Part shown: positions 1 to 64,000 of the stretch, piece after piece
How positions within the stretch are numbered: the stretch's first letter is position 1
Layout of the letters: the number at the start of each line of letters is the position of its first letter
Source of the DNA: Burkholderia sp. BCC0322
GTDB lineage: Bacteria; Pseudomonadota; Gammaproteobacteria; Burkholderiales; Burkholderiaceae
Reading direction: 5' to 3'
NCBI RefSeq assembly: GCF_902833045.1
Contig: NZ_CADFDU010000001.1
Span: 1,240,673-1,304,672 of the forward strand
DNA length: 64,000 nucleotides
Program-made: the position numbers and the translations under genes
Notes under the pieces: generated by a model
Told to the model about the DNA's origin: nothing
The model's database searches: none
The model's input: only the letters and a program-made list of their open reading frames with translations

Positions 1-189
1 AACGAGCCGTTCGAAGTTGCAATGCGTCGCTTCAAGCGCACGATCGAGAAGAATGGTCTGCTGACCGAACTTCGTGCGCGCGAGTTTTACGAGAAGCCGA
101 CCGCGGAGCGCAAGCGCAAGAAGGCTGCTGCGGTGAAGCGTCATTACAAGCGTATCCGCAGCCAGACACTGCCGAAGAAGTTGTACTGA
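1..189 (+). CDS. rpsU: 30S ribosomal protein S21 (5' end cut off)
   Basis: The reading frame open from base 1 gives 62 residues ending at TGA 187-189. It is very rich in Arg and Lys and carries the S21 signatures [13 protein letters not shown] and [17 protein letters not shown]21 is a small-subunit protein that helps start translation. The start codon lies outside the window, so only a few N-terminal residues are missing. Its place directly before yqeY, dnaG and rpoD is the classic macromolecular-synthesis arrangement, which supports the call. Confidence 0.95.
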
Positions 190-311
190 ACGATTGGGCG
201 CCGCGCGGTTCGCTGAGCGGCGCACCGGCGACTCCATGCGATCGGGCGATCGCGAAAGATCGCGCCTGATCGTGCGACCGATCAGGCGAGCCGCCGATGC
301 CGGATTCGAGC

Positions 312-346
312 AACCCGCTTGAGACACTGTCCCAAGCGGGTTTTTG
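312..346 (+). terminator. Rho-independent terminator after rpsU
   Basis: An inverted repeat (AACCCGCTT at 312-320 and AAGCGGGTT at 334-342) is followed directly by a T run ending at 345. It lies about 120 bp after the rpsU stop and 55 bp before yqeY, so it should end or attenuate rpsU transcription. Confidence 0.8.
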
Positions 347-399
347 TGTTGACGCCCTTATGGCGGGCGTCGGATTCACGTTTCCTTCCCGGGTGAGAG

Positions 400-846
400 A
401 TGAGTTTGAAAGAGCAGATCAGCGAAGACATGAAGGCCGCGATGCGCGCGAAGGAAAGCGAGCGCCTGGCAACGATTCGCCTGCTGATGGCCGCGATCAA
501 GCAGCGCGAAGTCGACGATCAGGTCACCCTCGACGATGCGGGCATCACGGCCGTGATCGACAAGATGATCAAGCAGCGCAAGGATTCGATCAGCCAGTTC
601 CAGGCAGCCGGCCGTGACGACCTCGTCGCGAAGGAGCAGGCCGAACTGGTCGTGCTGAGCGGCTACATGCCCGAGCAACTGTCGGAGGCCGAGGTGGCCG
701 CCGAAGTCCAGGCAGCTGTCGCGCAGACGGGCGCCGCCGGCCCGCAGGACATGGGCAAGGTGATGGGCGTTCTGAAGGGCAAGCTCGCCGGCCGTGCCGA
801 CATGACGGCCATTTCCGCGCTGGTCAAGGCCGCGCTCACGAAGTAA
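400..846 (+). CDS. yqeY: GatB/YqeY domain protein
   Basis: This 148-aa protein matches the free-standing YqeY family: MSLKEQISEDMKAAMRAK at the N-terminus, a central IKQRKDSISQFQAAGR helix and the QLSEAEVAAEVQ / KVMGVLKGKLAGRADM C-terminal half. YqeY resembles the tail domain of the GatB subunit of tRNA amidotransferase. Its exact role is not settled, though it is thought to bind tRNA or nucleic acid. The ATG follows a GGTGAGAG ribosome-binding site. It sits between rpsU and dnaG, its usual position in Burkholderiales. Confidence 0.92.
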   Translation: MSLKEQISEDMKAAMRAKESERLATIRLLMAAIKQREVDDQVTLDDAGITAVIDKMIKQRKDSISQFQAAGRDDLVAKEQAELVVLSGYMPEQLSEAEVAAEVQAAVAQTGAAGPQDMGKVMGVLKGKLAGRADMTAISALVKAALTK

Positions 847-914
847 CACCTGTCTCCCCGACGCGCAGTGCGTGCGCCGGGGTGCCGTATTGTCTTTTTT
901 CGCTCGAACCCACG

Positions 915-2792
915 GTGATTCCGCATTCGTTCCTGCAGGATTTGCTGAACCGCGTCGATATCGTCGACGTGGTGGGCCGGTACGTGCAGCTCAAGAAGGG
1001 CGGCGCCAACTTCATGGGGCTGTGCCCGTTCCATAACGAGAAGAGCCCGTCGTTTACGGTCAGCCCGACCAAGCAGTTCTATCACTGCTTCGGTTGCGGC
1101 GCGCACGGTACGGCGATCGGCTTCCTGATGGAACACGCGGGGCTCACGTTCCCGGAGGCCGTGCAGGAGCTCGCGCAGTCCGTTGGCCTGACCGTGCCGC
1201 ACGAGCCTTCGATGCGTGGCGGCGGTGGGGGTGGAGGCGGGGGGGCTGACTATCCGGCGCCGGTTTCGAAATCGGTCGCGACCGCGCTGTCCGATGCGAT
1301 GACCGCCGCGTGCGACTACTACCGCAAGCAGTTGCGCGGCGCGACCGTCGCGATCCAGTACCTGAAGAACCGGGGCCTGACCGGCGAGATCGCCGCGCGC
1401 TTCGGGCTCGGCTACGCGCCGGACGGCTGGCAGAACCTCGAAGCCGCGTTCCCGGACTATCGCGACGAATCGCTCGTCGAGTCGGGGCTCGTGATCGTCA
1501 GCGAGAAGACCGATGCGCAGGGCGTTGCGCGCCGCTACGACCGGTTCCGCGAGCGGATCATGTTCCCGATCCGCAACGTGAAGGGGCAGGTGATCGGCTT
1601 CGGCGGGCGCGTGCTCGGCAGCGGCGAGCCGAAGTACCTGAATTCGCCTGAAACCCCGCTGTTCAACAAGGGCAGCGAGCTGTACGGCCTGTTCGAGGCG
1701 CGGCTCGCGATTCGCGAGCGCAAGTACGTGCTGGTCGTCGAAGGCTACATGGACGTCGTCGCGCTCGCGCAGCTCGGCTTCCCGAATGCGGTCGCGACGC
1801 TCGGCACCGCGTGCACGCCGATTCACGTGCAGAAGCTGCTGCGCCAGACCGATACGGTCATTTTCAGTTTCGACGGCGATTCGGCCGGGCGGCGGGCGGC
1901 GCGACGCGCGCTCGAGGCGTGCTTGCCGCATGCGGCGGACAACCGCACGATCCGGTTCCTTTTTCTGCCGGCCGAGCACGATCCGGACAGCTATGTGCGC
2001 GAGTTCGGCGCGGACGCGTTCTCCGAGCAGGTCGAGCGCGCCATGCCGCTGTCGCAATTTCTGCTGAACGAAGCAATTGCCGGCAAGGCGCTCGATCAGC
2101 CGGAAGGCCGCGCGAAAGCGCTGTTCGATGCGAAGCCGCTGCTGCAGGCGCTGCCCGCGAACGCGTTGCGCGCGCAGATCATGCACATGTTCGCGGACCG
2201 CCTCGACATCCCGTTCGAAGAGGTCGCGGCGCTGTCCGACGTCGATACGCGGATCGCGGCGCCGCCGCGCCAGGCGCCCGCGCGCAGCGAGCGGCGCCGC
2301 GTGACGGACAGCGAAAAGCGCGCGTTGCGCACGCTGGTGATGCATCCGCGTATCGCGTCGCAGCTCGACGACGAACAAATTGCGACCTTGCGCGCATTGC
2401 CGCGCATCGGCGAACTGTTCGCGGAAGTCGTCGATCATGCGCGCGCGCTGGGCGATGGCGCGGAGTTCCGGCTGCTGTCGGATGTCCTGCGAACGTCCTC
2501 GAATGGAGCGACTTACGAGGAAATCTTCCGCGAAATTCTGGACTATGATGAAAACGTCCGCGATTTGCTGTTACAGAATCCGGAAGACGAGACGGTGCCC
2601 GAGCGGCAGCGTGAACAGGAGCGGATCGCGGGGGAGGAACTGCAGGCGGCGGTGCTCAAGATGCGTTACGACGCCTGCTGCGACCGGCTAGACAGGCTGG
2701 CGCGGCAGTCCACCTTCACACCCGAGGAATTGGCCGAATTGACGGAATTGAACCAGCAGCGAACCGACATGAAGCGTCGGCTCGGGCTGTAG
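915..2792 (+). CDS. dnaG: DNA primase DnaG
   Basis: DnaG makes the RNA primers for DNA replication. I choose the GTG at 915, giving VIPHSFLQDLLNRVDIVDVV and 625 residues. The frame stays open to 882, but that would add 11 residues not usual for the family. The CHC2 zinc finger is visible near residues 37-62 (CPFH ... YHCFGCG). The TOPRIM catalytic core has EGYMDVV near residue 276 and FDGDSAG near 319. A run of nine glycines just after the zinc finger forms a flexible linker and is coded by a G-rich repeat (about 1217-1246). The C-terminal part is the helicase-interacting domain. Confidence 0.96.
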   Translation: MIPHSFLQDLLNRVDIVDVVGRYVQLKKGGANFMGLCPFHNEKSPSFTVSPTKQFYHCFGCGAHGTAIGFLMEHAGLTFPEAVQELAQSVGLTVPHEPSMRGGGGGGGGGADYPAPVSKSVATALSDAMTAACDYYRKQLRGATVAIQYLKNRGLTGEIAARFGLGYAPDGWQNLEAAFPDYRDESLVESGLVIVSEKTDAQGVARRYDRFRERIMFPIRNVKGQVIGFGGRVLGSGEPKYLNSPETPLFNKGSELYGLFEARLAIRERKYVLVVEGYMDVVALAQLGFPNAVATLGTACTPIHVQKLLRQTDTVIFSFDGDSAGRRAARRALEACLPHAADNRTIRFLFLPAEHDPDSYVREFGADAFSEQVERAMPLSQFLLNEAIAGKALDQPEGRAKALFDAKPLLQALPANALRAQIMHMFADRLDIPFEEVAALSDVDTRIAAPPRQAPARSERRRVTDSEKRALRTLVMHPRIASQLDDEQIATLRALPRIGELFAEVVDHARALGDGAEFRLLSDVLRTSSNGATYEEIFREILDYDENVRDLLLQNPEDETVPERQREQERIAGEELQAAVLKMRYDACCDRLDRLARQSTFTPEELAELTELNQQRTDMKRRLGL

Positions 2793-2796
2793 GCGG

Positions 2797-2823
2797 CTGG
2801 GGAGCTTAGAGAGGGCTCCCCAG
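2797..2823 (+). terminator. Hairpin between dnaG and rpoD
   Basis: A perfect 9-bp inverted repeat (CTGGGGAGC 2797-2805, GCTCCCCAG 2815-2823) lies 4 bp past the dnaG stop. No T tract follows, so it may act as an attenuator or as an mRNA-processing site, as known in the E. coli dnaG-rpoD junction, rather than as a strong terminator. It overlaps the candidate rpoD promoter. Confidence 0.55.
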
Positions 2824-2834
2824 CGTGCTATAAT
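2805..2834 (+). promoter_or_regulatory. Candidate rpoD promoter
   Basis: A perfect TATAAT -10 box at 2829-2834 stands out in this GC-rich sequence, 46 bp before the rpoD start. The best -35 candidate, CTTAGA at 2805-2810 with an 18-bp spacer, is weak. Folding of the 2797-2823 hairpin in readthrough RNA from dnaG would cover the same stretch. Confidence 0.55.
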
Positions 2835-2880
2835 ATAAGGTTTCCAGCGGTTTGTTTTCCAAGCAGAGGCGAGAATCGCG

Positions 2881-5298
<2,418 letters not shown>

Positions 5299-5427
5299 TT
5301 TCCAGCGTCTCTCCTGCGAACGCCGCCGGTATCCGCGTGATGCCGGTGGCGTTTGTCTCCTTTGTTGTTACAATGCCGGCCCGGCTTCTTTGTCGGGGCG
5401 GCGTGTGACACGCTTTGCTTCTCATCA

Positions 5428-5503
5428 GGGCTTGTAGCTCAGCGGTTAGAGCAGTCGACTCATAATCGATTGGTCGCGGGTTCGAACCCCGCCGGGCCCA
5501 CCA
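5428..5503 (+). tRNA. ileX: tRNA-Ile(CAT), lysidine type
   Basis: A 76-nt cloverleaf with encoded CCA. The acceptor stem GGGCTTG pairs with CGGGCCC (with wobble pairs), the D-arm has TAGCTCAGCGGTTAGAGC, the anticodon loop reads CTCATAA, and the T-arm has GCGGGTTCGAACCCCGC. The body resembles E. coli ileX more than elongator or initiator tRNA-Met, so the CAU anticodon is probably modified by TilS to read AUA. Annotation pipelines sometimes call it tRNA-Met. It marks the end of the core genes and may be an insertion hot spot. Confidence 0.9.
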
Positions 5504-5536
5504 AATTCCCTTCCAGGATTGTCCAAGGAAGTCTCG

Positions 5537-5571
5537 AAACCCGCGAGGCTGCAAGGCTTCGCGGGTTTTTT
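5537..5571 (+). terminator. Rho-independent terminator after tRNA-Ile
   Basis: The stem AACCCGCGA / TCGCGGGTT encloses a short loop and is followed by a run of six T. It lies 34 bp after the tRNA. Nothing else recognisable is present between it and 5828. Confidence 0.8.
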
Positions 5572-5828
5572 AATTCCAGATGTGTCCAAGCGATTCCATG
5601 GACAGCTACCCGTTATTGTAAGTGGGTGACTGTGTCCGGCGCTTCAGGGGGCTGCTCCAGGTCGCCCGGTTCCACTTTTGGCGACAGTTTGAGACCATGT
5701 GTCGAGTCCGCCTCGGCGTGTGCTGATTGCGGCGCTGTGCAATTGCGGCTTTCTAGCTACGTCAAACTCGGCGCCGAAGAATGCGGTCGCCGAGCCAAAG
5801 CATTTCTTTGATACTACTGGCCAACGTA

Positions 5829-6740
5829 CTATTTCAGCTGCGTCGGTGGGTCTTCCAGATTGCGCAATCCATCGTGTCCCCAGCCAATGCCTGGACGCAA
5901 GACGTAACTTTCCACCGTCACATTCTGTGGATCCACCGTGCGCAAGTCCCAGCCGTATTCAATGAACCATCGCGAGGGATTACGGAAGTAAAAGGACACG
6001 GAGCGATCATTGGGATGGCGGCCGATTCCGGTGGCGGCGATTTGCTGCTCGCGGCACAGGTCGTACGTGGTGCCCACATCGTCCAGCGAGTTGGTCTCAA
6101 AGAAGACGTGTTGGATATTTCGGGGGGCAGGCGGGTAGAAAATTAGAGCCAGCGAATGGTGCCGCGCGTTGCAGTGCAGGAAAGCGGCTAGCGGCATACC
6201 TTCAGGATTGACTACCCAATCCGAGATGCCGAAGCCGAGGGTCTTAACATAGAAATCCACGACCTTTCTGAGGTCTGCTTTGACGTAAAGCACGACGTGC
6301 CCCAGCCCAAGCTCTCCAGTTTTGAACCCCGCCAACGGGCGGGTTGGCATGAATCGTGGGTTGAAGATCACTTCGTTGCCGACAGTCAGTTCCATGCGCA
6401 CGCCGGTATGCGGACACGTGAAGTGAACGAGTTCCAGCACACGTCGCTCAACCAGTTCTGCTGCAGTACCGGGTTGAACCTTAATGCCTGCGCGGTCGAG
6501 TTGGGAGGCGACTGCCTCGAGGGCTTCATGGTTGGCTACTTCCCAACCGACGTAGGCGATGTCGTCGGATTCCCCGGGATGGATGCTTAGCCGGTGATGG
6601 CGTTCGTCGGCGCGCAGATATAGCAAGTTATCGGAACTGTCACCACTGACCTCGAGCCCCAGGACTTGCGGCGCGTATTCTTTCCATGCGTCGAGATCCG
6701 ATGCGTTCGTGCCTACATAGGCTAGCTTGGTTACTTTCAT
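5829..6740 (-). CDS. Type I extradiol dioxygenase (BphC-like, two VOC domains)
   Basis: The 303-aa protein from ATG 6740 is preceded by a CGGGAG ribosome site; the frame extends upstream but only across non-coding DNA. It looks like 2,3-dihydroxybiphenyl/catechol 2,3-dioxygenases, which cleave aromatic rings next to the two hydroxyls using Fe(II). The second VOC domain keeps the full active site: His148 (GLGHVVLY), His211 (IQHVFFE), Glu261 (FIEYGWD) as metal ligands and His195 (ARHHSLAL) as acid-base. The substrate cannot be told from sequence. It is the last gene of the leftward set that begins at azoR. Confidence 0.85.
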   Translation of the reverse strand: MKVTKLAYVGTNASDLDAWKEYAPQVLGLEVSGDSSDNLLYLRADERHHRLSIHPGESDDIAYVGWEVANHEALEAVASQLDRAGIKVQPGTAAELVERRVLELVHFTCPHTGVRMELTVGNEVIFNPRFMPTRPLAGFKTGELGLGHVVLYVKADLRKVVDFYVKTLGFGISDWVVNPEGMPLAAFLHCNARHHSLALIFYPPAPRNIQHVFFETNSLDDVGTTYDLCREQQIAATGIGRHPNDRSVSFYFRNPSRWFIEYGWDLRTVDPQNVTVESYVLRPGIGWGHDGLRNLEDPPTQLK

Positions 6741-6784
6741 TTCATACACTCCCGAATACGGAGAAATAGAATTGGAGCGTCGGA

Positions 6785-7681
6785 TCACCCAGCCACACGG
6801 GCGCGCACCTGCTCGACAAAGCTCGCGATGGCCGCACCGATTTCTTCGGGGCTGTCTTCTTGGAGGATCTTGCGACCCTTGACGGTGATTTCGATCTGGT
6901 TTTGCCACGTGCGGATCTCGTCGCGGATGCGTCCGGTCATGATGGCTCCGGGATCGCCGTTAATCAGCAACTTGGGCACTGCGCTGCTGGCGACCCACGG
7001 ACGATAGGCTTCCATCGCCTGATAGACATCGGTGAGGTCACCGTCAAGCGGCAGGCTTCGCGGCCAGGAAAGCGTTGGCCTGCGTCCTTCGCCAGGTTCC
7101 AGATACGGCATGCGGTATTCCGCCATTTCGCGGGGATCAAGCGGGCGAAGAATGGCGGGCTGCAGACGCTGCTCAATAAAGATGTTCTGCTGCAACACGA
7201 GCTCTTCGCCGGCTGGCGAGCGTAGCGCCTGAAAAAACGGATGTGCCGGCTCGGGGATGTCCGCCCAACTCATCGGCAGGGCGACCGACTCCATGTGGAC
7301 AATGCCTTTCACACGGTCGCGATTGCGGTTGGCCCAGTCGAATCCCAGCGTTGCGCCCCAGTCGTCGAGCACCAGAATCACGTTCTCTCCCAAGCCAAGC
7401 GCATCCCAAAGCGAGAAGAGATAGTCACGGTGTTGCGCGTAGCCGTAACTGCCAGGCCCTGAGTCGGGGAGCTTATCGGACGCGCCCATGCCGATCAGAT
7501 CGCACGCGACTAATCGCCCCATGCCCTTTAGATGGGGCATGACGTTGCGCCATACGTATGAGGATGTCGGCTGCCCGTGTTGAAAGACGATAGTGTCGCC
7601 TTCCCCTTCGTCGACATATGCCATCCGGATGCCACGGACATCTCGATATTTCAGCTCGCCGTATCGTTCAATAGTTGACAT
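6785..7681 (-). CDS. Haloalkane dehalogenase homologue with altered catalytic residues
   Basis: This 298-aa alpha/beta hydrolase resembles LinB/DhaA along its whole length ([47 protein letters not shown]). LinB-type enzymes replace a carbon-bound halogen by hydroxyl through an Asp-His-Glu triad plus Asn-Trp halide binding. Here the nucleophile Asp and the next Trp are kept, as is the Glu (HMESVALP). The catalytic His aligned with LinB His272 is Lys ([10 protein letters not shown]), and the halide-binding Asn after HG is Gln. It may therefore stop at the ester intermediate or do different chemistry. It lies 44 bp before the dioxygenase gene, in the same operon. Confidence 0.8.
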
Positions 7682-7703
7682 TGCGTTTCTCCAATGATGG
7701 ATG

Positions 7704-8060
7704 CTAGGCCATACGGGCCAGCGAGATGGCGCGTTCGCGACATGAAGTTACGCATGCCCCACAGGCGCGGCATGCATCCGAATTCGGGGTAAAGGCAGTC
7801 TGCCGACCGTGAGCCCATAGCTTCAGCTTCGCAATAAGGGGCATGGCAGCGAACTGATCGTCAGGCATGCGTCCGATCTCGAACACCGCGTAAGGGCAGA
7901 CGGCGACGCAGTCGCCTTTTCCCTCGCAACGTTTCGGATTAACGACAGGCCTAAACTCGCCTGGCTCGGCATTGCAATGTTGCGAGTTTCTCGCCGTTTC
8001 GGTGACGTGCGGTTGGCGACGTTGCCGGTGTTTCGCGAGCGGTAAACCGGAGGGAGCCAT
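7704..8060 (-). CDS. Ferredoxin-like protein, two Fe-S motifs
   Basis: From ATG 8060 the product is 118 aa; the start lies 5 bp past the pirin stop, so the genes are likely translated together. The first cluster motif is unusual ([12 protein letters not shown], with only three usable Cys) and may hold a 3Fe-4S centre or recruit a remote ligand. The second is a [11 protein letters not shown] arrangement with four Cys. Such small ferredoxins deliver electrons to oxygenases or reductases, which suits the neighbours. The upstream extension to 8132 lies within the pirin gene and is not credible. Confidence 0.75.
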
Positions 8061-8064
8061 CGCA

Positions 8065-8910
8065 TCAATCTCGCGGAAGAGGGGTGAGATGCCCCATATC
8101 GCCTGCTTGGTAACGATTGATCGCGTCGGCAATCTGTTTCGGATCGTTCATGATGAATGGTCCATGGACGAACACCGGATCGTGGATTTCCATGCCGACG
8201 AGGAGCAGCAGCCGAACCGGTTGCGCGGCTACGACCGAGAAGGAACCAGATCCACGTACCGTGACCGCTTGATCCTGCGCCACGATTGTCGTTCCCGTAT
8301 CGGTGACGACTCGGGCACTGCCTGATTGCACGGAGAGCAAGCCGTACTGTTGCGGCTGAAGGTCGAGCGCGATCTCGTGGCGCACTTCCGCATCTAGCAG
8401 CATGAAGGGTTCTGCTGGAACGAGCGGCGATTCAATATCGCGATAACTTCCCACGACTACGCGAACGCGATCGCCGCGTTCGCTATGCCATTGCGGAACG
8501 TCCTTGCCGTCGACTGACAGGACTTGCGGCGGAATGAGCTTGCTTTCAGCGCTCAAATTGACGAAGAATTGGACCCCATGCAGTTCACAGTTCTGCAGGG
8601 CGGGCACCTCATGGTGCACGATGCCGCGGCCTGCTTGCGTCCATACGATTCCGCCAGGGCCTACACGAATGTCATTGCCCAGCGAGTCGCGGCTACGCAG
8701 ATCACCAGGAGAGTCTTCAAACACGTAGGTAACCGCAGAGAATCCAGCGTGCGGGTGAGGTGGAAACGGGCGGTCTCTCACGCGGAAATCGTCGAGTGTC
8801 GCAATGGGAGAAATCAGCTCGCCCCGTTCGTGCAGGTCGATACTCCTCACGAAGAAATTCGGACCGCCTCTGGGCTGGCTCTGGATCGGTGTAGAAAGCT
8901 GGATTGTCAT
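8065..8910 (-). CDS. Pirin family protein
   Basis: A 281-aa bicupin of the pirin family. It has the metal-binding motif FPPHPHAGFSAVTYV near residue 50 and the HHEVPALQNCELHGVQFFVNL segment near 99. Some bacterial pirins have quercetin 2,3-dioxygenase activity and others respond to redox stress through their iron. The actual substrate is unknown here. It forms part of the tightly packed leftward operon (53 bp after the DoxX gene, 5-bp gap to the ferredoxin). Confidence 0.85.
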   Translation of the reverse strand: MTIQLSTPIQSQPRGGPNFFVRSIDLHERGELISPIATLDDFRVRDRPFPPHPHAGFSAVTYVFEDSPGDLRSRDSLGNDIRVGPGGIVWTQAGRGIVHHEVPALQNCELHGVQFFVNLSAESKLIPPQVLSVDGKDVPQWHSERGDRVRVVVGSYRDIESPLVPAEPFMLLDAEVRHEIALDLQPQQYGLLSVQSGSARVVTDTGTTIVAQDQAVTVRGSGSFSVVAAQPVRLLLLVGMEIHDPVFVHGPFIMNDPKQIADAINRYQAGDMGHLTPLPRD

Positions 8911-8962
8911 GTCTATGGCTCACTAGAGATGAAGTTGCGAGGGGGGGGGCGTCTCGGACTTC

Positions 8963-9397
8963 TTAGCGGGAAGCGATGGGGACCTTCCTGGATCGTCCCC
9001 ACCAGAGCATGGCTGCAAGAGCCATCAACACCACATTTACCGGAAGCATGAAGAACTCACCGTGAGTCACGTGGTATCCCATTGCTAGCACTTGAAGGAC
9101 GATGAATCCGAGCGCGGCAAGCGGCGTGAGTGAGGTACGTACGCGCGTTAGCGCTGGCAGGAGAAGGCCGATTGATCCTGCCAATTCGGCAATACCGAGA
9201 AAACGTAGCAGTCCATACGGCAAGACCGCTGCATGGCTCATACCCATGGTGACCAGTTGCTGCGGAGACGTGAAGGTGTTCATGTACCCCGACATGGCGT
9301 AGGCAGTCGCCAGAAGGACCTGGATGATCCACAGCGAGATATGCCATCCGCGGTGAGCGCGCACAGGATTGAAGGACGGGACTTGGGTGTTTGACAT
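8963..9397 (-). CDS. DoxX-like integral membrane protein
   Basis: This 144-aa protein has four likely membrane helices (LWIIQVLLATAYAMSGYM; PYGLLRFLGIAELAGSIGLLL; TPLAALGFIVLQVLAMGY; PVNVVLMALAAMLWW). The pattern fits the DoxX family, associated with quinone-linked oxidation and with oxidative-stress complexes. A run of ten G sits just past its stop (8940-8949), in the gap before pirin, and could be length-variable. Confidence 0.75.
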   Translation of the reverse strand: MSNTQVPSFNPVRAHRGWHISLWIIQVLLATAYAMSGYMNTFTSPQQLVTMGMSHAAVLPYGLLRFLGIAELAGSIGLLLPALTRVRTSLTPLAALGFIVLQVLAMGYHVTHGEFFMLPVNVVLMALAAMLWWGRSRKVPIASR

Positions 9398-9471
9398 AGC
9401 GTTACTACTGTTTGGGTAATTGTCGAAAGCGTGCTGAGGCGGTGGGACTTAGCGACCGGACTTCGGCACAA

Positions 9472-9971
9472 CTATCCGGGACTCGGGCCGAAGCGGAAGC
9501 TGGCTGCCGTCGTGACGCCTGCTAGTTGCTCCCGGTAAATGCACTGGCCATCGTCCTCGCGTGCGGTGCCAGCGGCGACCATGAGCGGTACGAGGTGTTC
9601 CTCGCGCGCGTGCACGAGTCTCGCGTAAGGGGCATCCCGCCATCGCAGAAGGCGATCCCTGCGGTCGTCCGGCGAGATGGTGTCTTGCAACCAATGATCG
9701 AACTGTGGGGAAGGCTCAATCGCTCGCGTGTCGCGCACCGACAGATTCTGAAAACTCTGTCCGCTGCCAATGATGGCGACGAGAGCGCGAATCTGCTTGT
9801 TTCCCGGTGCGCGGACACTACGAGGAGAGTCTCGGCGTGCGCCAGCTCTCCCCCGGTTTCCATCAACGCCATCTCCAGGGTGGAAAATTGCTTACGAAAC
9901 GTGCCCGCCATGTATGTCCACGGGCCTGCTCCATGGCTGAGGAAGTACGTCGGCAAGCGCGAGGTCGACAT
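9472..9971 (-). pseudogene. DODA/LigB-type extradiol dioxygenase, internally deleted
   Basis: The N-terminal part (from 9971) reads PTYFLSHGAGPWTYMAGTF ... LLVVSAHRET, which is the start of 4,5-DOPA dioxygenase (YgiD-type) proteins. The C-terminal part, in another frame, reads AIIGSGQSFQNL ... APYARLVHAREEHLVPLMVA and SFRFGP up to 9472. The two join near 9790-9810, where roughly 110 residues that normally lie between them are missing and the frame is lost. The C-terminal His-containing EEHLVPL motif survives. The gene is thus a deletion-frameshift relic inside an otherwise intact operon. Confidence 0.8.
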
Positions 9972-9983
9972 GGCAGTGCCACA

Positions 9984-10589
9984 TTAGGCAGCGAGCAAGG
10001 CAACTTTTTCCTTCGCGGCAGCAATAGCGCCGTTGCGGGAATCCGGGCCCATCGCCACGCCCTCGGCACGAATGAAATTGATGTCCGAGATGCCGAGAAA
10101 GCCGAACAGTGCTTTCAGGTAGGTTTCCTGATGATCCAGGAATGCAGCAGGGGTGCCTTCGCTGAACACACCGCCACGCGACGACGCGATCACCAGCTTC
10201 TTGCCCGCACACAGTCCGATCGGGCCGTTTGCGTCGTAGCGGAATGTCTTTCCTTGCACAGCAAGGCGGTCGATCCAGGCCTTCAATTGGGACGGAACAC
10301 CGAAGTTGTACATCGGCGCGCCGATGACGACGATGTCGGCGTCGAGGAACTCTTCGAGCGCGATTTGGCCAGTCGCCACGTCAGCCTTCAACGCCTCGTC
10401 GACGGGCGCGCCGTGCGCGGCCGCGAGGTGCGCTGCTGTCAGGTGGCCAATGGGCGTGGCAGAAAGGTCCAGGTATGTGACGTTGAGGTCAGCGTGCCGA
10501 GCCCGAAAGGTTTCAACGATTTCCGCCGACAGATCACGACTGACAGAGCCTTGGCCGAGGATGCTGGAATCGACGTGTAGCAGTTTCAT
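9984..10589 (-). CDS. azoR: FMN-dependent NADH-azoreductase
   Basis: A 201-aa flavodoxin-fold protein with the AzoR signatures [39 protein letters not shown] and [15 protein letters not shown]. AzoR reduces quinones and azo dyes with NADH and protects against thiol and quinone stress. It is the first gene of the leftward set and lies divergent to a LysR gene, a common arrangement in which the regulator controls azoR and the genes behind it. Confidence 0.92.
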
Positions 10590-10638
10590 AACAAGTTCTC
10601 CGAAGGGGCAGACGGTGCGTTTGCCGATGCGTCGAACG

Positions 10639-10670
10639 ATAGGCTTTGACTTACAATCTGAGTAGCCTAT
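10639..10670. promoter_or_regulatory. Inverted repeat in the azoR-LysR divergent promoter
   Basis: ATAGGCT (10639-10645) and AGCCTAT (10664-10670) form 7-bp arms in the 115-bp gap between azoR and the LysR gene. An AT-rich stretch follows. The position is right for a LysR-type binding region that serves both promoters, but this is inferred from symmetry alone. Confidence 0.45.
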
Positions 10671-10704
10671 ATTTTTCGATGAAACGTATCTATCTGGTGG
10701 ATAT

Positions 10705-11625
10705 ATGCTTGACGCGGTAACACTGGATCAATTGCGCACCTTTATTGCGGCGGCTGAAACCGGAAGCTTCTCGGCTGCGGGTCGAAAGCTGGGGCGAGCG
10801 CAGTCGGTCGTGAGCCACACTCTTGGCAATCTCGAGGCTCAACTTGGCGTGCAGCTGTTTGATCGGACAAGTCGCAGCCCCACGCTAACCGTGATTGGCC
10901 GAGAATTACTTGCGGATGCTCGCGTCGTGGCGAGCGACATGGACCTCTTTAAGGCCAGGGCGAAGGGACTGGCCGGAGGGCTGGAGCCGGAGCTTAGTGT
11001 GGTGGTTCACGTTTTCCTCCCCACTGATGTGCTGACCCAAGCGGTGAGCGCCTTTCATGGCATGTTTCCTCGCACGCCTCTGCGCATTTCAGTGGAGGGC
11101 ATGGGAGCCGTGATCGAACCGGTGCTTGAGGGGCAAAGCTCTTTCGGCATACGCGCACCACTACTTACGAATCATCCGGATCTGACAAGTGAGCACCTGA
11201 TGACCGTGCCCTATCTGATGGTTGCCTCGCCTCAGCATCCGCTGGCCCTCCATCAAGGGCCGATTCCTGCGCGCGAACTGGCACGGCACGTGCAGCTTGT
11301 GCTGAGCGACCGTTCACAGTTGACGGGAAAGACCGATCTGGGCGTGCTATCTCCGGCAACGTGGCGGCTGTCTGACCTGGGGGCAAAACATGCCTTCTTG
11401 AAGGCCGGATTGGGTTGGGGCGGCATGCCGTTGCACGTCGTTCAAGCGGACGTCGACAGCGGTGCTCTCGTGCCGCTGGAGTTCGAGGAAACACGTGCCA
11501 ACGCTTCCATCTCATTGGCGGCCATCTACCGGACCGATACACCACCCGGTCCTGCAGGGCGGTGGCTACTCGACCAGCTCAAAGCGGTGGCCGGTCGCGA
11601 AAAGTCCGCGCGCCATTCGCCCTGA
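10705..11625 (+). CDS. LysR family transcriptional regulator
   Basis: The 306-aa protein has a typical N-terminal winged HTH ([48 protein letters not shown] in order, residues about 6-55). A periplasmic-binding-like effector domain follows. It is transcribed away from azoR and probably senses an aromatic, quinone or thiol-reactive compound. It converges on the TetR gene; their stop codons are 4 bp apart. Confidence 0.9.
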
Positions 11626-11629
11626 ATGG

Positions 11630-12340
11630 TCAAGTATTGCAGCATCCCGACAGGAAAAATGCGACGCTAGCCTGTACGTGCTGATCGATTTTGGCGCGCA
11701 ATAACGTGAGATCTTCGCCAACGAGCGCCCGCATGAGCAGGGGGCCTACGACCAGATCAAGAAAGAAGCGTGCTGTGGTCTCGATATGTGCAGGGCCAAG
11801 AGCGGGATACCGCCGGATGTCCGCAGTACCTACGATGTCGCGCAAGGCTTCCAGTACCCTGGCGACGCCTCGCTCTCGTGCGCCCAGTCCGAAATTGGCC
11901 AGTTCGGGAACGCGTCGCGCCTCGGCGGCGGAAAGGCGCATGAAATCGATCACATCGTCTGAGAGCAACTGGCCGAGCATGCCCTGTCCGATGTTGATGA
12001 GTCGCTCCTCCAGGGTTGCTCCCTGGATTGCGTAGTGGCCAAAGTTCGCGTTGACCCGCGCAGCATTGCGGATTCCTACCGCGGCGAAGAGTGCCTCCTT
12101 GGTCGCGAAGCGCGAATATATGCTCGGTTTGCCGGCGCGGGCGAGGCGCGCTATTTCATCAATGCTTGCTCCATGAAGGCCGCGCTCCATGAAAACTGAA
12201 TAGGCAGCGTTCAGGATACGTTCGTCAACCTCGCCGGCGAGCGTGTCCGGCGGACGTCCGGTACGGACGGCTGGCGGCTTGGACGTCTTTTTCGGGGCAG
12301 CTTTCGGCGGCGGCATAGGCAAGGCGAAGGTTGTTTGCAT
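11630..12340 (-). CDS. TetR family repressor
   Basis: From ATG 12340 (AGGGGATC ribosome site) the product is 236 aa: a Pro/Lys-rich N-terminal tail (PPPKAAPKKTSKPP), then a TetR HTH (ILNAAYSVFMERGLHGASIDEIARLARAGKPSIYSRFATKEALF, residues about 40-85) and a ligand-binding domain. It lies divergent to the extradiol/VOC gene and RND efflux operon. Two GAACGAAACG-type palindromes lie in the shared promoter region, the likely operators for autorepression and for repression of the efflux operon. Confidence 0.88.
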   Translation of the reverse strand: MQTTFALPMPPPKAAPKKTSKPPAVRTGRPPDTLAGEVDERILNAAYSVFMERGLHGASIDEIARLARAGKPSIYSRFATKEALFAAVGIRNAARVNANFGHYAIQGATLEERLINIGQGMLGQLLSDDVIDFMRLSAAEARRVPELANFGLGARERGVARVLEALRDIVGTADIRRYPALGPAHIETTARFFLDLVVGPLLMRALVGEDLTLLRAKIDQHVQASVAFFLSGCCNT

Positions 12341-12385
12341 CACGAGATCCCCTTGATTTACCACGCTTGGGCGCTTCCGTAAAGA

Positions 12386-12407
12386 AACGAAACGGTCTCG
12401 TATCGAA
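12386..12407. promoter_or_regulatory. Second, imperfect TetR operator
   Basis: AACGAAACG-GTCT-CGTATCGAA repeats the layout of the perfect palindrome at 12444-12471. The left arm is identical over 9 bp and the right arm has three changes. It lies 46 bp upstream of the TetR gene start (12340) and is therefore placed to control that gene. Confidence 0.55.
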
Positions 12408-12443
12408 AGTTGTTGACACTCCGTGATCGAATCGGTAGTTTAA

Positions 12444-12471
12444 ATGAACGAAACGGTATCGTTTCGTTCAT
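12444..12471. promoter_or_regulatory. TetR operator (perfect palindrome)
   Basis: Arms ATGAACGAAACG (12444-12455) and CGTTTCGTTCAT (12460-12471) are exact inverted repeats of 12 bp around GTAT. The site is 23 bp before the ATG at 12495, so a bound repressor would block transcription or early elongation of the efflux operon. Confidence 0.75.
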
Positions 12472-12494
12472 GGTCGAGTCACAGGAGATGTCTA

Positions 12495-13109
12495 ATGAAT
12501 ACCGAAGTCACTATCCGCCCGAAGCTGCAACACTTCGGGCTTGTCACCGGCAATGTCGACGCAATGACCGATTGGTATCGGCAGGTGCTGGGCATGACCG
12601 TCAACTATCGCTTCGGTAACGAAGGGGGTACGCAAGGCGGGCCTCCATTTCATGGGGTCTTTGTCAGCAATGACGAGGTACACCATCGCATCGTGTTCTT
12701 CGAGGTGCCTGGCTATGAACCTGACGCGACTCGTCGGGCCGGCATGCAGCACGTCGCTTTTGAGTACCGCACTCTGGATGACCTTCTGGGCACTTATGTA
12801 CGGCTGAAAGGTTGTGGGATCGAGCCGCTCTTTGCTGCGGGGGAGGGTTTTCAAACCGTGTTCAACTACGCGGACCCGGATGGCAATGTGGTGGAACTGA
12901 ACGTCAATAACTACGGCAACGATTGGACGGCATCCGAGCACATGCGTAACCCACCGGGAGGGCATGCGTGGCGCAAGCTCCTCGATCCCGAAAAACTCGT
13001 CGCCGCTCGTCTCGCCGGCGCGACACCGGAGCAGATCCACGAGGAAATTTTGGCCGGTAAATTCGCGCAGGAGCGTTCACACGGCAGGCGCCACACCAGC
13101 GAGTCATGA
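12495..13109 (+). CDS. Single-domain VOC / extradiol-dioxygenase-like protein
   Basis: The 204-aa product from ATG 12495 has a strong ACAGGAG ribosome site. It shows one pair of VOC modules with candidate metal ligands in LQHFGLVTGNVD, MQHVAFEYRTLDDL and DGNVVELNVN (His-His-Glu), as in small ring-cleavage or glyoxalase-type proteins. The C-terminal 60 residues (HAWRKLLDPEKLVAARLAGATPEQIHEEIL) form a helical tail. It is the first gene of the TetR-controlled rightward operon that contains the RND pump, so it may act on a compound that the pump also exports. Confidence 0.78.
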   Translation: MNTEVTIRPKLQHFGLVTGNVDAMTDWYRQVLGMTVNYRFGNEGGTQGGPPFHGVFVSNDEVHHRIVFFEVPGYEPDATRRAGMQHVAFEYRTLDDLLGTYVRLKGCGIEPLFAAGEGFQTVFNYADPDGNVVELNVNNYGNDWTASEHMRNPPGGHAWRKLLDPEKLVAARLAGATPEQIHEEILAGKFAQERSHGRRHTSES

Positions 13110-13483
13110 GCCATCCATGGGGTTCACTGAACCGGTCGAATATCCGAACACAAGAGTTAGGGACCGGCAAGTACCGAGTGCGGCGCAATCGCCAAGTCAC
13201 TTCGTTTGCGGTTTGGGAAATCGAAGACACAGGTGGCTGCGGGATACCCGAGCAATTGCGCATCCATCTATCGGGTTTCTCGATGGGCCTCATCGAAAAA
13301 GATCGGCTATTCACGGGCGTACTGCGCGATTACCCTGCGAGCGCGATCACGCATTTGCATTGCCCGCACGAATCAGCACCGCAACTAATCGGTTCGCTGT
13401 ACCTCGGCGCGCCTATGAGTCAGGACAGGCATGCGGCCGCACGTGAGCAAAACTACCTCACTTACGCTTACGCGCGCTCGTGA
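13106..13483 (+). CDS. Hypothetical protein, translationally coupled to the VOC gene
   Basis: The ATG at 13106 overlaps the preceding stop in an ATGA arrangement, which indicates translational coupling. The 125-aa product has no signal peptide or membrane segment. It contains a patterned core (WEIEDTGGCGIPEQLRIHLSGF, GLIEKDRLFTGVLRDYP) that I do not recognise. It lies 46 bp before the outer-membrane efflux gene. I consider it real because of the coupling and spacing, with unknown function. Confidence 0.6.
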   Translation: MSHPWGSLNRSNIRTQELGTGKYRVRRNRQVTSFAVWEIEDTGGCGIPEQLRIHLSGFSMGLIEKDRLFTGVLRDYPASAITHLHCPHESAPQLIGSLYLGAPMSQDRHAAAREQNYLTYAYARS

Positions 13484-13529
13484 TGGTGCACTGCATCGTC
13501 GCGCCTGCCACTCCCGTCAAGGCTAATCC

Positions 13530-15047
13530 ATGAAGACCTCCGTACTCCGTGGCTGGACACCACGACTCAGCCTGCTGAGCGTCGTATTGCTTGGTGCTTG
13601 TGCCGTCGGCCCCGACTTCGTTCGGCCGCCGACCCAAGATGCCGACTACTCTTCGAGCCCGATTCCCACGGGCACTGCATCGACCGACGTACCGGGCGGT
13701 GCCTCACAACGCCTCGTCATCGGCATGGATATTCCGGGCCTTTGGTGGACGCTATTCAGATCGCCCGATCTGAACGAGATGATCAACGAAGCCATGCACG
13801 CCAATCCCGACGTTGCTGCCGCGCAGGCTTCGCTTCGGCAAGCGAACGAACTCGCATCCGCAGATCGCGCATCGTTTTTCCCCACTTTGGGTGCGAGCGG
13901 GTCGGTCACCAGAGAGCAGGCCTCATTCGGTGCATTTCCGCCCCAGTTGCTGACCGTCAACACGGCTTCACTTACCGTCTCCTATGCGCCGGACATATTT
14001 GGCGGAACACGTCGGCAAGTCGAGTCGGCCGAAGCACAGGCGCAATACCAGCGGTTTCAACTCGAAGCGACTTACCTAACGCTAACGGCTAACGTTGTAA
14101 ATACAGCTGTGACGCTGGCGTCCGTTCGCGACCAGATTGCCGCTACGAACGAAATCGTGCGCGTGCAGACGGCGCAGTTGAACCTGATCAAGTCTCGGCT
14201 TGCACTAGGGGCCGTATCCAACGCGGATGTTTTCGCCCAGGAGGCGGCGTTGGCGCAAACGCTGGCGACCCTTCCGCCTCTGCAGAAGCAGCTCGACCAG
14301 GCTCGCAACCAGATGACGGCCTATTTGGGGCGTTTTCCAAACCATGAGCGCGTTGAGCGCTTCAAACTGGAGGACCTTCGTCTTCCTGACGATCTGCCCG
14401 TAAGCCTTCCATCCGCGATTGTGGAGCAGCGACCCGACGTGCGCGCGGCTGAAGCGCAATTACACCAGGCCAGCGCCAATATCGGTGTGGCTATCGCCAA
14501 TCAATTGCCCCAGCTCAGCCTCACGGGGTCTATTGGTAGCAACGCGTCTCGTCTTGCCGATCTGTTTTCTTCCGGCACGGGCATTTGGAGTCTTGCCGGT
14601 TCAGTCACGCAGACAATCTTCGATGCAGGTGCACTCAGGCACCGCAAACTGGCGGCTATCGCGGCCTACGATGCGTCATCTGCACAATACCGAGGCACGG
14701 TCATCAGAGCATTTCAAGACGTCTCGAACGCTTTGCGAGCGCTGGAGACCGATGCCGACACTCTCGTCGAGCAGGTTAAGGCCGAGCGAGCTGCGCGCGA
14801 TAGCCTGAATCTCACGCAGACCCAGTATCGACTCGGAGCGGTTGGCTATATCAATCTACTAACCGCTCAGCAATCCTACCAAAATGCCATCTTGGCACGC
14901 GTGCGTGCACAAGCCAGTCGCTACAGCGATACAGTCGCGCTGTTTCAAGCGTTAGGCGGCGGTTGGTGGAACCGCCGTACTGAACCGCCCAGTCAATCGG
15001 TCGCCGAGAATATTTCCTCGCGCCGCGTCGAACAACGGAATCCTTGA
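13530..15047 (+). CDS. Outer-membrane efflux lipoprotein (NodT/OprM family)
   Basis: A 505-aa TolC-like channel. The N-terminus has a lipoprotein signal with the lipobox LLGAC followed by AVGPDFVRPP, typical of NodT-family proteins. Two OEP repeats follow (NEMINEAMHANPDVAAAQASL near 85; RPDVRAAEAQLHQASANIGVAIANQLPQLSLTGS near 300). It forms the outer exit duct of the tripartite pump coded by the next two genes. Confidence 0.92.
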   Translation: MKTSVLRGWTPRLSLLSVVLLGACAVGPDFVRPPTQDADYSSSPIPTGTASTDVPGGASQRLVIGMDIPGLWWTLFRSPDLNEMINEAMHANPDVAAAQASLRQANELASADRASFFPTLGASGSVTREQASFGAFPPQLLTVNTASLTVSYAPDIFGGTRRQVESAEAQAQYQRFQLEATYLTLTANVVNTAVTLASVRDQIAATNEIVRVQTAQLNLIKSRLALGAVSNADVFAQEAALAQTLATLPPLQKQLDQARNQMTAYLGRFPNHERVERFKLEDLRLPDDLPVSLPSAIVEQRPDVRAAEAQLHQASANIGVAIANQLPQLSLTGSIGSNASRLADLFSSGTGIWSLAGSVTQTIFDAGALRHRKLAAIAAYDASSAQYRGTVIRAFQDVSNALRALETDADTLVEQVKAERAARDSLNLTQTQYRLGAVGYINLLTAQQSYQNAILARVRAQASRYSDTVALFQALGGGWWNRRTEPPSQSVAENISSRRVEQRNP

Positions 15048-15055
15048 GACTAACC

Positions 15056-16246
15056 ATGGCAGATCACTCGCTTTACTCCTCCGGCCAAGCGGAAACGCAG
15101 AAGAGTCTTCCAAAACGGCGCTTGTTGCGGCCAATGCTCATCATGCTCGTCGTCGTCGTCGTGGTTGTGCTTATCATCGGCGGCACAAAGTTCGTTCAGG
15201 TATCAAAGTTGATCGCGCAGGCAAAGACACCTCAGCCGCCTGCCGTCGTGACCGCTAGCCCCGTCCGGCTCGACTCGTGGCAGCCGGGCGTCTCCGCAGT
15301 TGGATCCCTGAAAGCGTATCGCGGTGTCGACGTTACGTCGGAAGTGGGAGGCATCGTACGCGCTATCGCGTTCAAGTCGGGGCAAGACGTTTCGGCCGGC
15401 CAGACCCTACTGCAGCTCAATGCCGATACTGACTTCGCGCAACTGCGTTCGCTTGAGGCAACGGCCCAACTTGCCGCCACCGTTCTGAAGCGGGACAAGG
15501 CGCAATTAAATGCGAGCGCCATCTCCCAAGCCCAGGTCGACGCCGACGAAGGTGACTGGAAGTCCAAGCAAGCAGCCGTCGACCAGCAGCGCGCGCTGCT
15601 TGCGAAAAAATCGATCGCTGCGCCGTTTTCCGGGCGCATCGGGATCACTGCAATCAACCCGGGCCAGTACTTGAATCCCGGCGACAAGATTGCCACGCTG
15701 ACGACGCTCGATCCAATCTACATCGATTTCAATGTGCCGCAAGGCCAGAAGTCCGAGATCGCATTGGGCCAGGTCGTTTCGGTGAGCACGGAGGGGGTAC
15801 CTGGACAGATGTTCACCGGCAAGGTGACGGCCATCGATACAAAAGTCGATCAGACCACGCGCAATATCACGATCGAAGCGACGGTTCCCAATCCGCGGCA
15901 GCTTCTGCTTCCCGGCATGTTTGCTCGCGCGGTCGTCACCTCCGGAGTACCGCAAGACTATCTGACAATCCCGCAGACGGCCGTGACCTACAACCCCTAC
16001 GGTGCCACCGTTTTCATTGCAATTCCGGGCAAGGATGCGCAGGGGAAGGATATATCGACTGCGAAGCAGACCTTTGTGCGGCTCGGTGCAACGCAAGGCG
16101 ATCAGGTTGCCGTAACGAACGGTTTGAGGGCAGGAGACGTGGTGATCACGAGCGGGCAAATGAAGCTCAAGAATGGCTCGACCGTGAGGATAGACAACAG
16201 TAACCCGCCGACGAATGACGCGTTTCCTACACCGCAGGAAAATTGA
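15056..16246 (+). CDS. RND efflux periplasmic adaptor (HlyD/AcrA type)
   Basis: I take ATG 15056 (396 aa); the frame also opens at a TTG overlapping the previous stop. An N-terminal signal-anchor helix (LIMLVVVVVVVLIIGG) precedes a lipoyl/biotinyl half (GIVRAIAFKSGQDVSAGQTLLQLNAD), a short helical hairpin and the second half (IAAPFSGRIGITAINPGQYLNPGDKIATL). This membrane-fusion protein links the inner-membrane pump to the outer-membrane channel. Confidence 0.92.
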   Translation: MADHSLYSSGQAETQKSLPKRRLLRPMLIMLVVVVVVVLIIGGTKFVQVSKLIAQAKTPQPPAVVTASPVRLDSWQPGVSAVGSLKAYRGVDVTSEVGGIVRAIAFKSGQDVSAGQTLLQLNADTDFAQLRSLEATAQLAATVLKRDKAQLNASAISQAQVDADEGDWKSKQAAVDQQRALLAKKSIAAPFSGRIGITAINPGQYLNPGDKIATLTTLDPIYIDFNVPQGQKSEIALGQVVSVSTEGVPGQMFTGKVTAIDTKVDQTTRNITIEATVPNPRQLLLPGMFARAVVTSGVPQDYLTIPQTAVTYNPYGATVFIAIPGKDAQGKDISTAKQTFVRLGATQGDQVAVTNGLRAGDVVITSGQMKLKNGSTVRIDNSNPPTNDAFPTPQEN

Positions 16247-16253
16247 GGCCGCC

Positions 16254-19200
16254 ATGAAATTTACCGATATCTTCATCAAGCGGCCTGTCTGGGCAGTCGT
16301 TATTTCCGCACTAATCTTGATACTTGGTCTGCGTTCGATCGCCAGTCTGCCCATTGCGCAATGGCCGCGTACAGAAAACGCGGTGGTGACCATTACGACC
16401 AACTACTACGGCGCCGACGCATCCACGATCGCCGGCTTCATCACGCAGCCGCTTGAATCTGCGATTGCCCAGGCACAAGGAATCGACTATCTCTCTTCGT
16501 CAAGTGTGTCGGGTGTGTCGACCATCACTGCGACGCTACGTCTGAACTACGATGCGACCAAAGCGTTGACTGAGATAAACACTCAGGTCAACTCGGTTCG
16601 CAACCAACTCCCCGCGCAGGCGCAGCAGCCAATTCTCTCTGTCGCGGTAGGCCAAACCACCGACGCGATGTACATTGGGTTCTACAGCGATGTTCTCCCG
16701 ACCAACAACATTACGGATTATCTGAGCCGGGTCGTGAAGCCAAAGCTCGATTCGATTGAAGGGGTGCAAACGGCAGAAATCTTGGGCGGGCGCCAGTTTG
16801 CCCTCCGCGCGTGGCTGGATCCGGACAAACTGGCGGCACACAACATTTCTGCGCAGGACGTGTACGCCGCATTGTCGAACAACAACTACCTGTCCGCCAT
16901 TGGTTCGACGAAAGGTCAGATGGTTATGGTCGACCTGACAGCCGGCACCGATCTGCACAGTGTTGACGAGTTCAAGCAGCTTATTGTCAAGCAGAGCGGT
17001 GACGCGCTCGTGCGCCTCCAGGACGTGGCCACCGTGGCGTTGGGTGCTGAGGACTATAACTCGAGTGTTGCGTTCTCCGGTAAGCGTTCCGTCTTCATTG
17101 GTATCAAGGTGGCCCCGAACGCCAACATTCTGACCGTCGCATCGAAGGTTCGCTCCGTCTTTCCGGAGTTGCAGGCACAGTTGCCGTCGGGTGTGACCGG
17201 TGGAATCGTGTACGACTCCACGGAATACATCAACACGTCGATCAAAGAGGTCGTCAAGACGCTGGTCGAGGCGCTCTTCATCGTAACGGTCGTCATCTTC
17301 CTTTTTATTGGTTCGTTGCGCGCTGTCGTCGTGCCGCTTGTCGCGATACCGCTGTCGCTGGTCGGCACCTTCTTCATCATGTATGTGCTCGGCTATTCGG
17401 TCAATCTGCTCACGCTGCTTGCGCTAGTGCTTGCGATTGGCCTTGTGGTAGACGACGCCATTATTGTGGTGGAGAACGTCGATCGCCACATCAAGGAAGA
17501 GAGTAAGAGCGTACTCGAAGCCGCCCTCATCGCGGCGCGCGAACTCGGTGGTCCGATTGTGGCTATGACGGTGGTTCTCGTGGCGGCGTACGTCCCTATC
17601 GGGATGCGCACGGGCCTCACAGGCGCACTCTTCAAGGAGTTTTGCTTTTCGCTCGCCGGCGCAGTGGTCGTTTCCGCGATCGTAGCGCTCACCCTCTCTC
17701 CAATGATGACTTCGCGCTTGTTTAAGGCCGGGCAGCAGGAAGGACGCTTTGCGCTTCTGCTGGACCGGTACTTTGACCGGCTGCGTGACAGCTATGAAAG
17801 GGTTCTTGTCAAAGCAATCGATGTGTGGCCGGTTCTCGTGACTTTCGGTTTCATCCTTGCCTTGCTCGCAGGGGCTGCGGCCATGACGGCGAAAAGTGAG
17901 CTATCGCCGACCGAGGACCAAGGGTTGGTATTTATGCAGATCAAGGGGGCTGCTAATGCATCACCCGAACAGATGCAGCGCATTGCGGATCAGGCTTTCC
18001 AGATTGCGCGCAAAGAGCCGGAATACAGTCAGATGTTTCAGTTGATCGGCGTGCCCGCCCTCAATCAGGGATTGGGCGGTGTGCTGCTCAAGCCGTGGGA
18101 CCAGCGTGCTCGCACTCAAGCAGATCTTGTGATGGACCTGCAGCGCAAATGGAACAATGTTCCTGGCGCACTGATCGCGGCTTTCCCGCTACCCTCCCTG
18201 CCAGGCTCGCAAGGGTTGCCTGTTCAATTTGTGATCACTACGACTGAGCCGATCAGCAATCTGAACGATGTTGCGCGGGCCGTGATGGCAGAAGCGCAGA
18301 GGCAGCAACTCTTCTGGTTCGCGGATCTTGACCTCAAGCTGGACAAGCCTCGGGCAAAAGTGGTGGTTGACCGTGAGAAGCTCGCTGCCATGGGTATGAC
18401 GGAGGCGGATTTCGGCTCAGCGTTGTCTGCGGCACTTGGCGGCAACTACGTGAACTACTTCTCGATCGCAGGGCGCTCCTACAAAGTGATTCCACAATTG
18501 CTGCAGGTTGATCGCCTGAATCCCGATCAGATTCTCGACAACTACATCCGCACCCCGTCAGGCGCCATGATTCCTGCGCGCACGGTGGCCCATGTTGAGA
18601 CGTCGGTTCAGCCGCAATCGATCAACCACTTCCAGCAGCTCAATTCGGCGACGATTTCTGGTGTTAGCGGACTCTCGCAGGGCGAGTTGTTGCCGAAGCT
18701 CCAAGCTATTCTCGAGAAGGTTGCGCCCAAAGGCTATTCGGCTGATTCCTCAGGTGAGTCGCGACAATTTGTCCAGGAGTCCGGCGGTTTTCTGGGCCTG
18801 CTCCTTTTCTCCCTCCTGATTGTCTATCTGGCGCTTGCTTTCCAGTTCGAGAGCTATCGCGATCCTGTGGTGATCTTGTTTTCCGTGCCGCCAGCGCTTT
18901 TCGGCGCGCTGGCGTTTATCACCACCGGATTTGCGTCCATTAACGTGTATACACAGGTCGGCCTCGTGACCCTGTTGGGCCTGATTACGAAGCATGGCAT
19001 TTTGATGGTGCAGTTCGCCAATGAACTTCAGCGTGGCGGCCGCAGCAAGCGCGAGGCGATTCAGGAAGCTGCAGCTGTGCGCCTGCGGCCAATTCTTATG
19101 ACGACTGCCGCCATGGTCTTGGGTGTCGCACCGCTGGTATGGGCTGCGGGTGCGGGTGCAGCAGGGAGGCACGATATGGGGCTTGTGATCTTCTCGGGCC

Positions 19201-19331
19201 TGGGTATTGGTACGTTGCTGACGTTGTTCGTGGTCCCCGCAATGTACATGTTCGTCGGCAGCACGCACGCAACTGATGCTGCTGAACCGGCACGTGTTCC
19301 GGATGCGCCTGTAGTGTTTTCCAGATCGTGA
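16254..19331 (+). CDS. RND multidrug efflux permease (HAE1 family)
   Basis: The 1,025-aa proton-driven transporter begins MKFTDIFIKRPVWAVVISAL, the normal start for the family. It has 12 predicted helices and two large periplasmic loops. The proton-relay residues are present: the Asp-Asp pair in GLVVDDAIIVVENVDRH (TM4) and the Lys in GLITKHGILMVQFAN (TM10). It starts 7 bp after the adaptor stop. The substrate range is unknown; the neighbouring dioxygenase-like genes suggest aromatic or quinone-like compounds. Confidence 0.94.
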   Translation: MKFTDIFIKRPVWAVVISALILILGLRSIASLPIAQWPRTENAVVTITTNYYGADASTIAGFITQPLESAIAQAQGIDYLSSSSVSGVSTITATLRLNYDATKALTEINTQVNSVRNQLPAQAQQPILSVAVGQTTDAMYIGFYSDVLPTNNITDYLSRVVKPKLDSIEGVQTAEILGGRQFALRAWLDPDKLAAHNISAQDVYAALSNNNYLSAIGSTKGQMVMVDLTAGTDLHSVDEFKQLIVKQSGDALVRLQDVATVALGAEDYNSSVAFSGKRSVFIGIKVAPNANILTVASKVRSVFPELQAQLPSGVTGGIVYDSTEYINTSIKEVVKTLVEALFIVTVVIFLFIGSLRAVVVPLVAIPLSLVGTFFIMYVLGYSVNLLTLLALVLAIGLVVDDAIIVVENVDRHIKEESKSVLEAALIAARELGGPIVAMTVVLVAAYVPIGMRTGLTGALFKEFCFSLAGAVVVSAIVALTLSPMMTSRLFKAGQQEGRFALLLDRYFDRLRDSYERVLVKAIDVWPVLVTFGFILALLAGAAAMTAKSELSPTEDQGLVFMQIKGAANASPEQMQRIADQAFQIARKEPEYSQMFQLIGVPALNQGLGGVLLKPWDQRARTQADLVMDLQRKWNNVPGALIAAFPLPSLPGSQGLPVQFVITTTEPISNLNDVARAVMAEAQRQQLFWFADLDLKLDKPRAKVVVDREKLAAMGMTEADFGSALSAALGGNYVNYFSIAGRSYKVIPQLLQVDRLNPDQILDNYIRTPSGAMIPARTVAHVETSVQPQSINHFQQLNSATISGVSGLSQGELLPKLQAILEKVAPKGYSADSSGESRQFVQESGGFLGLLLFSLLIVYLALAFQFESYRDPVVILFSVPPALFGALAFITTGFASINVYTQVGLVTLLGLITKHGILMVQFANELQRGGRSKREAIQEAAAVRLRPILMTTAAMVLGVAPLVWAAGAGAAGRHDMGLVIFSGLGIGTLLTLFVVPAMYMFVGSTHATDAAEPARVPDAPVVFSRS

Positions 19332-19348
19332 CAGGAGGTGGCGATACC

Positions 19349-20593
19349 ATGTCTGGAACAACGAATCGTCTGCCGCTGCGAGTTATGGCCCCCTTGTTCG
19401 GGGTAGTAGCCATCGACGCGATTGGCATGGGCGTTATCTTGCCCTTGCTACCGTTCTATTCGCAGCACTTTGGTGCTAGCCCGTTCGCCATCGGCGCGCT
19501 GGTGGCTATTTTTTCGCTGGGGCAGTTTGTTGCCGCTCCTATGCTTGGCAGGCTCTCTGATCGGTATGGCCGGAAGGTCGTTCTTCTGGGGAGCCAAATT
19601 GGGACATGTGTGAGTTTGGTTGTGCTTGCATGCGCAGGCAATCTTGTGGTCGTCTTCGTGGCGCGCATGCTTGACGGTATTACGTCCGGCAATCTTTCTG
19701 TCGCCAATGCCTATGCAGTCGATCATAGTTCCCCGCAAACTCGACGCCGTGCAATCGGCCTCGTCGGTGCCGCAGTCGGCGTGGGAATGATGCTTGGCCC
19801 GTCCCTCTCCGCAGGTCTGTCGCATATCTCGATGACTGCCCCGGTCTGGGGAGCCGCGATGTTGTCCGCCTTGAGTGTGGTGGTCAATCTGGTCTGGCTG
19901 CCGCCTGACGAAAAGGGCCCGTTGAGTCGCGTCGCTCAACAGATGTCATCTGTATGGAAATCGTTCGGCTCTGCAGGTGCATCGCCCGTGCTTGTCGTTC
20001 TGGCACTGTTCTACTTTGCCTTTGCCATGTACGTGTCTCAGTTTGCGCTGTTTCTGCAAGCGCACTACCTCTGGAATGGAGTCCGGTTCGGGCCACGTGA
20101 GGTGGGCTACATTTTCACCGCGGCCGGTGCGATCAATATCGTGATTCAGGTCATCGCGATGAAAAGGCTTGAACGAGTCATTCCCGAACATCTCCTTGCA
20201 GTTGTCAGCCTGCTGTTATTTTCTGCGGGAATCACCATCTTTACTGTTCTGCCAGGTCTCGCGCCGCTGATTGTTGGACTGGTGATGGCAAGCATTGGAA
20301 CGGCAATGACCAGGCCGACGCTGATGGCCGCATTGTCGATGACGTCTTCACCGCAGCAGCAGGGCGCCCTGATGGGAGTGAATACTTCTCTCATGGCGGT
20401 CTGCAATATCTTTGCGCCACTCTTTGCGGGGGCGTGTATTGATCACGGCTTGTATGTCGGCTGGGGGCTGGCCATCGCCTGCATTATGGCAGCGGGCGGG
20501 TGCTGCACGTTGGTTCTGGCAAGGCGAAAAAAGTGGCCTATCAACCGTATCCCGCTGTCGGTGGAAGGGGCGCTTCGGCCGGAGCGGCAATAA
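19349..20593 (+). CDS. MFS drug exporter (TetA-like)
   Basis: From ATG 19349, with an AGGAGG site 10 bp upstream, the product is 414 aa with 12 likely helices. Motif A of the family is seen as GRLSDRYGRKVVLLG after TM2, and the N-terminus (FGVVAIDAIGMGVILPLLPFYSQHFGAS) is TetA-like. The GTG at 19328 would overlap the RND gene but is less well placed. It is the fifth gene of the efflux operon and may add an independent single-component route. Confidence 0.88.
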   Translation: MSGTTNRLPLRVMAPLFGVVAIDAIGMGVILPLLPFYSQHFGASPFAIGALVAIFSLGQFVAAPMLGRLSDRYGRKVVLLGSQIGTCVSLVVLACAGNLVVVFVARMLDGITSGNLSVANAYAVDHSSPQTRRRAIGLVGAAVGVGMMLGPSLSAGLSHISMTAPVWGAAMLSALSVVVNLVWLPPDEKGPLSRVAQQMSSVWKSFGSAGASPVLVVLALFYFAFAMYVSQFALFLQAHYLWNGVRFGPREVGYIFTAAGAINIVIQVIAMKRLERVIPEHLLAVVSLLLFSAGITIFTVLPGLAPLIVGLVMASIGTAMTRPTLMAALSMTSSPQQQGALMGVNTSLMAVCNIFAPLFAGACIDHGLYVGWGLAIACIMAAGGCCTLVLARRKKWPINRIPLSVEGALRPERQ

Positions 20594-20673
20594 CGCCTCG
20601 GAGCGGCGGGACGCGACCGGATCCCGGCGATAAACTATCGGCTTTACCGCAGTCACAATGGGATAGGGTAAAC

Positions 20674-21264
20674 GTGCGGAGAGATGCAACCGAAAACAGA
20701 CTGAGACTGATTGAGGCCGCGAGCGCAATCATGCGCGAGAGCGGGGGGGATGTTCCTCTTGAGGCCATTGCGGAGCGCGCCGGTGTCACACGCGGGACGA
20801 TGTACAGGAATTTCGCTGACCGCTTCCAGTTGTACCTTGCGGTGCTGGATCGAGAGATCGACCTGATTCGCCTAGAGCTTCAAGGAAAGGAGCCGTGTGG
20901 TCTGTTCGAACTGATGCGGCGCATGGTCGGGTTGATGGACGTCTATGAAAAATTTCACTATGCATTGCCCCAGATAGAAGGCTTTGCCGAGGCTAATTGC
21001 CGGCTCGACAATCTGCAGGCTCTCGTTGATCGCCCCTTGGCGGCCGCTCAGGCGGCAGGCATCGTTCGCGCCGACCTAACGTCTGCCGAGGTTCTTCTTG
21101 CCTGTCGAATGATTGCGGTGGGTTGGCGTCTGGATATGGCGCCGGATCGTATCGCGGCGCTCGAGCGTCGATTTCGGCTGGTTGCACGGGGACTCGGCGT
21201 CGACGCCGGTCGAATAGAGCAGGCCACGCCGGACCTTCATGCTTACGAGAGGATCGTCTTTTGA
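20674..21264 (+). CDS. TetR family regulator
   Basis: A TetR HTH is visible at the N-terminus (RLIEAASAIMRESGGDVPLEAIAERAGVTRGTMYRNFADRFQLY in order) with a divergent effector domain. I choose GTG 20674 because the family homology begins there (197 aa). The open frame reaches back to 20500 inside the MFS gene, but that segment is a shadow. It is the last gene of the efflux operon and may control it or the following qorB-like gene. Confidence 0.8.
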   Translation: MRRDATENRLRLIEAASAIMRESGGDVPLEAIAERAGVTRGTMYRNFADRFQLYLAVLDREIDLIRLELQGKEPCGLFELMRRMVGLMDVYEKFHYALPQIEGFAEANCRLDNLQALVDRPLAAAQAAGIVRADLTSAEVLLACRMIAVGWRLDMAPDRIAALERRFRLVARGLGVDAGRIEQATPDLHAYERIVF

Positions 21265-21272
21265 GGTGCAAG

Positions 21273-21315
21273 CGTACACGGATGTACGATTAAGCGTACA
21301 ATGATGTACGCTTAA
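21273..21315. promoter_or_regulatory. Two palindromic operators before the qorB-like gene
   Basis: The downstream site has exact 11-bp arms, TTAAGCGTACA (21290-21300) and TGTACGCTTAA (21305-21315), around ATGA. The upstream site is CGTACA-CGGA-TGTACG (21273-21288). Both share the core CGTACA-N4-TGTACG and sit 17-59 bp before the ATG. HxlR-type regulators commonly control such quinone reductase genes, but none lies next to this one. Confidence 0.7.
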
Positions 21316-21331
21316 TTCTGGAGATCATCCC

Positions 21332-22177
21332 ATGTATGCCGTAACAGGTGCTACAGGCCAATTGGGCCGCAAGGTTATTGCAAGTCTCAAAACGAGGGTC
21401 CCCGCATCGCAGATTGTGGCCATCGCTCGAAGTGCGAGCAACGCGGCCAATCTCGGGGTAAATGTCCGGGAGGCTGATTACAAAGATGTCGCAGCGTTGA
21501 AAGATGCCTTTGCCGGCGTTGACAAGCTGCTGTTGATTTCGTCAAGTTCGCTCGACAGGCAACCGGAGCACGCGAACGTTCTGGCTGCAGCCAAGGATGT
21601 GGGCGTTAAGCATATTTTTTATACGAGTTGCCTACACGCGGAGAGCTGGGGAATTCCTTTTACCCAGGACCATCTGGTGACTGAGCAGTGGATAAAGGCT
21701 TCGGGGGCCGAATACACGATCCTGCGCAATGGCTGGTATTGGGAGAACAATACGACCCGTTTGCCGGCCGCTGTGCAGTATGGTTCTCTCGTAGGCAGTG
21801 CCGGTAAAGCCGAGATATCGTGGGCGTCTCGTCAGGATTTTGCCGACGCTGCAGTGGCAGTCATGACCGAAGCAGGCCACGAGGGCAAAACATATGAATT
21901 GGCCGGGGATAGAGCCTACACTCTCATGGATTTGGCTGCGGAAGCTGCACGTCAGAGCGGCAAATCGGTGAGCTATGTCAATCAGTCAGAGGTCGATTTC
22001 GTCGCCACACTGCAGCAAATTGGCTTGCCTGCACCGATGGCGTTGCTGGTTGCCGAGATCGAGGCGCGCGGCGTTTCCACTGGAGTGTTAAAAGACGAAT
22101 CTCGAGTTCTGTCCACACTTATCGGTCGAGCGACGGCCTCTCTTCAAGAAGCGGTTGCAGAAGCTTTGGCATCTTGA
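21332..22177 (+). CDS. NmrA/SDR-type NAD(P)H:quinone oxidoreductase (QorB-like)
   Basis: The 281-aa Rossmann protein begins MYAVTGATGQLGRKVIASL, an NAD(P)-binding GxxGxLG motif, and resembles QorB/YtfG proteins throughout (VREADYKDVAALKDAF, KLLLISSS, ILRNGWYWEN). QorB reduces quinones using NADPH. It has its own operators and probably its own promoter after the TetR gene. It is the last gene of the catabolic/efflux region before mobile DNA begins. Confidence 0.82.
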   Translation: MYAVTGATGQLGRKVIASLKTRVPASQIVAIARSASNAANLGVNVREADYKDVAALKDAFAGVDKLLLISSSSLDRQPEHANVLAAAKDVGVKHIFYTSCLHAESWGIPFTQDHLVTEQWIKASGAEYTILRNGWYWENNTTRLPAAVQYGSLVGSAGKAEISWASRQDFADAAVAVMTEAGHEGKTYELAGDRAYTLMDLAAEAARQSGKSVSYVNQSEVDFVATLQQIGLPAPMALLVAEIEARGVSTGVLKDESRVLSTLIGRATASLQEAVAEALAS

Positions 22178-22337
22178 TCACTCGTTGCGTCGGTTCCGCT
22201 GCATGTCCGTCAGGTTGTGTAGGTAGGTAGCGCGCACTGATGCATTATCAAATTTCTTCGAGAAGCGACGGGCGAGCTCGAAGGTTGTGTGCCCGAAAGG
22301 CGGCGACGCTGAGGCTGGTCCAATTTCGGTCCCAGTC

Positions 22338-22445
22338 TCAGCTGGAAAATTCCGGCTCTTCGGAGCGCGCCGAACCGGCCCGATCGGAGCACTGGCGGGC
22401 GAATTCCGCCGGTGTCATCCACCGCAACTGTAGAGCGAAATAAAT
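22338..22445 (-). pseudogene. Relic of an IS3-type transposase C-terminus
   Basis: On the minus strand a 35-codon piece reads LRWMTPAEFARQC and ends EEPEFSS, which is similar to the C-terminal ends of IS3-family OrfB proteins (usual form LGYLTPAEFA...). No upstream part is present, because the Tn7-like end replaces it. It is short, so confidence is limited. Confidence 0.4.
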
Positions 22446-22575
22446 CTGTCACTCCAGAATCCCGCCGATCTAGGCATCCGGACCCTGAATTGACGACTTT
22501 GTTGACGGTCTTACCAAAATAAAGTCGTCAATTCGCATATGTCCGGATTAAATTTGTCAACTCGCATCATAGACT
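22441..22575. repeat. Tn7-like transposon end with repeated transposase sites
   Basis: Several related sites occur: AAATCTGTCACTCC (22442), the inverted TTGACGACTTT (22490-22500), AAAGTCGTCAATTCGCAT (22521-22538) and AAATTTGTCAACTCGCAT (22550-22567). Clusters of such sites in mixed orientation beside tnsA are typical of Tn7-like element ends, where TnsB binds. A related block in the same orientation lies at 62481-62655. Confidence 0.65.
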
Positions 22576-22604
22576 TCGAAGCCCGACCGTAAGGCCTTGA
22601 TCTT

Positions 22605-23237
22605 ATGGACGATTCCCGGCACGCGATGCGGCCGGTTGCGACGCCGCGCCCGCGCGGCGCACCCCGGCTGGACGCCTTCAGCCTCAAACTCGATCGTCGA
22701 CTGACGCTGTTTCAACGTGGCGCGCCCGAACTGTGGCTGCTCATCGAAACGGATCCCGCTGTCCAATCATTTTGTGAGCGGCCGGGTTACGTGCAGCTCA
22801 ACGGACAGCGCTATCTCGCCGATTTTTGGATCCGCTACGCCGACCGCGAAGAGGTGGTCATCCTGTCCGATTCGCTCGCGGACATGCGGCTCCATGCTGC
22901 TCGCCCCAAGTATGAATTGGACGGCGTTCCCGTCCGGTCGGTGACATCAACCGACCTCGCGGCCGCGCGCGCCTGGATCGATAACTGGCGGCACATGCTG
23001 CCCTGCCTGGTCGCGGCGCGCGGGTTGGTCGCGTCTTCGCTCCTACGCGCAGTCAAAACTTTCGTGACGATGCCGCATACCTTGCTCGAGATCGAGCGTG
23101 AGCTCTCTGTCGGCGATCCGGCGCTGGTCCGTGCGGCGGTTTTCGCGCTCGTGTATGCAGGGCACGTGGACGCGGTTGATCTGCGTACCGAGCCTCTGTC
23201 GTTGCTGACGCGCTTCGTCGCAACCGAGGCGGCATGA
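22605..23237 (+). CDS. TnsA-like transposase endonuclease subunit
   Basis: This 210-aa protein lies just inside the repeated transposon end and overlaps the TnsB-like gene by 4 bp, the usual tnsA-tnsB layout. Its central part (FCERPGYVQLNGQRYLADFW ... REEVVILSD) resembles the TnsA endonuclease fold, in which the Asp after RYLA and the acidic strand contribute to metal binding. TnsA cuts the 5' strands during cut-and-paste transposition. The following gene is truncated, so the element can no longer move by itself. Confidence 0.65.
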   Translation: MDDSRHAMRPVATPRPRGAPRLDAFSLKLDRRLTLFQRGAPELWLLIETDPAVQSFCERPGYVQLNGQRYLADFWIRYADREEVVILSDSLADMRLHAARPKYELDGVPVRSVTSTDLAAARAWIDNWRHMLPCLVAARGLVASSLLRAVKTFVTMPHTLLEIERELSVGDPALVRAAVFALVYAGHVDAVDLRTEPLSLLTRFVATEAA

Positions 23238-24045
23238 TGGCACGTCGCAAGCCGGAATTTCAGACACTGGATCCGTCGTCCTGGCCGACCATCGCGTGGA
23301 CCGAGTTTGATGCTGCCGAAAGGGAATCGATCCAGGCGCGTATGGCAGCGATCGAGCAGTATGCGCGTGGCGCTGCGATCAAGGAGATTGAGCAGAGCAC
23401 GGGAGTCAACCGACGACAACTTTATCGCCTGCTCGAGCGGGCACTCGCAGCGCACCCGGACGGTCGCCTCTATGGCTTTCGCGCGCTGGTCTTGCACGCC
23501 CGCGTTGCCGATTACGTCCGTTTGAGTCCGGTGAAACCGAACGACGAACGCGGTATCCGCAGCGCCGCCGGCGCGCTATCGCAACTGTTCGAGCGATTCC
23601 CGGTGCTCGCGGCGTGGCTGCGGCTGCAAATCAAGCAGCGTCGCGTGGCGTTGATCGAGATCCGTACCGGCGGCGAATTGCGCACCCGCTTGAGAGGCCT
23701 TCAAGGACTGCATGCGAGTTTTCTGCTGCAATGTCGCCAGAGCGGCCTCACGCCTGCCGACTATCCGTTCAATACGGCGAGCCACGCGATCCGATCGCTC
23801 TCGGCCCGTGTCAAAAGCGAACTGCTGAGCGAATTCGGCATCGCTGCGCGAGCCGCTGGCGCGGCGCATCTGAAAGGCCTGCCGCGCAGCGATGAGTTCG
23901 CTGCGCCCGCCGCGACGCGTCCTTACCAGGTCGTTGAATTCGACGAGCACCGGCTCGATATCCGGCTCAAGATCGTGATGCTCGATCCGCTCGGTTTTAC
24001 GCACGAGTTCGAAATCGAACGCGTCTGGTTGCTGGTGATCATTAA
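23234..24045 (+). pseudogene. TnsB/TniA-like DDE transposase, truncated by IS5-type element
   Basis: About 270 residues remain. The N-terminal part has an HTH (RGAAIKEIEQSTGVNRRQLYRLLERALAAHP in order, residues about 37-67). The start of the integrase-like core (YQVVEFDEHRLDIRLKIVM, near 230-250) contains the first catalytic Asp. The frame then runs into the left inverted repeat of the IS at 24046 and stops at 24085 within it. The rest of the DDE domain and any tnsC are missing. Confidence 0.75.
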
Positions 24046-25352
24046 CAGGCCGTTGAAATACCCCCGCCGATCCGTCACGATGTAGCGAACCCGATCCCAA
24101 GGCACGAAGGCAGCATGCGAGGCACCGACAGCTACAACGAATCCCTGTTCAGTACAGTCAGACTGGAGGAGTTCGTACCGCAAACGCATCCGCTGCGCCC
24201 GATCCGGACTTGGATGAACGAGGCGCTGTCGAATATGGATGCCAAGTTCTCGGCGATGTACGAAGCGGACATCAAAGGCGGTCGGCCGAGCATTGCGCCG
24301 GAGAAGCTGATGCGGGCGATGCTACTTCAGGTGCTATACAGCATTCGCAGCGAGCGGCAACTGGTCGAGCAGATCTCGTACAACCTTTTGTTCCGTTGGT
24401 TCGTCGGCCTGTCGACCGAAGACGCGGTGTGGAATCACTCGGTGTTCAGCAAGAACCGGGATCGACTGATCGAGTTCGACGCAGTGACTGACCTGTTCAA
24501 CGCGACGGTGGAAACGGCGCATAAACGCGGCTTGCTGTCGGGCGAGCACTTCAGTGTGGACGGCACCTTGATCCATGCGTGGGCCAGCCACAAGAGCATC
24601 CGGCGCAAGGATGGCGGGGACGATGATCGTCCGCCTGACAATTGGCATGGCGAATCGCGCAGTAATGAAACGCACGAATCGAAGAGCGACGGTGAGAGCC
24701 GCTCTATCGCAAGAGCAATGCCGCGCCAGCCTTGCCGAGTTACCTGGGCCATGTGCTGACGGATAACCGGCACGGTCTGGTCGTGAACGTTCAGGCCAGC
24801 GAGGCGAATGGCCGGGCGGAACGCAAAGTGGCGACGGACATGCTGCGCGATGTGTCGGGTTCGGACGTGCGTATTACGGTGGGCGCAGACAAGGCGTACG
24901 ACACGCGTGGATTTGTGAAGGACTGCCGCGAATACAACGTGACGCCGCACGTCGCACGCAACACGAAGCGCACCGGCGGAAGTGCAATCGATGGTCGGAC
25001 GACGCGGCATCTCGGTTACGCACTGAGCCAGCGCAAACGGAAATGCATCGAACAGTGCTTCGGCTGGGGCAAACGGATCGGGCCGATCCGGCAGGTGATG
25101 GTGAGAGGCTTGGAGAAAGTTGATCAGTTGCTCACGCTGACGATGGCGGCCTACAACCTGACGCGGCTGAGAACGTTGGGATTCGTGAGTCCGCAGGGCG
25201 AGTAATGCAGGAAATCTGGCGGGAAATACCTTCGCCGGCCGGGCTCTACCGCTGAACCCGGCGTGACGCAACAAAATTGCCGAGCCGTTGAGCGAATTCA
25301 TGTCATTTGCGAGAGTGGTCTGAATCCGGTCGATGGGTATTTCAACGGCCTG
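24046..25352 (+). mobile_element. IS5-family insertion sequence
   Basis: The 1,307-bp element is bounded by perfect 18-bp inverted repeats, CAGGCCGTTGAAATACCC (24046-24063) and its complement (25335-25352). Flanking tetranucleotides are TTAA on the left and CTAG on the right. They do not match, so no target duplication is left, which points to a deletion or recombination between IS copies after insertion. The transposase inside carries a frameshift. Confidence 0.85.
24115..25205 (+). pseudogene. IS5-family transposase, one frameshift
   Basis: The first frame (24115-about 24700) reads MRGTDSYNESLFSTVRLEEF and contains the DDE-domain motif GEHFSVDGTLIHAWASHKS. The second frame (to 25205) continues with LYRKSNAAPALPSYLGHVLTDNRHG, VGADKAYDTRGFV and CIEQCFGWGKRIG (third catalytic region). 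In related proteins the two parts are continuous through an ARLYRK-type segment. Here one base is missing near 24696-24702. The enzyme is therefore probably inactive. Confidence 0.82.
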
Positions 25353-25355
25353 CTA

Positions 25356-25391
25356 GACTGCATGCGGGTTTGCGACCCGCCCCCACTAAAT
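25356..25391 (+). repeat. 36-bp direct repeat, left copy
   Basis: This sequence, beginning GACTGCATGCGGG and ending CCCCCACTAAAT, is identical over 36 bp to 60315-60350. It contains a 6-bp hairpin (GCGGGT-TTGCG-ACCCGC). It abuts the IS5-type element on the left and precedes a BON-domain relic on the right, just as the other copy does. The two copies bracket the 35-kb stress island. Confidence 0.85.
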
Positions 25392-25499
25392 ATTGGTTTA
25401 AAATCAAATGGTTGTTGTCTGGGTGCCATGCCGGCGGGTTCGAGGCATACCGTCAAACCAACCGTTAATAGGAAATGAAAGCGCGCGAGTCTCCCGCAA

Positions 25500-25640
25500 G
25501 GTGATGCACCGTCATCGCGGCGCATGTCGGGTTAGTTGCCGACGCGAACCAGGCGAACTTCGTAGCAGCAGTCGCGTGGCGCGTCGGCGGCACCGTCTCG
25601 GTGACGAACCAGGTGCAATTCGAAGATCAGCCTTTGCGAT
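25500..25640 (+). pseudogene. BON-domain gene relic (left copy)
   Basis: The segment translates as VADANQANFVAAVAWRVGG then TVSVTNQV, the middle of a BON domain. It aligns at nucleotide level with 60363-60480, where the domain continues to its end. Here the similarity stops near 25620. From there to 25911 I see no gene or clear signal. Confidence 0.55.
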
Positions 25641-25911
25641 ATGAGCGCGGCCACTACCTTCTTGCCATGACACGTTCACGCAGGTTCAGCAATCGATGCT
25701 ATATCAGGATCGACGGCCGATCTGGAATGAGTGTCGGACTGACCTTCGCCGCGACCATCCCCGCGTTGTAACGTGGTAAAGCGATTTCTGCCTCCTGCCC
25801 ATGGTGGAGTATTCACAACAGACTCGTCATCAAATTGTAGGTGTACCCCGTTCTGGCAATGTCCGGGCGATCTGTGCAAGGCGTCGCAGGGGAGTTAATA
25901 CGAGCTAGCGA

Positions 25912-26784
25912 TTACGCCGCTGTCTTGAGCGAAGGCACGGGCGCGGCGCCCGCCGCGTCATGCCCGGCAATCGCAAGCGCGAGCACGGGATTCAGGCTGT
26001 CCACCATCGCGCTGGGAATCAGGATCGTCGCGCCGCGTTCCTTCGTCGTTTCGTAGATGATGTTCATCGCCCGCAACTGAAGCGCACCCGGATGATTTTC
26101 GTAGACCTGCGACGCTTCGACGAACTTGGCGGCGATTTCGGCCTCCGCCGAGCCGAGGATCACCCGTGCCTGCTTTTCGCGCTCGGCTTGCGCCTGCCGC
26201 GACATCGAATCCTGCAGCGCGACCGGGATCGCGACATCGCGGGTCTCGACCGAGCGGACAGTCACGCCCCATTCCACGGTCTTTCTGCCAATCTCGTCGC
26301 GCAAGTGCATGTCGGCCGCCTTGCGATCCGACAACAATGCAGCCAGCATCGATGCCCCGATCATTTCCCGCAGTGAGGTTTGCGCAACGCGGTCAATGGC
26401 TTGCCGGTAGTCGGTGATGGCGAGCGCGGCTTTCTGCGCGTCATGGACGTGCCAGAAAATCACGGCGTCGACGTTGACAGGAACAGTGTCTTTGGTCAGC
26501 GCTTGTTCGGCGTTGAAGGCGGTGGTTTGAATACGTTCGTCGATAATCGCGACAACGTTGTCCAGGATTGGAATGATCATGAAGAAACCGGCACCCTTGA
26601 CGCTTTGCAACTTGCCAATCCGAAGGATCACGAACTTTTCCCAGACGTTGGCGACCCGCACGGACAACGCGATCAGTACCGCGACGATAAAAAGGGAGAC
26701 CGCGAGATACAGGTAGCCCCACGCGCCGGCGGCGAATGCCGCGAGGACGAACGCAGCCGATAAAACGAGTGTGATGGGATTCAT
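25912..26784 (-). CDS. SPFH/stomatin-like membrane protein (slipin)
   Basis: The 290-aa product from ATG 26784 has two N-terminal membrane segments (TLVLSAAFVLAAFAAGAWGY; LYLAVSLFIVAVLIALSV). An SPFH/Band 7 domain follows (VWEKFVILRIGKLQSVKGAGFFMIIPILD, VPVNVDAVIFWHV, VRSVETRDVAIP), then a charged helical segment (SRQAQAEREKQARVILGSAEAEIAAKF). Such proteins form inner-membrane scaffolds and often regulate FtsH proteases. Slipin genes are part of known anaerobic or stress loci. An FtsH pseudogene lies at the other end of the island. The longer open frame to 27015 is not credible. Confidence 0.9.
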   Translation of the reverse strand: MNPITLVLSAAFVLAAFAAGAWGYLYLAVSLFIVAVLIALSVRVANVWEKFVILRIGKLQSVKGAGFFMIIPILDNVVAIIDERIQTTAFNAEQALTKDTVPVNVDAVIFWHVHDAQKAALAITDYRQAIDRVAQTSLREMIGASMLAALLSDRKAADMHLRDEIGRKTVEWGVTVRSVETRDVAIPVALQDSMSRQAQAEREKQARVILGSAEAEIAAKFVEASQVYENHPGALQLRAMNIIYETTKERGATILIPSAMVDSLNPVLALAIAGHDAAGAAPVPSLKTAA

Positions 26785-26918
26785 GGTGAGGCTCCGTTTG
26801 GGTGACAACGACCTGTCGGATGAGCGATGAAGCGCGCCGCATTCAGGTCGTCTTGGGCATTCTGGCAACAGGGACAGCGGCCCTTGATATGAGTGTGCGC
26901 GCCATTGCAGTGCCGATC

Positions 26919-26934
26919 GGTACGGTGCCGTACC
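26919..26934. promoter_or_regulatory. Island palindrome GGTACG-GTGC-CGTACC
   Basis: This is a perfect copy of the recurrent 16-bp palindrome. It lies between the leftward slipin gene (start 26784) and the rightward HicB-like/NdvB operon (27112), so it could serve both. Confidence 0.65.
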
Positions 26935-27111
26935 TCGATCGAGCGCGTTGTGCCTGACTGACCGGGTGGCGAGGCATCGGGCGATCCGGGGTGTGAACGG
27001 CGGGCAGGTCACCACGAAACGTGCCCCGCAGACTGTTCTTCAGCGTACCGACTCGTCGGGCCGCCGCGACGCATGATGACGTTCGTCGTCATTTTCTGTC
27101 GGGAGCGGTTC

Positions 27112-27564
27112 ATGAAATATCCGGTCTATATCACGCATCACGGGAATCCCCGCTATCGCGGCGCGCTTCCGGATTTTCCGGAAATCGATGTGGAGGGCGA
27201 CTCGTATGGCGAGTTGCAGGCGGCCGCGGCGCGACAGGTCATGGCCTGCTATGACCGCTCCGCGCGTCTCGTGCCGCCGCCGACCACGGACATGGCGATA
27301 TTGCAGGCGTCGGATGTCGACCGGGGTAACGGAATCTGGCGGTTCTTCGATATCGACCTGACCGGCGTGACCTCGAGTTCCGTGCGGATCGCGCTGTGCC
27401 TGCCGAAGCGCATCGTGCGCGACATCGACATGACGGCGAGCGCGCTGCGCATGACTCGCGACGCGTTCGTGTCGATGGCGTGCGCGAACGCCGCCGACCG
27501 ATCCGCGCAGCATCGCGACGTGCGTTTCGAACCCGTCGCGAAATCGCTGTCGGAAGCTGGTTGA
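27112..27564 (+). CDS. HicB-like domain protein
   Basis: From ATG 27112 (GGGAGC site) the product is 150 aa. The N-terminal half resembles the HicB partial RNase-H fold (YPVYITHHGNPRYRGALPDFPEIDVEGDSYGEL). The C-terminal half carries a ribbon-helix-helix-like segment (VRIALCLPKRIVRDIDMTASALRMTRDAFV). HicB proteins are antitoxins to HicA, but no HicA gene is next to it. Its stop codon overlaps the ATG of the giant glucan synthase gene, so it may instead act as a regulator coupled to that gene. Confidence 0.72.
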   Translation: MKYPVYITHHGNPRYRGALPDFPEIDVEGDSYGELQAAAARQVMACYDRSARLVPPPTTDMAILQASDVDRGNGIWRFFDIDLTGVTSSSVRIALCLPKRIVRDIDMTASALRMTRDAFVSMACANAADRSAQHRDVRFEPVAKSLSEAG

Positions 27565-30500
27565 TGGAGCGACGCACCGCGTATGACGACGGACGGGTGG
27601 TGCGGTCATTGGGAGAAGGTGCGTTGAAGATTCACGTTGCGCGTGTTTCGCGACGCCGGACATCGCCATGGAGCAATGCACGGCCGATTCGCGAGGAGTT
27701 CTTCGGCGATGAACGGCTTGCGCAGCATGCGGGCAGTCTGGCGCGTGCGCAGAAGGTACTTCCCGGGGCGCCCTCTGGCCCGTCTCTGGCGACGCGGCTG
27801 AAGGACAACGCGGATCATCTGCTGAAGGCGTACCGGAACACGGTGGCCGCAGATGCGCGCGGCGAGGAAATCACGCCGGCAGCGGAGTGGCTGCTCGACA
27901 ACTACTATCTTGTCGCGGAGCAGGTGCGGCAGATCCGCGACGATCTTTCCCCGCGCTATTACCGGCAACTTCCCAAGCTCGGCAACGGGCCGTTTGCCGG
28001 TTATCCGCGCGTATTCGAGATCAACTGGTCGTTCGTCGCCCATACGGACAGCCGTTTCGATCCCGATATGCTATGCCGTTTCATGCTTGCCTATCAGGCC
28101 GTGGAACCGCTGACGATCGGCGAACTGTGGGCAGTGGCGATCACGCTGCGGATCGTCTTGATCGAAAACCTGCGGCGGCTCGCGGACCAGATCATCGACG
28201 ATCGGCGCGCGCGACTCGACGCCGACGCGCTCGCGGATCGCCTGCTCGGCGAACGCGGGCAGGCGCGGGAGGAAATGGAGCCGCTCGTCGCCCGTTATGA
28301 GCAGGCCGTATTGCACGATGCGTTCGCAGTGCAACTGATTCAGCGGCTGCATGATCCCGATCCGGCCGTCGTGCCGGCGCTGGCGTGGCTGCATCGGCAC
28401 CTGGCGGCGCGCGGCGCGACGCCGGACCAGATCGTCGCCTCCGTCAACCATCAGCAGGGCGCCGCCAGCCTGACCGTGCGCAACGTGATCACCAGCATGC
28501 GGCTGATTTCGGAGGTGGACTGGACCGATCTGTTCGAGCGCATCAGCCTGGTCGATCAGGTGCTGCGCAGCCATCCGGGCTTCGCGGAGATGGATTTCCC
28601 CACGCGCAACCTGTATCGCGACGCGGTGGAAGCGCTTGCCCGCGGCGCGCCCGTCAGCGAACTCGAGATTGCCCGCCGCGTCGTCGCCGATGCAGCGGCG
28701 CAAGGGGCGAGCCGCGTGCCGGCCGCCGACGCGGTGCCGGCCCGCGAGACGGACCCCGGTTACTACCTGCTGGCGGACGGCCGCACCGCGTTCGAGGCGG
28801 AGATCGGCTATCGGCCGCCCGTTGCGTTGTGGTTGCGGCGCCTGACGCGCCACGCCGGTCTCGGCGGCTATCTCGGCCGTATCGGGCTGATTGCGGCACT
28901 GCTGCTCACGGCCATGCTGGCGTGGCTCACTCGCATCGAGCCGCCCGGTCACTGGCTGATCTGGCTCGGCGTCGCCGGCCTGCTACCCGCGCTGGATACC
29001 GCGATCGCGCTCGTCAATCGCAGCGTGATGCGCGATGTCGGTGCGAAGATCCTGCCCGGCCTCGCCTTGCTCGACGGCATTCCGCCGGGCCTGCGCACGA
29101 TGGTCGCCGTGCCGGTGCTGCTGACGACGGAAGCGGCGCTCGGCGAGCAGATCGAGCAACTGGAAATTCATCACCTGGCGAGCCCTGACGGCGCGCTTTA
29201 CTTCGCCTTGCTCTCCGACTGGGTGGACGCGCCCACCCCGCACGCAGACAGCGACGACGGGCTGCTGGCATCCGCGGCGGCGGGTATCGACCGGTTGAAT
29301 CGCCTTTATCCGGCGGCGCCGGGCGAGGGCGAGCGCTTTCTGCTGCTGCACCGCAAGCGCGTGTGGAACGACGGCGAACGGTGCTGGATGGGCTGGGAGC
29401 GCAAGCGCGGCAAGCTGCACGAGCTGAACCGGTTGCTGCGCGGGGCGTCGGACACGACATTCATCTCGCTGGCAGGCAGGCCGCCGCGCGTGCCGCCTGA
29501 CGTGCGCTACGTGATCACGCTCGATGCCGATACGCGGTTGCTGCGCGATACCGTGCGCCGCCTGATCGGCAAGATGGCGCACCCGCTCAACCGGCCGGTA
29601 TTCGATTCGGCGAGCCGGCGCATCGTCGAAGGCTACGGCGTGCTTCAGCCGCGCGTCACGTCGTCCCTCGCAAGCGGTGACGAGGGGTCGCTGTTCCAGC
29701 GCGTGTCGTCGAGCGCGCACGGCATCGATCCCTACGTGTCGGCCGTATCGGATGTCTACCAGGATCTGTTCGACGAAGGCTCCTATGCGGGCAAGGGCAT
29801 CTACGACGTCGACGCGTTCGAGGCGGTGCTCGCCGGCCGCGTGCCGGAGAACACGGTGCTCAGTCACGATCTGTTCGAAGGCATTTTCGCGCGGGCCGGG
29901 CTGGCGTCGGATGTCGAGGTCGTCGAAGCGTCGCCGTCCCGCTACGACGTCGCGGCGGGACGCCTGCACCGGTGGGCGCGCGGGGACTGGCAGCTCCTGC
30001 CTTGGTTGATTTCCGGCCATGAACGGCTGACGGCGGTCGGCCGCTGGAAGATGCTGGACAACCTGCGCCGCACGCTCACGGCGCCCGCCATGCTGATCGC
30101 GCTACTGGCCGGATGGATGCAGCCGCTCCCCGTATCGCTGGGCTGGAGCGCCTTCGTGCTGGTGATGATCGCGCTGCCGTTCCTGTTGCCCGTATTGAGC
30201 GGACTGGTGCCGCGCTGGCGGCGCACGCATGTCAGGATGACGACGCGCAGCGTGCTCCATGCGTGGTCGATGGAGCTGCGCTTCGCGTTGACGCGGTTCG
30301 GCCTGTCGATCGTCATGCTGCCGCAGCAGGCGTGGTCGATGGGCGACGCGATCGCGCGTACGCTGTTTCGCTTGGGGATCAGCCGTCGCCACCTGCTCGA
30401 ATGGACGACAGCGGCCGCAGCGGGCGCGCGCGACCGGCGGACCCTCGCGTCCACCTATCTGCAAATGCGCGGCGGCGTGACGCTCGCGCTGCTTGCTGCG

Positions 30501-33500
30501 GCTGCCAGCCTGACGGCGGGCTGGCGCTTCGATCGTCATACGGGCTGGCTGGCCGTGCCGTTCGCACTCGTCTGGCTCGCCGCGCCGGCGATCGCGTATT
30601 GGCTGAGCCGTGCACCACGGCCGGCGGGCGAACTGGCGGTGACCCCGCACGATGCGCGTCAACTGCGGCTCGACGCGCGCCGGACCTGGCGTTATTTCGA
30701 GACGTTCGTGACGGCGGACGATCAGATGCTGCCGCCGGACAATTTCCAGGAGGACCCGAAGCCCGTTTGTGCGCGCCGGACTTCGCCCACCAATATCGGG
30801 CTGTACCTGTTGTCCGTCGTCAGCGCCCGCGAGTTCGGCTGGCTCGGCACGCAGGACGCGGTGTCGCGGCTGGAGGCGACGCTCGCGACGATGCGGCTGA
30901 TGTCGCGCTATCGGGGCCATTTCTACAACTGGTACGACACGCGCGACCTGCGGCCTCTCGAGCCGCGGTATGTATCGTCGGTCGACAGCGGCAATCTTGC
31001 CGGGCACCTGATCGCGCTCGGCAACGGTTGCCGGGCGTGGGCGAATCAGCCCGCTGGCGTGGGATGGCAGGCCGCGCATGAAGGGATCGGCGATACGCTG
31101 GCGCTGTTGCGCAAGGCCGTGTGCCGAAATGGCGACGCCCGGACGGCCTTGCACGGCGAATTCGAGCGGGCCGCGACCGAACTGGAGGACACGCTCGCCG
31201 CGACGGACGGCCGCGCCGCGACGGAATGGAACGCGATCACGATCCTCGCTGCGACAGTCGCCGACGTCGCGCGCGCGCTGATGGACGAGGTCGGCCGGGT
31301 GCGGGGCGGCGACGTCGACGACGTGCTGTTCTGGGCGCAGGCGCTGGAGCACGGGGTGCAAGGGCATTGTCGTGACGCGACGCGTACGCCGGACGAAGCG
31401 GACGTGCTGAACAAGCGTCTTCAGGTGCTGGCCGATTCCGCGTTGCAGATGGCCTATGCGATGGAGTTCGGCTTTCTGCTCGACCCGGTGCGGAACCTGC
31501 TTTCGATCGGCTATGCCGTGGCCGACGGCCAGCGCGATCCGGGCAACTACGACCTGCTGGCGTCGGAGGCTCGCCTGGCGAGCTTCGTCGCGATCGCGAA
31601 AGGGGATGTCCCGGCGCGCCACTGGTTCCGGCTCGGCCGCCTGGCGACGCCGATCGGGCACGGCGCCGCGCTGGTCTCGTGGTCGGGATCGATGTTCGAA
31701 TACCTGATGCCGTCGCTTGTGATGCGCGCGCCGGACAGCAGCCTGCTCGCGCGGACCAACCATCTGGTGGTGCGTCGGCAGATCGCCTATGGCGACGGGC
31801 TGCGGCTGCCGTGGGGCATGTCCGAGTCGGCGTACAACACGCGCGACATCGAGCTGACCTATCAGTACTCGAGCTTCGGCGTGCCGGAGCTGGGACTCAA
31901 GCGCGATCTCGACCAGAATCTGGTGGTTGCACCCTATGCGACCGCGCTGGCGGCGATGGTCGCGCCGCATGCCGCCGCGTGCAACTTCGAACGGCTGCGC
32001 ACGGCCGGCGCGTGCGGGCGCTTCGGCTTCTACGAAGCGCTCGACTATACACCCGCGCGCGTGCCGGAAGGCGTGCCGGTTGCCATCGTGCAGGCGTTCA
32101 TGGCGCATCACCAGGGCATGTCGATCGTGGCGATCGCCAATGCGTTGCTGGGCGGGCGCATTCGTACCTTCTTCCATGCGGAACCGGCCGTTCGAGCCAC
32201 CGAGCTGCTGTTGCAGGAGCGGGTGCCGGGCCGGGTCGCGGCAGGGCGGCCGCGGGTCGACACGCGCCCCGCCGGCAGGATGCATGGGATCGATGCCGGC
32301 GTGGCGCGGCGCCTGCTGTCCGCGAACGATCCCGCCCCCGTCACGCATCTGCTGTCCAACGGCCGCTATGCCGTGATGCTCACGGCCGCGGGGTCCGGCT
32401 ACAGCCGTCGCGACGATCTGGCCGTTACGCGCTGGCGGGAGGACGCGACGCGCGACGATTGGGGCAGCTATCTGTATCTGCGAGACGCCGAGAACGGAGA
32501 CGTCTGGTCGGCCACATGGCAGCCCACTGGCGTGGTACCGGACAGCTACGACGTGACGTTCACCGAGGATCGCGCCGAGTTCGTGCGTCGCGACGGCACC
32601 TTGACGACGTCGCTCGAGGTGGTGGTATCCGCCGAGGACGACGCAGAGGTGCGTCGGGTGTCGGTAGCCAACACGGGCACCCGGCCGCGCGTGATCGAAT
32701 TCACGTCGTACGCGGAAATCGTGCTCGCGCCGGCCGCCGCCGATCACGCGCATCCCGCATTCTCGAAGCTGTTCATCGAGACCGAGTACATGCCGGCATC
32801 CGGCGCCATCCTGGCGACGCGCCGCAAGCGCGCGCCGAACGAGGCGGAGGTTTGGGCCGCTCATCTGGCGGTGACTGCCGGCGAAACCGTCGGCGCGGAA
32901 GAATTCGATACCGATCGATTGCGTGTCATCGGACGCGGACGCAGCGTTCGCTTGCCGCTTGCGCTGACCGAACGGCGTGCGCTGAGCGCTTCCGAAGGCG
33001 CGGTGCTGGACGCGGCGTTCACATTGCGGCGGCAACTGCGCATCGAGCCGGGCGCGAAGGCGAGCATCGTCTACTGGACCATCGTCGCGGATTCGCGCGC
33101 GCAGTTGCTCGATCTGGTCGACAAGCATCGCGACGGCGAATCGTTCGCGCGTGCGGCGATGCTCGCGTGGACCCAGGCGCAGGTGCAGCTGCGGCACAGC
33201 GCGGTGAGCCTCGACGAGGCCGCGTTGTTCCAGCAACTGGCCGGATACATGCTCTACAGCGATGCGTCGATGCGGCCGGGCTCCGCGGCGCTGCTGCGCC
33301 ATGCGGCGGCGATATCGGCGGCGGGCGGCGTGGGCGCGTCGCCGTTATGGACGCATGGCGTATCGGGGGATCTGCCGATACTGCTGGTCCGGATCGACGA
33401 CATCGAGCACATCGCCATGGTGCGGCAGTTGATTCGCGCGCACGAGTACTGGCGGATGAAGCGGCTCGAGGTCGATCTGGTCATCATCAACGAGCGCGCG

Positions 33501-36248
33501 GCGTCGTATGTGCAGGATTTGCAGGCGGCGCTCGAGGGGCTGGTGCGGCCCCGGCAGCCGCCGCGCGAAGCCGGACGCGGCAGTATTTTCGTGCTGCGCG
33601 AGGACCTGATGGCGGTGGCGGCGCGCGCGCTGTTTCCGGCCGTTGCGCGGGCCGTGCTTGCCGCGCGCAATGGCCGGCTGGTGGATCAATTGCGGCGCCT
33701 CGGGGCTTCGCCGCTGGCCGCGCGCCCGGATGCCGCGAGCCCGCCGCTGCTGCCGCCTGCGAATCCGTCACCGAAGGGCGCACAGGCCGGCGCCGGTCTC
33801 GAATACTTCAACGGCATCGGCGGTTTCGCGCGCGGCGGCCGCGAATACGTCGTGATCCTGCAGCCCGGTCAATGCACGCCGATGCCGTGGGTCAACGTCG
33901 TCGCGAATCCGTCGTGCGGCTTCCTGACGTCGGCGGAGGGGGGCGGCTATACCTGGGTGACGAACAGCCGCGAGCATCCGCTGACGCCGTGGTCGAACGA
34001 CCCGGTCACCGATCCGCCGAGCGAAGTGTTCTACATCCGCGACGACGAGACGGGCGTGCGCTGGGGGCCGCAGGCGGGTTCGATCGGCGATGACGCGCCG
34101 AGCGCGAGCGCTTTCGTGGCGAGTCACGGCCAGGGCTACAGCCGGTTTGCGCATTCCGCCGCCGACGTCGCCGTCGAGTTGCTGCAGTTCGTGCCGCTGG
34201 CCGATCCTGTCAAGATTTCCCGCCTGACGTTGCGCAACCTGTCGAGTCGGCGCCGCCGGCTGTCCGTCGCCACCTATGCGGAGTGGGCGCTGGGGGCGCC
34301 GCGCAGCGTCGCGGCGCCACACACCGCGAGCGAGATCGATCCGCCGACCGGCGCGATGTTTGCCCGCAACGACTGGAGTCAGGTGTATCGCGGCAGCGTG
34401 GCGTTCGCCGATTTACGCGGCCTGCAAACCTCGTGGAGCGCGGACCGGCGCGAGTTCATCGGCCGCAATGGCGTCCTGAGCGATCCCGCCGGTTTTCCGG
34501 GCAGGGCCGGCGCGTCGCCGCTGTCGGGCCGCGTCGGCGCCGGGCTCGACCCGTGTGCCGCATTGCAGACCACGGTCGATCTCGAACCCGGCGGCAGCGT
34601 CGAAATCGTCTTGCTGCTCGGCGAAGGCGCCGATGCGGCAACGGCGCGACAGTTGATCGCGCATTACCGTCAGGCGGATCTCGACGCGATATTCGCCGCC
34701 GTGACGGCGTTCTGGGACGAGACGCTCGGCGCCGTTCAGGTCGAAACGCCCGATCGCGCGATGGATCTGATGCTGAATCGCTGGCTGCTGTACCAGACGC
34801 TGTCGTGCCGGATCTGGGCGCGTGCGGGCTTCTATCAGGCGAGCGGCGCGTACGGTTTTCGCGACCAGCTGCAGGACGGCATGGCGCTCACGGTCGCCCG
34901 CCCGGCCCTGACGCGCGAGCATCTGCTGCGGGCGGCGGCGCGCCAGTTTCCCGAGGGCGACATGCAGCACTGGTGGCTGCCCGAAAGCGGCAGCGGCGTA
35001 CGCACGCGGATCTCCGACGATCGCGTCTGGCTCGCCCATGCGGTTGCGCACTACGTCGACGTCAGCGGCGACCGCGCGATTCTCGATGCGTCGATCCCGT
35101 TCATCGACGGGCGACCGCTGGCCGCCGACGAGCACGACGCGTTCTTCATCCCGCGCGTCTCGGAAACGAGCGCGTCGCTGTTCGAGCATTGCGCGCGCGG
35201 GCTGGAGTCGAGTCTCGCGCAGGTCGGCGAGCATGGCCTGCCGCTGTTCGGCACGGGCGACTGGAACGACGGCATGAACCGGGTCGGCGAGGCCGGGCGG
35301 GGCGAAAGCGTCTGGCTCGGGTGGTTCCTGCATGCGACGCTCACGGCGTTCGCTCCGCTCGCCACGGCGCGCGGCTCGGGCGAACTGGCGGCGCGCTGGC
35401 TGGCGCGCGCCGGCGCGTTGCGCGATGCGCTTGCCGATGCGGGGTGGGATGGCGAGTGGTATCGGCGTGGCTACTTCGACGACGGTACGCCGCTCGGCTC
35501 GGCCGGCAACGCCGAATGTGCGATCGACGCGATCGCGCAGTCGTGGAGCGTGCTGTCGGGCGCGGCGGACCCGGCGCGCGCCGCGCAGGCAATGGACGCG
35601 CTGGAAGCGCGGCTGATCCGCCGCGACGATGGCTTGGCATTGCTGTTTGCGCCGCCGTTCGATCGATCGCCGGTCGATCCCGGCTATATCAAGGGTTATC
35701 CGCCGGGCATCCGGGAAAACGGCGGCCAGTACACGCATGCGGCCACGTGGTCGGTGCTTGCGTTTGCGCAAATGGGTGACGGAGATCGCGCCGCGAAGCT
35801 GTTCGCGCTGCTCAATCCGGTCAATCGCAGCCGCACGCGCAGCGGCGCGAATCGTTATCGGGTGGAACCGTACGTGGTCGCGGCCGACGTCTATTCGGTC
35901 GCGCCGCATGTCGGCCGTGGCGGATGGACCTGGTACACCGGCTCGGCGGGCTGGCTATATCGTGCGGGCATCGAAGGCCTGCTCGGCCTGCGCAGGCATG
36001 GCGACATGCTGTCCATTCAACCGTGCATACCGCGATCCTGGCCGGGCTTCAGGGCAACGCTGCGCCACGGGGCGTCGCACTACGACATCGTCGTCGAGAA
36101 TCCGGACGACGTCAGCGGCGGCGTGTCCCGCCTCGTCGTGGATGGCGTGCGGCTCGCCGCCGGAGAGGCGATGGTGCGACTCGTGGACGACGGTCGGCGT
36201 CACAGCGTGGTCGTGACGCTGGGGGCGGCGCAAGCGGTGCTTCTGTGA
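27564..36248 (+). CDS. ndvB: Cyclic beta-1,2-glucan synthase (NdvB/ChvB type)
   Basis: At 2,894 aa this is the size of NdvB, ChvB and Brucella Cgs. The start (ATG 27564) overlaps the HicB-like stop by one base. Membrane helices lie near residues 432-482, 842-885 and 970-1013. The GT84 glycosyltransferase part has VITLDADTRL near 650, VLSHDLFEG near 770 and RWARGDWQLLPWL near 805. A glycoamylase-like part follows (YNWYDTRDLRPLEPRYVSSVD near 1122). The C-terminal GH94 phosphorylase part has YFNGIGGFA near 2079, the general-acid motif GTGDWNDGMN near 2566 and PPGIRENGGQYTHAATW. It uses UDP-glucose to make periplasmic cyclic glucans that balance osmotic stress. Long shadow frames lie on its opposite strand. 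Confidence 0.92.
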   Translation: MERRTAYDDGRVVRSLGEGALKIHVARVSRRRTSPWSNARPIREEFFGDERLAQHAGSLARAQKVLPGAPSGPSLATRLKDNADHLLKAYRNTVAADARGEEITPAAEWLLDNYYLVAEQVRQIRDDLSPRYYRQLPKLGNGPFAGYPRVFEINWSFVAHTDSRFDPDMLCRFMLAYQAVEPLTIGELWAVAITLRIVLIENLRRLADQIIDDRRARLDADALADRLLGERGQAREEMEPLVARYEQAVLHDAFAVQLIQRLHDPDPAVVPALAWLHRHLAARGATPDQIVASVNHQQGAASLTVRNVITSMRLISEVDWTDLFERISLVDQVLRSHPGFAEMDFPTRNLYRDAVEALARGAPVSELEIARRVVADAAAQGASRVPAADAVPARETDPGYYLLADGRTAFEAEIGYRPPVALWLRRLTRHAGLGGYLGRIGLIAALLLTAMLAWLTRIEPPGHWLIWLGVAGLLPALDTAIALVNRSVMRDVGAKILPGLALLDGIPPGLRTMVAVPVLLTTEAALGEQIEQLEIHHLASPDGALYFALLSDWVDAPTPHADSDDGLLASAAAGIDRLNRLYPAAPGEGERFLLLHRKRVWNDGERCWMGWERKRGKLHELNRLLRGASDTTFISLAGRPPRVPPDVRYVITLDADTRLLRDTVRRLIGKMAHPLNRPVFDSASRRIVEGYGVLQPRVTSSLASGDEGSLFQRVSSSAHGIDPYVSAVSDVYQDLFDEGSYAGKGIYDVDAFEAVLAGRVPENTVLSHDLFEGIFARAGLASDVEVVEASPSRYDVAAGRLHRWARGDWQLLPWLISGHERLTAVGRWKMLDNLRRTLTAPAMLIALLAGWMQPLPVSLGWSAFVLVMIALPFLLPVLSGLVPRWRRTHVRMTTRSVLHAWSMELRFALTRFGLSIVMLPQQAWSMGDAIARTLFRLGISRRHLLEWTTAAAAGARDRRTLASTYLQMRGGVTLALLAAAASLTAGWRFDRHTGWLAVPFALVWLAAPAIAYWLSRAPRPAGELAVTPHDARQLRLDARRTWRYFETFVTADDQMLPPDNFQEDPKPVCARRTSPTNIGLYLLSVVSAREFGWLGTQDAVSRLEATLATMRLMSRYRGHFYNWYDTRDLRPLEPRYVSSVDSGNLAGHLIALGNGCRAWANQPAGVGWQAAHEGIGDTLALLRKAVCRNGDARTALHGEFERAATELEDTLAATDGRAATEWNAITILAATVADVARALMDEVGRVRGGDVDDVLFWAQALEHGVQGHCRDATRTPDEADVLNKRLQVLADSALQMAYAMEFGFLLDPVRNLLSIGYAVADGQRDPGNYDLLASEARLASFVAIAKGDVPARHWFRLGRLATPIGHGAALVSWSGSMFEYLMPSLVMRAPDSSLLARTNHLVVRRQIAYGDGLRLPWGMSESAYNTRDIELTYQYSSFGVPELGLKRDLDQNLVVAPYATALAAMVAPHAAACNFERLRTAGACGRFGFYEALDYTPARVPEGVPVAIVQAFMAHHQGMSIVAIANALLGGRIRTFFHAEPAVRATELLLQERVPGRVAAGRPRVDTRPAGRMHGIDAGVARRLLSANDPAPVTHLLSNGRYAVMLTAAGSGYSRRDDLAVTRWREDATRDDWGSYLYLRDAENGDVWSATWQPTGVVPDSYDVTFTEDRAEFVRRDGTLTTSLEVVVSAEDDAEVRRVSVANTGTRPRVIEFTSYAEIVLAPAAADHAHPAFSKLFIETEYMPASGAILATRRKRAPNEAEVWAAHLAVTAGETVGAEEFDTDRLRVIGRGRSVRLPLALTERRALSASEGAVLDAAFTLRRQLRIEPGAKASIVYWTIVADSRAQLLDLVDKHRDGESFARAAMLAWTQAQVQLRHSAVSLDEAALFQQLAGYMLYSDASMRPGSAALLRHAAAISAAGGVGASPLWTHGVSGDLPILLVRIDDIEHIAMVRQLIRAHEYWRMKRLEVDLVIINERAASYVQDLQAALEGLVRPRQPPREAGRGSIFVLREDLMAVAARALFPAVARAVLAARNGRLVDQLRRLGASPLAARPDAASPPLLPPANPSPKGAQAGAGLEYFNGIGGFARGGREYVVILQPGQCTPMPWVNVVANPSCGFLTSAEGGGYTWVTNSREHPLTPWSNDPVTDPPSEVFYIRDDETGVRWGPQAGSIGDDAPSASAFVASHGQGYSRFAHSAADVAVELLQFVPLADPVKISRLTLRNLSSRRRRLSVATYAEWALGAPRSVAAPHTASEIDPPTGAMFARNDWSQVYRGSVAFADLRGLQTSWSADRREFIGRNGVLSDPAGFPGRAGASPLSGRVGAGLDPCAALQTTVDLEPGGSVEIVLLLGEGADAATARQLIAHYRQADLDAIFAAVTAFWDETLGAVQVETPDRAMDLMLNRWLLYQTLSCRIWARAGFYQASGAYGFRDQLQDGMALTVARPALTREHLLRAAARQFPEGDMQHWWLPESGSGVRTRISDDRVWLAHAVAHYVDVSGDRAILDASIPFIDGRPLAADEHDAFFIPRVSETSASLFEHCARGLESSLAQVGEHGLPLFGTGDWNDGMNRVGEAGRGESVWLGWFLHATLTAFAPLATARGSGELAARWLARAGALRDALADAGWDGEWYRRGYFDDGTPLGSAGNAECAIDAIAQSWSVLSGAADPARAAQAMDALEARLIRRDDGLALLFAPPFDRSPVDPGYIKGYPPGIRENGGQYTHAATWSVLAFAQMGDGDRAAKLFALLNPVNRSRTRSGANRYRVEPYVVAADVYSVAPHVGRGGWTWYTGSAGWLYRAGIEGLLGLRRHGDMLSIQPCIPRSWPGFRATLRHGASHYDIVVENPDDVSGGVSRLVVDGVRLAAGEAMVRLVDDGRRHSVVVTLGAAQAVLL

Positions 36249-36271
36249 GGCGACGGGGCGGCATTCGGGCC

Positions 36272-36287
36272 GGTACGTTAGCGGACG
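36272..36287. promoter_or_regulatory. Island palindrome, variant (GGTACG-TTAG-CGGACG)
   Basis: The left arm is perfect and the right arm has the CGGAC variant also seen at 41550 and 51895. It lies 122 bp before the small lipoprotein gene. Confidence 0.45.
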
Positions 36288-36409
36288 GACTGTGCGCGAT
36301 TCACCGCCCATCATGAACCGACGTCCCGAACTTCATCGGGATGTCAGCGCATGGGCTTCCGTGCGTCGTGCCGGATCGGACGGCGCGGCGGCAACCCGAG
36401 GGGATGATC

Positions 36410-36628
36410 ATGAGAAAGCTACATTCCATGGCAGTCGAGATGGCGATCGTCACGTTGACGATCGTCGTGCTGGCGGGTTGCGGCGGTATGTCTCGCCGCG
36501 GAACGGATACCGTGATCGGGGCGGGTGTCGGTGGCGTCGCCGGCGCGGTCCTGACGGGCGGCAGTGCGTTGGGCACGGTGGGCGGCGCGGCCGTCGGCGG
36601 CGTTGTCGGCAACCAGGTCGGGAAATAG
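36410..36628 (+). CDS. Glycine-zipper lipoprotein (OsmB/SlyB-like)
   Basis: This 72-aa protein has a signal peptide ending in the lipobox LAGC, then a glycine-zipper membrane segment (VIGAGVGGVAGAVLTGG, GTVGGAAVGGVVGNQVG). An ATG at 36404 is also in frame, but 36410 is better spaced from the GAGGGG site. OsmB-type lipoproteins are made under osmotic and stationary-phase stress, which fits the neighbouring osmoregulated glucan synthase. Confidence 0.85.
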   Translation: MRKLHSMAVEMAIVTLTIVVLAGCGGMSRRGTDTVIGAGVGGVAGAVLTGGSALGTVGGAAVGGVVGNQVGK

Positions 36629-36716
36629 GCCGGCCGACGGGTAGGGAATCGGCACGCGCACTCGCCGTCGCGGCGAAGCGCGCGCGGATACATGCGTGAC
36701 CCGGAGTGCGACCGGT

Positions 36717-37898
36717 ATGTCGGCATTTCTCCTGAACGGCGAGCTGAGGCTGTCCTGGTGGCAGCTTGCGGGGGTCGTGTTCGTGCTCACGCATGTCACC
36801 ATCATCAGCGTGACCGTGTACCTGCACCGCTGTCAGGCGCATCGGGCGCTGGATCTGCGCCCGTGCGTCAGCCACTTCTTCCGGTTCTGGCTGTGGTTGA
36901 CGACCGGCATGCTGACCCTGCAGTGGGTCGCGGTGCATCGCAAGCATCACGCGAGAAGCGAGACCCCGGAGGATCCGCATAGCCCGCGAACCCGTGGCCT
37001 CGCGACCGTGCTGCTTCGCGGCGCGGAACTGTACCGGGAGGAAGTGCGGAACGAGGAAACGCTGCGCCGGTATGGATCGGGTACGCCCGACGACTGGCTC
37101 GAGCGCCACGTCTATGCCCGCTATCCGAATCTCGGCGTCGGGCTGCTCGCCGTGATCGACGTCGGGTTGTTCGGGCTCCCCGGCGTGGCGGCGTGGGCGA
37201 TCCAGATGATGTGGATTCCGTTCTGGGCCAGCGGCGTGATCAACGGTTGCGGCCACTTCGGCGGTTATCGGAATTTTGCGACGCCCGATGCGAGCACCAA
37301 CATTTTCCCGCTGGGCATCCTGATCGGCGGGGAAGAACTGCATAACAATCACCACGCATACGTGACGTCCGCCAGGCTGTCGAACCGATGGTTCGAGTTC
37401 GACATCGGCTGGCTGTACATCCGCCTGCTGGCGGCGTTGAGACTGGCGACCGTTCGGCGCGTCGCTACGAAGCCGCGCCTGCTCCCGAACAAGGCAGTGG
37501 TCGACGACGCAACGCTGCAAGCGGTCATCCGCAACCGCCATGCGGTGATGGCCGCCTATGCGCGCATGCTCGAACCCGCCTGCCGGCGGGAACTGCGCCG
37601 CATCAAGGACATGAGCCGCGACGACAAGCGCGCGTTCGCGCTCGCCATGAAACGCTGGTTGCGCCAGGCCTGGGGCCATCGGGGCAAGCCCGATCTGCGG
37701 GCGCTGACGAGCCCCAATGCGAACCGGCGAATGCGCGTGTACGTCGATATGTACGAGGCGTTGCTCGAGCTATGGACATGGTCGCACGCGTCGCACGAGC
37801 AATTGCTGGTTCAGTTGCAGGATTGGTGCCGTTGCGCGGAGCAGAGCGGCATCAAGGCGATTGCCGATTTCTCGATGCGTCTGCGCCGGTATGCGTGA
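36717..37898 (+). CDS. Acyl-lipid fatty acid desaturase
   Basis: A 393-aa membrane enzyme from ATG 36717 (an earlier in-frame GTG at 36696 is possible). The three histidine clusters that bind the di-iron centre are present: HRCQAH near residue 40, HRKHH near 78 and HNNHH near 215. Four hydrophobic segments surround them. Delta-9-type desaturases put double bonds in acyl chains and need oxygen. The C-terminal 130 residues are hydrophilic and helical. It probably adjusts membrane fluidity along with the envelope changes made by ndvB. Confidence 0.9.
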   Translation: MSAFLLNGELRLSWWQLAGVVFVLTHVTIISVTVYLHRCQAHRALDLRPCVSHFFRFWLWLTTGMLTLQWVAVHRKHHARSETPEDPHSPRTRGLATVLLRGAELYREEVRNEETLRRYGSGTPDDWLERHVYARYPNLGVGLLAVIDVGLFGLPGVAAWAIQMMWIPFWASGVINGCGHFGGYRNFATPDASTNIFPLGILIGGEELHNNHHAYVTSARLSNRWFEFDIGWLYIRLLAALRLATVRRVATKPRLLPNKAVVDDATLQAVIRNRHAVMAAYARMLEPACRRELRRIKDMSRDDKRAFALAMKRWLRQAWGHRGKPDLRALTSPNANRRMRVYVDMYEALLELWTWSHASHEQLLVQLQDWCRCAEQSGIKAIADFSMRLRRYA

Positions 37899-37962
37899 TC
37901 CCGGCACGCCGGTGACCCGCCATGCGGGACCGGTCTGCCACAGGGTGCGGCGCAAGCGCCGC

Positions 37963-38142
37963 TCATCTCGCCCGATTGTCTGGACGCGAATAACGCCACT
38001 TGCTCGCATTGGAATTGATGCCGGCATCCTGGCGGATGCGCTTTTCGGCGCGTTCGACGTCGGCACGGGCCAGATCATCCCGCTGCTTTTGGCGGGTCGC
38101 GTCATCGCGCCGATCGATTGAGGTGCCTGAGTGATATTTCAT
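37963..38142 (-). CDS. Small charged hypothetical protein
   Basis: A 59-aa product starts at ATG 38142 behind a clear AGGAG site. It reads MKYHSGTSIDRRDDATRQKQ and continues as a highly charged, probably helical peptide. No function is recognised. Together with the next gene it forms a short leftward pair. Confidence 0.6.
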   Translation of the reverse strand: MKYHSGTSIDRRDDATRQKQRDDLARADVERAEKRIRQDAGINSNASKWRYSRPDNRAR

Positions 38143-38194
38143 GAATCGCTCCTGAGTGAGGTGTGCTCGCGTCGGGTCGGATGCGGCGGACGGA

Positions 38195-38467
38195 TCAGAT
38201 CGCCGCAGGGGCGATCTTGCCGTCCACGATGTCCTTGCCGAATTGCATCGCCAGATCGAGTGCGAGCGCCGCCGTTTGCGGAGCGCCATGCTCGAAAATG
38301 GTCGAGTAACGCGGTGCCGTTGCGGAGGTTGCCGGAATCGTGTCGATGCGCACGACTGAAGCAAAACGCTTCGGGCCGGGAGCGTGGGGATCGCCGAACG
38401 GCGGGAAAAGCATTTGTGAATAGACGCGGAGTTCATGTCCGCGATATTCGAGCGTGGGGATGGTCAT
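38195..38467 (-). CDS. Small hypothetical protein
   Basis: A 90-aa product starts at ATG 38467 with the site CAGGAG 6-11 bp upstream. It reads MTIPTLEYRGHELRVYSQ and ends FGKDIVDGKIAPAAI, looking like a compact soluble domain with beta strands followed by a C-terminal helix. It lies 52 bp upstream of the 59-aa gene on the same strand. I do not recognise the family. Confidence 0.65.
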   Translation of the reverse strand: MTIPTLEYRGHELRVYSQMLFPPFGDPHAPGPKRFASVVRIDTIPATSATAPRYSTIFEHGAPQTAALALDLAMQFGKDIVDGKIAPAAI

Positions 38468-38730
38468 GATTTGCTCCTGACAGAGCAACGGTTGGCGCCG
38501 AAGGATTCAAGGGCGCCGATGCCTTGGCAACAAACCGGCAGGTATCTTCAGTGTGCGCGCTCGACAATGGTTTCGCAATAACAATATCGGATGCCGAAGC
38601 ATATTCTCGATGCGGGTCAATCACCGGGTTGCGGTGCGGTTGCGGAAGAATCTGCTTCCAAATAGTCGATACCGTACAGACCGACGCGCGTCTTCCGGTT
38701 CACGATGAACTCAACACCGAGGAGGCCGCC

Positions 38731-38925
38731 ATGTGCATCCCACTTTCACTCGAGGTCGTCGAGACACTCAAATCGCTTGATCGAATTCCGGATTCCCAGG
38801 CCGATATTCCACGCGCCATAGCCGATGAACTATTGGCTCACGGGCTTGCATACGAGTCGCGCACCGGCGGTTCGATCAACATGACGGCGGCAGGCCGTCT
38901 GTGGCTGAATCGGTGTGCGGACTAG
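38731..38925 (+). CDS. Small hypothetical protein (winged-helix-like)
   Basis: A 64-aa product begins at ATG 38731 directly behind a GAGGAGG site. It reads MCIPLSLEVVETLKSLDRIP and ends with GLAYESRTGGSINMTAAGRLWLNRC, a pattern like the wing and recognition part of a small DNA-binding domain. That reading is tentative. A half-site of the island palindrome (ACCGTACA) lies at about 38670. Confidence 0.6.
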   Translation: MCIPLSLEVVETLKSLDRIPDSQADIPRAIADELLAHGLAYESRTGGSINMTAAGRLWLNRCAD

Positions 38926-38991
38926 CGCGCATGCGTCGACCAGGCGAGACCGGATTTTGTCCTGTACAACGATTCATGGATCCATGAGGCA

Positions 38992-39333
38992 ATGATGAAA
39001 ACCCAATCTACACGATGGTTTGCGCTGGACCAATACGCGCCCGTTCGCGACGGATGGTATGAAGTGAGACTGGTGAGCGGCGACACGGCGTTTGCGAAGT
39101 TTGGCGATGGCGAATGGACGGAAAAACCGATGCTCACCTTTACGCGCTGGCGAGGCTTGCGCTCCGATCCGGACAAGTCGGGCGACGCAGTGGATGCGAC
39201 CGCAGATGCGACCGCGGCGAAAGGTGTCCGGGACGCGTGGGACGCGTTCTTTCCCGGCGTGGGAAACGAGCAGCACAAGCCGCTTGCCGCTGCGCATGGC
39301 GACCACCACCCCCGACGCATTGCGGCATCGTGA
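38992..39333 (+). CDS. Hypothetical protein
   Basis: This 113-aa product (start ATG 38992 or 38995) begins MMKTQSTRWFALDQYAPVRDGWYEVRLVSGD, a WYEVR-type fold seen in small uncharacterised bacterial proteins. The second half is Ala/Asp-rich with a His-rich end. No signal peptide or membrane segment is visible. The function is unknown. Confidence 0.55.
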   Translation: MMKTQSTRWFALDQYAPVRDGWYEVRLVSGDTAFAKFGDGEWTEKPMLTFTRWRGLRSDPDKSGDAVDATADATAAKGVRDAWDAFFPGVGNEQHKPLAAAHGDHHPRRIAAS

Positions 39334-39449
39334 CGGTCAGTCGGGAAACGGGTCTCGCCGGATGTTGCCTGCACGCGCGGTCAACATCCAGTGAATCCGC
39401 ATCACGTTGCCCGATCGCGCGGCGCTACGGAACCGTTCGCGCGAACCCC

Positions 39450-39626
39450 CTACGGCCGCTTCCTGAATTGCTCTTTCGCGTCACCGAATGACGCTTGTGT
39501 CTTTCCGACGACCTGCTCGACCGTACCCTGCATTCTGGTCGATCGATTTCCCAAGATCCTGCCGACCATTTCCTTCAGTCTGCCTTTCGCTTCCGCGATG
39601 CGGCCTCTCACCTGATCCCTGTTCAT
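39450..39626 (-). CDS. CsbD family stress protein
   Basis: A 58-aa CsbD-like protein starts at ATG 39626 behind an AAGGAG site. It begins MNRDQVRGRIAEAKGRLKEM and continues with the VEQVVGKTQASFGDAKEQF half of the fold. CsbD proteins are general-stress, sigma-B-like regulon members of unknown action. Three CsbD-type genes lie in the island (here, 55735 and 57850). Palindromes lie 36-260 bp upstream. Confidence 0.85.
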   Translation of the reverse strand: MNRDQVRGRIAEAKGRLKEMVGRILGNRSTRMQGTVEQVVGKTQASFGDAKEQFRKRP

Positions 39627-39661
39627 CACACTGCTCCTTGACATGGGTCGCCTGCTTGATC

Positions 39662-39887
39662 GGTACGAAACCTGGAACCATCGAAGCGTCGTATCGGGCG
39701 CTTTACGCGGAACAGCCGGTGCGCCCGAAGACACACTGAGCGCAATCGCGATGGAAGTCGGTACGATGCCGTACGCGGATCGCCGCCGGTGCGCCAGCGT
39801 ATGCATGCGGGCGGCGGTTGGATCGATCGCCGCGAAGTCAGGTTGAGAAGGTTGTCTGTTTTTGCAGGCTTGGTACGCTTTCGTACC
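39662..39887. promoter_or_regulatory. Island palindromes between CsbD and SYLF genes
   Basis: Two full sites lie here: GGTACG-ATGC-CGTACG (39760-39775) and GGTACG-CTTT-CGTACC (39872-39887). A left half-site lies at 39662-39667. The last full site is 59 bp before the SYLF gene start, similar to the 55-bp spacing at the SYLF paralogue. No other gene is visible in 39627-39946. Confidence 0.65.
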
Positions 39888-39946
39888 GCATTCGCATTCG
39901 CCTGTGTGTAGCGTCAGGGGTATCCACGAACAACCTGGGGTGAATC

Positions 39947-40534
39947 ATGCAGCGACGAACATTTCTATGGGGTACGCCGGGATCGATCCTGGCTATCGGC
40001 CTCGCGGTCTCGGGATGCACGACGACCGGCACATCCGACGCCAGTGGTCACCAGACCGACAAGCGCCACACCATCGATGCAGGCGTCGACTCGACCCTCG
40101 CACGCCTTTACACGACCGCCAAAGGCTCGCGTGAACTCGTCGGCAAGGCGCGCGGCGTGCTGGTATTCCCGTCGGTCATCGCGGCCGGCTTCTTCGTCGG
40201 CGGCCAGTACGGCGAAGGCTCGCTGCGCGTTGCCGGCAGCACGGTCGGTTACTACAGCACCACGACCGGCTCGATCGGCCTGCAGATCGGTGCGCAATCG
40301 AAAGCCATCATTTTCCTGTTCATGACCGAGGATGCGCTTGGTCGCTTCCGTAACAGCGAAGGCTGGTCGGTGGGCGGCGACGCGTCGGTGGCAGTACTGA
40401 AAGTCGGCGCGAACGGCAATGTCGACACCAGCACCGCGACCGCGCCGATCGAAGCATTCGTACTGACGAACAACGGATTGATGGCCGGCGTGACGCTGGA
40501 AGGCACGAAGGTCACCCGGCTCAAGTCGCTGTAA
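39947..40534 (+). CDS. SYLF (Ysc84) domain lipoprotein, copy 1
   Basis: A 195-aa lipoprotein. The N-terminus (MQRRTFLWGTPGSILAIG then VSGC) has both a lipobox and a Tat-like RRTFLW motif. The mature part is a lipid-binding SYLF domain (ARGVLVFPSVIAAGFFVGGQYGEG, YYSTTTGSIGLQIGAQSKAIIFLF, GWSVGGDASVAVLKVGANG). The role in bacteria is unclear but likely at the envelope. An inverted paralogue at 52030-52620 is about 89% identical by eye. Confidence 0.88.
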   Translation: MQRRTFLWGTPGSILAIGLAVSGCTTTGTSDASGHQTDKRHTIDAGVDSTLARLYTTAKGSRELVGKARGVLVFPSVIAAGFFVGGQYGEGSLRVAGSTVGYYSTTTGSIGLQIGAQSKAIIFLFMTEDALGRFRNSEGWSVGGDASVAVLKVGANGNVDTSTATAPIEAFVLTNNGLMAGVTLEGTKVTRLKSL

Positions 40535-40595
40535 CGAGCGGCGGACGCGGGGCGGCTTGGTCTCCATTGGTTGTTTTCATTCTTGCGGAGGGCGT

Positions 40596-40742
40596 ATGCA
40601 CATTCTCACGAGCGCGGGCCCACTGGTTTCGCTGATCGCCGGCATTCTGATTCTGGTGGTGCCCCGTCTGTTGAATTACATCGTGGCGATCTACCTCATC
40701 GTCATCGGGTTGCTCGGGCTGTTCGGAGGACATCTCCACTGA
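40596..40742 (+). CDS. DUF3096-type small membrane protein
   Basis: The 48-aa protein MHILTSAGPLVSLIAGIL... has two hydrophobic helices (to RLLNYIVAIYLIVIGLLGLFGG) and follows a strong GGAGGG site. It matches the size and style of DUF3096 proteins. It lies 61 bp after the SYLF gene and is probably co-transcribed with it. Confidence 0.75.
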   Translation: MHILTSAGPLVSLIAGILILVVPRLLNYIVAIYLIVIGLLGLFGGHLH

Positions 40743-40789
40743 ACCACTGAACCGAGCCTCTCGCGAAAAAGCAGGTGACGAACCTCGCG

Positions 40790-41043
40790 GGCGGCGCCCG
40801 CGATCTCCGACTGTCGACGTGCCCCTGAGCGTTCGCGACGGGGCACGGATTGCCTGCGTGGCAGTTGCCGCCAATCCGGACCGGGGGGTTTTCCGGTAAC
40901 GTGCGACGCTCCAGGCTCTCGAGCCATGCGTGGAATCTGACGGTATTGCCCCGGACATAGGCGCGGGCCGACCGCGCCATCTTCACGCTCCGGAGCGCAA
41001 CGAGGGCACCCTGCCGCCCGTTGACGGGCGTTGGCCGCCGCAT
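40790..41043 (-). pseudogene. DUF2252 gene relic
   Basis: On the minus strand the piece VKMARSARAYVRGNTVRFHA, then RIGGNCHAGNPCPVANAQG, matches the conserved KMA-SAHAYVRGN and GDCHVGN-GPVA motifs of DUF2252 proteins. Those are normally about 400 aa. The match starts and stops abruptly, and the GDCH motif is changed to GNCH, so it is a short fragment of a lost gene. Confidence 0.55.
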
Positions 41044-41089
41044 CGCACGACCCTGAGCGCGTGGTGGCTGAAGCAGGCTGCATGATGCG

Positions 41090-41296
41090 CTATCGAGTCG
41101 ATCGGCATGCCGTTCCCGGACGCGGGCTCGCGTCGGAACGCTTTTGCTCCGCGGTGCGCGGTTGCTCGCGCGCGTTCGGGTTCGTCAGCCTCGGCTTTTC
41201 GGGGGCAATGGGCATTCCGTCATCGGTCGCGGTATCTTGCGCATATTTCCGATGCTGTTGCGGCGTGCCGCGGGCTTTCCGAGTCAGGTCGTTCAT
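41090..41296 (-). CDS. Small hydrophilic hypothetical protein
   Basis: A 68-aa product starts at ATG 41296 with a GGAGAAG site. It begins MNDLTRKARGTPQQHRKYAQ and is very rich in Arg, Pro and Thr, so it is probably disordered. A longer frame on the same strand (to 41962) is not supported. From 41297 to 41865 I see no further gene, only palindromes. Confidence 0.4.
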   Translation of the reverse strand: MNDLTRKARGTPQQHRKYAQDTATDDGMPIAPEKPRLTNPNAREQPRTAEQKRSDASPRPGTACRSTR

Positions 41297-41460
41297 GAGC
41301 TTCTCCGGTGAATGCCGCTTCGCATGGATCCGGCCGCTAGAACCGGATCGCGGCGAGTACATCGGCAATGTGTCGGCGCGTTGTGGCGCCGAACGCGTAT
41401 CGGCATCGGCAGCGCATGCGCGCGTGCCGACCCAGAATGGACGAGCGAACAGCGGAAGTC

Positions 41461-41565
41461 GGTACGATGCCGTGCAGTGGCGGCTGGCGTCGCTTCGGAC
41501 CGGCAAGCCGATGATTTGCGCCGATGTCCGCGATAATCCGCACGCGTCCGGTACGTTGCCGGACA
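41461..41565. promoter_or_regulatory. Two island palindrome variants
   Basis: GGTACG-ATGC-CGTGCA lies at 41461-41476 and GGTACG-TTGC-CGGACA at 41550-41565. The second shares its flanks with 51895-51910. They lie in a 569-bp gap between the small leftward gene and the DUF3309 gene. Confidence 0.5.
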
Positions 41566-41865
41566 GACTCCACGCGCGCGTCCGCCTACATTGATAGCGA
41601 AAGAGTCGATGCACGTCCCGAACCGGGTGCATCGAGCACGCGTCCTGCATGAAGGAGCAGGACGACTGACTCCCCGGCTCCTCCGGCATTCGAGATGCGG
41701 CACCGCCCATTTCGACGCGACAGGCGGCGAACGGCGCGTGCGCGCGTCGACGTGGAAGCGCACGGGAGCGTATCGACGGACACATCGGTTCGATTGCATT
41801 CGATGGCCATCGTTGCGAGCGCACTGCGCCATGACCCGCCGGATGATTGATTGAGGAGAGACGAC

Positions 41866-42024
41866 ATGTCACTGGGACTTCTTCTACTGATCGTTGTCGT
41901 GCTGCTGATGGTCGGGGTGATCCCGACCTGGCGCTACAGCAACGGCTGGGGGTATGGTCCAAGCGGATTGCTGGGCGTGGTATTGGTCGTGTTACTCATC
42001 CTGATGCTGCTGGGCAGGCTGTGA
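41866..42024 (+). CDS. DUF3309-type small membrane protein
   Basis: The 52-aa product follows a TGAGGAGAG site. It reads MSLGLLLLIVVVLLMVGVIP, then WRYSNGWGYGPSG and a second hydrophobic helix LLGVVLVVLLILMLLGRL. The GWGYGPSG turn between two helices is the signature of DUF3309 proteins, which are widespread small inner-membrane proteins of unknown role. Confidence 0.82.
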   Translation: MSLGLLLLIVVVLLMVGVIPTWRYSNGWGYGPSGLLGVVLVVLLILMLLGRL

Positions 42025-42151
42025 CGCGGGACATCATCGACGCTGCAGGTTCATGGGAAGACTGCCGCCCGACACCGCGAGTGTCGGGTGTGGCATCCCG
42101 CCGAACCGTTCGACCCGCGTACGCATCGCGCCACCGCGCCCGCGCTGGATC

Positions 42152-43441
42152 TCACGCATAGCGACGCATGAGCGGCGCGGCTGAAATGCCGTGCAGCACG
42201 ATCGACATGGCGATGATGGCCAGTACCCATGGAACCAGCGGCAACAGTTGCGCACGCGGCCCTTGCTCGAGGGCCAGCATCAGGTAATACAGGGAACCCA
42301 CGCCGCGAATGCCGAACCAGCTGATCAGCCGGCGCTGGTGGCGCGACGCCCGGGACCCGATCAGCGCGAGCCGGGTGGCCGCCGGCCGGATGACGAACAG
42401 CAGGGTCGCGACCACGGCCGCGCCGGCCCAGGTGAGCATTTCAACCCAATAGCCGGAGACGAGCGCGCCGATCAGCAGGATCAGCACGGCTTCGGCGATG
42501 TGTTCGAGCTCGATCGTGAATCCCATGACCGATTCCGCGACGAAGGCATGGGCTTTGTCGGGATCGGTGGCGGTGGCCTCGACATCCTCGCTGTCCACGA
42601 TGCCGACCGTCTCCTTCGACGTCTTCCGGCCGCTCGTTCGATGCTCGACACGCCGCATCGCGATGCCCGCGGCGAACACGGCCAGGAACCCGTAGCCATG
42701 AATGGCGAGCGTCACGCCGTACGACAGCATGATCAGGCCCAGCGCGAAGAACCCTTCGAGGCCGAGCGCCTGTCCGTGGCGGCTGCGCAGGAATGCGACG
42801 AGCCGGGCGGTGGCGAAGCCGAGCAGCCAGCCGGCGCCCACGCCGGAGGTGATACCCCATGCAATGCCGCCGAGCATGCTCCAGTGAAGCTCCGACATCG
42901 TGCCAGACCCGCACGCAAGCAGGCCGATCACCGCGCAAGGGTAGGCGGTGCCGTCGTTGATCCCGCCTTCGCCGGACAACGAAAAACGCACCAGTTCGAC
43001 GTCACCCGCGTCGCGCACGCCGACGTCATGAGCGAGCACGGGATCCGTCGGCGCGATCATCGCGCCCAGCAGTACCGCGACGCCGAGACTCAAATGCAGC
43101 ACCAGCATGCCGAGCGCGGCGATCGACGCGACGGTGAAGATCATCGCGACGACGCCAAGCCGAATCGGCAGCATCCAGCGGCGATCGGCGGGTGGGACAC
43201 GCAGCCTCAGGCCGATCGCGAACAGCGAGATCAGCAAGCCGATTTCGGCCGCGATGCGCAAGTGCGTGACGTCGTCCGGCAATGTCAGCGACAGGAAGCC
43301 GAGGCCGGCCGGTCCAATCAGAAAGCCGATCCCGAGATACACCATGGCCGCGCTCAGCGGCAGACGCTTGAGCGACGACCCGATGAGTCCCATGAAAATC
43401 AGCAGGGCTCCGAAGATGAGGCATCCGATGGTTTCGGTCAA
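42152..43441 (-). CDS. Cation:proton antiporter (CPA1/NhaP type)
   Basis: A 429-aa protein with about 12 membrane helices. It begins MTETIGCLIFGALLIFMGLI, and the ion-binding regions are visible as GAMIAPTDPVLAHDVGV near residue 127 and SLSGEGGINDGTAYP near 155. A 35-residue hydrophilic loop rich in Glu and Lys lies near 275-310. NhaP-type antiporters exchange Na+ or K+ for H+ and help pH and salt balance. The gene is leftward and lone. Confidence 0.9.
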   Translation of the reverse strand: MTETIGCLIFGALLIFMGLIGSSLKRLPLSAAMVYLGIGFLIGPAGLGFLSLTLPDDVTHLRIAAEIGLLISLFAIGLRLRVPPADRRWMLPIRLGVVAMIFTVASIAALGMLVLHLSLGVAVLLGAMIAPTDPVLAHDVGVRDAGDVELVRFSLSGEGGINDGTAYPCAVIGLLACGSGTMSELHWSMLGGIAWGITSGVGAGWLLGFATARLVAFLRSRHGQALGLEGFFALGLIMLSYGVTLAIHGYGFLAVFAAGIAMRRVEHRTSGRKTSKETVGIVDSEDVEATATDPDKAHAFVAESVMGFTIELEHIAEAVLILLIGALVSGYWVEMLTWAGAAVVATLLFVIRPAATRLALIGSRASRHQRRLISWFGIRGVGSLYYLMLALEQGPRAQLLPLVPWVLAIIAMSIVLHGISAAPLMRRYA

Positions 43442-43823
43442 TTTGAACGTCCTGCATGGGTAACGTCGCGCTCGCCGCGCGTCGAGCGTCGAACGCAGGT
43501 CGCCATGCGGTGTCGTTCAGGCGGCACGCGGCACGCGCGGGACGGCACACACCGAACTGGGCGTCGATGCCTTGCATTCGTCGCACAATATCGCTCCGGT
43601 CGTACCACGTTCGCAGCGAGTCGATTCGGCGTCTGTCCGATGGCGGACAAAGGACCGGGCGCAACCGTCGCAACCATCGCGATCGAAATGACGCGTGGCC
43701 GCGGCTGACGCAGCCGGGAAAGTGCGCACGAAGCGGCATGCACCCATGTACGGTAGCGGGCAGAGCGGTGCAGTGCTTCGTCATAGACTGTTCGCCGATC
43801 CTCGTGACAACTGGAGCATGGCC

Positions 43824-44042
43824 ATGGCGCATACAGCAATCGAGGGAGATCTGCGTTCACTTGAACGACTCGTTGCACGCGTCACGCTCGGTGAGCCTGC
43901 GCCATGGGCTCTCTGGCGCATTCGGCTGGAATCGATCCTGGAACACGGCTGCGTGACACCCTCGGAGCGCATGCATCTCGTCAGCATCATCGCCCTTCTC
44001 CTCATGCTCGAGCGTCGAGCGGGCAAGCTGGCCGCGCATTGA
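43824..44042 (+). CDS. Small hypothetical protein upstream of pgm
   Basis: The 72-aa product from ATG 43824 (or 43818) follows a TGGAG site. It reads MAHTAIEGDLRSLERLVARV and then LESILEHGCVTPSERMHLVSIIALLLMLER, a helical protein of unknown function. It is 122 bp before the phosphoglucomutase gene. A degenerate palindrome (TGTACG-GTAG-CGGGCA) lies at 43747-43762. The rest of 43442-43817 shows no gene. Confidence 0.5.
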   Translation: MAHTAIEGDLRSLERLVARVTLGEPAPWALWRIRLESILEHGCVTPSERMHLVSIIALLLMLERRAGKLAAH

Positions 44043-44164
44043 GCACGGCCGCCGCGTCGCGCGTTCGAGGGGGGGCGCGGCGGCGCCCGCCATCCGCCGG
44101 GCGCGTGGCGGTAGTCATGGTTCGCGCTCGAACGAGAATGGCGGCTGGGTCCCAGACAGGAGGC

Positions 44165-45886
44165 ATGTTGAATCCCGCTACATCCGACCCGCCGGGCGCG
44201 CCGGCCGCGATGCCCGTCAGTCCGCTGGCAGGCCGGCTCGCGCCTTACGCGCTGTGGATCGACGTTCCCCGCCTCGTGACCGCGTACTACACCGATATGC
44301 CGGACCCGGCAGTCCCGGCGCAACGCGTGACGTTCGGCACGTCGGGACACCGGGGTTCCGCGTTGACCCGCAGCTTCAACGAGTGGCATGTCCTCGCGAT
44401 CACGCAGGCGATCTGCCGGTATCGACGTTCGCACGGCATCCACGGTCCGGTGTTTGTCGGCATCGATACGCATGCGCTTTCCGAACCGGCGCAGGCGAGC
44501 GTGCTTGAGGTGCTGGCTGCCAATGGCGTCGAGGTCATGCTGGCGCCGCCGGGTGAATACACGCCCACGCCGGCCGTTTCGCGCGCGATCCTGACGTACA
44601 ACCGGGGACGCAATGCCGGGTTCGCCGACGGCATCGTCGTGACGCCGTCGCACAATCCGCCGGACAACGGCGGCATCAAGTACAACCAGGCGACCGGCGG
44701 CCCGGCCGGGGAAGCCGTCACCCGATGGATCGAAGCGGCCGCGAACGATCTGCTCGAAGCGCGGCTCGCGGGGGTGAGCCGCGTCTCGTTGTCGACGGCA
44801 TCGAATGCCGCCACGACGCACCGGTACGACTTCCTCGCGACGTATGTCGACGACCTGGCCAGCGTCATCGACATGGACATCCTGCGCGGCGCGCCGATCC
44901 GGCTCGGCGTCGATCCGCTCGGCGGCGCCGGCGTGCACTACTGGGGTGCGATTGCCGAGCGTTACCAACTGAATCTTGCGATCGTCAGCGAGGAAGTCGA
45001 TCCGACTTTTCGCTTCATGAGCGTCGACTGGGACGGGCGGATCCGCATGGATCCGTCGTCGCCGTATGCGATGCAGAGCCTGATCGCGCGGAAAGACCAA
45101 TTCGATGTCGCGTTTGCGTGCGATACCGACCACGACCGGCACGGGATCGTCACACGCAGCGACGGTTTGCTGCCGCCCAATCACTATCTCGCGGTGCTCG
45201 TCGACTATCTGCTCGCGCATCGGCCGAAATGGCCCGCTCGCGCGGCGGTCGGCAAGTCGGTCGTCTGCAGCGAGATGATCGATCGTGTCGCCCGCGCACA
45301 CGATCGCGCAATCTACGAAGTGCCCGTCGGCTTCAAGTGGTTCGTCGGCGGATTGCTCGACGGCACGCTGGGGTTCGCCGGCGAGGAGAGTGCGGGGGCC
45401 ACGTGCCTGCAGCTCGACGGGCAACCCTGGACGACCGACAAGGACGGCATCGTTCCCGCGTTGCTGTCGGCCGAAATCACGATCCGAACCGGCCGCGATC
45501 CGGCGGAGCATTACCGCGACCTGGCGCACCGCTTCGGCGCGCCCGCCGAACGGAGGGTACAGGCCGCAGCCACACCTGAGCAGCGCGCGCTGCTGGCGCG
45601 GCTAACGCCGCATCAGTTCACGCACACCGAACTGGCGGGAGAGGCGATCGTCCGGATACTCGATCGGGCGCCGGGCAACCGGGCCGCGATCGGGGGCATC
45701 AAGGTGATGACGGAGCACGGCTGGTTTGCCGCGCGGCCGTCAGGTACCGAAGATCTCTACCGGATCTATGCGGAAAGCTTCAACGGAGAGGATCACGTGG
45801 CGCGCATCGTGTCCGATGCGCAGTCGATGGTCGACGCGGTGCTCGAAGCAGGCACGCGCGATGCCGGTGGCGGCTCGAACGCCTGA
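44165..45886 (+). CDS. pgm: Phosphoglucomutase (alpha-D-glucose phosphate-specific)
   Basis: From ATG 44165 the enzyme is 573 aa; E. coli Pgm is 546. ATG 44210 is an alternative start because the AGGAGG site is only 1 bp from 44165. Active-site motifs are complete: RVTFGTSGHRG near residue 54, the phosphoserine loop VTPSHNPPDNGG near 160, metal loop CDTDHDRHG near 319, sugar loop GEESAGA near 407 and phosphate loop RPSGTEDLYRIY near 525. It interconverts glucose 6- and 1-phosphate, the route to UDP-glucose used by the neighbouring glucan synthase. Confidence 0.93.
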   Translation: MLNPATSDPPGAPAAMPVSPLAGRLAPYALWIDVPRLVTAYYTDMPDPAVPAQRVTFGTSGHRGSALTRSFNEWHVLAITQAICRYRRSHGIHGPVFVGIDTHALSEPAQASVLEVLAANGVEVMLAPPGEYTPTPAVSRAILTYNRGRNAGFADGIVVTPSHNPPDNGGIKYNQATGGPAGEAVTRWIEAAANDLLEARLAGVSRVSLSTASNAATTHRYDFLATYVDDLASVIDMDILRGAPIRLGVDPLGGAGVHYWGAIAERYQLNLAIVSEEVDPTFRFMSVDWDGRIRMDPSSPYAMQSLIARKDQFDVAFACDTDHDRHGIVTRSDGLLPPNHYLAVLVDYLLAHRPKWPARAAVGKSVVCSEMIDRVARAHDRAIYEVPVGFKWFVGGLLDGTLGFAGEESAGATCLQLDGQPWTTDKDGIVPALLSAEITIRTGRDPAEHYRDLAHRFGAPAERRVQAAATPEQRALLARLTPHQFTHTELAGEAIVRILDRAPGNRAAIGGIKVMTEHGWFAARPSGTEDLYRIYAESFNGEDHVARIVSDAQSMVDAVLEAGTRDAGGGSNA

Positions 45887-45909
45887 TACGCGCATGGGCC
45901 GCCCAACGG

Positions 45910-47985
45910 TCACACGAGCAGTTTCAGTGCGCGGTCGCAGACGTTCTCGACCGTGAAGCCGAAATCGCGCATCAGCTCGGCGCCCGGCGCCGACGCGCCG
46001 AAACCCGCAATGCCGAGTACGTCGCCACGATCGCCGACATAGCGGTGCCAGCCTTGCGACACGCCCGCTTCGATCGCCAGCCGCGCACCGACCGACTTCG
46101 GTAGCACGGCGTCCTGATACGACTGGGGCTGAGCGTCGAACAATCTCCAGCAGGGCAGCGACACCACCCGAACCGCCACGCCGCGCGCGAGCAACTCGGC
46201 GTGCGCTGCCAGCGCGAGCCCGACTTCCGAGCCTGTCGCGATCAGGATCAGCGCGGGGCGACCGTCGGGGGCATCGGCGAGCACGTAGCCGCCGCGCCGC
46301 AAGCCCTCTGCCGGCGCGAACCGGAGGCGATCGATGGTCGGCACGTCCTGGCGGGTCAGGATCAGCGCGGTCGGCCGTTCTCGCGCTTCGAGCGCCACGC
46401 GCCACGCGACGGCCGTTTCGTTGGCATCGGCCGGTCGAATCACCAGCAGGCCCGGGACCGCACGCAGGCCGGCAAGCTGTTCCATCGGCTGATGCGTCGC
46501 ACCGTCCTCGCCGACGGCGAGGCTGTCGTGCGTGAACACGTAGATCACCTGCAGACGCATCAATGCGGCGAGCCGGATCGGTGGACGCATGTAGTCGGAA
46601 AAGATCAGGAAGGTCGCGCCGAACGGCACGATGCCGCCGTGGGCCGCCAGGCCGTTCAGGATCGCGCCCATTGCATGCTCGCGCACGCCGAAATGCAGAT
46701 TGCGGCCGCTGCGGCTCCAGCCGCCGCCGTCGGAACCTTGCCGGTCGAGCGCGTTCATGCCGACGGCCTCGAAATCGCCGTGCCCGGTCAGCGCGGTGAA
46801 GGTGGAGGGATTCAGATCGGCGGAGCCGCCGATGAGCGACGGGACGCGGGGGGCAAGGGCGTTCAGCACCTTGCCGGATGCGACCCGCGTCGCCATGCCT
46901 TTCGGATCGGCCGGAAAGACCGGGATATTGCGGTCCCAACTGTCGGGCAGCGCGCCGCGCACCGAGCTCAGCAGCATCTCCGCCAGCTCGGGAAACGCGC
47001 GCGCATAGGCTGCGAACAAGGTGTTCCAGTGCGCTTCCCGTATTTGCCCCTCCGCCAGCGCCCGGCGAAAATGCGCGAGCGCCGGTGCGGGGATATGAAA
47101 CGCGGGATCGGGCGGCCAGCCGAGGTTGTGCTTGGTCAGGCGCACCTCGGCGTCGCCGAGCGGCGATCCGTGAGCCTGGTAGGTGTCTTGCCGGTTGGGC
47201 GAGCCGTAGCCGAGATGTGTGCGCACGAGGATCAACGACGGACGCCGCTGCTCGGCACGTGCGGCGAGCAGCGCCGCGTCGATGGCGGCAAGGTCGTTGC
47301 CGTCGTCGACCGTTTCCGTATGCCAGCCGTAGGCGTCGAACCGTTGCGCGCGATCTTCGGTGAAGGTGATCGCGGTGCCGGCGGATAGCGTGACGCGATT
47401 GTCGTCGTACAGGCAGATCAGCTTGCCGAGCCGGAGATGGCCGGCAAGCGATGCGGCTTCCGCCGCGACGCCTTCCATCAGGTCGCCGTCGCTGACGAGT
47501 GCATAGGTGTGGTGATCCACGATCTCGAAACCGGGGCGGTTGTAGCACGCGGCGAGCCGCGTTTCCGCCATCGCCATGCCGACGGCGTTGGCGAGGCCCT
47601 GGCCGAGCGGGCCGGTGGTCGTCTCGACGCCCGGCGTGAGGCCACGCTCCGGATGGCCGGGCGTGAGGCTGCCCGATTGCCGGAAGCGGACGATCTGATC
47701 GAGCGGCAGGTCGTAACCGGTGAGGTGAAGCAGGCTGTACAGCAGCATCGAACCATGTCCGGCCGACAGGATGAAGCGATCACGATCGAGCCACGCCGGA
47801 TTGGCGGGGTGATGCTTGAGATGGCGCATCCATAGCGCATAGGCCATCGGTGCGGCGCCGAGCGGCAAGCCTGGATGTCCGCTCGCTGCTTTCTGCACGG
47901 CATCGATCGACAGGAAGCGCAGCGTATTGATACAGAGCGCATCGAGTGCCGAACCTTCGGTTGGCGGGAAATCGGTTGAGGTCAT
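45910..47985 (-). CDS. tkt: Transketolase
   Basis: The 691-aa protein starts at ATG 47985 with a GGGAG site; the frame is open further upstream without coding support. TPP-binding motifs are seen as [20 protein letters not shown] near residue 63, [20 protein letters not shown] near 155 and NRVTL near 186. The Pyr domain has [20 protein letters not shown] near 410 and [16 protein letters not shown] near 466. It moves two-carbon units in the pentose phosphate pathway. It converges with pgm (23 bp between stops). Both genes serve sugar phosphate balance and are probably an extra stress copy. Confidence 0.93.
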
Positions 47986-48065
47986 GCAGCTGCTCCCTGG
48001 CGTCCTGTCACGCGATATCCCGCATGGAAGGGGGTTGCGTTGGCTACCCGTTGCGCGGGTCAGCG

Positions 48066-48851
48066 TTATCGGTCTCCGTGCCAATAGCCGTGCTTGCCGT
48101 AGAACTCGTGCAACTCGATCTCGTAGCTGCGATGAACGAGCTGCGAGTCGTCGTATGGAGGGCTCTGGCGGATCGCGTCGCGCGTGAGCGTGGTCGATAC
48201 CGTTTCCGTGGGCCAGTCCACCTGGTCGAGCCAGTGAGTCGCGATCAGCACTTCCTTGCCGGTCGACCACCAGCTCGACGTGTCGATTGCCAGATAGCGG
48301 ATCACCCAGGCTTCATCGTCGTAAATGAAGTCGGACACGTGACCGAGATGTCCGTCCTTGGCTTCGAGCCGATATCCGTCGACCTCGCCGGTGCTGCGCA
48401 GATGCGTATCCGCCGCTGTGCCGGCCGGCGCGGTGTGCGGGAGAAGCGGATCGCCCGCGTCGGCGTCCTGCGACGGCCCGGCGGGATCGAAAGCAGGGTA
48501 TGCGCCCATTCCCCAAAGGTTCGGGCCACCCCAGTAGGTCGGGTAGTTGTAGTAACGCAGGTACTCGATCTCGTGCTGGCGCGATACCGGCTTGTGCGTG
48601 TCCACATTCGGACTGTCCCTCACCTGCTGTTGCGTGAGGCTGACGTATAGCGTACGGGTCTCGGGATCGGCATGCGTGACGGAATATGGCGAGACCAGCA
48701 CTTGCCTGTCGTGCAGCCAGTCGCCCGTCTCGACGACGAGGTAACGGATGCACCAGTTGCCATCGTCGAAGTAGGCCTGGTGGATGTGGCCGATATCGCC
48801 GTCCTTCGCTCGAACCGTGTCTCCGTGCAACCTTCGAATGCTTCGCAACAT
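48066..48851 (-). CDS. Protein with two PRC-barrel domains
   Basis: The 261-aa soluble protein starts at ATG 48851 (GAGGAC site). It has two PRC-barrel repeats: [29 protein letters not shown] ... VLVSPYS at the N-terminus and [21 protein letters not shown] ... [13 protein letters not shown] near residue 155-210. A Pro/Gly/Tyr-rich linker joins them. PRC-barrels are small beta domains of unknown biochemical role, common in stress-related genes. It is divergent from the palindrome at 49018. Confidence 0.88.
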
Positions 48852-49017
48852 GATGTCCTCGCCAGAGCGATGCCCGGCACGTCGGTGATCCGGCTGAACT
48901 GCCTGTCACACCGTGGCATCCAGTCGTTCGTCCGTTGGTGCCGAGCGATTCCTGCCGATCGCGCCCCCTCGGATGGTCGGCATGGTTGAAACGCTACACG
49001 CGCCGAATGGCCGATGC

Positions 49018-49033
49018 GGTACGAAACCGTACA
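49018..49033. promoter_or_regulatory. Island palindrome GGTACG-AAAC-CGTACA
   Basis: Near-perfect copy, 167 bp upstream of the two-PRC gene, within the 350-bp gap 48852-49201 that otherwise shows no gene. Confidence 0.6.
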
Positions 49034-49201
49034 AAGCATGCACCCGCTTGAGCACGGGGGTGATCCATCCGGCGGCGAGCCGTCCTTCCCGATATGTCGC
49101 GGAACATTCTCTCGGTCTTCGTCGTCAGGATCGCGAAGCAGTTAGGATCAACACGTCGACGGGCTGCCGGGCGACCGAGGCTGCCGGATTCGGTTCGTGT
49201 C

Positions 49202-49522
49202 TCAGCGCAGCCGCAGCGGCATGAACAGCGAGATGCCCGGTGCCGGTACCGGCGCGTAAACCATCGGAGGCGCGCCATACGCATACTCCTCGTCGCCGTC
49301 ATAACCGTCGTGGCCACCGTTCCGGTAATGGCCGTAGTGACGACCATCCTGATGTGTCATGCGCGCGTGATTGCCCTGGTCCAAACCGTGATTCATTCTC
49401 TCCGCATGCAACGGCGGTGCGGCGAAAAGGCAGCCGATCGCGACTATCAGGCCGACGAGTCGCATGCCCGATCTCGGCGCCATTGTGGTTCGACGTGCAT
49501 GTCCGATAGAAACGTCCATCAT
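49202..49522 (-). CDS. Secreted His/Tyr/Gly-rich small protein
   Basis: The 106-aa product starts at ATG 49522 behind AGGAG. It has an N-terminal signal peptide (MRLVGLIVAIGCLFAAPPLHA). The short mature region is rich in His, Gly and Tyr (HYGHYRNGGHDGYDGDEEYAYG) and ends in a hydrophobic stretch. The His-rich part could bind metal. The family is unknown. Confidence 0.6.
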   Translation of the reverse strand: MMDVSIGHARRTTMAPRSGMRLVGLIVAIGCLFAAPPLHAERMNHGLDQGNHARMTHQDGRHYGHYRNGGHDGYDGDEEYAYGAPPMVYAPVPAPGISLFMPLRLR

Positions 49523-49598
49523 GTTCTCCTGTGTACGAATCCGGAATCCGCTGGTCAGTGACTGCCATCGACAGCCGGTATCGGCGGACGGTCCGGAA

Positions 49599-50087
49599 CT
49601 ATTGTTTCTTGATCAGGTGGTGGTCGTTGCCACGGAAAATCGCATCCGCGTTCTGCTTTTGCGTATTGGACATGCTGTCGTACAGCGGCTGAAATGCCGT
49701 GGTCAGCTTTTTGACGCCATCGGCGTGCACGTTGGCGACATCGCCATAGGAGTGGAGATCGTCCATCGCGCTCATGCTGCTCGCATGATCGCTACGGATC
49801 TTCCTGAGCGTCTCCATCGCTTTCGCGTTGTCCCGCATCACCTGCGCGACTGGCTGCCACAGGGATTCCTGGCCGGGTGTGATGCCAAGTCGCTGGTGCA
49901 GGCTGTTGATGCGCCCGTCGACCGACTTTTGGGCGGCCACGGTCATGACGTGGGGCGGTGACCGGTCCGGTGCGGGTCCGGCGGCCTTCGAGAGTTGGGG
50001 GAAGACGGCTGCGCCGAAGGCGACTGTTGCCGCCAGGGAGAACGCGTAGGCAATCTTTCGGGGGGCGGCGAGAAGAGCGGGTGTCAT
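49599..50087 (-). CDS. Spy/CpxP-like periplasmic protein (LTXXQ-type)
   Basis: From ATG 50087 the product is 162 aa with a signal peptide (KIAYAFSLAATVAFGAAVFP). The mature part is helical and has VDGRINSLHQRLGITPGQESLWQPVAQVMRDNAKAM and LTTAFQPLYDSMSNTQKQ, the layout of Spy/CpxP-related proteins with LTxxQ-like motifs. Those are envelope-stress chaperones. It lies 76 bp upstream of the His-rich secreted protein gene, in the same direction. Confidence 0.75.
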   Translation of the reverse strand: MTPALLAAPRKIAYAFSLAATVAFGAAVFPQLSKAAGPAPDRSPPHVMTVAAQKSVDGRINSLHQRLGITPGQESLWQPVAQVMRDNAKAMETLRKIRSDHASSMSAMDDLHSYGDVANVHADGVKKLTTAFQPLYDSMSNTQKQNADAIFRGNDHHLIKKQ

Positions 50088-50314
50088 GGTGGATCCTGAT
50101 GAAATTTCTGAAGGAGTCGACGTACCGCGACTCACTCGGTCGACGGAAAATTCGGCCCGGTAGCGTAGCTATACGCGGGACGCGTGGCTCAGTCTGTCCG
50201 ATGCCGGACGGTTTGCCGGTGCGCGTGGCTCGTCTCCCGATGCGCGGCGCTTCGCGGTGGCTCGCGATCCGCGTCCAGCGGAATTTTCAAATCGGGCCTA
50301 TGCTGGCATCGTAA

Positions 50315-50587
<273 letters not shown>

Positions 50588-50807
50588 CGCAGTTTGCACG
50601 GCGCGGCGCGGGTCAGCGCCCTGCGTGACCGCGATCCATCGAGTCGTCGCCGGTATTCAGCGATATCGCTGATCGAGGAGGTATCGATCGTGGCGATGGC
50701 GCGCCGATGTTCCCGGTGTACAGGGTAGCCGGATGAGACGTTGCCACGGAGATATCGGGTCGCTTCCACGCATTCGCGTGGCGCCAGGGGCACGTTCGGG
50801 AAAGGCC

Positions 50808-50823
50808 GGTACGATGCGGCGCA
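50808..50823. promoter_or_regulatory. Island palindrome, degenerate
   Basis: GGTACG-ATGC-GGCGCA keeps only the left arm. It is located 8 bp past the stop of the Crp/Fnr gene, so any role is doubtful. It shares the ATGC spacer with the sites at 39760 and 41461. Confidence 0.3.
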
Positions 50824-50830
50824 GTAGCGG

Positions 50831-51550
50831 CTAGAGTCGCTTCAGATCGGGAAGCAGGCGATCGAATTCGCGTTTGACCACCCCATAACATTCGCACACG
50901 CGCTTTTCGAGCCCAGGGCGATCCAGCACCTCGATATGGCCGTAGTTGTAGCGGATGAGGCCCGCGTCCTGCAGCTTCAGTGCCGCTTCCGTCACGCCCG
51001 ACCTGCGCACGCCCAGCATGTTGGCGATCAGTTCCTGCGTCATGCGCAGCTGGTTCGAAGGCAGGCGGTCGAGGCTGAGCAGCAGCCAGCGGCAAAGTTG
51101 CTGGTCGATCGAGTGATGTCGGTTGCACACCGCGGTCTGGGCCATCTGCGTGATGAGCGCCTGGGTATAGCGCAACAACAGGCGCTGCATCGCATTGCCG
51201 CGCCGGAATTCTTCTTTCAGGATGCGCGCGTCGAGCCGGTAGGCCTGCCCCGCGCTTTGCACGACGGCGCGGCTCGGCGTCGTTTCGCCGCCCATGAACA
51301 GCGACACGCCGATCATGCCCTCATGGCCGACGATCGCGATTTCAGCGGACGAGCCATCCTCCATCACATACAGCAGCGACACGATCGACGTGGTCGGAAA
51401 ATAGACGTGATGCATCTGGCCGCCCGACTCGTACAGCACGTTTCCCAACGGCATGTCGACAAGGGTCAGGTGGGGGGCGAGGTGCGCGCGTTCGTTTTCC
51501 GGCAGCGCGGCAAGCAGGTGATTTTCGGTAATGGGCGGGTTGTCCTGCAT
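50831..51550 (-). CDS. Crp/Fnr family transcriptional regulator
   Basis: The 239-aa product starts at ATG 51550 (AGGAGCC site); the frame to 51679 is not needed. A cyclic-nucleotide-binding-like domain spans about residues 25-145 (LGNVLYESGGQMHHVYFPTTSIVSLL, IAIVGHEGMIGVSLFMGG). A winged HTH follows near 175-215 (MTQELIANMLGVRRSGVTEAALKLQDAGLI). There is no N-terminal Cys cluster, so it is not an oxygen-sensing FNR with a 4Fe-4S centre. The signal is unknown. It is a candidate local regulator of the island. Confidence 0.9.
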   Translation of the reverse strand: MQDNPPITENHLLAALPENERAHLAPHLTLVDMPLGNVLYESGGQMHHVYFPTTSIVSLLYVMEDGSSAEIAIVGHEGMIGVSLFMGGETTPSRAVVQSAGQAYRLDARILKEEFRRGNAMQRLLLRYTQALITQMAQTAVCNRHHSIDQQLCRWLLLSLDRLPSNQLRMTQELIANMLGVRRSGVTEAALKLQDAGLIRYNYGHIEVLDRPGLEKRVCECYGVVKREFDRLLPDLKRL

Positions 51551-51894
51551 GCGTGGCTCCTGCGCTCGCGCCCGGAAGGTGATGGAGAATCCGGCCGATA
51601 TGGGCGCAGCGGGAATCGGCGGGACCAGACAACCATCATACTTTACCGATCCGACGACCGGACGGGAGGGCGGTGCCAATGCGTCCTTTTTTCGATGAGT
51701 TCGGAATGACCGTTCGAATGCGAATCTGCCTTCAAAAATTATAGTGTCGGCACATGTCTCATCAAGGTGCGCGCAATCACGCGCACTCGATATGGAACCG
51801 ATATTTCACGTAGCGGTTGACGGGAAATCGCGGTCGCGAGGCCTGCCCGGCGTCGACCGCGGAACGGTGTGCACGCGATGAATCGCGTGCGTCC

Positions 51895-51910
51895 GGTACG
51901 TCGCCGGACA
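51895..51910. promoter_or_regulatory. Island palindrome variant (GGTACG-TCGC-CGGACA)
   Basis: It is located in the 479-bp gap between the Crp/Fnr and SYLF copy 2 genes and shares extended flanks with 41543-41567 (GCGTCCGGTACGT, CGCCGGACA). I see no gene between 51551 and 52029. Confidence 0.45.
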
Positions 51911-52029
51911 AGCTCCGTGCACGAGTAAGTTTATGAGGGTATCAGGCGCGTTGAATTCGGATCCGCCGCCACGCCATCGGATCGCCGTGTTGGCCGGTTC
52001 GTTCGCCCGGCAGGCCTTGAGCGTGAGCG

Positions 52030-52620
52030 CTACAGCGCCGTCAGCTTCGTGATCTTCGTTCCTTCGAGCGTCACACCCGCCATCAATCCGCTGTTCGTCA
52101 TGACAAACGCTTCGATCGGCGTGGTCGCGGTGCTGGTGTCGACGTTGCCGTTCGCGCCGACCTTTAGTACCGCCACCGATGCATCGCCGCCCGCCGACCA
52201 GCCTTCGCTGTTACGGAAGCGATCAAGCGCATCCGCTGTCATGAACAGGAAAATGATGGCTTTCGATTGCGCGCCGATCTGCAGCCCGATCGAGCCTGTC
52301 GTGGTGCTGTAGTACCCGACCGTGTTTCCGGCAACGCGCAGCGAGCCTTCACCGTACTGACCGCCGATCCCAAAGCCGGCCGCGATGACGGACGGGAACA
52401 CCAGTACGCCACGCGCCTTGCCGACGAGCTCATGCGAGCCGTTGGCGCTCGTGTAAAGGCGTGCAAGGGTCGAGTCGACGCCTGCATCGATGGTGTGGCG
52501 CTTGTCGACCTGATGGCCGCTGGCGTCGGATGTGCCGGTCATCGTGCAACCCGAAACCGCAAGAGAAATGGCAAGGATGGATCCCGGCGTACCCCATATG
52601 AATGTTCGTCGCAGCATCAT
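52030..52620 (-). CDS. SYLF (Ysc84) domain lipoprotein, copy 2
   Basis: A 196-aa paralogue of the protein at 39947, in the opposite orientation. About 21 of 195 residues differ. The lipobox (AVSGC), Tat-like RRTFIW and the whole SYLF domain are kept. A CAGGAG site lies before ATG 52620. The upstream palindrome at 52676-52691 is 55 bp from the start, matching the 59-bp spacing of copy 1, so the promoter was duplicated along with the gene. Confidence 0.88.
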   Translation of the reverse strand: MMLRRTFIWGTPGSILAISLAVSGCTMTGTSDASGHQVDKRHTIDAGVDSTLARLYTSANGSHELVGKARGVLVFPSVIAAGFGIGGQYGEGSLRVAGNTVGYYSTTTGSIGLQIGAQSKAIIFLFMTADALDRFRNSEGWSAGGDASVAVLKVGANGNVDTSTATTPIEAFVMTNSGLMAGVTLEGTKITKLTAL

Positions 52621-52675
52621 CGTCTCCTGGTGGTTGCTGGAGCTTCAGACGCTACGCCAGGGCGGCTGCGGACGC

Positions 52676-52691
52676 GGTACGACAGCGTACA
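52676..52691. promoter_or_regulatory. Island palindrome GGTACG-ACAG-CGTACA
   Basis: A near-perfect copy upstream of SYLF copy 2. A CCGTACA half-site lies near 52907. No other gene is visible in 52621-53076. Confidence 0.62.
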
Positions 52692-53076
52692 AAGACGCAA
52701 CACCTTCCTCGGCCCGCGTTTCGTTCAGCGTTGCAGCGGGCGCGTCACGTCCGGCGTGTCGATTTTGGCAAGCCGACAACGGAGATGGTCCGTGCCGGTC
52801 GATGTCGCGCAACCGGTCCGGCAACGTATGTCAAATCGTATTACGAAGAATCACGATGGCGACAAGGCGCGTCCACCTGTCCGCCTCCACAAGCGTTCTT
52901 CACCGTACAGACACGCAATCTCGTCGACAGCAGGATGTCTCGTGCAACCATCCATTCGTGCACGATCTTTTCACGAACATCGACGTGGTTCACATCTGTG
53001 GAGAATGATTCCGTCATTCGTCTCCGGTCGATCAAACGAAGCGCCACACTCGGATGCGACTGGTAAGGAGAGCAAC

Positions 53077-53310
53077 ATGAGTTCATTGACCTATGTCTGT
53101 CTTGCCGCTATTGCAACCGTGCTTGCCGGATGCCTTTGGGTACCCGGCGACGGCTATCGTGGTGATCGAGGCGGGGGGTATGGCGGTTCGTATGGAGGTG
53201 GTCACGAAAGCGGGTGGAATCAAAGTGGCCCTTCCCGCGACCATATGAATCACTCCGGGCATGCCGACGACCAGGGCGCGCATGGGTCCGGGCAACGGGA
53301 AGGATGGTAG
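53077..53310 (+). CDS. Small Gly/His-rich lipoprotein
   Basis: The 77-aa product starts at ATG 53077 behind AAGGAG. The signal peptide MSSLTYVCLAAIATVLAGC ends in a lipobox. The mature part is Gly-, His- and Ser-rich (GYGGSYGGGHESGWNQSG, HMNHSGHADDQGAHGSGQ), without a recognised fold. It is probably outer-membrane anchored. The function is unknown. Confidence 0.72.
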   Translation: MSSLTYVCLAAIATVLAGCLWVPGDGYRGDRGGGYGGSYGGGHESGWNQSGPSRDHMNHSGHADDQGAHGSGQREGW

Positions 53311-53563
53311 GTCGGCTGCGGTCATCACATGAAACCGGCCAACCATGTTCCTTCAGGCATGGTTCGTCGTGACCGATGTCACGACTGCGCAATGGAAAGC
53401 TGTGCCGGCGCAGTTCGATCGGCGGCACGCCGCACGCCTTCGCGGTGGTGCCCTCGGTCAATCACTTCGGGTACCGAACCACGTCTGGTGCGCGGCATGA
53501 ATAGTGGATTCGGTCCTGCAATCAACAGTTGTCGCGCCGCTCCGAGCGTTTATGGATTAAGAC

Positions 53564-54850
53564 ATGGTTCCGTCTGAAAAACTCAATAGCGATGTCGATA
53601 GCCAGGCCGACTCGTGGCTGACGAAGCTCGGACCTGGACTGATCACCGGTGCGGCGGACGACGATCCGAGCGGCATTGCCACCTATTCGCAGGCGGGTGC
53701 GCAATTCGGCTTCGACATGCTGTGGACCGTCCTGTTGACCTATCCGCTGATGGTCGCCATTCAGGTCGTGAGCGCGAGGATCGGCCGGGTGAGCGGCCAT
53801 GGTCTCGCGACGAATCTGCGACGTCATTACCCGCGGTGGCTGCTGTATGGCACCGTCATCCTCCTGCTGGTGGCGAACACGATCAATATCGCGGCCGACC
53901 TGACGGCCATGGGCGCAGCCGTCAATCTACTGGTCGGCGGCCCCACGCGGGCTTACACGGTCGGATTAGGCGTGTTCTCGCTGGTGTTGCAGATGTTCGT
54001 GCCGTACCGCAGGTATGTCCGCATCCTCAAGTGGCTCACCCTGGCGCTGTTCGCCTACGTCGGCGTGATCTTTGCGGTCCAGATCCCATGGGCGACCGTG
54101 GCGCTGCGCACGGTACTTCCGCACGGCTCGTGGAGCACCGGCTACGTCACGACGGTAGTCGCCGTGTTCGGCACGACCATCAGCCCGTACCTGTTCTTCT
54201 GGCAGGCGTCACAGGAGGTCGAGGAACTGCAGGCGAAGAAGGAGCAGCAGGCGCTGACGAAAATGCCGTCGCAAGGGCCGGCAAACCTGAGCCGCATCCG
54301 CCTTGATACGTCGATCGGAATGGCATTTTCCAATCTCGTTGCGTTTTTTATCATTCTCACGACTGCGGTCACGCTGCATGCGCACCATATCACCGACATC
54401 CAGACGTCGGCGCAGGCCGCCTCCGCATTGAAACCGATCGCCGGCCAGTTTGCGTTCCTGCTCTTCAGTCTGGGCATCATCGGCACGGGGCTGCTCGCGC
54501 TGCCGGTGCTGGCCGGCTCGGCGGCCTACGCGATGGCCGGCACGTTCAAGTGGAGAAACAGCCTCGCGCTCGAGCCGCAACTGGCGAAACGGTTCTACGC
54601 GATCATCGTGCTCGCGACGGTCGTGGGCCTCGCGCTCGATTTCACGTCGATCGACCCGATCAAGGCGCTGTTCTGGAGCGCGGTCATCAACGGCGTCACG
54701 TCGGTACCGATCATGGTGCTGATGATGCTGATGGCGTCGAACCAAAAGGTCATGGGCACCTTCGTCACGCCCGTGCTGCTGCGGTGGGTGGGGTGGCTTT
54801 CAACCGGTGTGATGGGCGCCGCCGTGATCGCGATGTTCGTTTTCATCTGA
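53564..54850 (+). CDS. Nramp-family divalent metal transporter, atypical motifs
   Basis: The 428-aa protein has about 11 membrane helices. The TM1 region reads GLITGAADDDPSGIATYSQAG, where canonical Mn/Fe transporters have DPGN. The TM6 region is FGTTISPYLFFWQASQEVEE, without the usual MPHN. It belongs to the Nramp-related branch whose metal preference differs or is unknown. A cytoplasmic loop rich in Lys and Gln follows. It stands alone between small genes, with no close partner. Confidence 0.85.
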   Translation: MVPSEKLNSDVDSQADSWLTKLGPGLITGAADDDPSGIATYSQAGAQFGFDMLWTVLLTYPLMVAIQVVSARIGRVSGHGLATNLRRHYPRWLLYGTVILLLVANTINIAADLTAMGAAVNLLVGGPTRAYTVGLGVFSLVLQMFVPYRRYVRILKWLTLALFAYVGVIFAVQIPWATVALRTVLPHGSWSTGYVTTVVAVFGTTISPYLFFWQASQEVEELQAKKEQQALTKMPSQGPANLSRIRLDTSIGMAFSNLVAFFIILTTAVTLHAHHITDIQTSAQAASALKPIAGQFAFLLFSLGIIGTGLLALPVLAGSAAYAMAGTFKWRNSLALEPQLAKRFYAIIVLATVVGLALDFTSIDPIKALFWSAVINGVTSVPIMVLMMLMASNQKVMGTFVTPVLLRWVGWLSTGVMGAAVIAMFVFI

Positions 54851-54882
54851 GCATCGGTTCCGATCGTTCCTTTTCTCGGCCC

Positions 54883-54898
54883 GGTACGGCGCCGTACC
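54883..54898. promoter_or_regulatory. Island palindrome GGTACG-GCGC-CGTACC
   Basis: A perfect copy, 33 bp after the Nramp gene stop and 227 bp before the PRC-barrel gene. The whole 16 bp is symmetric, spacer included. Confidence 0.65.
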
Positions 54899-55124
54899 GA
54901 CTTCGTCTCCCGGCTGCGCGCATCGTTGCGACTCGCTCTCCCTCTTCAATGCACCGGACGCTCAGCGTGAGCGGCAGGTGCGCAGCGGGTAGGGCGGCCA
55001 GAGGCGACACCTGTCCGGCACGTAACCGTTCATATCGCGTGACCGGTGCGTGCTGTCCATCGCGGCGAGCCGGCGAGCCGGCGATCCGCGCCGGCGTCCT
55101 GCGAAATGAACCCAGGAGGGAATC

Positions 55125-55595
55125 ATGACGATACTAGACCCGACCCATCGGCCATCGACCAGCGATACAGGTGCGGCGATTGTCGGCAGTGGGGCCGGCG
55201 ACGGACCCGGCCCCAACGTGATGGAAGCCGATACGCTCAAGGGAAACAAGCTCTTCACGTCCGACCGGCTGGAGATCGGGAGGATTTCAGACATCATGCT
55301 GGACGTACGCAGCGGCCGGGTTGCCTATGCCGTGCTGTCAAGCGGGGGCTTTCTCGGTATCGGCGGAAAACTTTACGCCATTCCGTGGAGTGCGCTGACC
55401 CTGGACACGGACGAAAAATGCTTCCGGCTCGACGTTACCGCAGACCACGTGAAAAATGCCCCCGCGTTCGACAAGGACCATTGGCCATCGATGGCGGACG
55501 AGCAGTGGGGCTCGTCGCTTCACCAGTTCTACAATCGGCAGCCGTACTGGGCAGCGACCCGAGACGTCGCCATGAATCGTCCGCCCGCACATTGA
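55125..55595 (+). CDS. PRC-barrel domain protein (module copy 1)
   Basis: The 156-aa protein follows a CAGGAGGG site. A PRC-barrel domain spans about residues 38-110 (LKGNKLFTSDRLEIGRISDIMLDVRSGRVAYAVLS, then KLYAIPWSAL). The next 40 residues (AFDKDHWPSMADEQWG) are shared with the paralogue at 57249. Together with the CsbD gene at 55735 it forms a PRC-CsbD pair that is repeated downstream. Confidence 0.88.
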   Translation: MTILDPTHRPSTSDTGAAIVGSGAGDGPGPNVMEADTLKGNKLFTSDRLEIGRISDIMLDVRSGRVAYAVLSSGGFLGIGGKLYAIPWSALTLDTDEKCFRLDVTADHVKNAPAFDKDHWPSMADEQWGSSLHQFYNRQPYWAATRDVAMNRPPAH

Positions 55596-55734
55596 AACGC
55601 CCTTGCCAGCCGGTAAAAATATGGATATCTGATGATTTTTATCGAATACCGATTAACCGGTCGGACGGTGTCATCACCTGACGGCAACAGATAGCAGCAG
55701 CATCCACAGATCAGTTACGTATTGGAGCTCTACC

Positions 55735-55908
55735 ATGAACAAGGATCAAGTCAAGGGAACTGCGGAGAAGGTCAAAGGCAAGGTGAATGAGGTCATTGGC
55801 CGTGCCACGCACAACACGAAACAGGAAGTCAAAGGCGATCTCCAGCAAGCAGCCGGCCAGGCGCGCAAGAATCTTGGCGACGCCAAGGAAGCTGTCAAAA
55901 AAGTCTGA
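55735..55908 (+). CDS. CsbD family protein (module copy 1)
   Basis: The intact 57-aa CsbD protein begins MNKDQVKGTAEKVKGKVNEV and ends DAKEAVKKV. A TTGGAG site precedes ATG 55735. It is 139 bp after the PRC gene. CsbD proteins rise strongly under general stress in many bacteria. Its closest relative here is the shortened copy at 57850. Confidence 0.88.
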   Translation: MNKDQVKGTAEKVKGKVNEVIGRATHNTKQEVKGDLQQAAGQARKNLGDAKEAVKKV

Positions 55909-56217
55909 TTGGACACGGAGGCTTCATGAGGGGGGCTATTCCCCTCTCGGACGGTGCTTCACGCATCGTGCCAACCTCACTGCGGCTACTACCGTACAGA
56001 CATGCGCTGTCGGATGCGAGAACGTCAAGTTTCGTCCTTCGCGCACGGGGTCCCGGCCCCCGTCGCGAGGCGCGTCCTCGAACCGATAACCGGCTCAATC
56101 GCGCAAGTCTTTGCTGCGGCAAAATGCCGGGTATCGCTGGAAGCTTCGCCAGCGTGGCTCCGTGGCCCACAAGCCGCGCAGCAGATCAGGTTGGCGTCTA
56201 ACTTGAGGGGAGTTGCC

Positions 56218-56292
56218 ATGAACAACATTGTCTGGCTCGTTGGAGCCGTGGTCATCGTTCTGTTCGTCCTCGGCTATTTGGGATTGAGATAG
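56218..56292 (+). CDS. 24-aa single-helix membrane peptide
   Basis: A strong GAGGGGAG site precedes ATG 56218, which codes for MNNIVWLVGAVVIVLFVLGY and four more residues. It is one hydrophobic helix, typical of small regulatory or structural inner-membrane proteins that annotation often misses. The 309 bp before it (55909-56217) show only a CCGTACA half-site at about 55993. Confidence 0.55.
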   Translation: MNNIVWLVGAVVIVLFVLGYLGLR

Positions 56293-56389
56293 GGCATCCT
56301 GTTCACGTGCTCGTCGCGCAATGGCTGGTCAACGATCGCGATCAAAACGATCCAGGTCGCGACAGCCATCGTTTATCGCAGGAAGCAAA

Positions 56390-56560
56390 ATGAAAACGCT
56401 CAAGATCATCGGCTGTGCGGGACTCGTGGCCGTCGCGATCATTCTGCTCGTCGCAATGTGCGCGATCCTGGAGGACGGCATGATTTCTCACGATGCGCAG
56501 CGACCGGGACTGACCGGCAACCCGCTTTCCACCCCCGAATCGCCGAATCACTTCGGTTAA
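56390..56560 (+). CDS. Small membrane-anchored hypothetical protein
   Basis: The 56-aa product starts at ATG 56390 with a CAGGAAG site. An N-terminal hydrophobic segment (IIGCAGLVAVAIILLVAMCAI) precedes a short polar tail (GLTGNPLSTPESPNHFG). It could be a single-pass membrane protein or carry an uncleaved signal. It lies 97 bp after the 24-aa gene. Confidence 0.6.
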   Translation: MKTLKIIGCAGLVAVAIILLVAMCAILEDGMISHDAQRPGLTGNPLSTPESPNHFG

Positions 56561-56766
56561 GTAACCCGCCACCGGCTGACCGTTCCCGACTTGCTTTGAG
56601 TGACCCCGTCATGCGGAGGGTGGAGGCGCATACGCCATTGTCGATGTCCGCATGGATCGAAAATCGGCATTCCATTTTCAATCGACGCTTGAGACCAAGG
56701 CGGCGTCGCAACAGGCGGTCGGTGACCGCTCCCATGCTGCGACCGCATCACTGCCGTTCCCGCATG

Positions 56767-56782
56767 GGTACGGCAGCGTACG
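56767..56782. promoter_or_regulatory. Island palindrome GGTACG-GCAG-CGTACG
   Basis: A near-perfect copy in the 688-bp gap (56561-57248) before the second PRC gene. A weaker symmetric site, GATACG-GCAA-CGATCC, lies at about 57022. I see no real gene in this gap, although a frame is open through it. Confidence 0.6.
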
Positions 56783-57248
56783 GACTCCCGGGCTGCTCAC
56801 GCATAGGGTAGGTTGAGTTGACATGTACTCATGCCACGATAGTTCGGATGTGTTCTCCAGCCGCATGCCCGGTACGCGCACCGAGCACACATCGACACCG
56901 CGGGAGCCTCGGCACGGCACGTCGACGCGCATCGTACATGCGTCGCGCTTCCAATGTCATCTCGTCGACAGCAATGGATACCGGGGCCGAAAGCCGGTGC
57001 TGCTCGAGGCGATGCGCAGTGTGATACGGCAACGATCCAGGCTGGGCATAGCGCGGAAACCAGCTTGCATTTCAGCCCGAAACGCTGCTCGAATCGAGAA
57101 TGTTTTCGGCCCGAATGACGGCGGGCAATTGCAGGCGAAGCGCGCATCGTCCCGGCTCGGAACAGAGCCGGATCGGCGCCCGCTTCGCACCGTCACGCTG
57201 GCCGGCGACGCTCGCCGGCATTTCGTGCAACGAATACCGGAGCTGATC

Positions 57249-57674
57249 ATGACACCTGTTTCTCCCAGCAATCCACTTCCGAGCAACGGCAGCGGCGCCC
57301 GCATCATCGGTCGCGCAACCACCACAGGCGGGCCTGGTCCTGATGTTATGGCTGCTACCACGCTGACCGGCGATAACGTTTTATCATCCGATGGCAAGGA
57401 GATCGGGAAGGTCGTAGACATCATGCTAGACGTTGGCAGCGGCCGGATCGCGTACGCCGTACTGTCGTGTGGCGGTTTCTTCGGGATAGGCGACAAACTC
57501 TTCGCGGTGCCGTGGAGCGCGTTCACCCTCGATACCGGCAAGAAATGCTTCCGGCTCGACGTAACAGAAGAACGGATGAAGAGCGCATCCGGATTCGACA
57601 AAGACCATTGGCCTGCGGTGGCGGATTCGCAATGGGGCGGGGCGGTTCATTCGGGTAATACGCCGCCGATGTAG
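57249..57674 (+). CDS. PRC-barrel domain protein (module copy 2)
   Basis: The 141-aa protein starts at ATG 57249 (CGGAGC site). It is clearly paralogous to 55125: GPGPDVMAATTLTGDN, SSDGKEIGKVVDIMLDVGSG, CGGFFGIGDKLFAVPWSA and GFDKDHWPAVADSQWGG line up throughout. It lacks the last 20 or so residues of copy 1. It is followed by a shortened CsbD gene, so the pair is a tandem duplication of the upstream module. Confidence 0.86.
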   Translation: MTPVSPSNPLPSNGSGARIIGRATTTGGPGPDVMAATTLTGDNVLSSDGKEIGKVVDIMLDVGSGRIAYAVLSCGGFFGIGDKLFAVPWSAFTLDTGKKCFRLDVTEERMKSASGFDKDHWPAVADSQWGGAVHSGNTPPM

Positions 57675-57849
57675 CGGCACGTCAGCAGGAGGCTCGGCCG
57701 GCATTCCGCCATGCACGCGCCAGCGTGACTGCGGAATGCGGTGAGCAATTGCCGCTTTTCAGCTTCTGCCGTATCGCGTGCATCGCTCGATGCGCTCATC
57801 GCGACGGGAGGTAGGTCATCCATCCAGCAGGTGTGACTGGAACATTCAT

Positions 57850-57954
57850 ATGAACAAGGATCACGTCAAGGGCGTCGCGGAGAAGGCAAAGGGCAAGGTC
57901 AACGAGGAAATTGGCCGAGCCACTGGCGACACGAAGCAGGAAGTCAAAGGCTAG
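57850..57954 (+). pseudogene. Truncated CsbD gene (module copy 2)
   Basis: The copy codes 34 residues (MNKDHVKGVAEKAKGKVNEE, ending DTKQEVKG) and then a TAG stop, where copy 1 continues with DLQQAAGQ and another 15 residues. The C-terminal half is lost; sequence after the stop does not resume the homology. It could still make a short peptide but not the normal CsbD fold. Confidence 0.75.
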
Positions 57955-58370
57955 CCGCCGCGGGCGATCGCGCGAGGAACTGCAACTTCATGCAGATTCG
58001 GCGGTTAAAGGAATTCTTCGATGGCGCGCCTCTTGACGAAATCGAGCCTTCGCATGTTAAGCAATACAATGCATCAGCACCACAAAAAGTCTGCCGATTG
58101 GCACAAGTCGACGGACCGAACCGGGTTGCCGAATGATGGCCGGCATCCTCGCGCCAATTGTGATGTCGGAGTCCTGAGTCATATGTTCAATTTAGCGGGT
58201 GAGATCGGCACTCGCGGGGACGCCTCGCCTGAAGCCTGATCGGTAATAGGGTCAACATCTCGACCATTCGATGATGTAAGCAACGTGCAATGAAGCTTTC
58301 CTAGCAGACAGTTCGGTCCTGTCCTTTGTACCCGTCAAATTGGTTTGATCAGTTCCGCACCGTCATTCCC
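57955..58370. other. Intergenic stretch without a clear gene
   Basis: This 416-bp stretch is relatively AT-richer toward its right end. A 72-codon frame at 58021-58239 lacks a convincing ribosome site and family pattern, so I leave it uncalled. Confidence 0.4.
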
Positions 58371-59005
58371 TCACCTATTGACGGCGGGACCCACCCGAAA
58401 CCATTCCAATGCGTCGGTTGAAACGACAGCGTAGCGCACGAGCTTGTCGGCCACCTCGGCCGACGTCGCGGGATCCAGCCACTCGCGGGCGGCGTCTTCG
58501 GCGAATACCATCGGGCGCCTGCCATGCACTTCGAAAAGACCTGATCGGCCGGCCGTAGTGATGATGAACCCGTCTCCATTGCGTACTTCGTGGTCGAGCA
58601 GCACACTGCTAACGCCCGCGAAAAAGAGCGGGCCGGCGGTTTTTGGCCTGATTGCATAGGGCTGCCGCCCTCCGCTGTCTGTTCCGATCCACTCATACCA
58701 GGTGTCAGCTGGCACGATCACCCGGCCCGACGTCCAGAGAGCTCGCAAGACCGCGCTGTAGGTGACGTTTTCTGCGCGTGCAGTGACGATTTGCGGAAGC
58801 TGCTGGGCAACACACAAGGGGGGCGGTATCCCCAATTGATGCTGCGCACAACGCCATCTGGATAGATGACGAGCTGCCGCGTGCCGGATCCGGCGTTCCA
58901 AGTCGGGGAATCGATCTCCCGAGGATCCCCGCATCGGGAAAGTTCAGCCGAAAGCGGTGCGCAATAGCTGACGGCGGCAGCAGTGCGGACATAGCGGACG
59001 CACAT
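58371..59005 (-). pseudogene. SRAP (YedK/HMCES-type) gene with a frameshift
   Basis: The N-terminal frame from 59005 starts MCVRYVRTAA, giving the catalytic Cys2 that links to abasic sites, and runs to INWGYRPP. The rest is in another frame: LPQIVTARAENVTYSAV, VIVPADTWYEWIG and VHGRRPMVFAEDAAREW, the remaining SRAP motifs with Asn, Glu and His. The switch falls at a run of six C near 58817-58822, which suggests a one-base slip. SRAP proteins shield abasic sites in single-stranded DNA. The gene is probably inactive unless slippage restores it. Confidence 0.78.
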
Positions 59006-59312
59006 GGTGCTCTCACGATCATGGACATGATGGGTGGGCCTCGCGCCCCGTCTCGAAGCATCTCACCCGCCCGAATCCGCGGTCTGTCCGGTGCCGTACA
59101 GGAGGTGGTTCCGACAGCTCCCACGGATGACATCGTACGGCAGGCTGGAACACCGTTGACGGCGTATGAACAGCATCGGCACGGGCCTGGCTTGCGCAGC
59201 TGATCTGGATCAAGAGGGCGCAACTTCGGGGTATCGCTCGACATTCGGCTCCGGGTTTGAACGGACCTTGTTTCGCTCGGAAGCGCGCGTGCCGTGGCGA
59301 TCGGCCAAGGCC

Positions 59313-59329
59313 GACGTACTTTGTACGTC
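59313..59329. promoter_or_regulatory. Palindrome GACGTAC-TTT-GTACGTC upstream of response regulator
   Basis: Exact 7-bp arms around TTT lie 110 bp before the response regulator start. It shares GTAC half-sites with the island palindrome, but the arms run outwards differently. It may be an autoregulatory site. The rest of 59006-59438 shows no gene. Confidence 0.5.
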
Positions 59330-59438
59330 AGCGTGCAGACGACACGCCTTTACGCCCCCATGCTTTCAAACAAACCGGTGTCTGTGAATCGCACGTCATT
59401 GCGAGTTCGTTCACCTGCCGAGCGGATGGGTGTTTGTC

Positions 59439-60092
59439 ATGATCAAAGTGGTGATTTCCGACGCGCATGCTGTCTTGCGGGAAGGTGTGCGCGACGTCCT
59501 AGGAGCGGTCGGCGATTTCGACGTCGCAGGTGAAGCGACGGACGGGGCCGGCACACTCGAACTCGTGCGCGCTTTGAAGCCGCGCGTGCTGTCGCTCGGA
59601 TGGATGATGTCCGGCATTCACGGAGTCGACCTTATCAGGCGAATCAAGAAGGAGCACCAGGACGTCCGGGTGCTCGTTCTGACCGCGCATTCCGAACAGA
59701 CCCATGCGGTGCGTGCGTTCCGGGCAGGGGCTTCGGGATTTCTTTCCAAGACTTGCTCGCGGTCGGACCTGATCGACGCGGTTCGAAAGCTTGCCGATGG
59801 CGGGGTATACGTGAGCACGATGGTGGGCGATCTGTTGGCGCAAACCGCCAACGGCGACAGTGGGGCGCTCGCGCATCATCGTCTGACTGAGCGGGAGTTC
59901 GAGGTCCTAGTTGGTTTGGCCGCCGGACAATCGATCTCGCAGATGGCCGGGAGCCTGAGCATCAGCATCAAAACGGTCAGCACGTACAAGTCGCGCATTC
60001 TGGAAAAACTGGATCTGACCAATGAATCGGACATGATTCGCTTTGCACTACGTCATCAGTTGCTGGACCTTGGCGACAATATTCTCGGGTAG
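59439..60092 (+). CDS. NarL/FixJ-type response regulator lacking the phospho-acceptor Asp
   Basis: The 217-aa product (ATG 59439) has a receiver domain (MIKVVISDAHAVLREGVRDV ... VLVLTAHSEQTHAVRAFRAGASGFLSK) and a LuxR/FixJ HTH (LTEREFEVLVGLAAGQSISQMAGSLSISIKTVSTYKSRI in order, about 150-188). The acidic Asp8, switch Thr84 and Lys106 are kept. The residue normally phosphorylated is Gly (LSLGWMMSGIHG in place of LLDWMMPGMDG). No histidine kinase gene is adjacent. It may act without phosphorylation. As one of only two regulators in the island, it is a prime candidate for binding the recurrent palindrome. Confidence 0.9.
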   Translation: MIKVVISDAHAVLREGVRDVLGAVGDFDVAGEATDGAGTLELVRALKPRVLSLGWMMSGIHGVDLIRRIKKEHQDVRVLVLTAHSEQTHAVRAFRAGASGFLSKTCSRSDLIDAVRKLADGGVYVSTMVGDLLAQTANGDSGALAHHRLTEREFEVLVGLAAGQSISQMAGSLSISIKTVSTYKSRILEKLDLTNESDMIRFALRHQLLDLGDNILG

Positions 60093-60200
60093 TCGATTGC
60101 TGCGACGGGTGAAACGCCAACGGTGTGCGAAATCGCATAGCAGAGCCTGTCGTGCGGATTCTGCATCGATATCCGGCGCGATACCGGGCATTTTGTACGG

Positions 60201-60214
60201 TTGATTTCTGTCAA
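60201..60214. promoter_or_regulatory. FNR/Anr-like box
   Basis: TTGAT-TTCT-GTCAA differs from the FNR/Anr consensus TTGAT-N4-ATCAA at one base. It lies upstream of the BON-FtsH relics, in AT-richer DNA. It suggests these genes were once induced by low oxygen. Confidence 0.45.
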
Positions 60215-60314
60215 CGTCCGCTCTCGACGCGCGCTGACAATGACGGCGGGTCCAAACGTCGCCTTTGCTGGGGTAACCTTGATTTCCTTGTAATTTTCCG
60301 GTTAGAGCGCTTTT

Positions 60315-60350
60315 GACTGCATGCGGGTTTGCGACCCGCCCCCACTAAAT
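60315..60350 (+). repeat. 36-bp direct repeat, right copy
   Basis: Identical to 25356-25391 over 36 bp and in the same orientation. The 14 bp before it (GGTTAGAGCGCTTT) are not shared with the left copy, which is cut there by the IS. It is followed by the fuller BON relic. Confidence 0.85.
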
Positions 60351-60354
60351 GCGA

Positions 60355-60571
60355 GTCGCCTACAAGATGATGCGCCGTCATCGCGGCGCATCTCGGCTCC
60401 GTTGCCGACGCGAACCACGCGAACTTCGTAGTCGCAGTCGCGTGGCGCGTCGGCCGTATCGTCTCGGTGACGGCCAAGGTCGCATCGCTGGCGGAGCGTC
60501 GCGCCGTGTGCGACGCGGCATGGTCGGTCAAGGGCGTCCGGGAAGTCGTCGATCAGCTGACCGTCGCCTGA
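60355..60571 (+). pseudogene. BON-domain gene relic (right copy)
   Basis: Reading through 60400-60571 gives VADANHANFVVAVAWRVGRI, then KVASLAERRAVCDAAWSVKG and VREVVDQLTVA with a stop. That is the second half of a BON domain (usual end AAW-VxGVREV-x-L). No start or N-terminal half is visible. BON proteins bind phospholipid and respond to osmotic stress. Confidence 0.65.
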
Positions 60572-60599
60572 CCCGCGCGATTCTCCGCCTTAATCCTCC

Positions 60600-62412
60600 G
60601 ACCCCATGCGATGAAAGCCCCATCAACTACACCGGGCTGGTGATCGTGATCGGCTTCGTCGTACTGGTCGCGGCCCAACTGTTGATGTCGCGTCAGCCGA
60701 CGACGTCGATCGGCTACAGCGATTTCCACCGGCTCGTCGAAGCGAAGCTCGTCGACGATCTGGAGATCGACCAGTCGTCGGTTTCCGGCGTGTTGCGCAT
60801 GCCGGAGGCCGGGGCGATGCTGCCGGCACCGGATGCCGTCGCGGTGAAAAAAACCGGACCGCCGTGGGGCTTCACGACCAATCGCGTGACCGACGACCAT
60901 CTGGTCGACGGCATTGACGGCTTCCGGCATTCGCTACCGCGGTATGCAGGAAGCCGCCTGGATCGGTACGCTCGTGTCATGGGCATTGTCCGTGATCGCC
61001 TTCGTGTTGATCTGGAACATCATGATGCGCAGGCTTGGCGGGGTGCGGGACCTGAGCGGCATGGGCAAGAGCCAGGCTCGGGTCTACGTGCAACAGGAAA
61101 CGGGTATCACGTTCGACGATATCGCAGGCATCGACGAGGCGAAGGCCGAACTGCAGCAGATCGTCGCGTTCCTGCGTGAACCCGAACGCCGTCAGCGGCT
61201 CGGCGGGAAGATCCCGAAGGGAGCCTTGATCGTCGGATCGCCTAGAACCGGCAAGACGCTGCTGGCGCGCGGTGGCCGGCGAGGCGGCCGTAACATTCTT
61301 TTCGATCAGCGGCTCGGCGTTCGTCGAGATGTTCGTCGGCGTCGGCGCCGCGCGTGTGCGCGATCTGTTCGAACAGGTGCAGCAGAAGGCGCCATGCATC
61401 GTGTTCATCGACGATCTCGATGCGCTCGGCAAGGTACGCGGCGTTGGCGCGATGTCGGGGAACGACGAGCGCGAGCAGACGCTGAACCAGCTGCTCGTCG
61501 AGATGGACGGCTTCCAGGCGAATTCTGGCGTGATCATCATTGCCGCGGCCAACCGGCCCGAGATCCTCGACCTGGCGCTGCTGCGGCCGGGCCGCAGACC
61601 GTCACATCGCGATCGACCGGCCGGACCTGACCGGACGAAAACAGATCCTTGCCGCGCATACGAAACGTGTGGAGCTTGCGCAGGAGGTCGATCTTGCCGA
61701 ACTGGCGTCGCGCAAGCCCTGTTTCGTCGGCGCGGATCTCGCAAACGTGGTCAACGAGGCCGCGCTGCACGCGGCCGAACTCGGCAAGCCGGCGATAGAC
61801 ATGGCCGATTTCGCCGAGGTGATCGACCGCGCGATGACGGGCATCGAGTACAGGAGCCGCGTGATGAACGAGCAGGAGAAGCGGATCATCGCGTATCACG
61901 AATCCGGGCATGCGCTCGTGGCACAAAGCCGCGCGCACTGCGATCCCGTGAAGAAGGTATCCATCATTCCGCGCGGCGTCGCGACGCTCGGCTATACGCA
62001 GCAGGTCCCGACCGAGGGCCGCGACGTGCTGCGCAGATCGACCTGTCGACGTTCGACGATGGCGCGCCACCGGACGGCCCGGCGGGCTTGTGGATGCTGG
62101 GTAACGGGCGTTGCAGCGAACATACGGCGGACGATCGACGACGAGGTGCGCGCGCTGCTCGCCGATGCGCATACGCGTGTCGCGTCAACGCTCGGCAAGC
62201 AGCATGACGCGCTCAAGCAGCATGACGCGCTCAAGCAGATTGCCCGATGCTTGCTGGAACAGGAGTCGATCGATCACGGCTCGCTGGCGGCCCTGATCGC
62301 GCCGCCGGCCGATGCCGATCTGGCGACGCGGGCGGAGGCGACGGCGCGTGTTCCGGTACAGCGCATCGTGTCGTTTTACGGGCGACGCGCACGGCTCGGT
62401 GAGAGCAGATGA
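60600..62412 (+). pseudogene. FtsH-type AAA zinc metalloprotease, multiply broken
   Basis: The pieces in order are: a membrane segment (YTGLVIVIGFVVLVAAQLLM); then after a frame change near 60930, [20 protein letters not shown] and a Walker A changed to GSPRTGKT. After a change near 61268 comes [19 protein letters not shown] with Walker [13 protein letters not shown]. After another near 61600 comes the zinc site YHESGHALV. About 130 residues are missing before [16 protein letters not shown] near the end. An 18-bp unit is tandemly duplicated at 62197-62232. FtsH degrades membrane proteins; this copy cannot be functional. Confidence 0.88.
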
Positions 62413-62480
62413 TGGTCCACTGATTCGTCGAACACCGCCATTGACTCAAGACGCCAAATTAATGAGAGACGACGCAGACT

Positions 62481-62655
62481 CTGTTAATTGTCAGAGGGGC
62501 GTCACAATCGTAGAGCAAAGCAAAGATGTCAATTCGCGGGGCCCATCGCACGAGGTTCTTTGCGTCCGAGTTGACGACATTATCGACAACCTCACCGAAA
62601 TAATGTCGTCACTTCGTCTATGTCCGAAGCAAAGTCGTCAATTCGCCTCGTACAC
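62481..62655. repeat. Second Tn7-like transposon end
   Basis: Related sites recur: AAAGATGTCAATTCGC (62522-62537), the inverted TTGACGACATT (62571-62581), AATGTCGTCACTTCG (62602-62616) and AAAGTCGTCAATTCGC (62630-62645). Order, spacing and orientation match the block at 22441-22575, including a shared TATGTCCG stretch. No tnsA follows; an integrase relic lies here instead. Confidence 0.6.
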
Positions 62656-62749
62656 ACTTCCGAACGGCCGTAGAGGGATGCTTTATATACGATTCTCGGT
62701 ACGCCCGGACACGCCTTGGAGGACTGTATGGGCGGTGGTGGCTCAGCAG

Positions 62750-62940
62750 CTACTGACGGCCTCCGGCCAAGAAGGGACAGTCGGAAGCGCCAATCGGGCG
62801 ACCGCTCACGGGCCGTGAGGGGCGCTCTATGGTAGTCTTCGACGTCGTCTGCGCATGCCCGAGTTTCGAGATAACCCACGGCAGCCCTTTGATGGTTGTC
62901 CCGGGGTAGCTACGTGCGCGAAGCAGTGAAACCAGCACGC
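62750..62940 (-). pseudogene. Tyrosine recombinase C-terminus relic
   Basis: The minus strand reads TTIKGLPWVISKLGHAQTTS, which resembles the end of phage-type integrases (GLPLPVISKLLGHxQxxTTxRYAHL). The catalytic Tyr segment is degenerate here (TTIERPS). Only this end is present, and the reading frame into the flanks is arbitrary. It may be the remains of the integrase that brought in part of this DNA. Confidence 0.45.
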
Positions 62941-62996
62941 GGAGTGGGTATTGAATAGGCTTAAGCTGAATCGAACAGCACAATCCCCAATAGGCC

Positions 62997-63938
62997 ATGT
63001 ACGTCAAAAAAATAACTCTCCACCGATTCAAGCAGTTCAAGGACACGACCATCCGATTGCAGTCGGGGCTTTCCCTCGTGGTGGGGGGTAACAATAGTGG
63101 TAAGTCTTCCCTCCTGCAAGCACTTGCGACTTGGCAGTTCTGCAAAACGCTGCTCGAAATTGAGAAGGGGCGAGCCGGCTGGCTACAAACGAAAACAAAA
63201 GCAGGTGTCGGGATGGGGATCGTGGACTTTACACCTTTGCAGATACCCTCATTGAGCCATCTTTGGACGAATCTAAAATCAAACAAGGACACGGAAACCG
63301 ATGGCTACACGTTAAAGATTGGGGTCTCTTGGGATCTTGATTCGGGGGAAGAACGTCACCTCGAGATAGGACTGTCGTTGGCCAATGACCGGTTGTTTGT
63401 CAAGACCACTTCGACGAACCTTTCGGAAGGCGAGGTCATGACCAAAGACGGTAGTCCGATTGATGGCAACGTCCCGAGGATCGGGTACTTGCCGCCTTTT
63501 GCGGGAATCACTGACCGGGAAGCTAGGCTTACGCCAGCGATGCGTGAGCGATTAATTGGGCAAGGATTATCAGGTGGGGTGATCCGAAATGTGCTCTTCG
63601 AACTTCATGAGGAGAACAAGCGGAAACGGGCGAAAATGCGGGAAGGGAAGACAAAGATCAGCAACTCGGATCTCAAATCCCTACGGGAAAATGACGCGTG
63701 GGAAATTCTTCTGAAAACAATCCAGTCGACGTTCGCGACAGAGATTAAAGTAGTTCCTTTCAACGAGCGGTACCATACCGGGGGCGTGCGATCCTGCTCA
63801 GCACAGGTGCGGAAACATTTGCGCACGGTGTTCCTCGACAGTCACAGTTCTCGTGATATCTATCGGATTTCCACTTCTTGGCGGGCCGACAAACGTATTT
63901 CCACTGAGCGGCCCCCAGTAAACAGTGCCATGATGTAA
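62997..63938 (+). CDS. AAA ATPase (OLD/RecF-like), C-terminus replaced
   Basis: The frame gives 313 aa, but only about the first 260 look native. They begin MYVKKITLHRFKQFKDTTIR with the Walker A VVGGNNSGKSSLLQAL near residue 30, typical of OLD-family and SMC-like ATPases used in phage defence or DNA repair. Walker B and the signature region are missing. From about 63785 the reading enters insertion-sequence DNA and stops at 63936-63938 in the end of the next IS. Codon use and lower GC differ from the island. The protein is probably not functional. Confidence 0.6.
   Translation: MYVKKITLHRFKQFKDTTIRLQSGLSLVVGGNNSGKSSLLQALATWQFCKTLLEIEKGRAGWLQTKTKAGVGMGIVDFTPLQIPSLSHLWTNLKSNKDTETDGYTLKIGVSWDLDSGEERHLEIGLSLANDRLFVKTTSTNLSEGEVMTKDGSPIDGNVPRIGYLPPFAGITDREARLTPAMRERLIGQGLSGGVIRNVLFELHEENKRKRAKMREGKTKISNSDLKSLRENDAWEILLKTIQSTFATEIKVVPFNERYHTGGVRSCSAQVRKHLRTVFLDSHSSRDIYRISTSWRADKRISTERPPVNSAMM
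63838..63934. mobile_element. Fragment of an insertion-sequence end
   Basis: The nonamer ATTTCCACT occurs at 63867-63875 and 63897-63905, 30 bp apart, within DNA that interrupts the ATPase gene. Repeated short motifs like this are found at the ends of IS21-family elements, so I take it as an IS end remnant. The family is an inference. Confidence 0.35.
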
Positions 63939-64000
63939 GCGAGTTTTCGGCGGACTTTTTCAGTATGAAAGGAGCCGTACGATGAAACGCAAGCGCTTCA
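63935..64000 (+). mobile_element. Left end of another insertion sequence, cut by the window edge
   Basis: GTAAGCG at 63935-63941 matches the terminal sequence usual for IS66-family elements. An ATG at 63982 after an AAGGAGCC site begins MKRKRF, the start of a small transposase ORF as in IS66 or IS3 elements. The rest lies outside the window. Confidence 0.4.

Follow-up and report, generated by a model that had tools for sequence, protein, structure and literature searches.

What a short palindrome is doing ahead of so many small stress and envelope genes of one island, and which protein might read it, is the question raised by this locus. A sequence-only reading of the 64-kb stretch of DNA analysed here (the window) had reported a dozen copies with fixed arms and a free spacer, and had taken them for the operator of a dimeric regulator common to the island. 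We found that GGTACGN4CGTACC at up to two mismatches occurs 11 times in the window against 2.44 expected, and that none of 100 shuffles reaches 11. The recurrence is thus real, and the sequence evidence strongly supports an operator of this kind.

Palindromes and their -10-like elements in the window

All 11 copies fall at 26.9-56.8 kb of the window and, as had been noted, 1-25 kb holds none at up to two mismatches. The exact copies are at 26919, 39872 and 54883, those with one mismatch at 39760, 49018, 52676 and 56767, and those with two at 36272, 41461, 41550 and 51895. The twelfth copy of the original count (50808-50823, no strand assigned) carries four arm mismatches and lies outside this list; it looks like an eroded duplicate of the promoter region at 41461. 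The arms are indeed fixed, but the spacer is not wholly free, as its centre tends to pyrimidine-purine. The intergenic placement upstream of genes also holds: when gene starts are set by comparison with annotated relatives, most sites stand 59-227 bp upstream of one, and sites 51895 and 56767 have no gene start within 320 bp. Flanking sequence is alike within two pairs of the window sites.

When each palindrome is oriented toward its gene, a -10-like hexamer, [TC]AnnnT, begins after exactly 21 bp of intervening sequence at 9 of the 11 sites, and at 1 of the 11 this hexamer stands at +22. On the opposite strand of the 11 sites we found no [TC]AnnnT at +21, and its background rate is 1.5-1.7%. 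Because this -10 sits at a fixed distance, the unit is larger than the palindrome. The composite of palindrome, N21 and -10 at up to one mismatch, a pattern itself derived from the window, occurs there 10 times against 0.09 expected, a count matched in 0 of 100 shuffles. If the hexamer is taken as -12 to -7, the palindrome centre falls at -41.5, which, with the start position predicted in this way, would match the placement of class II activators of the Crp/Fnr type; the fixed -10, which the sequence-only reading had missed, thus turns the proposed operator into a putative class II promoter. At class II promoters of E. coli CRP, such as galP1, a 16-bp dyad is centred at -41.5 and there is a -10 but no good -35. 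The island sites resemble these promoters in dyad size, in the predicted -41.5 centre and in their poor -35, as does the proposed regulator in its Crp-type helix-turn-helix.

On the minus strand, composites with N21 precede the slipin/SPFH gene (start 26784; composite 26892-26934, palindrome 26919-26934, CACACT, conserved in relatives), the CsbD gene (start 39626; 39733-39775, CAGTGT), a small hypothetical gene (start 41296; 41434-41476, one altered arm, CATTCT), a PRC-barrel gene (start 48851; 48991-49033, TAGCGT) and the second YSC84 gene (start 52617; 52649-52691, TAGCGT). Those on the plus strand precede the glycine-zipper gene (36404; 36272-36314, CATCAT, with one altered arm that recurs in relatives), the first YSC84 gene (39947; 39872-39914, TAGCGT) and a small gene at 41649, and perhaps also DUF3309 at 41866 (41550-41592, one altered arm, TACATT); a further composite (56767-56809, plus strand, N21, TAGGGT) lies upstream of a PRC-barrel gene whose start is uncertain. 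The exact palindrome before the PRC-barrel gene at 55125 (54883-54926, plus strand) has N22 and CATCGT, +22 being the second-commonest offset in near loci. For an orphan site with TATGAG at +21 (51895-51937, plus strand) we found no downstream gene start; its palindrome is identical to that at L041:18846, located upstream of a small gene.

In place of half-sites counted by eye, we used a matrix trained on loci L081-L097 (17 of the 23 near loci, and 33 of 48 sites after thinning); the largest score among 20 random sequences keeping only neighbouring-base-pair frequencies was 17.6 bits. This matrix identified sites before the Spy/LTXXQ gene (start 50087; 50168-50210, minus strand, 20.6 bits) and the Na+/H+ antiporter gene (start 43441; 43607-43649, minus strand, 19.8 bits), both with GTCCG arms and a weak -10 (TATAGC and GAACGT, respectively), and before the gene of a LuxR/NarL-type response regulator (59322-59364, plus strand, 21.8 bits; one mismatch, N21, CATGCT). 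A weak site before the small gene at 43824 (43747-43789, plus strand; N21, TAGACT) scores 15.4 bits, below the largest random score. Ahead of the crp gene of the window itself, the scan yielded no site.

The island Crp/Fnr protein as candidate activator

Two proteins had been named as possible binders: a Crp/Fnr protein (50831), which fits, and a LuxR-type protein (59439), which does not, by its distribution and its own site. The former appears to be the best candidate regulator of the palindromes. The proposed activator gene, crp (50831-51550, minus strand; start from annotated relative L040), encodes 239 amino acids with Pfam matches to cNMP_binding (1.1e-7) and HTH_Crp_2 (6.2e-14), which place the protein in the Crp/Fnr superfamily, and its AlphaFold model matches structures of CRP, GlxR, NtcA and FNR.

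The protein is only 25% identical to E. coli CRP, and the two differ in several contacts. Among the cAMP-contact residues of CRP given in PMC6603298 (71, 72, 82, 83, 127 and 128), positions 82, 83, 127 and 128 are not kept in the island protein, in an alignment that is uncertain at 25% identity. The base-contact residues, Arg180, Glu181 and Arg185 in Table 1 of PMC12531629, correspond to Arg, Ser and Glu in the island protein, setting it apart from the CRP class, and to Arg, Glu and then Glu in most far relatives. In the alignment to E. coli CRP, the recognition helix reads GVRRSGVTEAA, in which Ser184 falls opposite Glu181 of CRP. The island half-site, GTACG, differs as well, although the GTG half-site core of E. 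coli CRP is found in many Glu-type relatives. FNR-class proteins bind an iron-sulphur centre through cysteines clustered near the N terminus, whereas the first cysteine of the island Crp is C142. FNR shares the superfamily and the class II geometry, but its site, TTGAT-N4-ATCAA, is unlike that of the island. The FNR/Anr genes of B. cenocepacia H111 are named anr1 and anr2 in PMC9104464. Most same-genus genomes carry Crp relatives at about 48-50% identity, which may be this Anr pair. Alignment A2 comprised 50 proteins, that of the window and those of 49 of the 80 loci; the invariant cysteines of the island protein are C142, C153, C219 and C221, which together with the invariant H145 and H146 would, on the tentative reading given at the end, fit the sensing of redox state or of a metal.

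We propose that each palindrome is most probably a class II site of the island Crp/Fnr homodimer and that the stress, osmotic and envelope genes of the island form one regulon. The palindrome, its fixed spacing, its conservation and its association with this Crp subfamily are observed; from these we infer binding, activation and the transcription start: the homodimer would bind each palindrome, the bound palindrome, 41.5 bp before the predicted start, would replace the -35 element, and the dimer would hold RNA polymerase on the weak -10 (class II activation). Predicted members include the slipin, glycine-zipper, CsbD, YSC84, PRC-barrel and other genes, with Spy, the antiporter and a response regulator as probable further members, and the regulon would move together with its own activator. 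With a site at a fixed distance before the predicted start of each envelope or stress gene and the activator encoded in the island, the island seems to carry its own on-switch, which could explain how small envelope and stress genes that travel on a mobile island might switch on jointly in a new host.

The position of the sites, taken alone, would also be compatible with repression, in which the island Crp, bound at the -35 region, blocks RNA polymerase. We consider this quite unlikely, as an activator that touches polymerase at class II promoters requires just such a constant -41.5 spacing. Repression also sits poorly with a palindrome located where the -35 would be and with a degenerate -10 (TAGCGT, CAGTGT), which departs from the TAnAAT reported for B. 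cenocepacia in PMC4603805.

Association of the sites with Crp in the genus and the order

A genome-wide count had been suggested as a check on the motif. In the nearest genome, G001 (7.6 Mb), we found 33 sites at up to one mismatch, and these cluster in the island rather than genome-wide: a single 30-kb stretch (C2:115,219-145,366) contains 6 of the 33, among them 2 of the 5 exact copies. Four of these six, both exact ones included, are inside a block 98% identical to window positions 25353-51828, and the other two are just beyond it. Exact composites occur in 14 of the 16 same-genus genomes with a Crp of at least 82% identity (80 matches; G015 and G028 have none) and in 6 of the remaining 49 (6 matches), versus 13 matches in 10 of the 16 and 26 matches in 18 of the 49 for a reversed control pattern. 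Arms and -10 are kept at the same gene across different species.

Among 57 far loci, from other genera, we counted 75 composites at +21, 13 at +22 and 1-13 at the other 31 offsets, and six control cores gave 1-4 matches at +21; control cores, other gaps and other offsets gave no comparable signal. A composite is present in 42 of these loci and lacking in 15, the proximity of site and Crp being by design because the loci were chosen by Crp. In 22 of the 57, a site lies upstream of crp itself, and further sites precede CsbD, Ysc84, DUF3309, SPFH, BON and DUF1003 genes (downstream genes were picked by a simple score, and 20 proteins were run through Pfam for the 75 sites). Removing sites of at least 80% identity left non-redundant sets of 48 of 77 near and 71 of 75 far sites; some near loci overlap or share a genome (L077 and L078, on one contig; L076 and L080; L085 and L086; L089 and L092).

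In a survey of 300 Burkholderiales genomes, 57 of the 97 with the Crp subfamily contain a symmetric composite (A/A or G/G), compared with 9 of the 203 without it (p 2e-25, a value that, like those below, overstates independence because genomes, islands and sites are related); 40 of the 97 have no symmetric composite. Reversed controls show no link to Crp (A/A, 25 of 97 versus 38 of 203 genomes, p 0.17; G/G, 10 of 97 versus 24 of 203, p 0.85). In absolute number the reversed control is about as frequent as the A/A pattern (74 versus 51 matches), and only the distribution differs. Most symmetric composites outside G001 stand apart from any listed crp: at least 15 of 46 A/A and at least 19 of 88 G/G composites lie within 20 kb of one. 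A candidate site and a predicted regulon can now be assigned to a widespread Crp subfamily, of which we found no description in the open-licence PubMed Central literature, judged mostly from titles and abstract openings; the same collection gave no paper linking a GGTACG palindrome with Burkholderia, or the Fnr family with CsbD and PRC-barrel or with Burkholderia and YSC84.

We also considered whether the palindrome is the operator of the NarL/LuxR-type response regulator (Pfam; 59430-60092, plus strand) or of a paralogue, about 50% identical, that is almost universal. Short inverted repeats can be bound by NarL-type proteins too, TodT-like NarL/FixJ-type operators are 6-N4-6 inverted repeats of the same size as the palindrome, the gene lies in the window, and a family regulator is found at E 1e-50 or better in 64 of 65 same-genus genomes. 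However, the distribution and position of the window protein do not fit the TodT-like case. Among 65 same-genus genomes, 64 lack it at high identity and one has a close orthologue (92%), and motif-rich islands lacking a close orthologue exist, such as that of G001, where the best match is 50% despite a 98% identical island; the paralogue is too widespread for patchy sites. The gene's own site at 59322 makes it look like a target; this site is also present in G020, which is no independent test because the whole region is 92% identical. Either protein would leave unexplained the Crp association across the order and the sites before crp in other genera. We judge such an operator very unlikely; on its distribution and its own site we reject the response regulator as master, and we propose it as a target.

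Another Crp/Fnr paralogue, such as the HTH-Crp fusion protein found in other copies of the island or an RRVGIT-type neighbour, might share the sites with the island Crp or be their user in its place. At least two Crp-type genes are present in several islands and many far loci, some second genes are also preceded by a site (L135, L140, L152, L153), and Crp paralogues may share sites. This explanation is nonetheless unlikely: in G020, G049 and G058 the single exact composite adjoins the gene of the 84-85% Crp, about 30 bp past its stop codon and pointing away, and no gene for an HTH-Crp fusion protein appeared in the mapping of window genes.

The sequence-only reading had offered repeated extragenic palindromes of no regulatory use as its alternative. 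These are short palindromes between genes, and the pairs with similar flanks would suit them, but the -10 is fixed and oriented, and on this ground we reject the idea. Conservation of arms and -10 at the same gene in different species, clustering in the island and the recurrence of this architecture in other genera, where the flanks have diverged, further render it practically negligible. REP-type repeats, marked by genome-wide dispersal and no fixed relation to a promoter, likewise do not match the fixed -10 and island clustering.

The residue at CRP position 181 and the half-site

At the position of CRP residue 181, 20 of the 23 near loci have Ser, alongside GTACG half-sites, and all 57 far loci have Glu, alongside GT[G/T/A]CG half-sites. 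On the tree the change between Glu and Ser happened once, so this covariation counts as one data point. Tentatively, and with more doubt than confidence, we consider that this one residue, on going from Glu to Ser, rewired the operator code of a portable stress regulon. In this joint reading, an ancestral Glu-type Crp would read GT[G/T/A]CG across Betaproteobacteria and some Gammaproteobacteria, the operators of the Burkholderia/Paraburkholderia lineage would have become restricted to GTACG, with GTCCG in some cases, and the recoded regulator would now be spreading jointly with its promoters, in an island shielded from the older network. Such a change would be a natural case of altered specificity at the residue reportedly changed in the classic CRP mutants of Ebright (1984), and diverged operators do exist. 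T-type half-sites, compared by eye with the presence of a neighbouring RRVGIT Crp, showed no clear split. The Glu-type loci L097 and L100 still carry A/A sites.

Palindromes and predicted promoter architecture in the island

Eleven copies of GGTACG-N4-CGTACC with at most two mismatches were found in the window, all confined to 26.9-56.8 kb; 2.44 were expected, and none of 100 shuffled sequences reached 11. The sequence-only reading had counted a dozen copies in the island: eleven stand at this threshold, and the copy at 50808, with four arm mismatches, does not. Across the 7.6 Mb of the nearest genome, G001, 33 sites were counted at no more than one mismatch; six of them lie within a single 30-kb stretch, four of these in a block 98% identical to window 25353-51828. 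The exact palindrome is present in 41 of 65 same-genus genomes. One of these, G050, carries 11, ten of them on the two contigs bearing its island-type Crp genes; same-genus genomes without the island contain few, about as many as of a reversed control.

Site-to-gene distance is conserved, with gene starts in the window inferred from annotated relatives on Burkholderia plasmids: 135 bp for slipin in 6 of 10 loci (138-140 bp in the remaining four) and 167 bp for the first PRC gene in 13 of 15 (166 and 142 bp in the others). Altered arms also recur across relatives, as in GGTACGTTAGCGGACG upstream of the glycine-zipper gene. Reading toward the gene, a -10-like hexamer, [TC]AnnnT, lies exactly 21 bp past the palindrome in 9 of the 11 window sites, the gene side of sites between divergent genes having been assigned with the hexamer already known. 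The hexamer lies at 22 bp at site 54883 and is absent at these spacings from site 51895; on the opposite strand, none of the 11 sites has it at 21 bp. Searching the window for the composite (palindrome, N21, hexamer) at up to one mismatch, which needs no gene-side choice and uses a pattern derived from this same window, gave 10 matches versus 0.09 expected. If the hexamer occupies -12 to -7, the palindrome would be centred at -41.5. Beside TAnAAT, the -10 element reported for B. cenocepacia starts in an excerpt of PMC4603805, the window hexamers are poor, which is what an activator-dependent promoter predicts. The proposed operator of a dimeric regulator can be made more specific: as predicted from sequence, each site very likely joins an operator to a class II promoter that a Crp/Fnr-type activator would serve.

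When a matrix was built from loci L081-L097, with the window and its closest copies excluded, 15 sites in the window scored at least 14 bits, versus 0.2 per random sequence (20 sequences, top score 17.6). New sites lie at 59322, upstream of a NarL/LuxR-type response regulator gene (21.8 bits), 50195, upstream of Spy (20.6 bits), 43634, upstream of an antiporter (19.8 bits), and 52894, with no clear gene (18.5 bits); two weak ones, 43747 (15.4 bits) and 59085 (14.5 bits), fall under the best random score. Sites 54883 (11.7 bits) and 51895 (9.6 bits) score low because of their spacing and hexamer. Flanks are alike within each of the site pairs 50808 and 41461, and 51895 and 41550, which suggests duplication of promoter segments inside the island.

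Candidate activator of the sites

Two proteins had been put forward for binding. The LuxR-type response regulator (59430-60092, plus strand) was not sustained: a close orthologue (92%) occurs in 1 of 65 same-genus genomes, and all its G001 relatives show at most 50% identity. The Crp/Fnr-family protein (50831-51550, minus strand, 239 aa; island Crp) tracks the sites. Present at 82% identity or more in 16 of the 65 genomes, it coincides with the exact composite in 14 of these (80 matches, many of them the same promoters in homologous copies) versus 6 of the 49 others (6 matches); a reversed control pattern gave 13 matches spread over 10 of the 16 genomes and 26 over 18 of the 49. G020, G049 and G058 each have a single composite, about 30 bp past the crp stop codon and directed away. 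Genomes G015 (locus L036) and G028 (locus L037) encode a Crp of 87-89% identity without an exact composite, although L037 has a single one-mismatch palindrome; in these genomes the regulon may have become smaller or drifted.

Among 300 Burkholderiales genomes, 97 encode the Crp subfamily (E 1e-60 or better). Symmetric composites with A as third half-site base (A/A, GTACG) occur in 26 of the 97 versus 4 of the 203 without it, those with G (G/G, GTGCG) in 46 versus 5, and either type in 57 versus 9; these figures and those of the controls ignore genome kinship. Reversed controls show no such link (A/A, 25/97 versus 38/203, p 0.17; G/G, 10/97 versus 24/203, p 0.85), and genome size therefore does not explain the association. 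These comparisons make island Crp the likely candidate activator, and we hold with considerable confidence the overall reading of predicted class II sites with island Crp as their candidate activator.

Composites and half-site specificity in other genera

A Crp-alignment scan of genome contigs gave 80 loci: 23 near (L075-L097; Burkholderia, Paraburkholderia, Trinickia and one Pandoraea MAG) and 57 far (Variovorax, Polaromonas, Zoogloea, Dyella, Sedimenticola and others). Near loci held 77 composites at +21, 11 at +22 and 0-7 at other offsets from 8 to 40; far loci held 75, 13 and 1-13, and there six control cores gave 1-4 at +21. At least one composite was present in 22/23 near and 42/57 far loci, and an exact A/A composite in 21/23 near loci. 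A site lies upstream of crp itself in 22/57 far loci, two at about 290 bp. Other far sites precede CsbD, Ysc84, DUF3309, SPFH, BON and DUF1003 genes, as well as DnaJ, phosphoketolase, acetate kinase and transaldolase genes (Pfam, 20 downstream proteins, some beginning 200-320 bp past the hexamer). CsbD, YSC84, DUF3309 and SPFH genes also occur in the window's island, and BON and DUF1003 genes in a relative's. Many far loci, among them L102, L103, L104, L106, L107, L109, L114 and L117, have a second Crp-type gene (helix RRVGIT or RRVGVT) about 0.8-0.9 kb from the first, so that two Crp proteins are encoded in tandem.

Mutants of CRP at Glu181 have an altered preference at the third half-site base. 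In non-redundant arms, this base was A 81, C 13, G 2 and T 0 in the near set (n=96), and G 67, T 42, A 32 and C 1 in the far set (n=142). At the position aligned with Glu181, which an excerpt of PMC12531629 names with Arg180 and Arg185 as CRP's specific base contacts, 20/23 near loci have Ser (the others Pro, L091; Ala, L092; Glu, L097) and 57/57 far loci have Glu. In a tree of 50 proteins, one well-supported branch (100/99) sets Glu apart from the rest, so that the change at this position is, by this phylogeny, one event. Two Glu-type loci, L097 and L100, each carry an A/A site, and genomes such as G225, G291 and G350 contain both A/A and G/G composites; thus Glu tolerates A, and the specificity change looks like a narrowing rather than a clean swap.

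Island Crp and the island surroundings

The AlphaFold model of island Crp has a Crp fold (mean pLDDT 75; recognition helix 183-195); MtbCRP and GlxR are among its closest structural matches, with NtcA and FNR next. In the alignment it lacks CRP's cAMP contacts 82, 83, 127 and 128, which are among those listed in an excerpt of PMC6603298. C142, H145, H146, C153, C219 and C221 are invariant across 50 sequences, which would be compatible with a redox or metal signal. Other island copies encode a Crp/Fnr protein fused to an N-terminal HipB/XRE-like helix-turn-helix (L040:32105-33205, minus; L041:8739-9761, minus; L016:16067-17164, plus), which gives this regulator two putative DNA-binding domains; the N-terminal one has only a weak NCBIfam match (E 0.0096), and the Crp helix reads RRASVTETA (L075).

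An FtsH-like gene (60349-62412, plus strand) lies in separate pieces, FtsH_ext (60349-61179, plus) and AAA lid with M41 (61540-62412, plus), and is probably broken; M41-like pieces also occur near GGTATGCCAGCGTACC in L016 and L040. Much of the island is carried by plasmids or large replicons in several Burkholderia species. Transposase-like ORFs directly precede it (23234-24759; DUF772 at 24115, weak HTH_23 at 23234), in line with a mobile origin.
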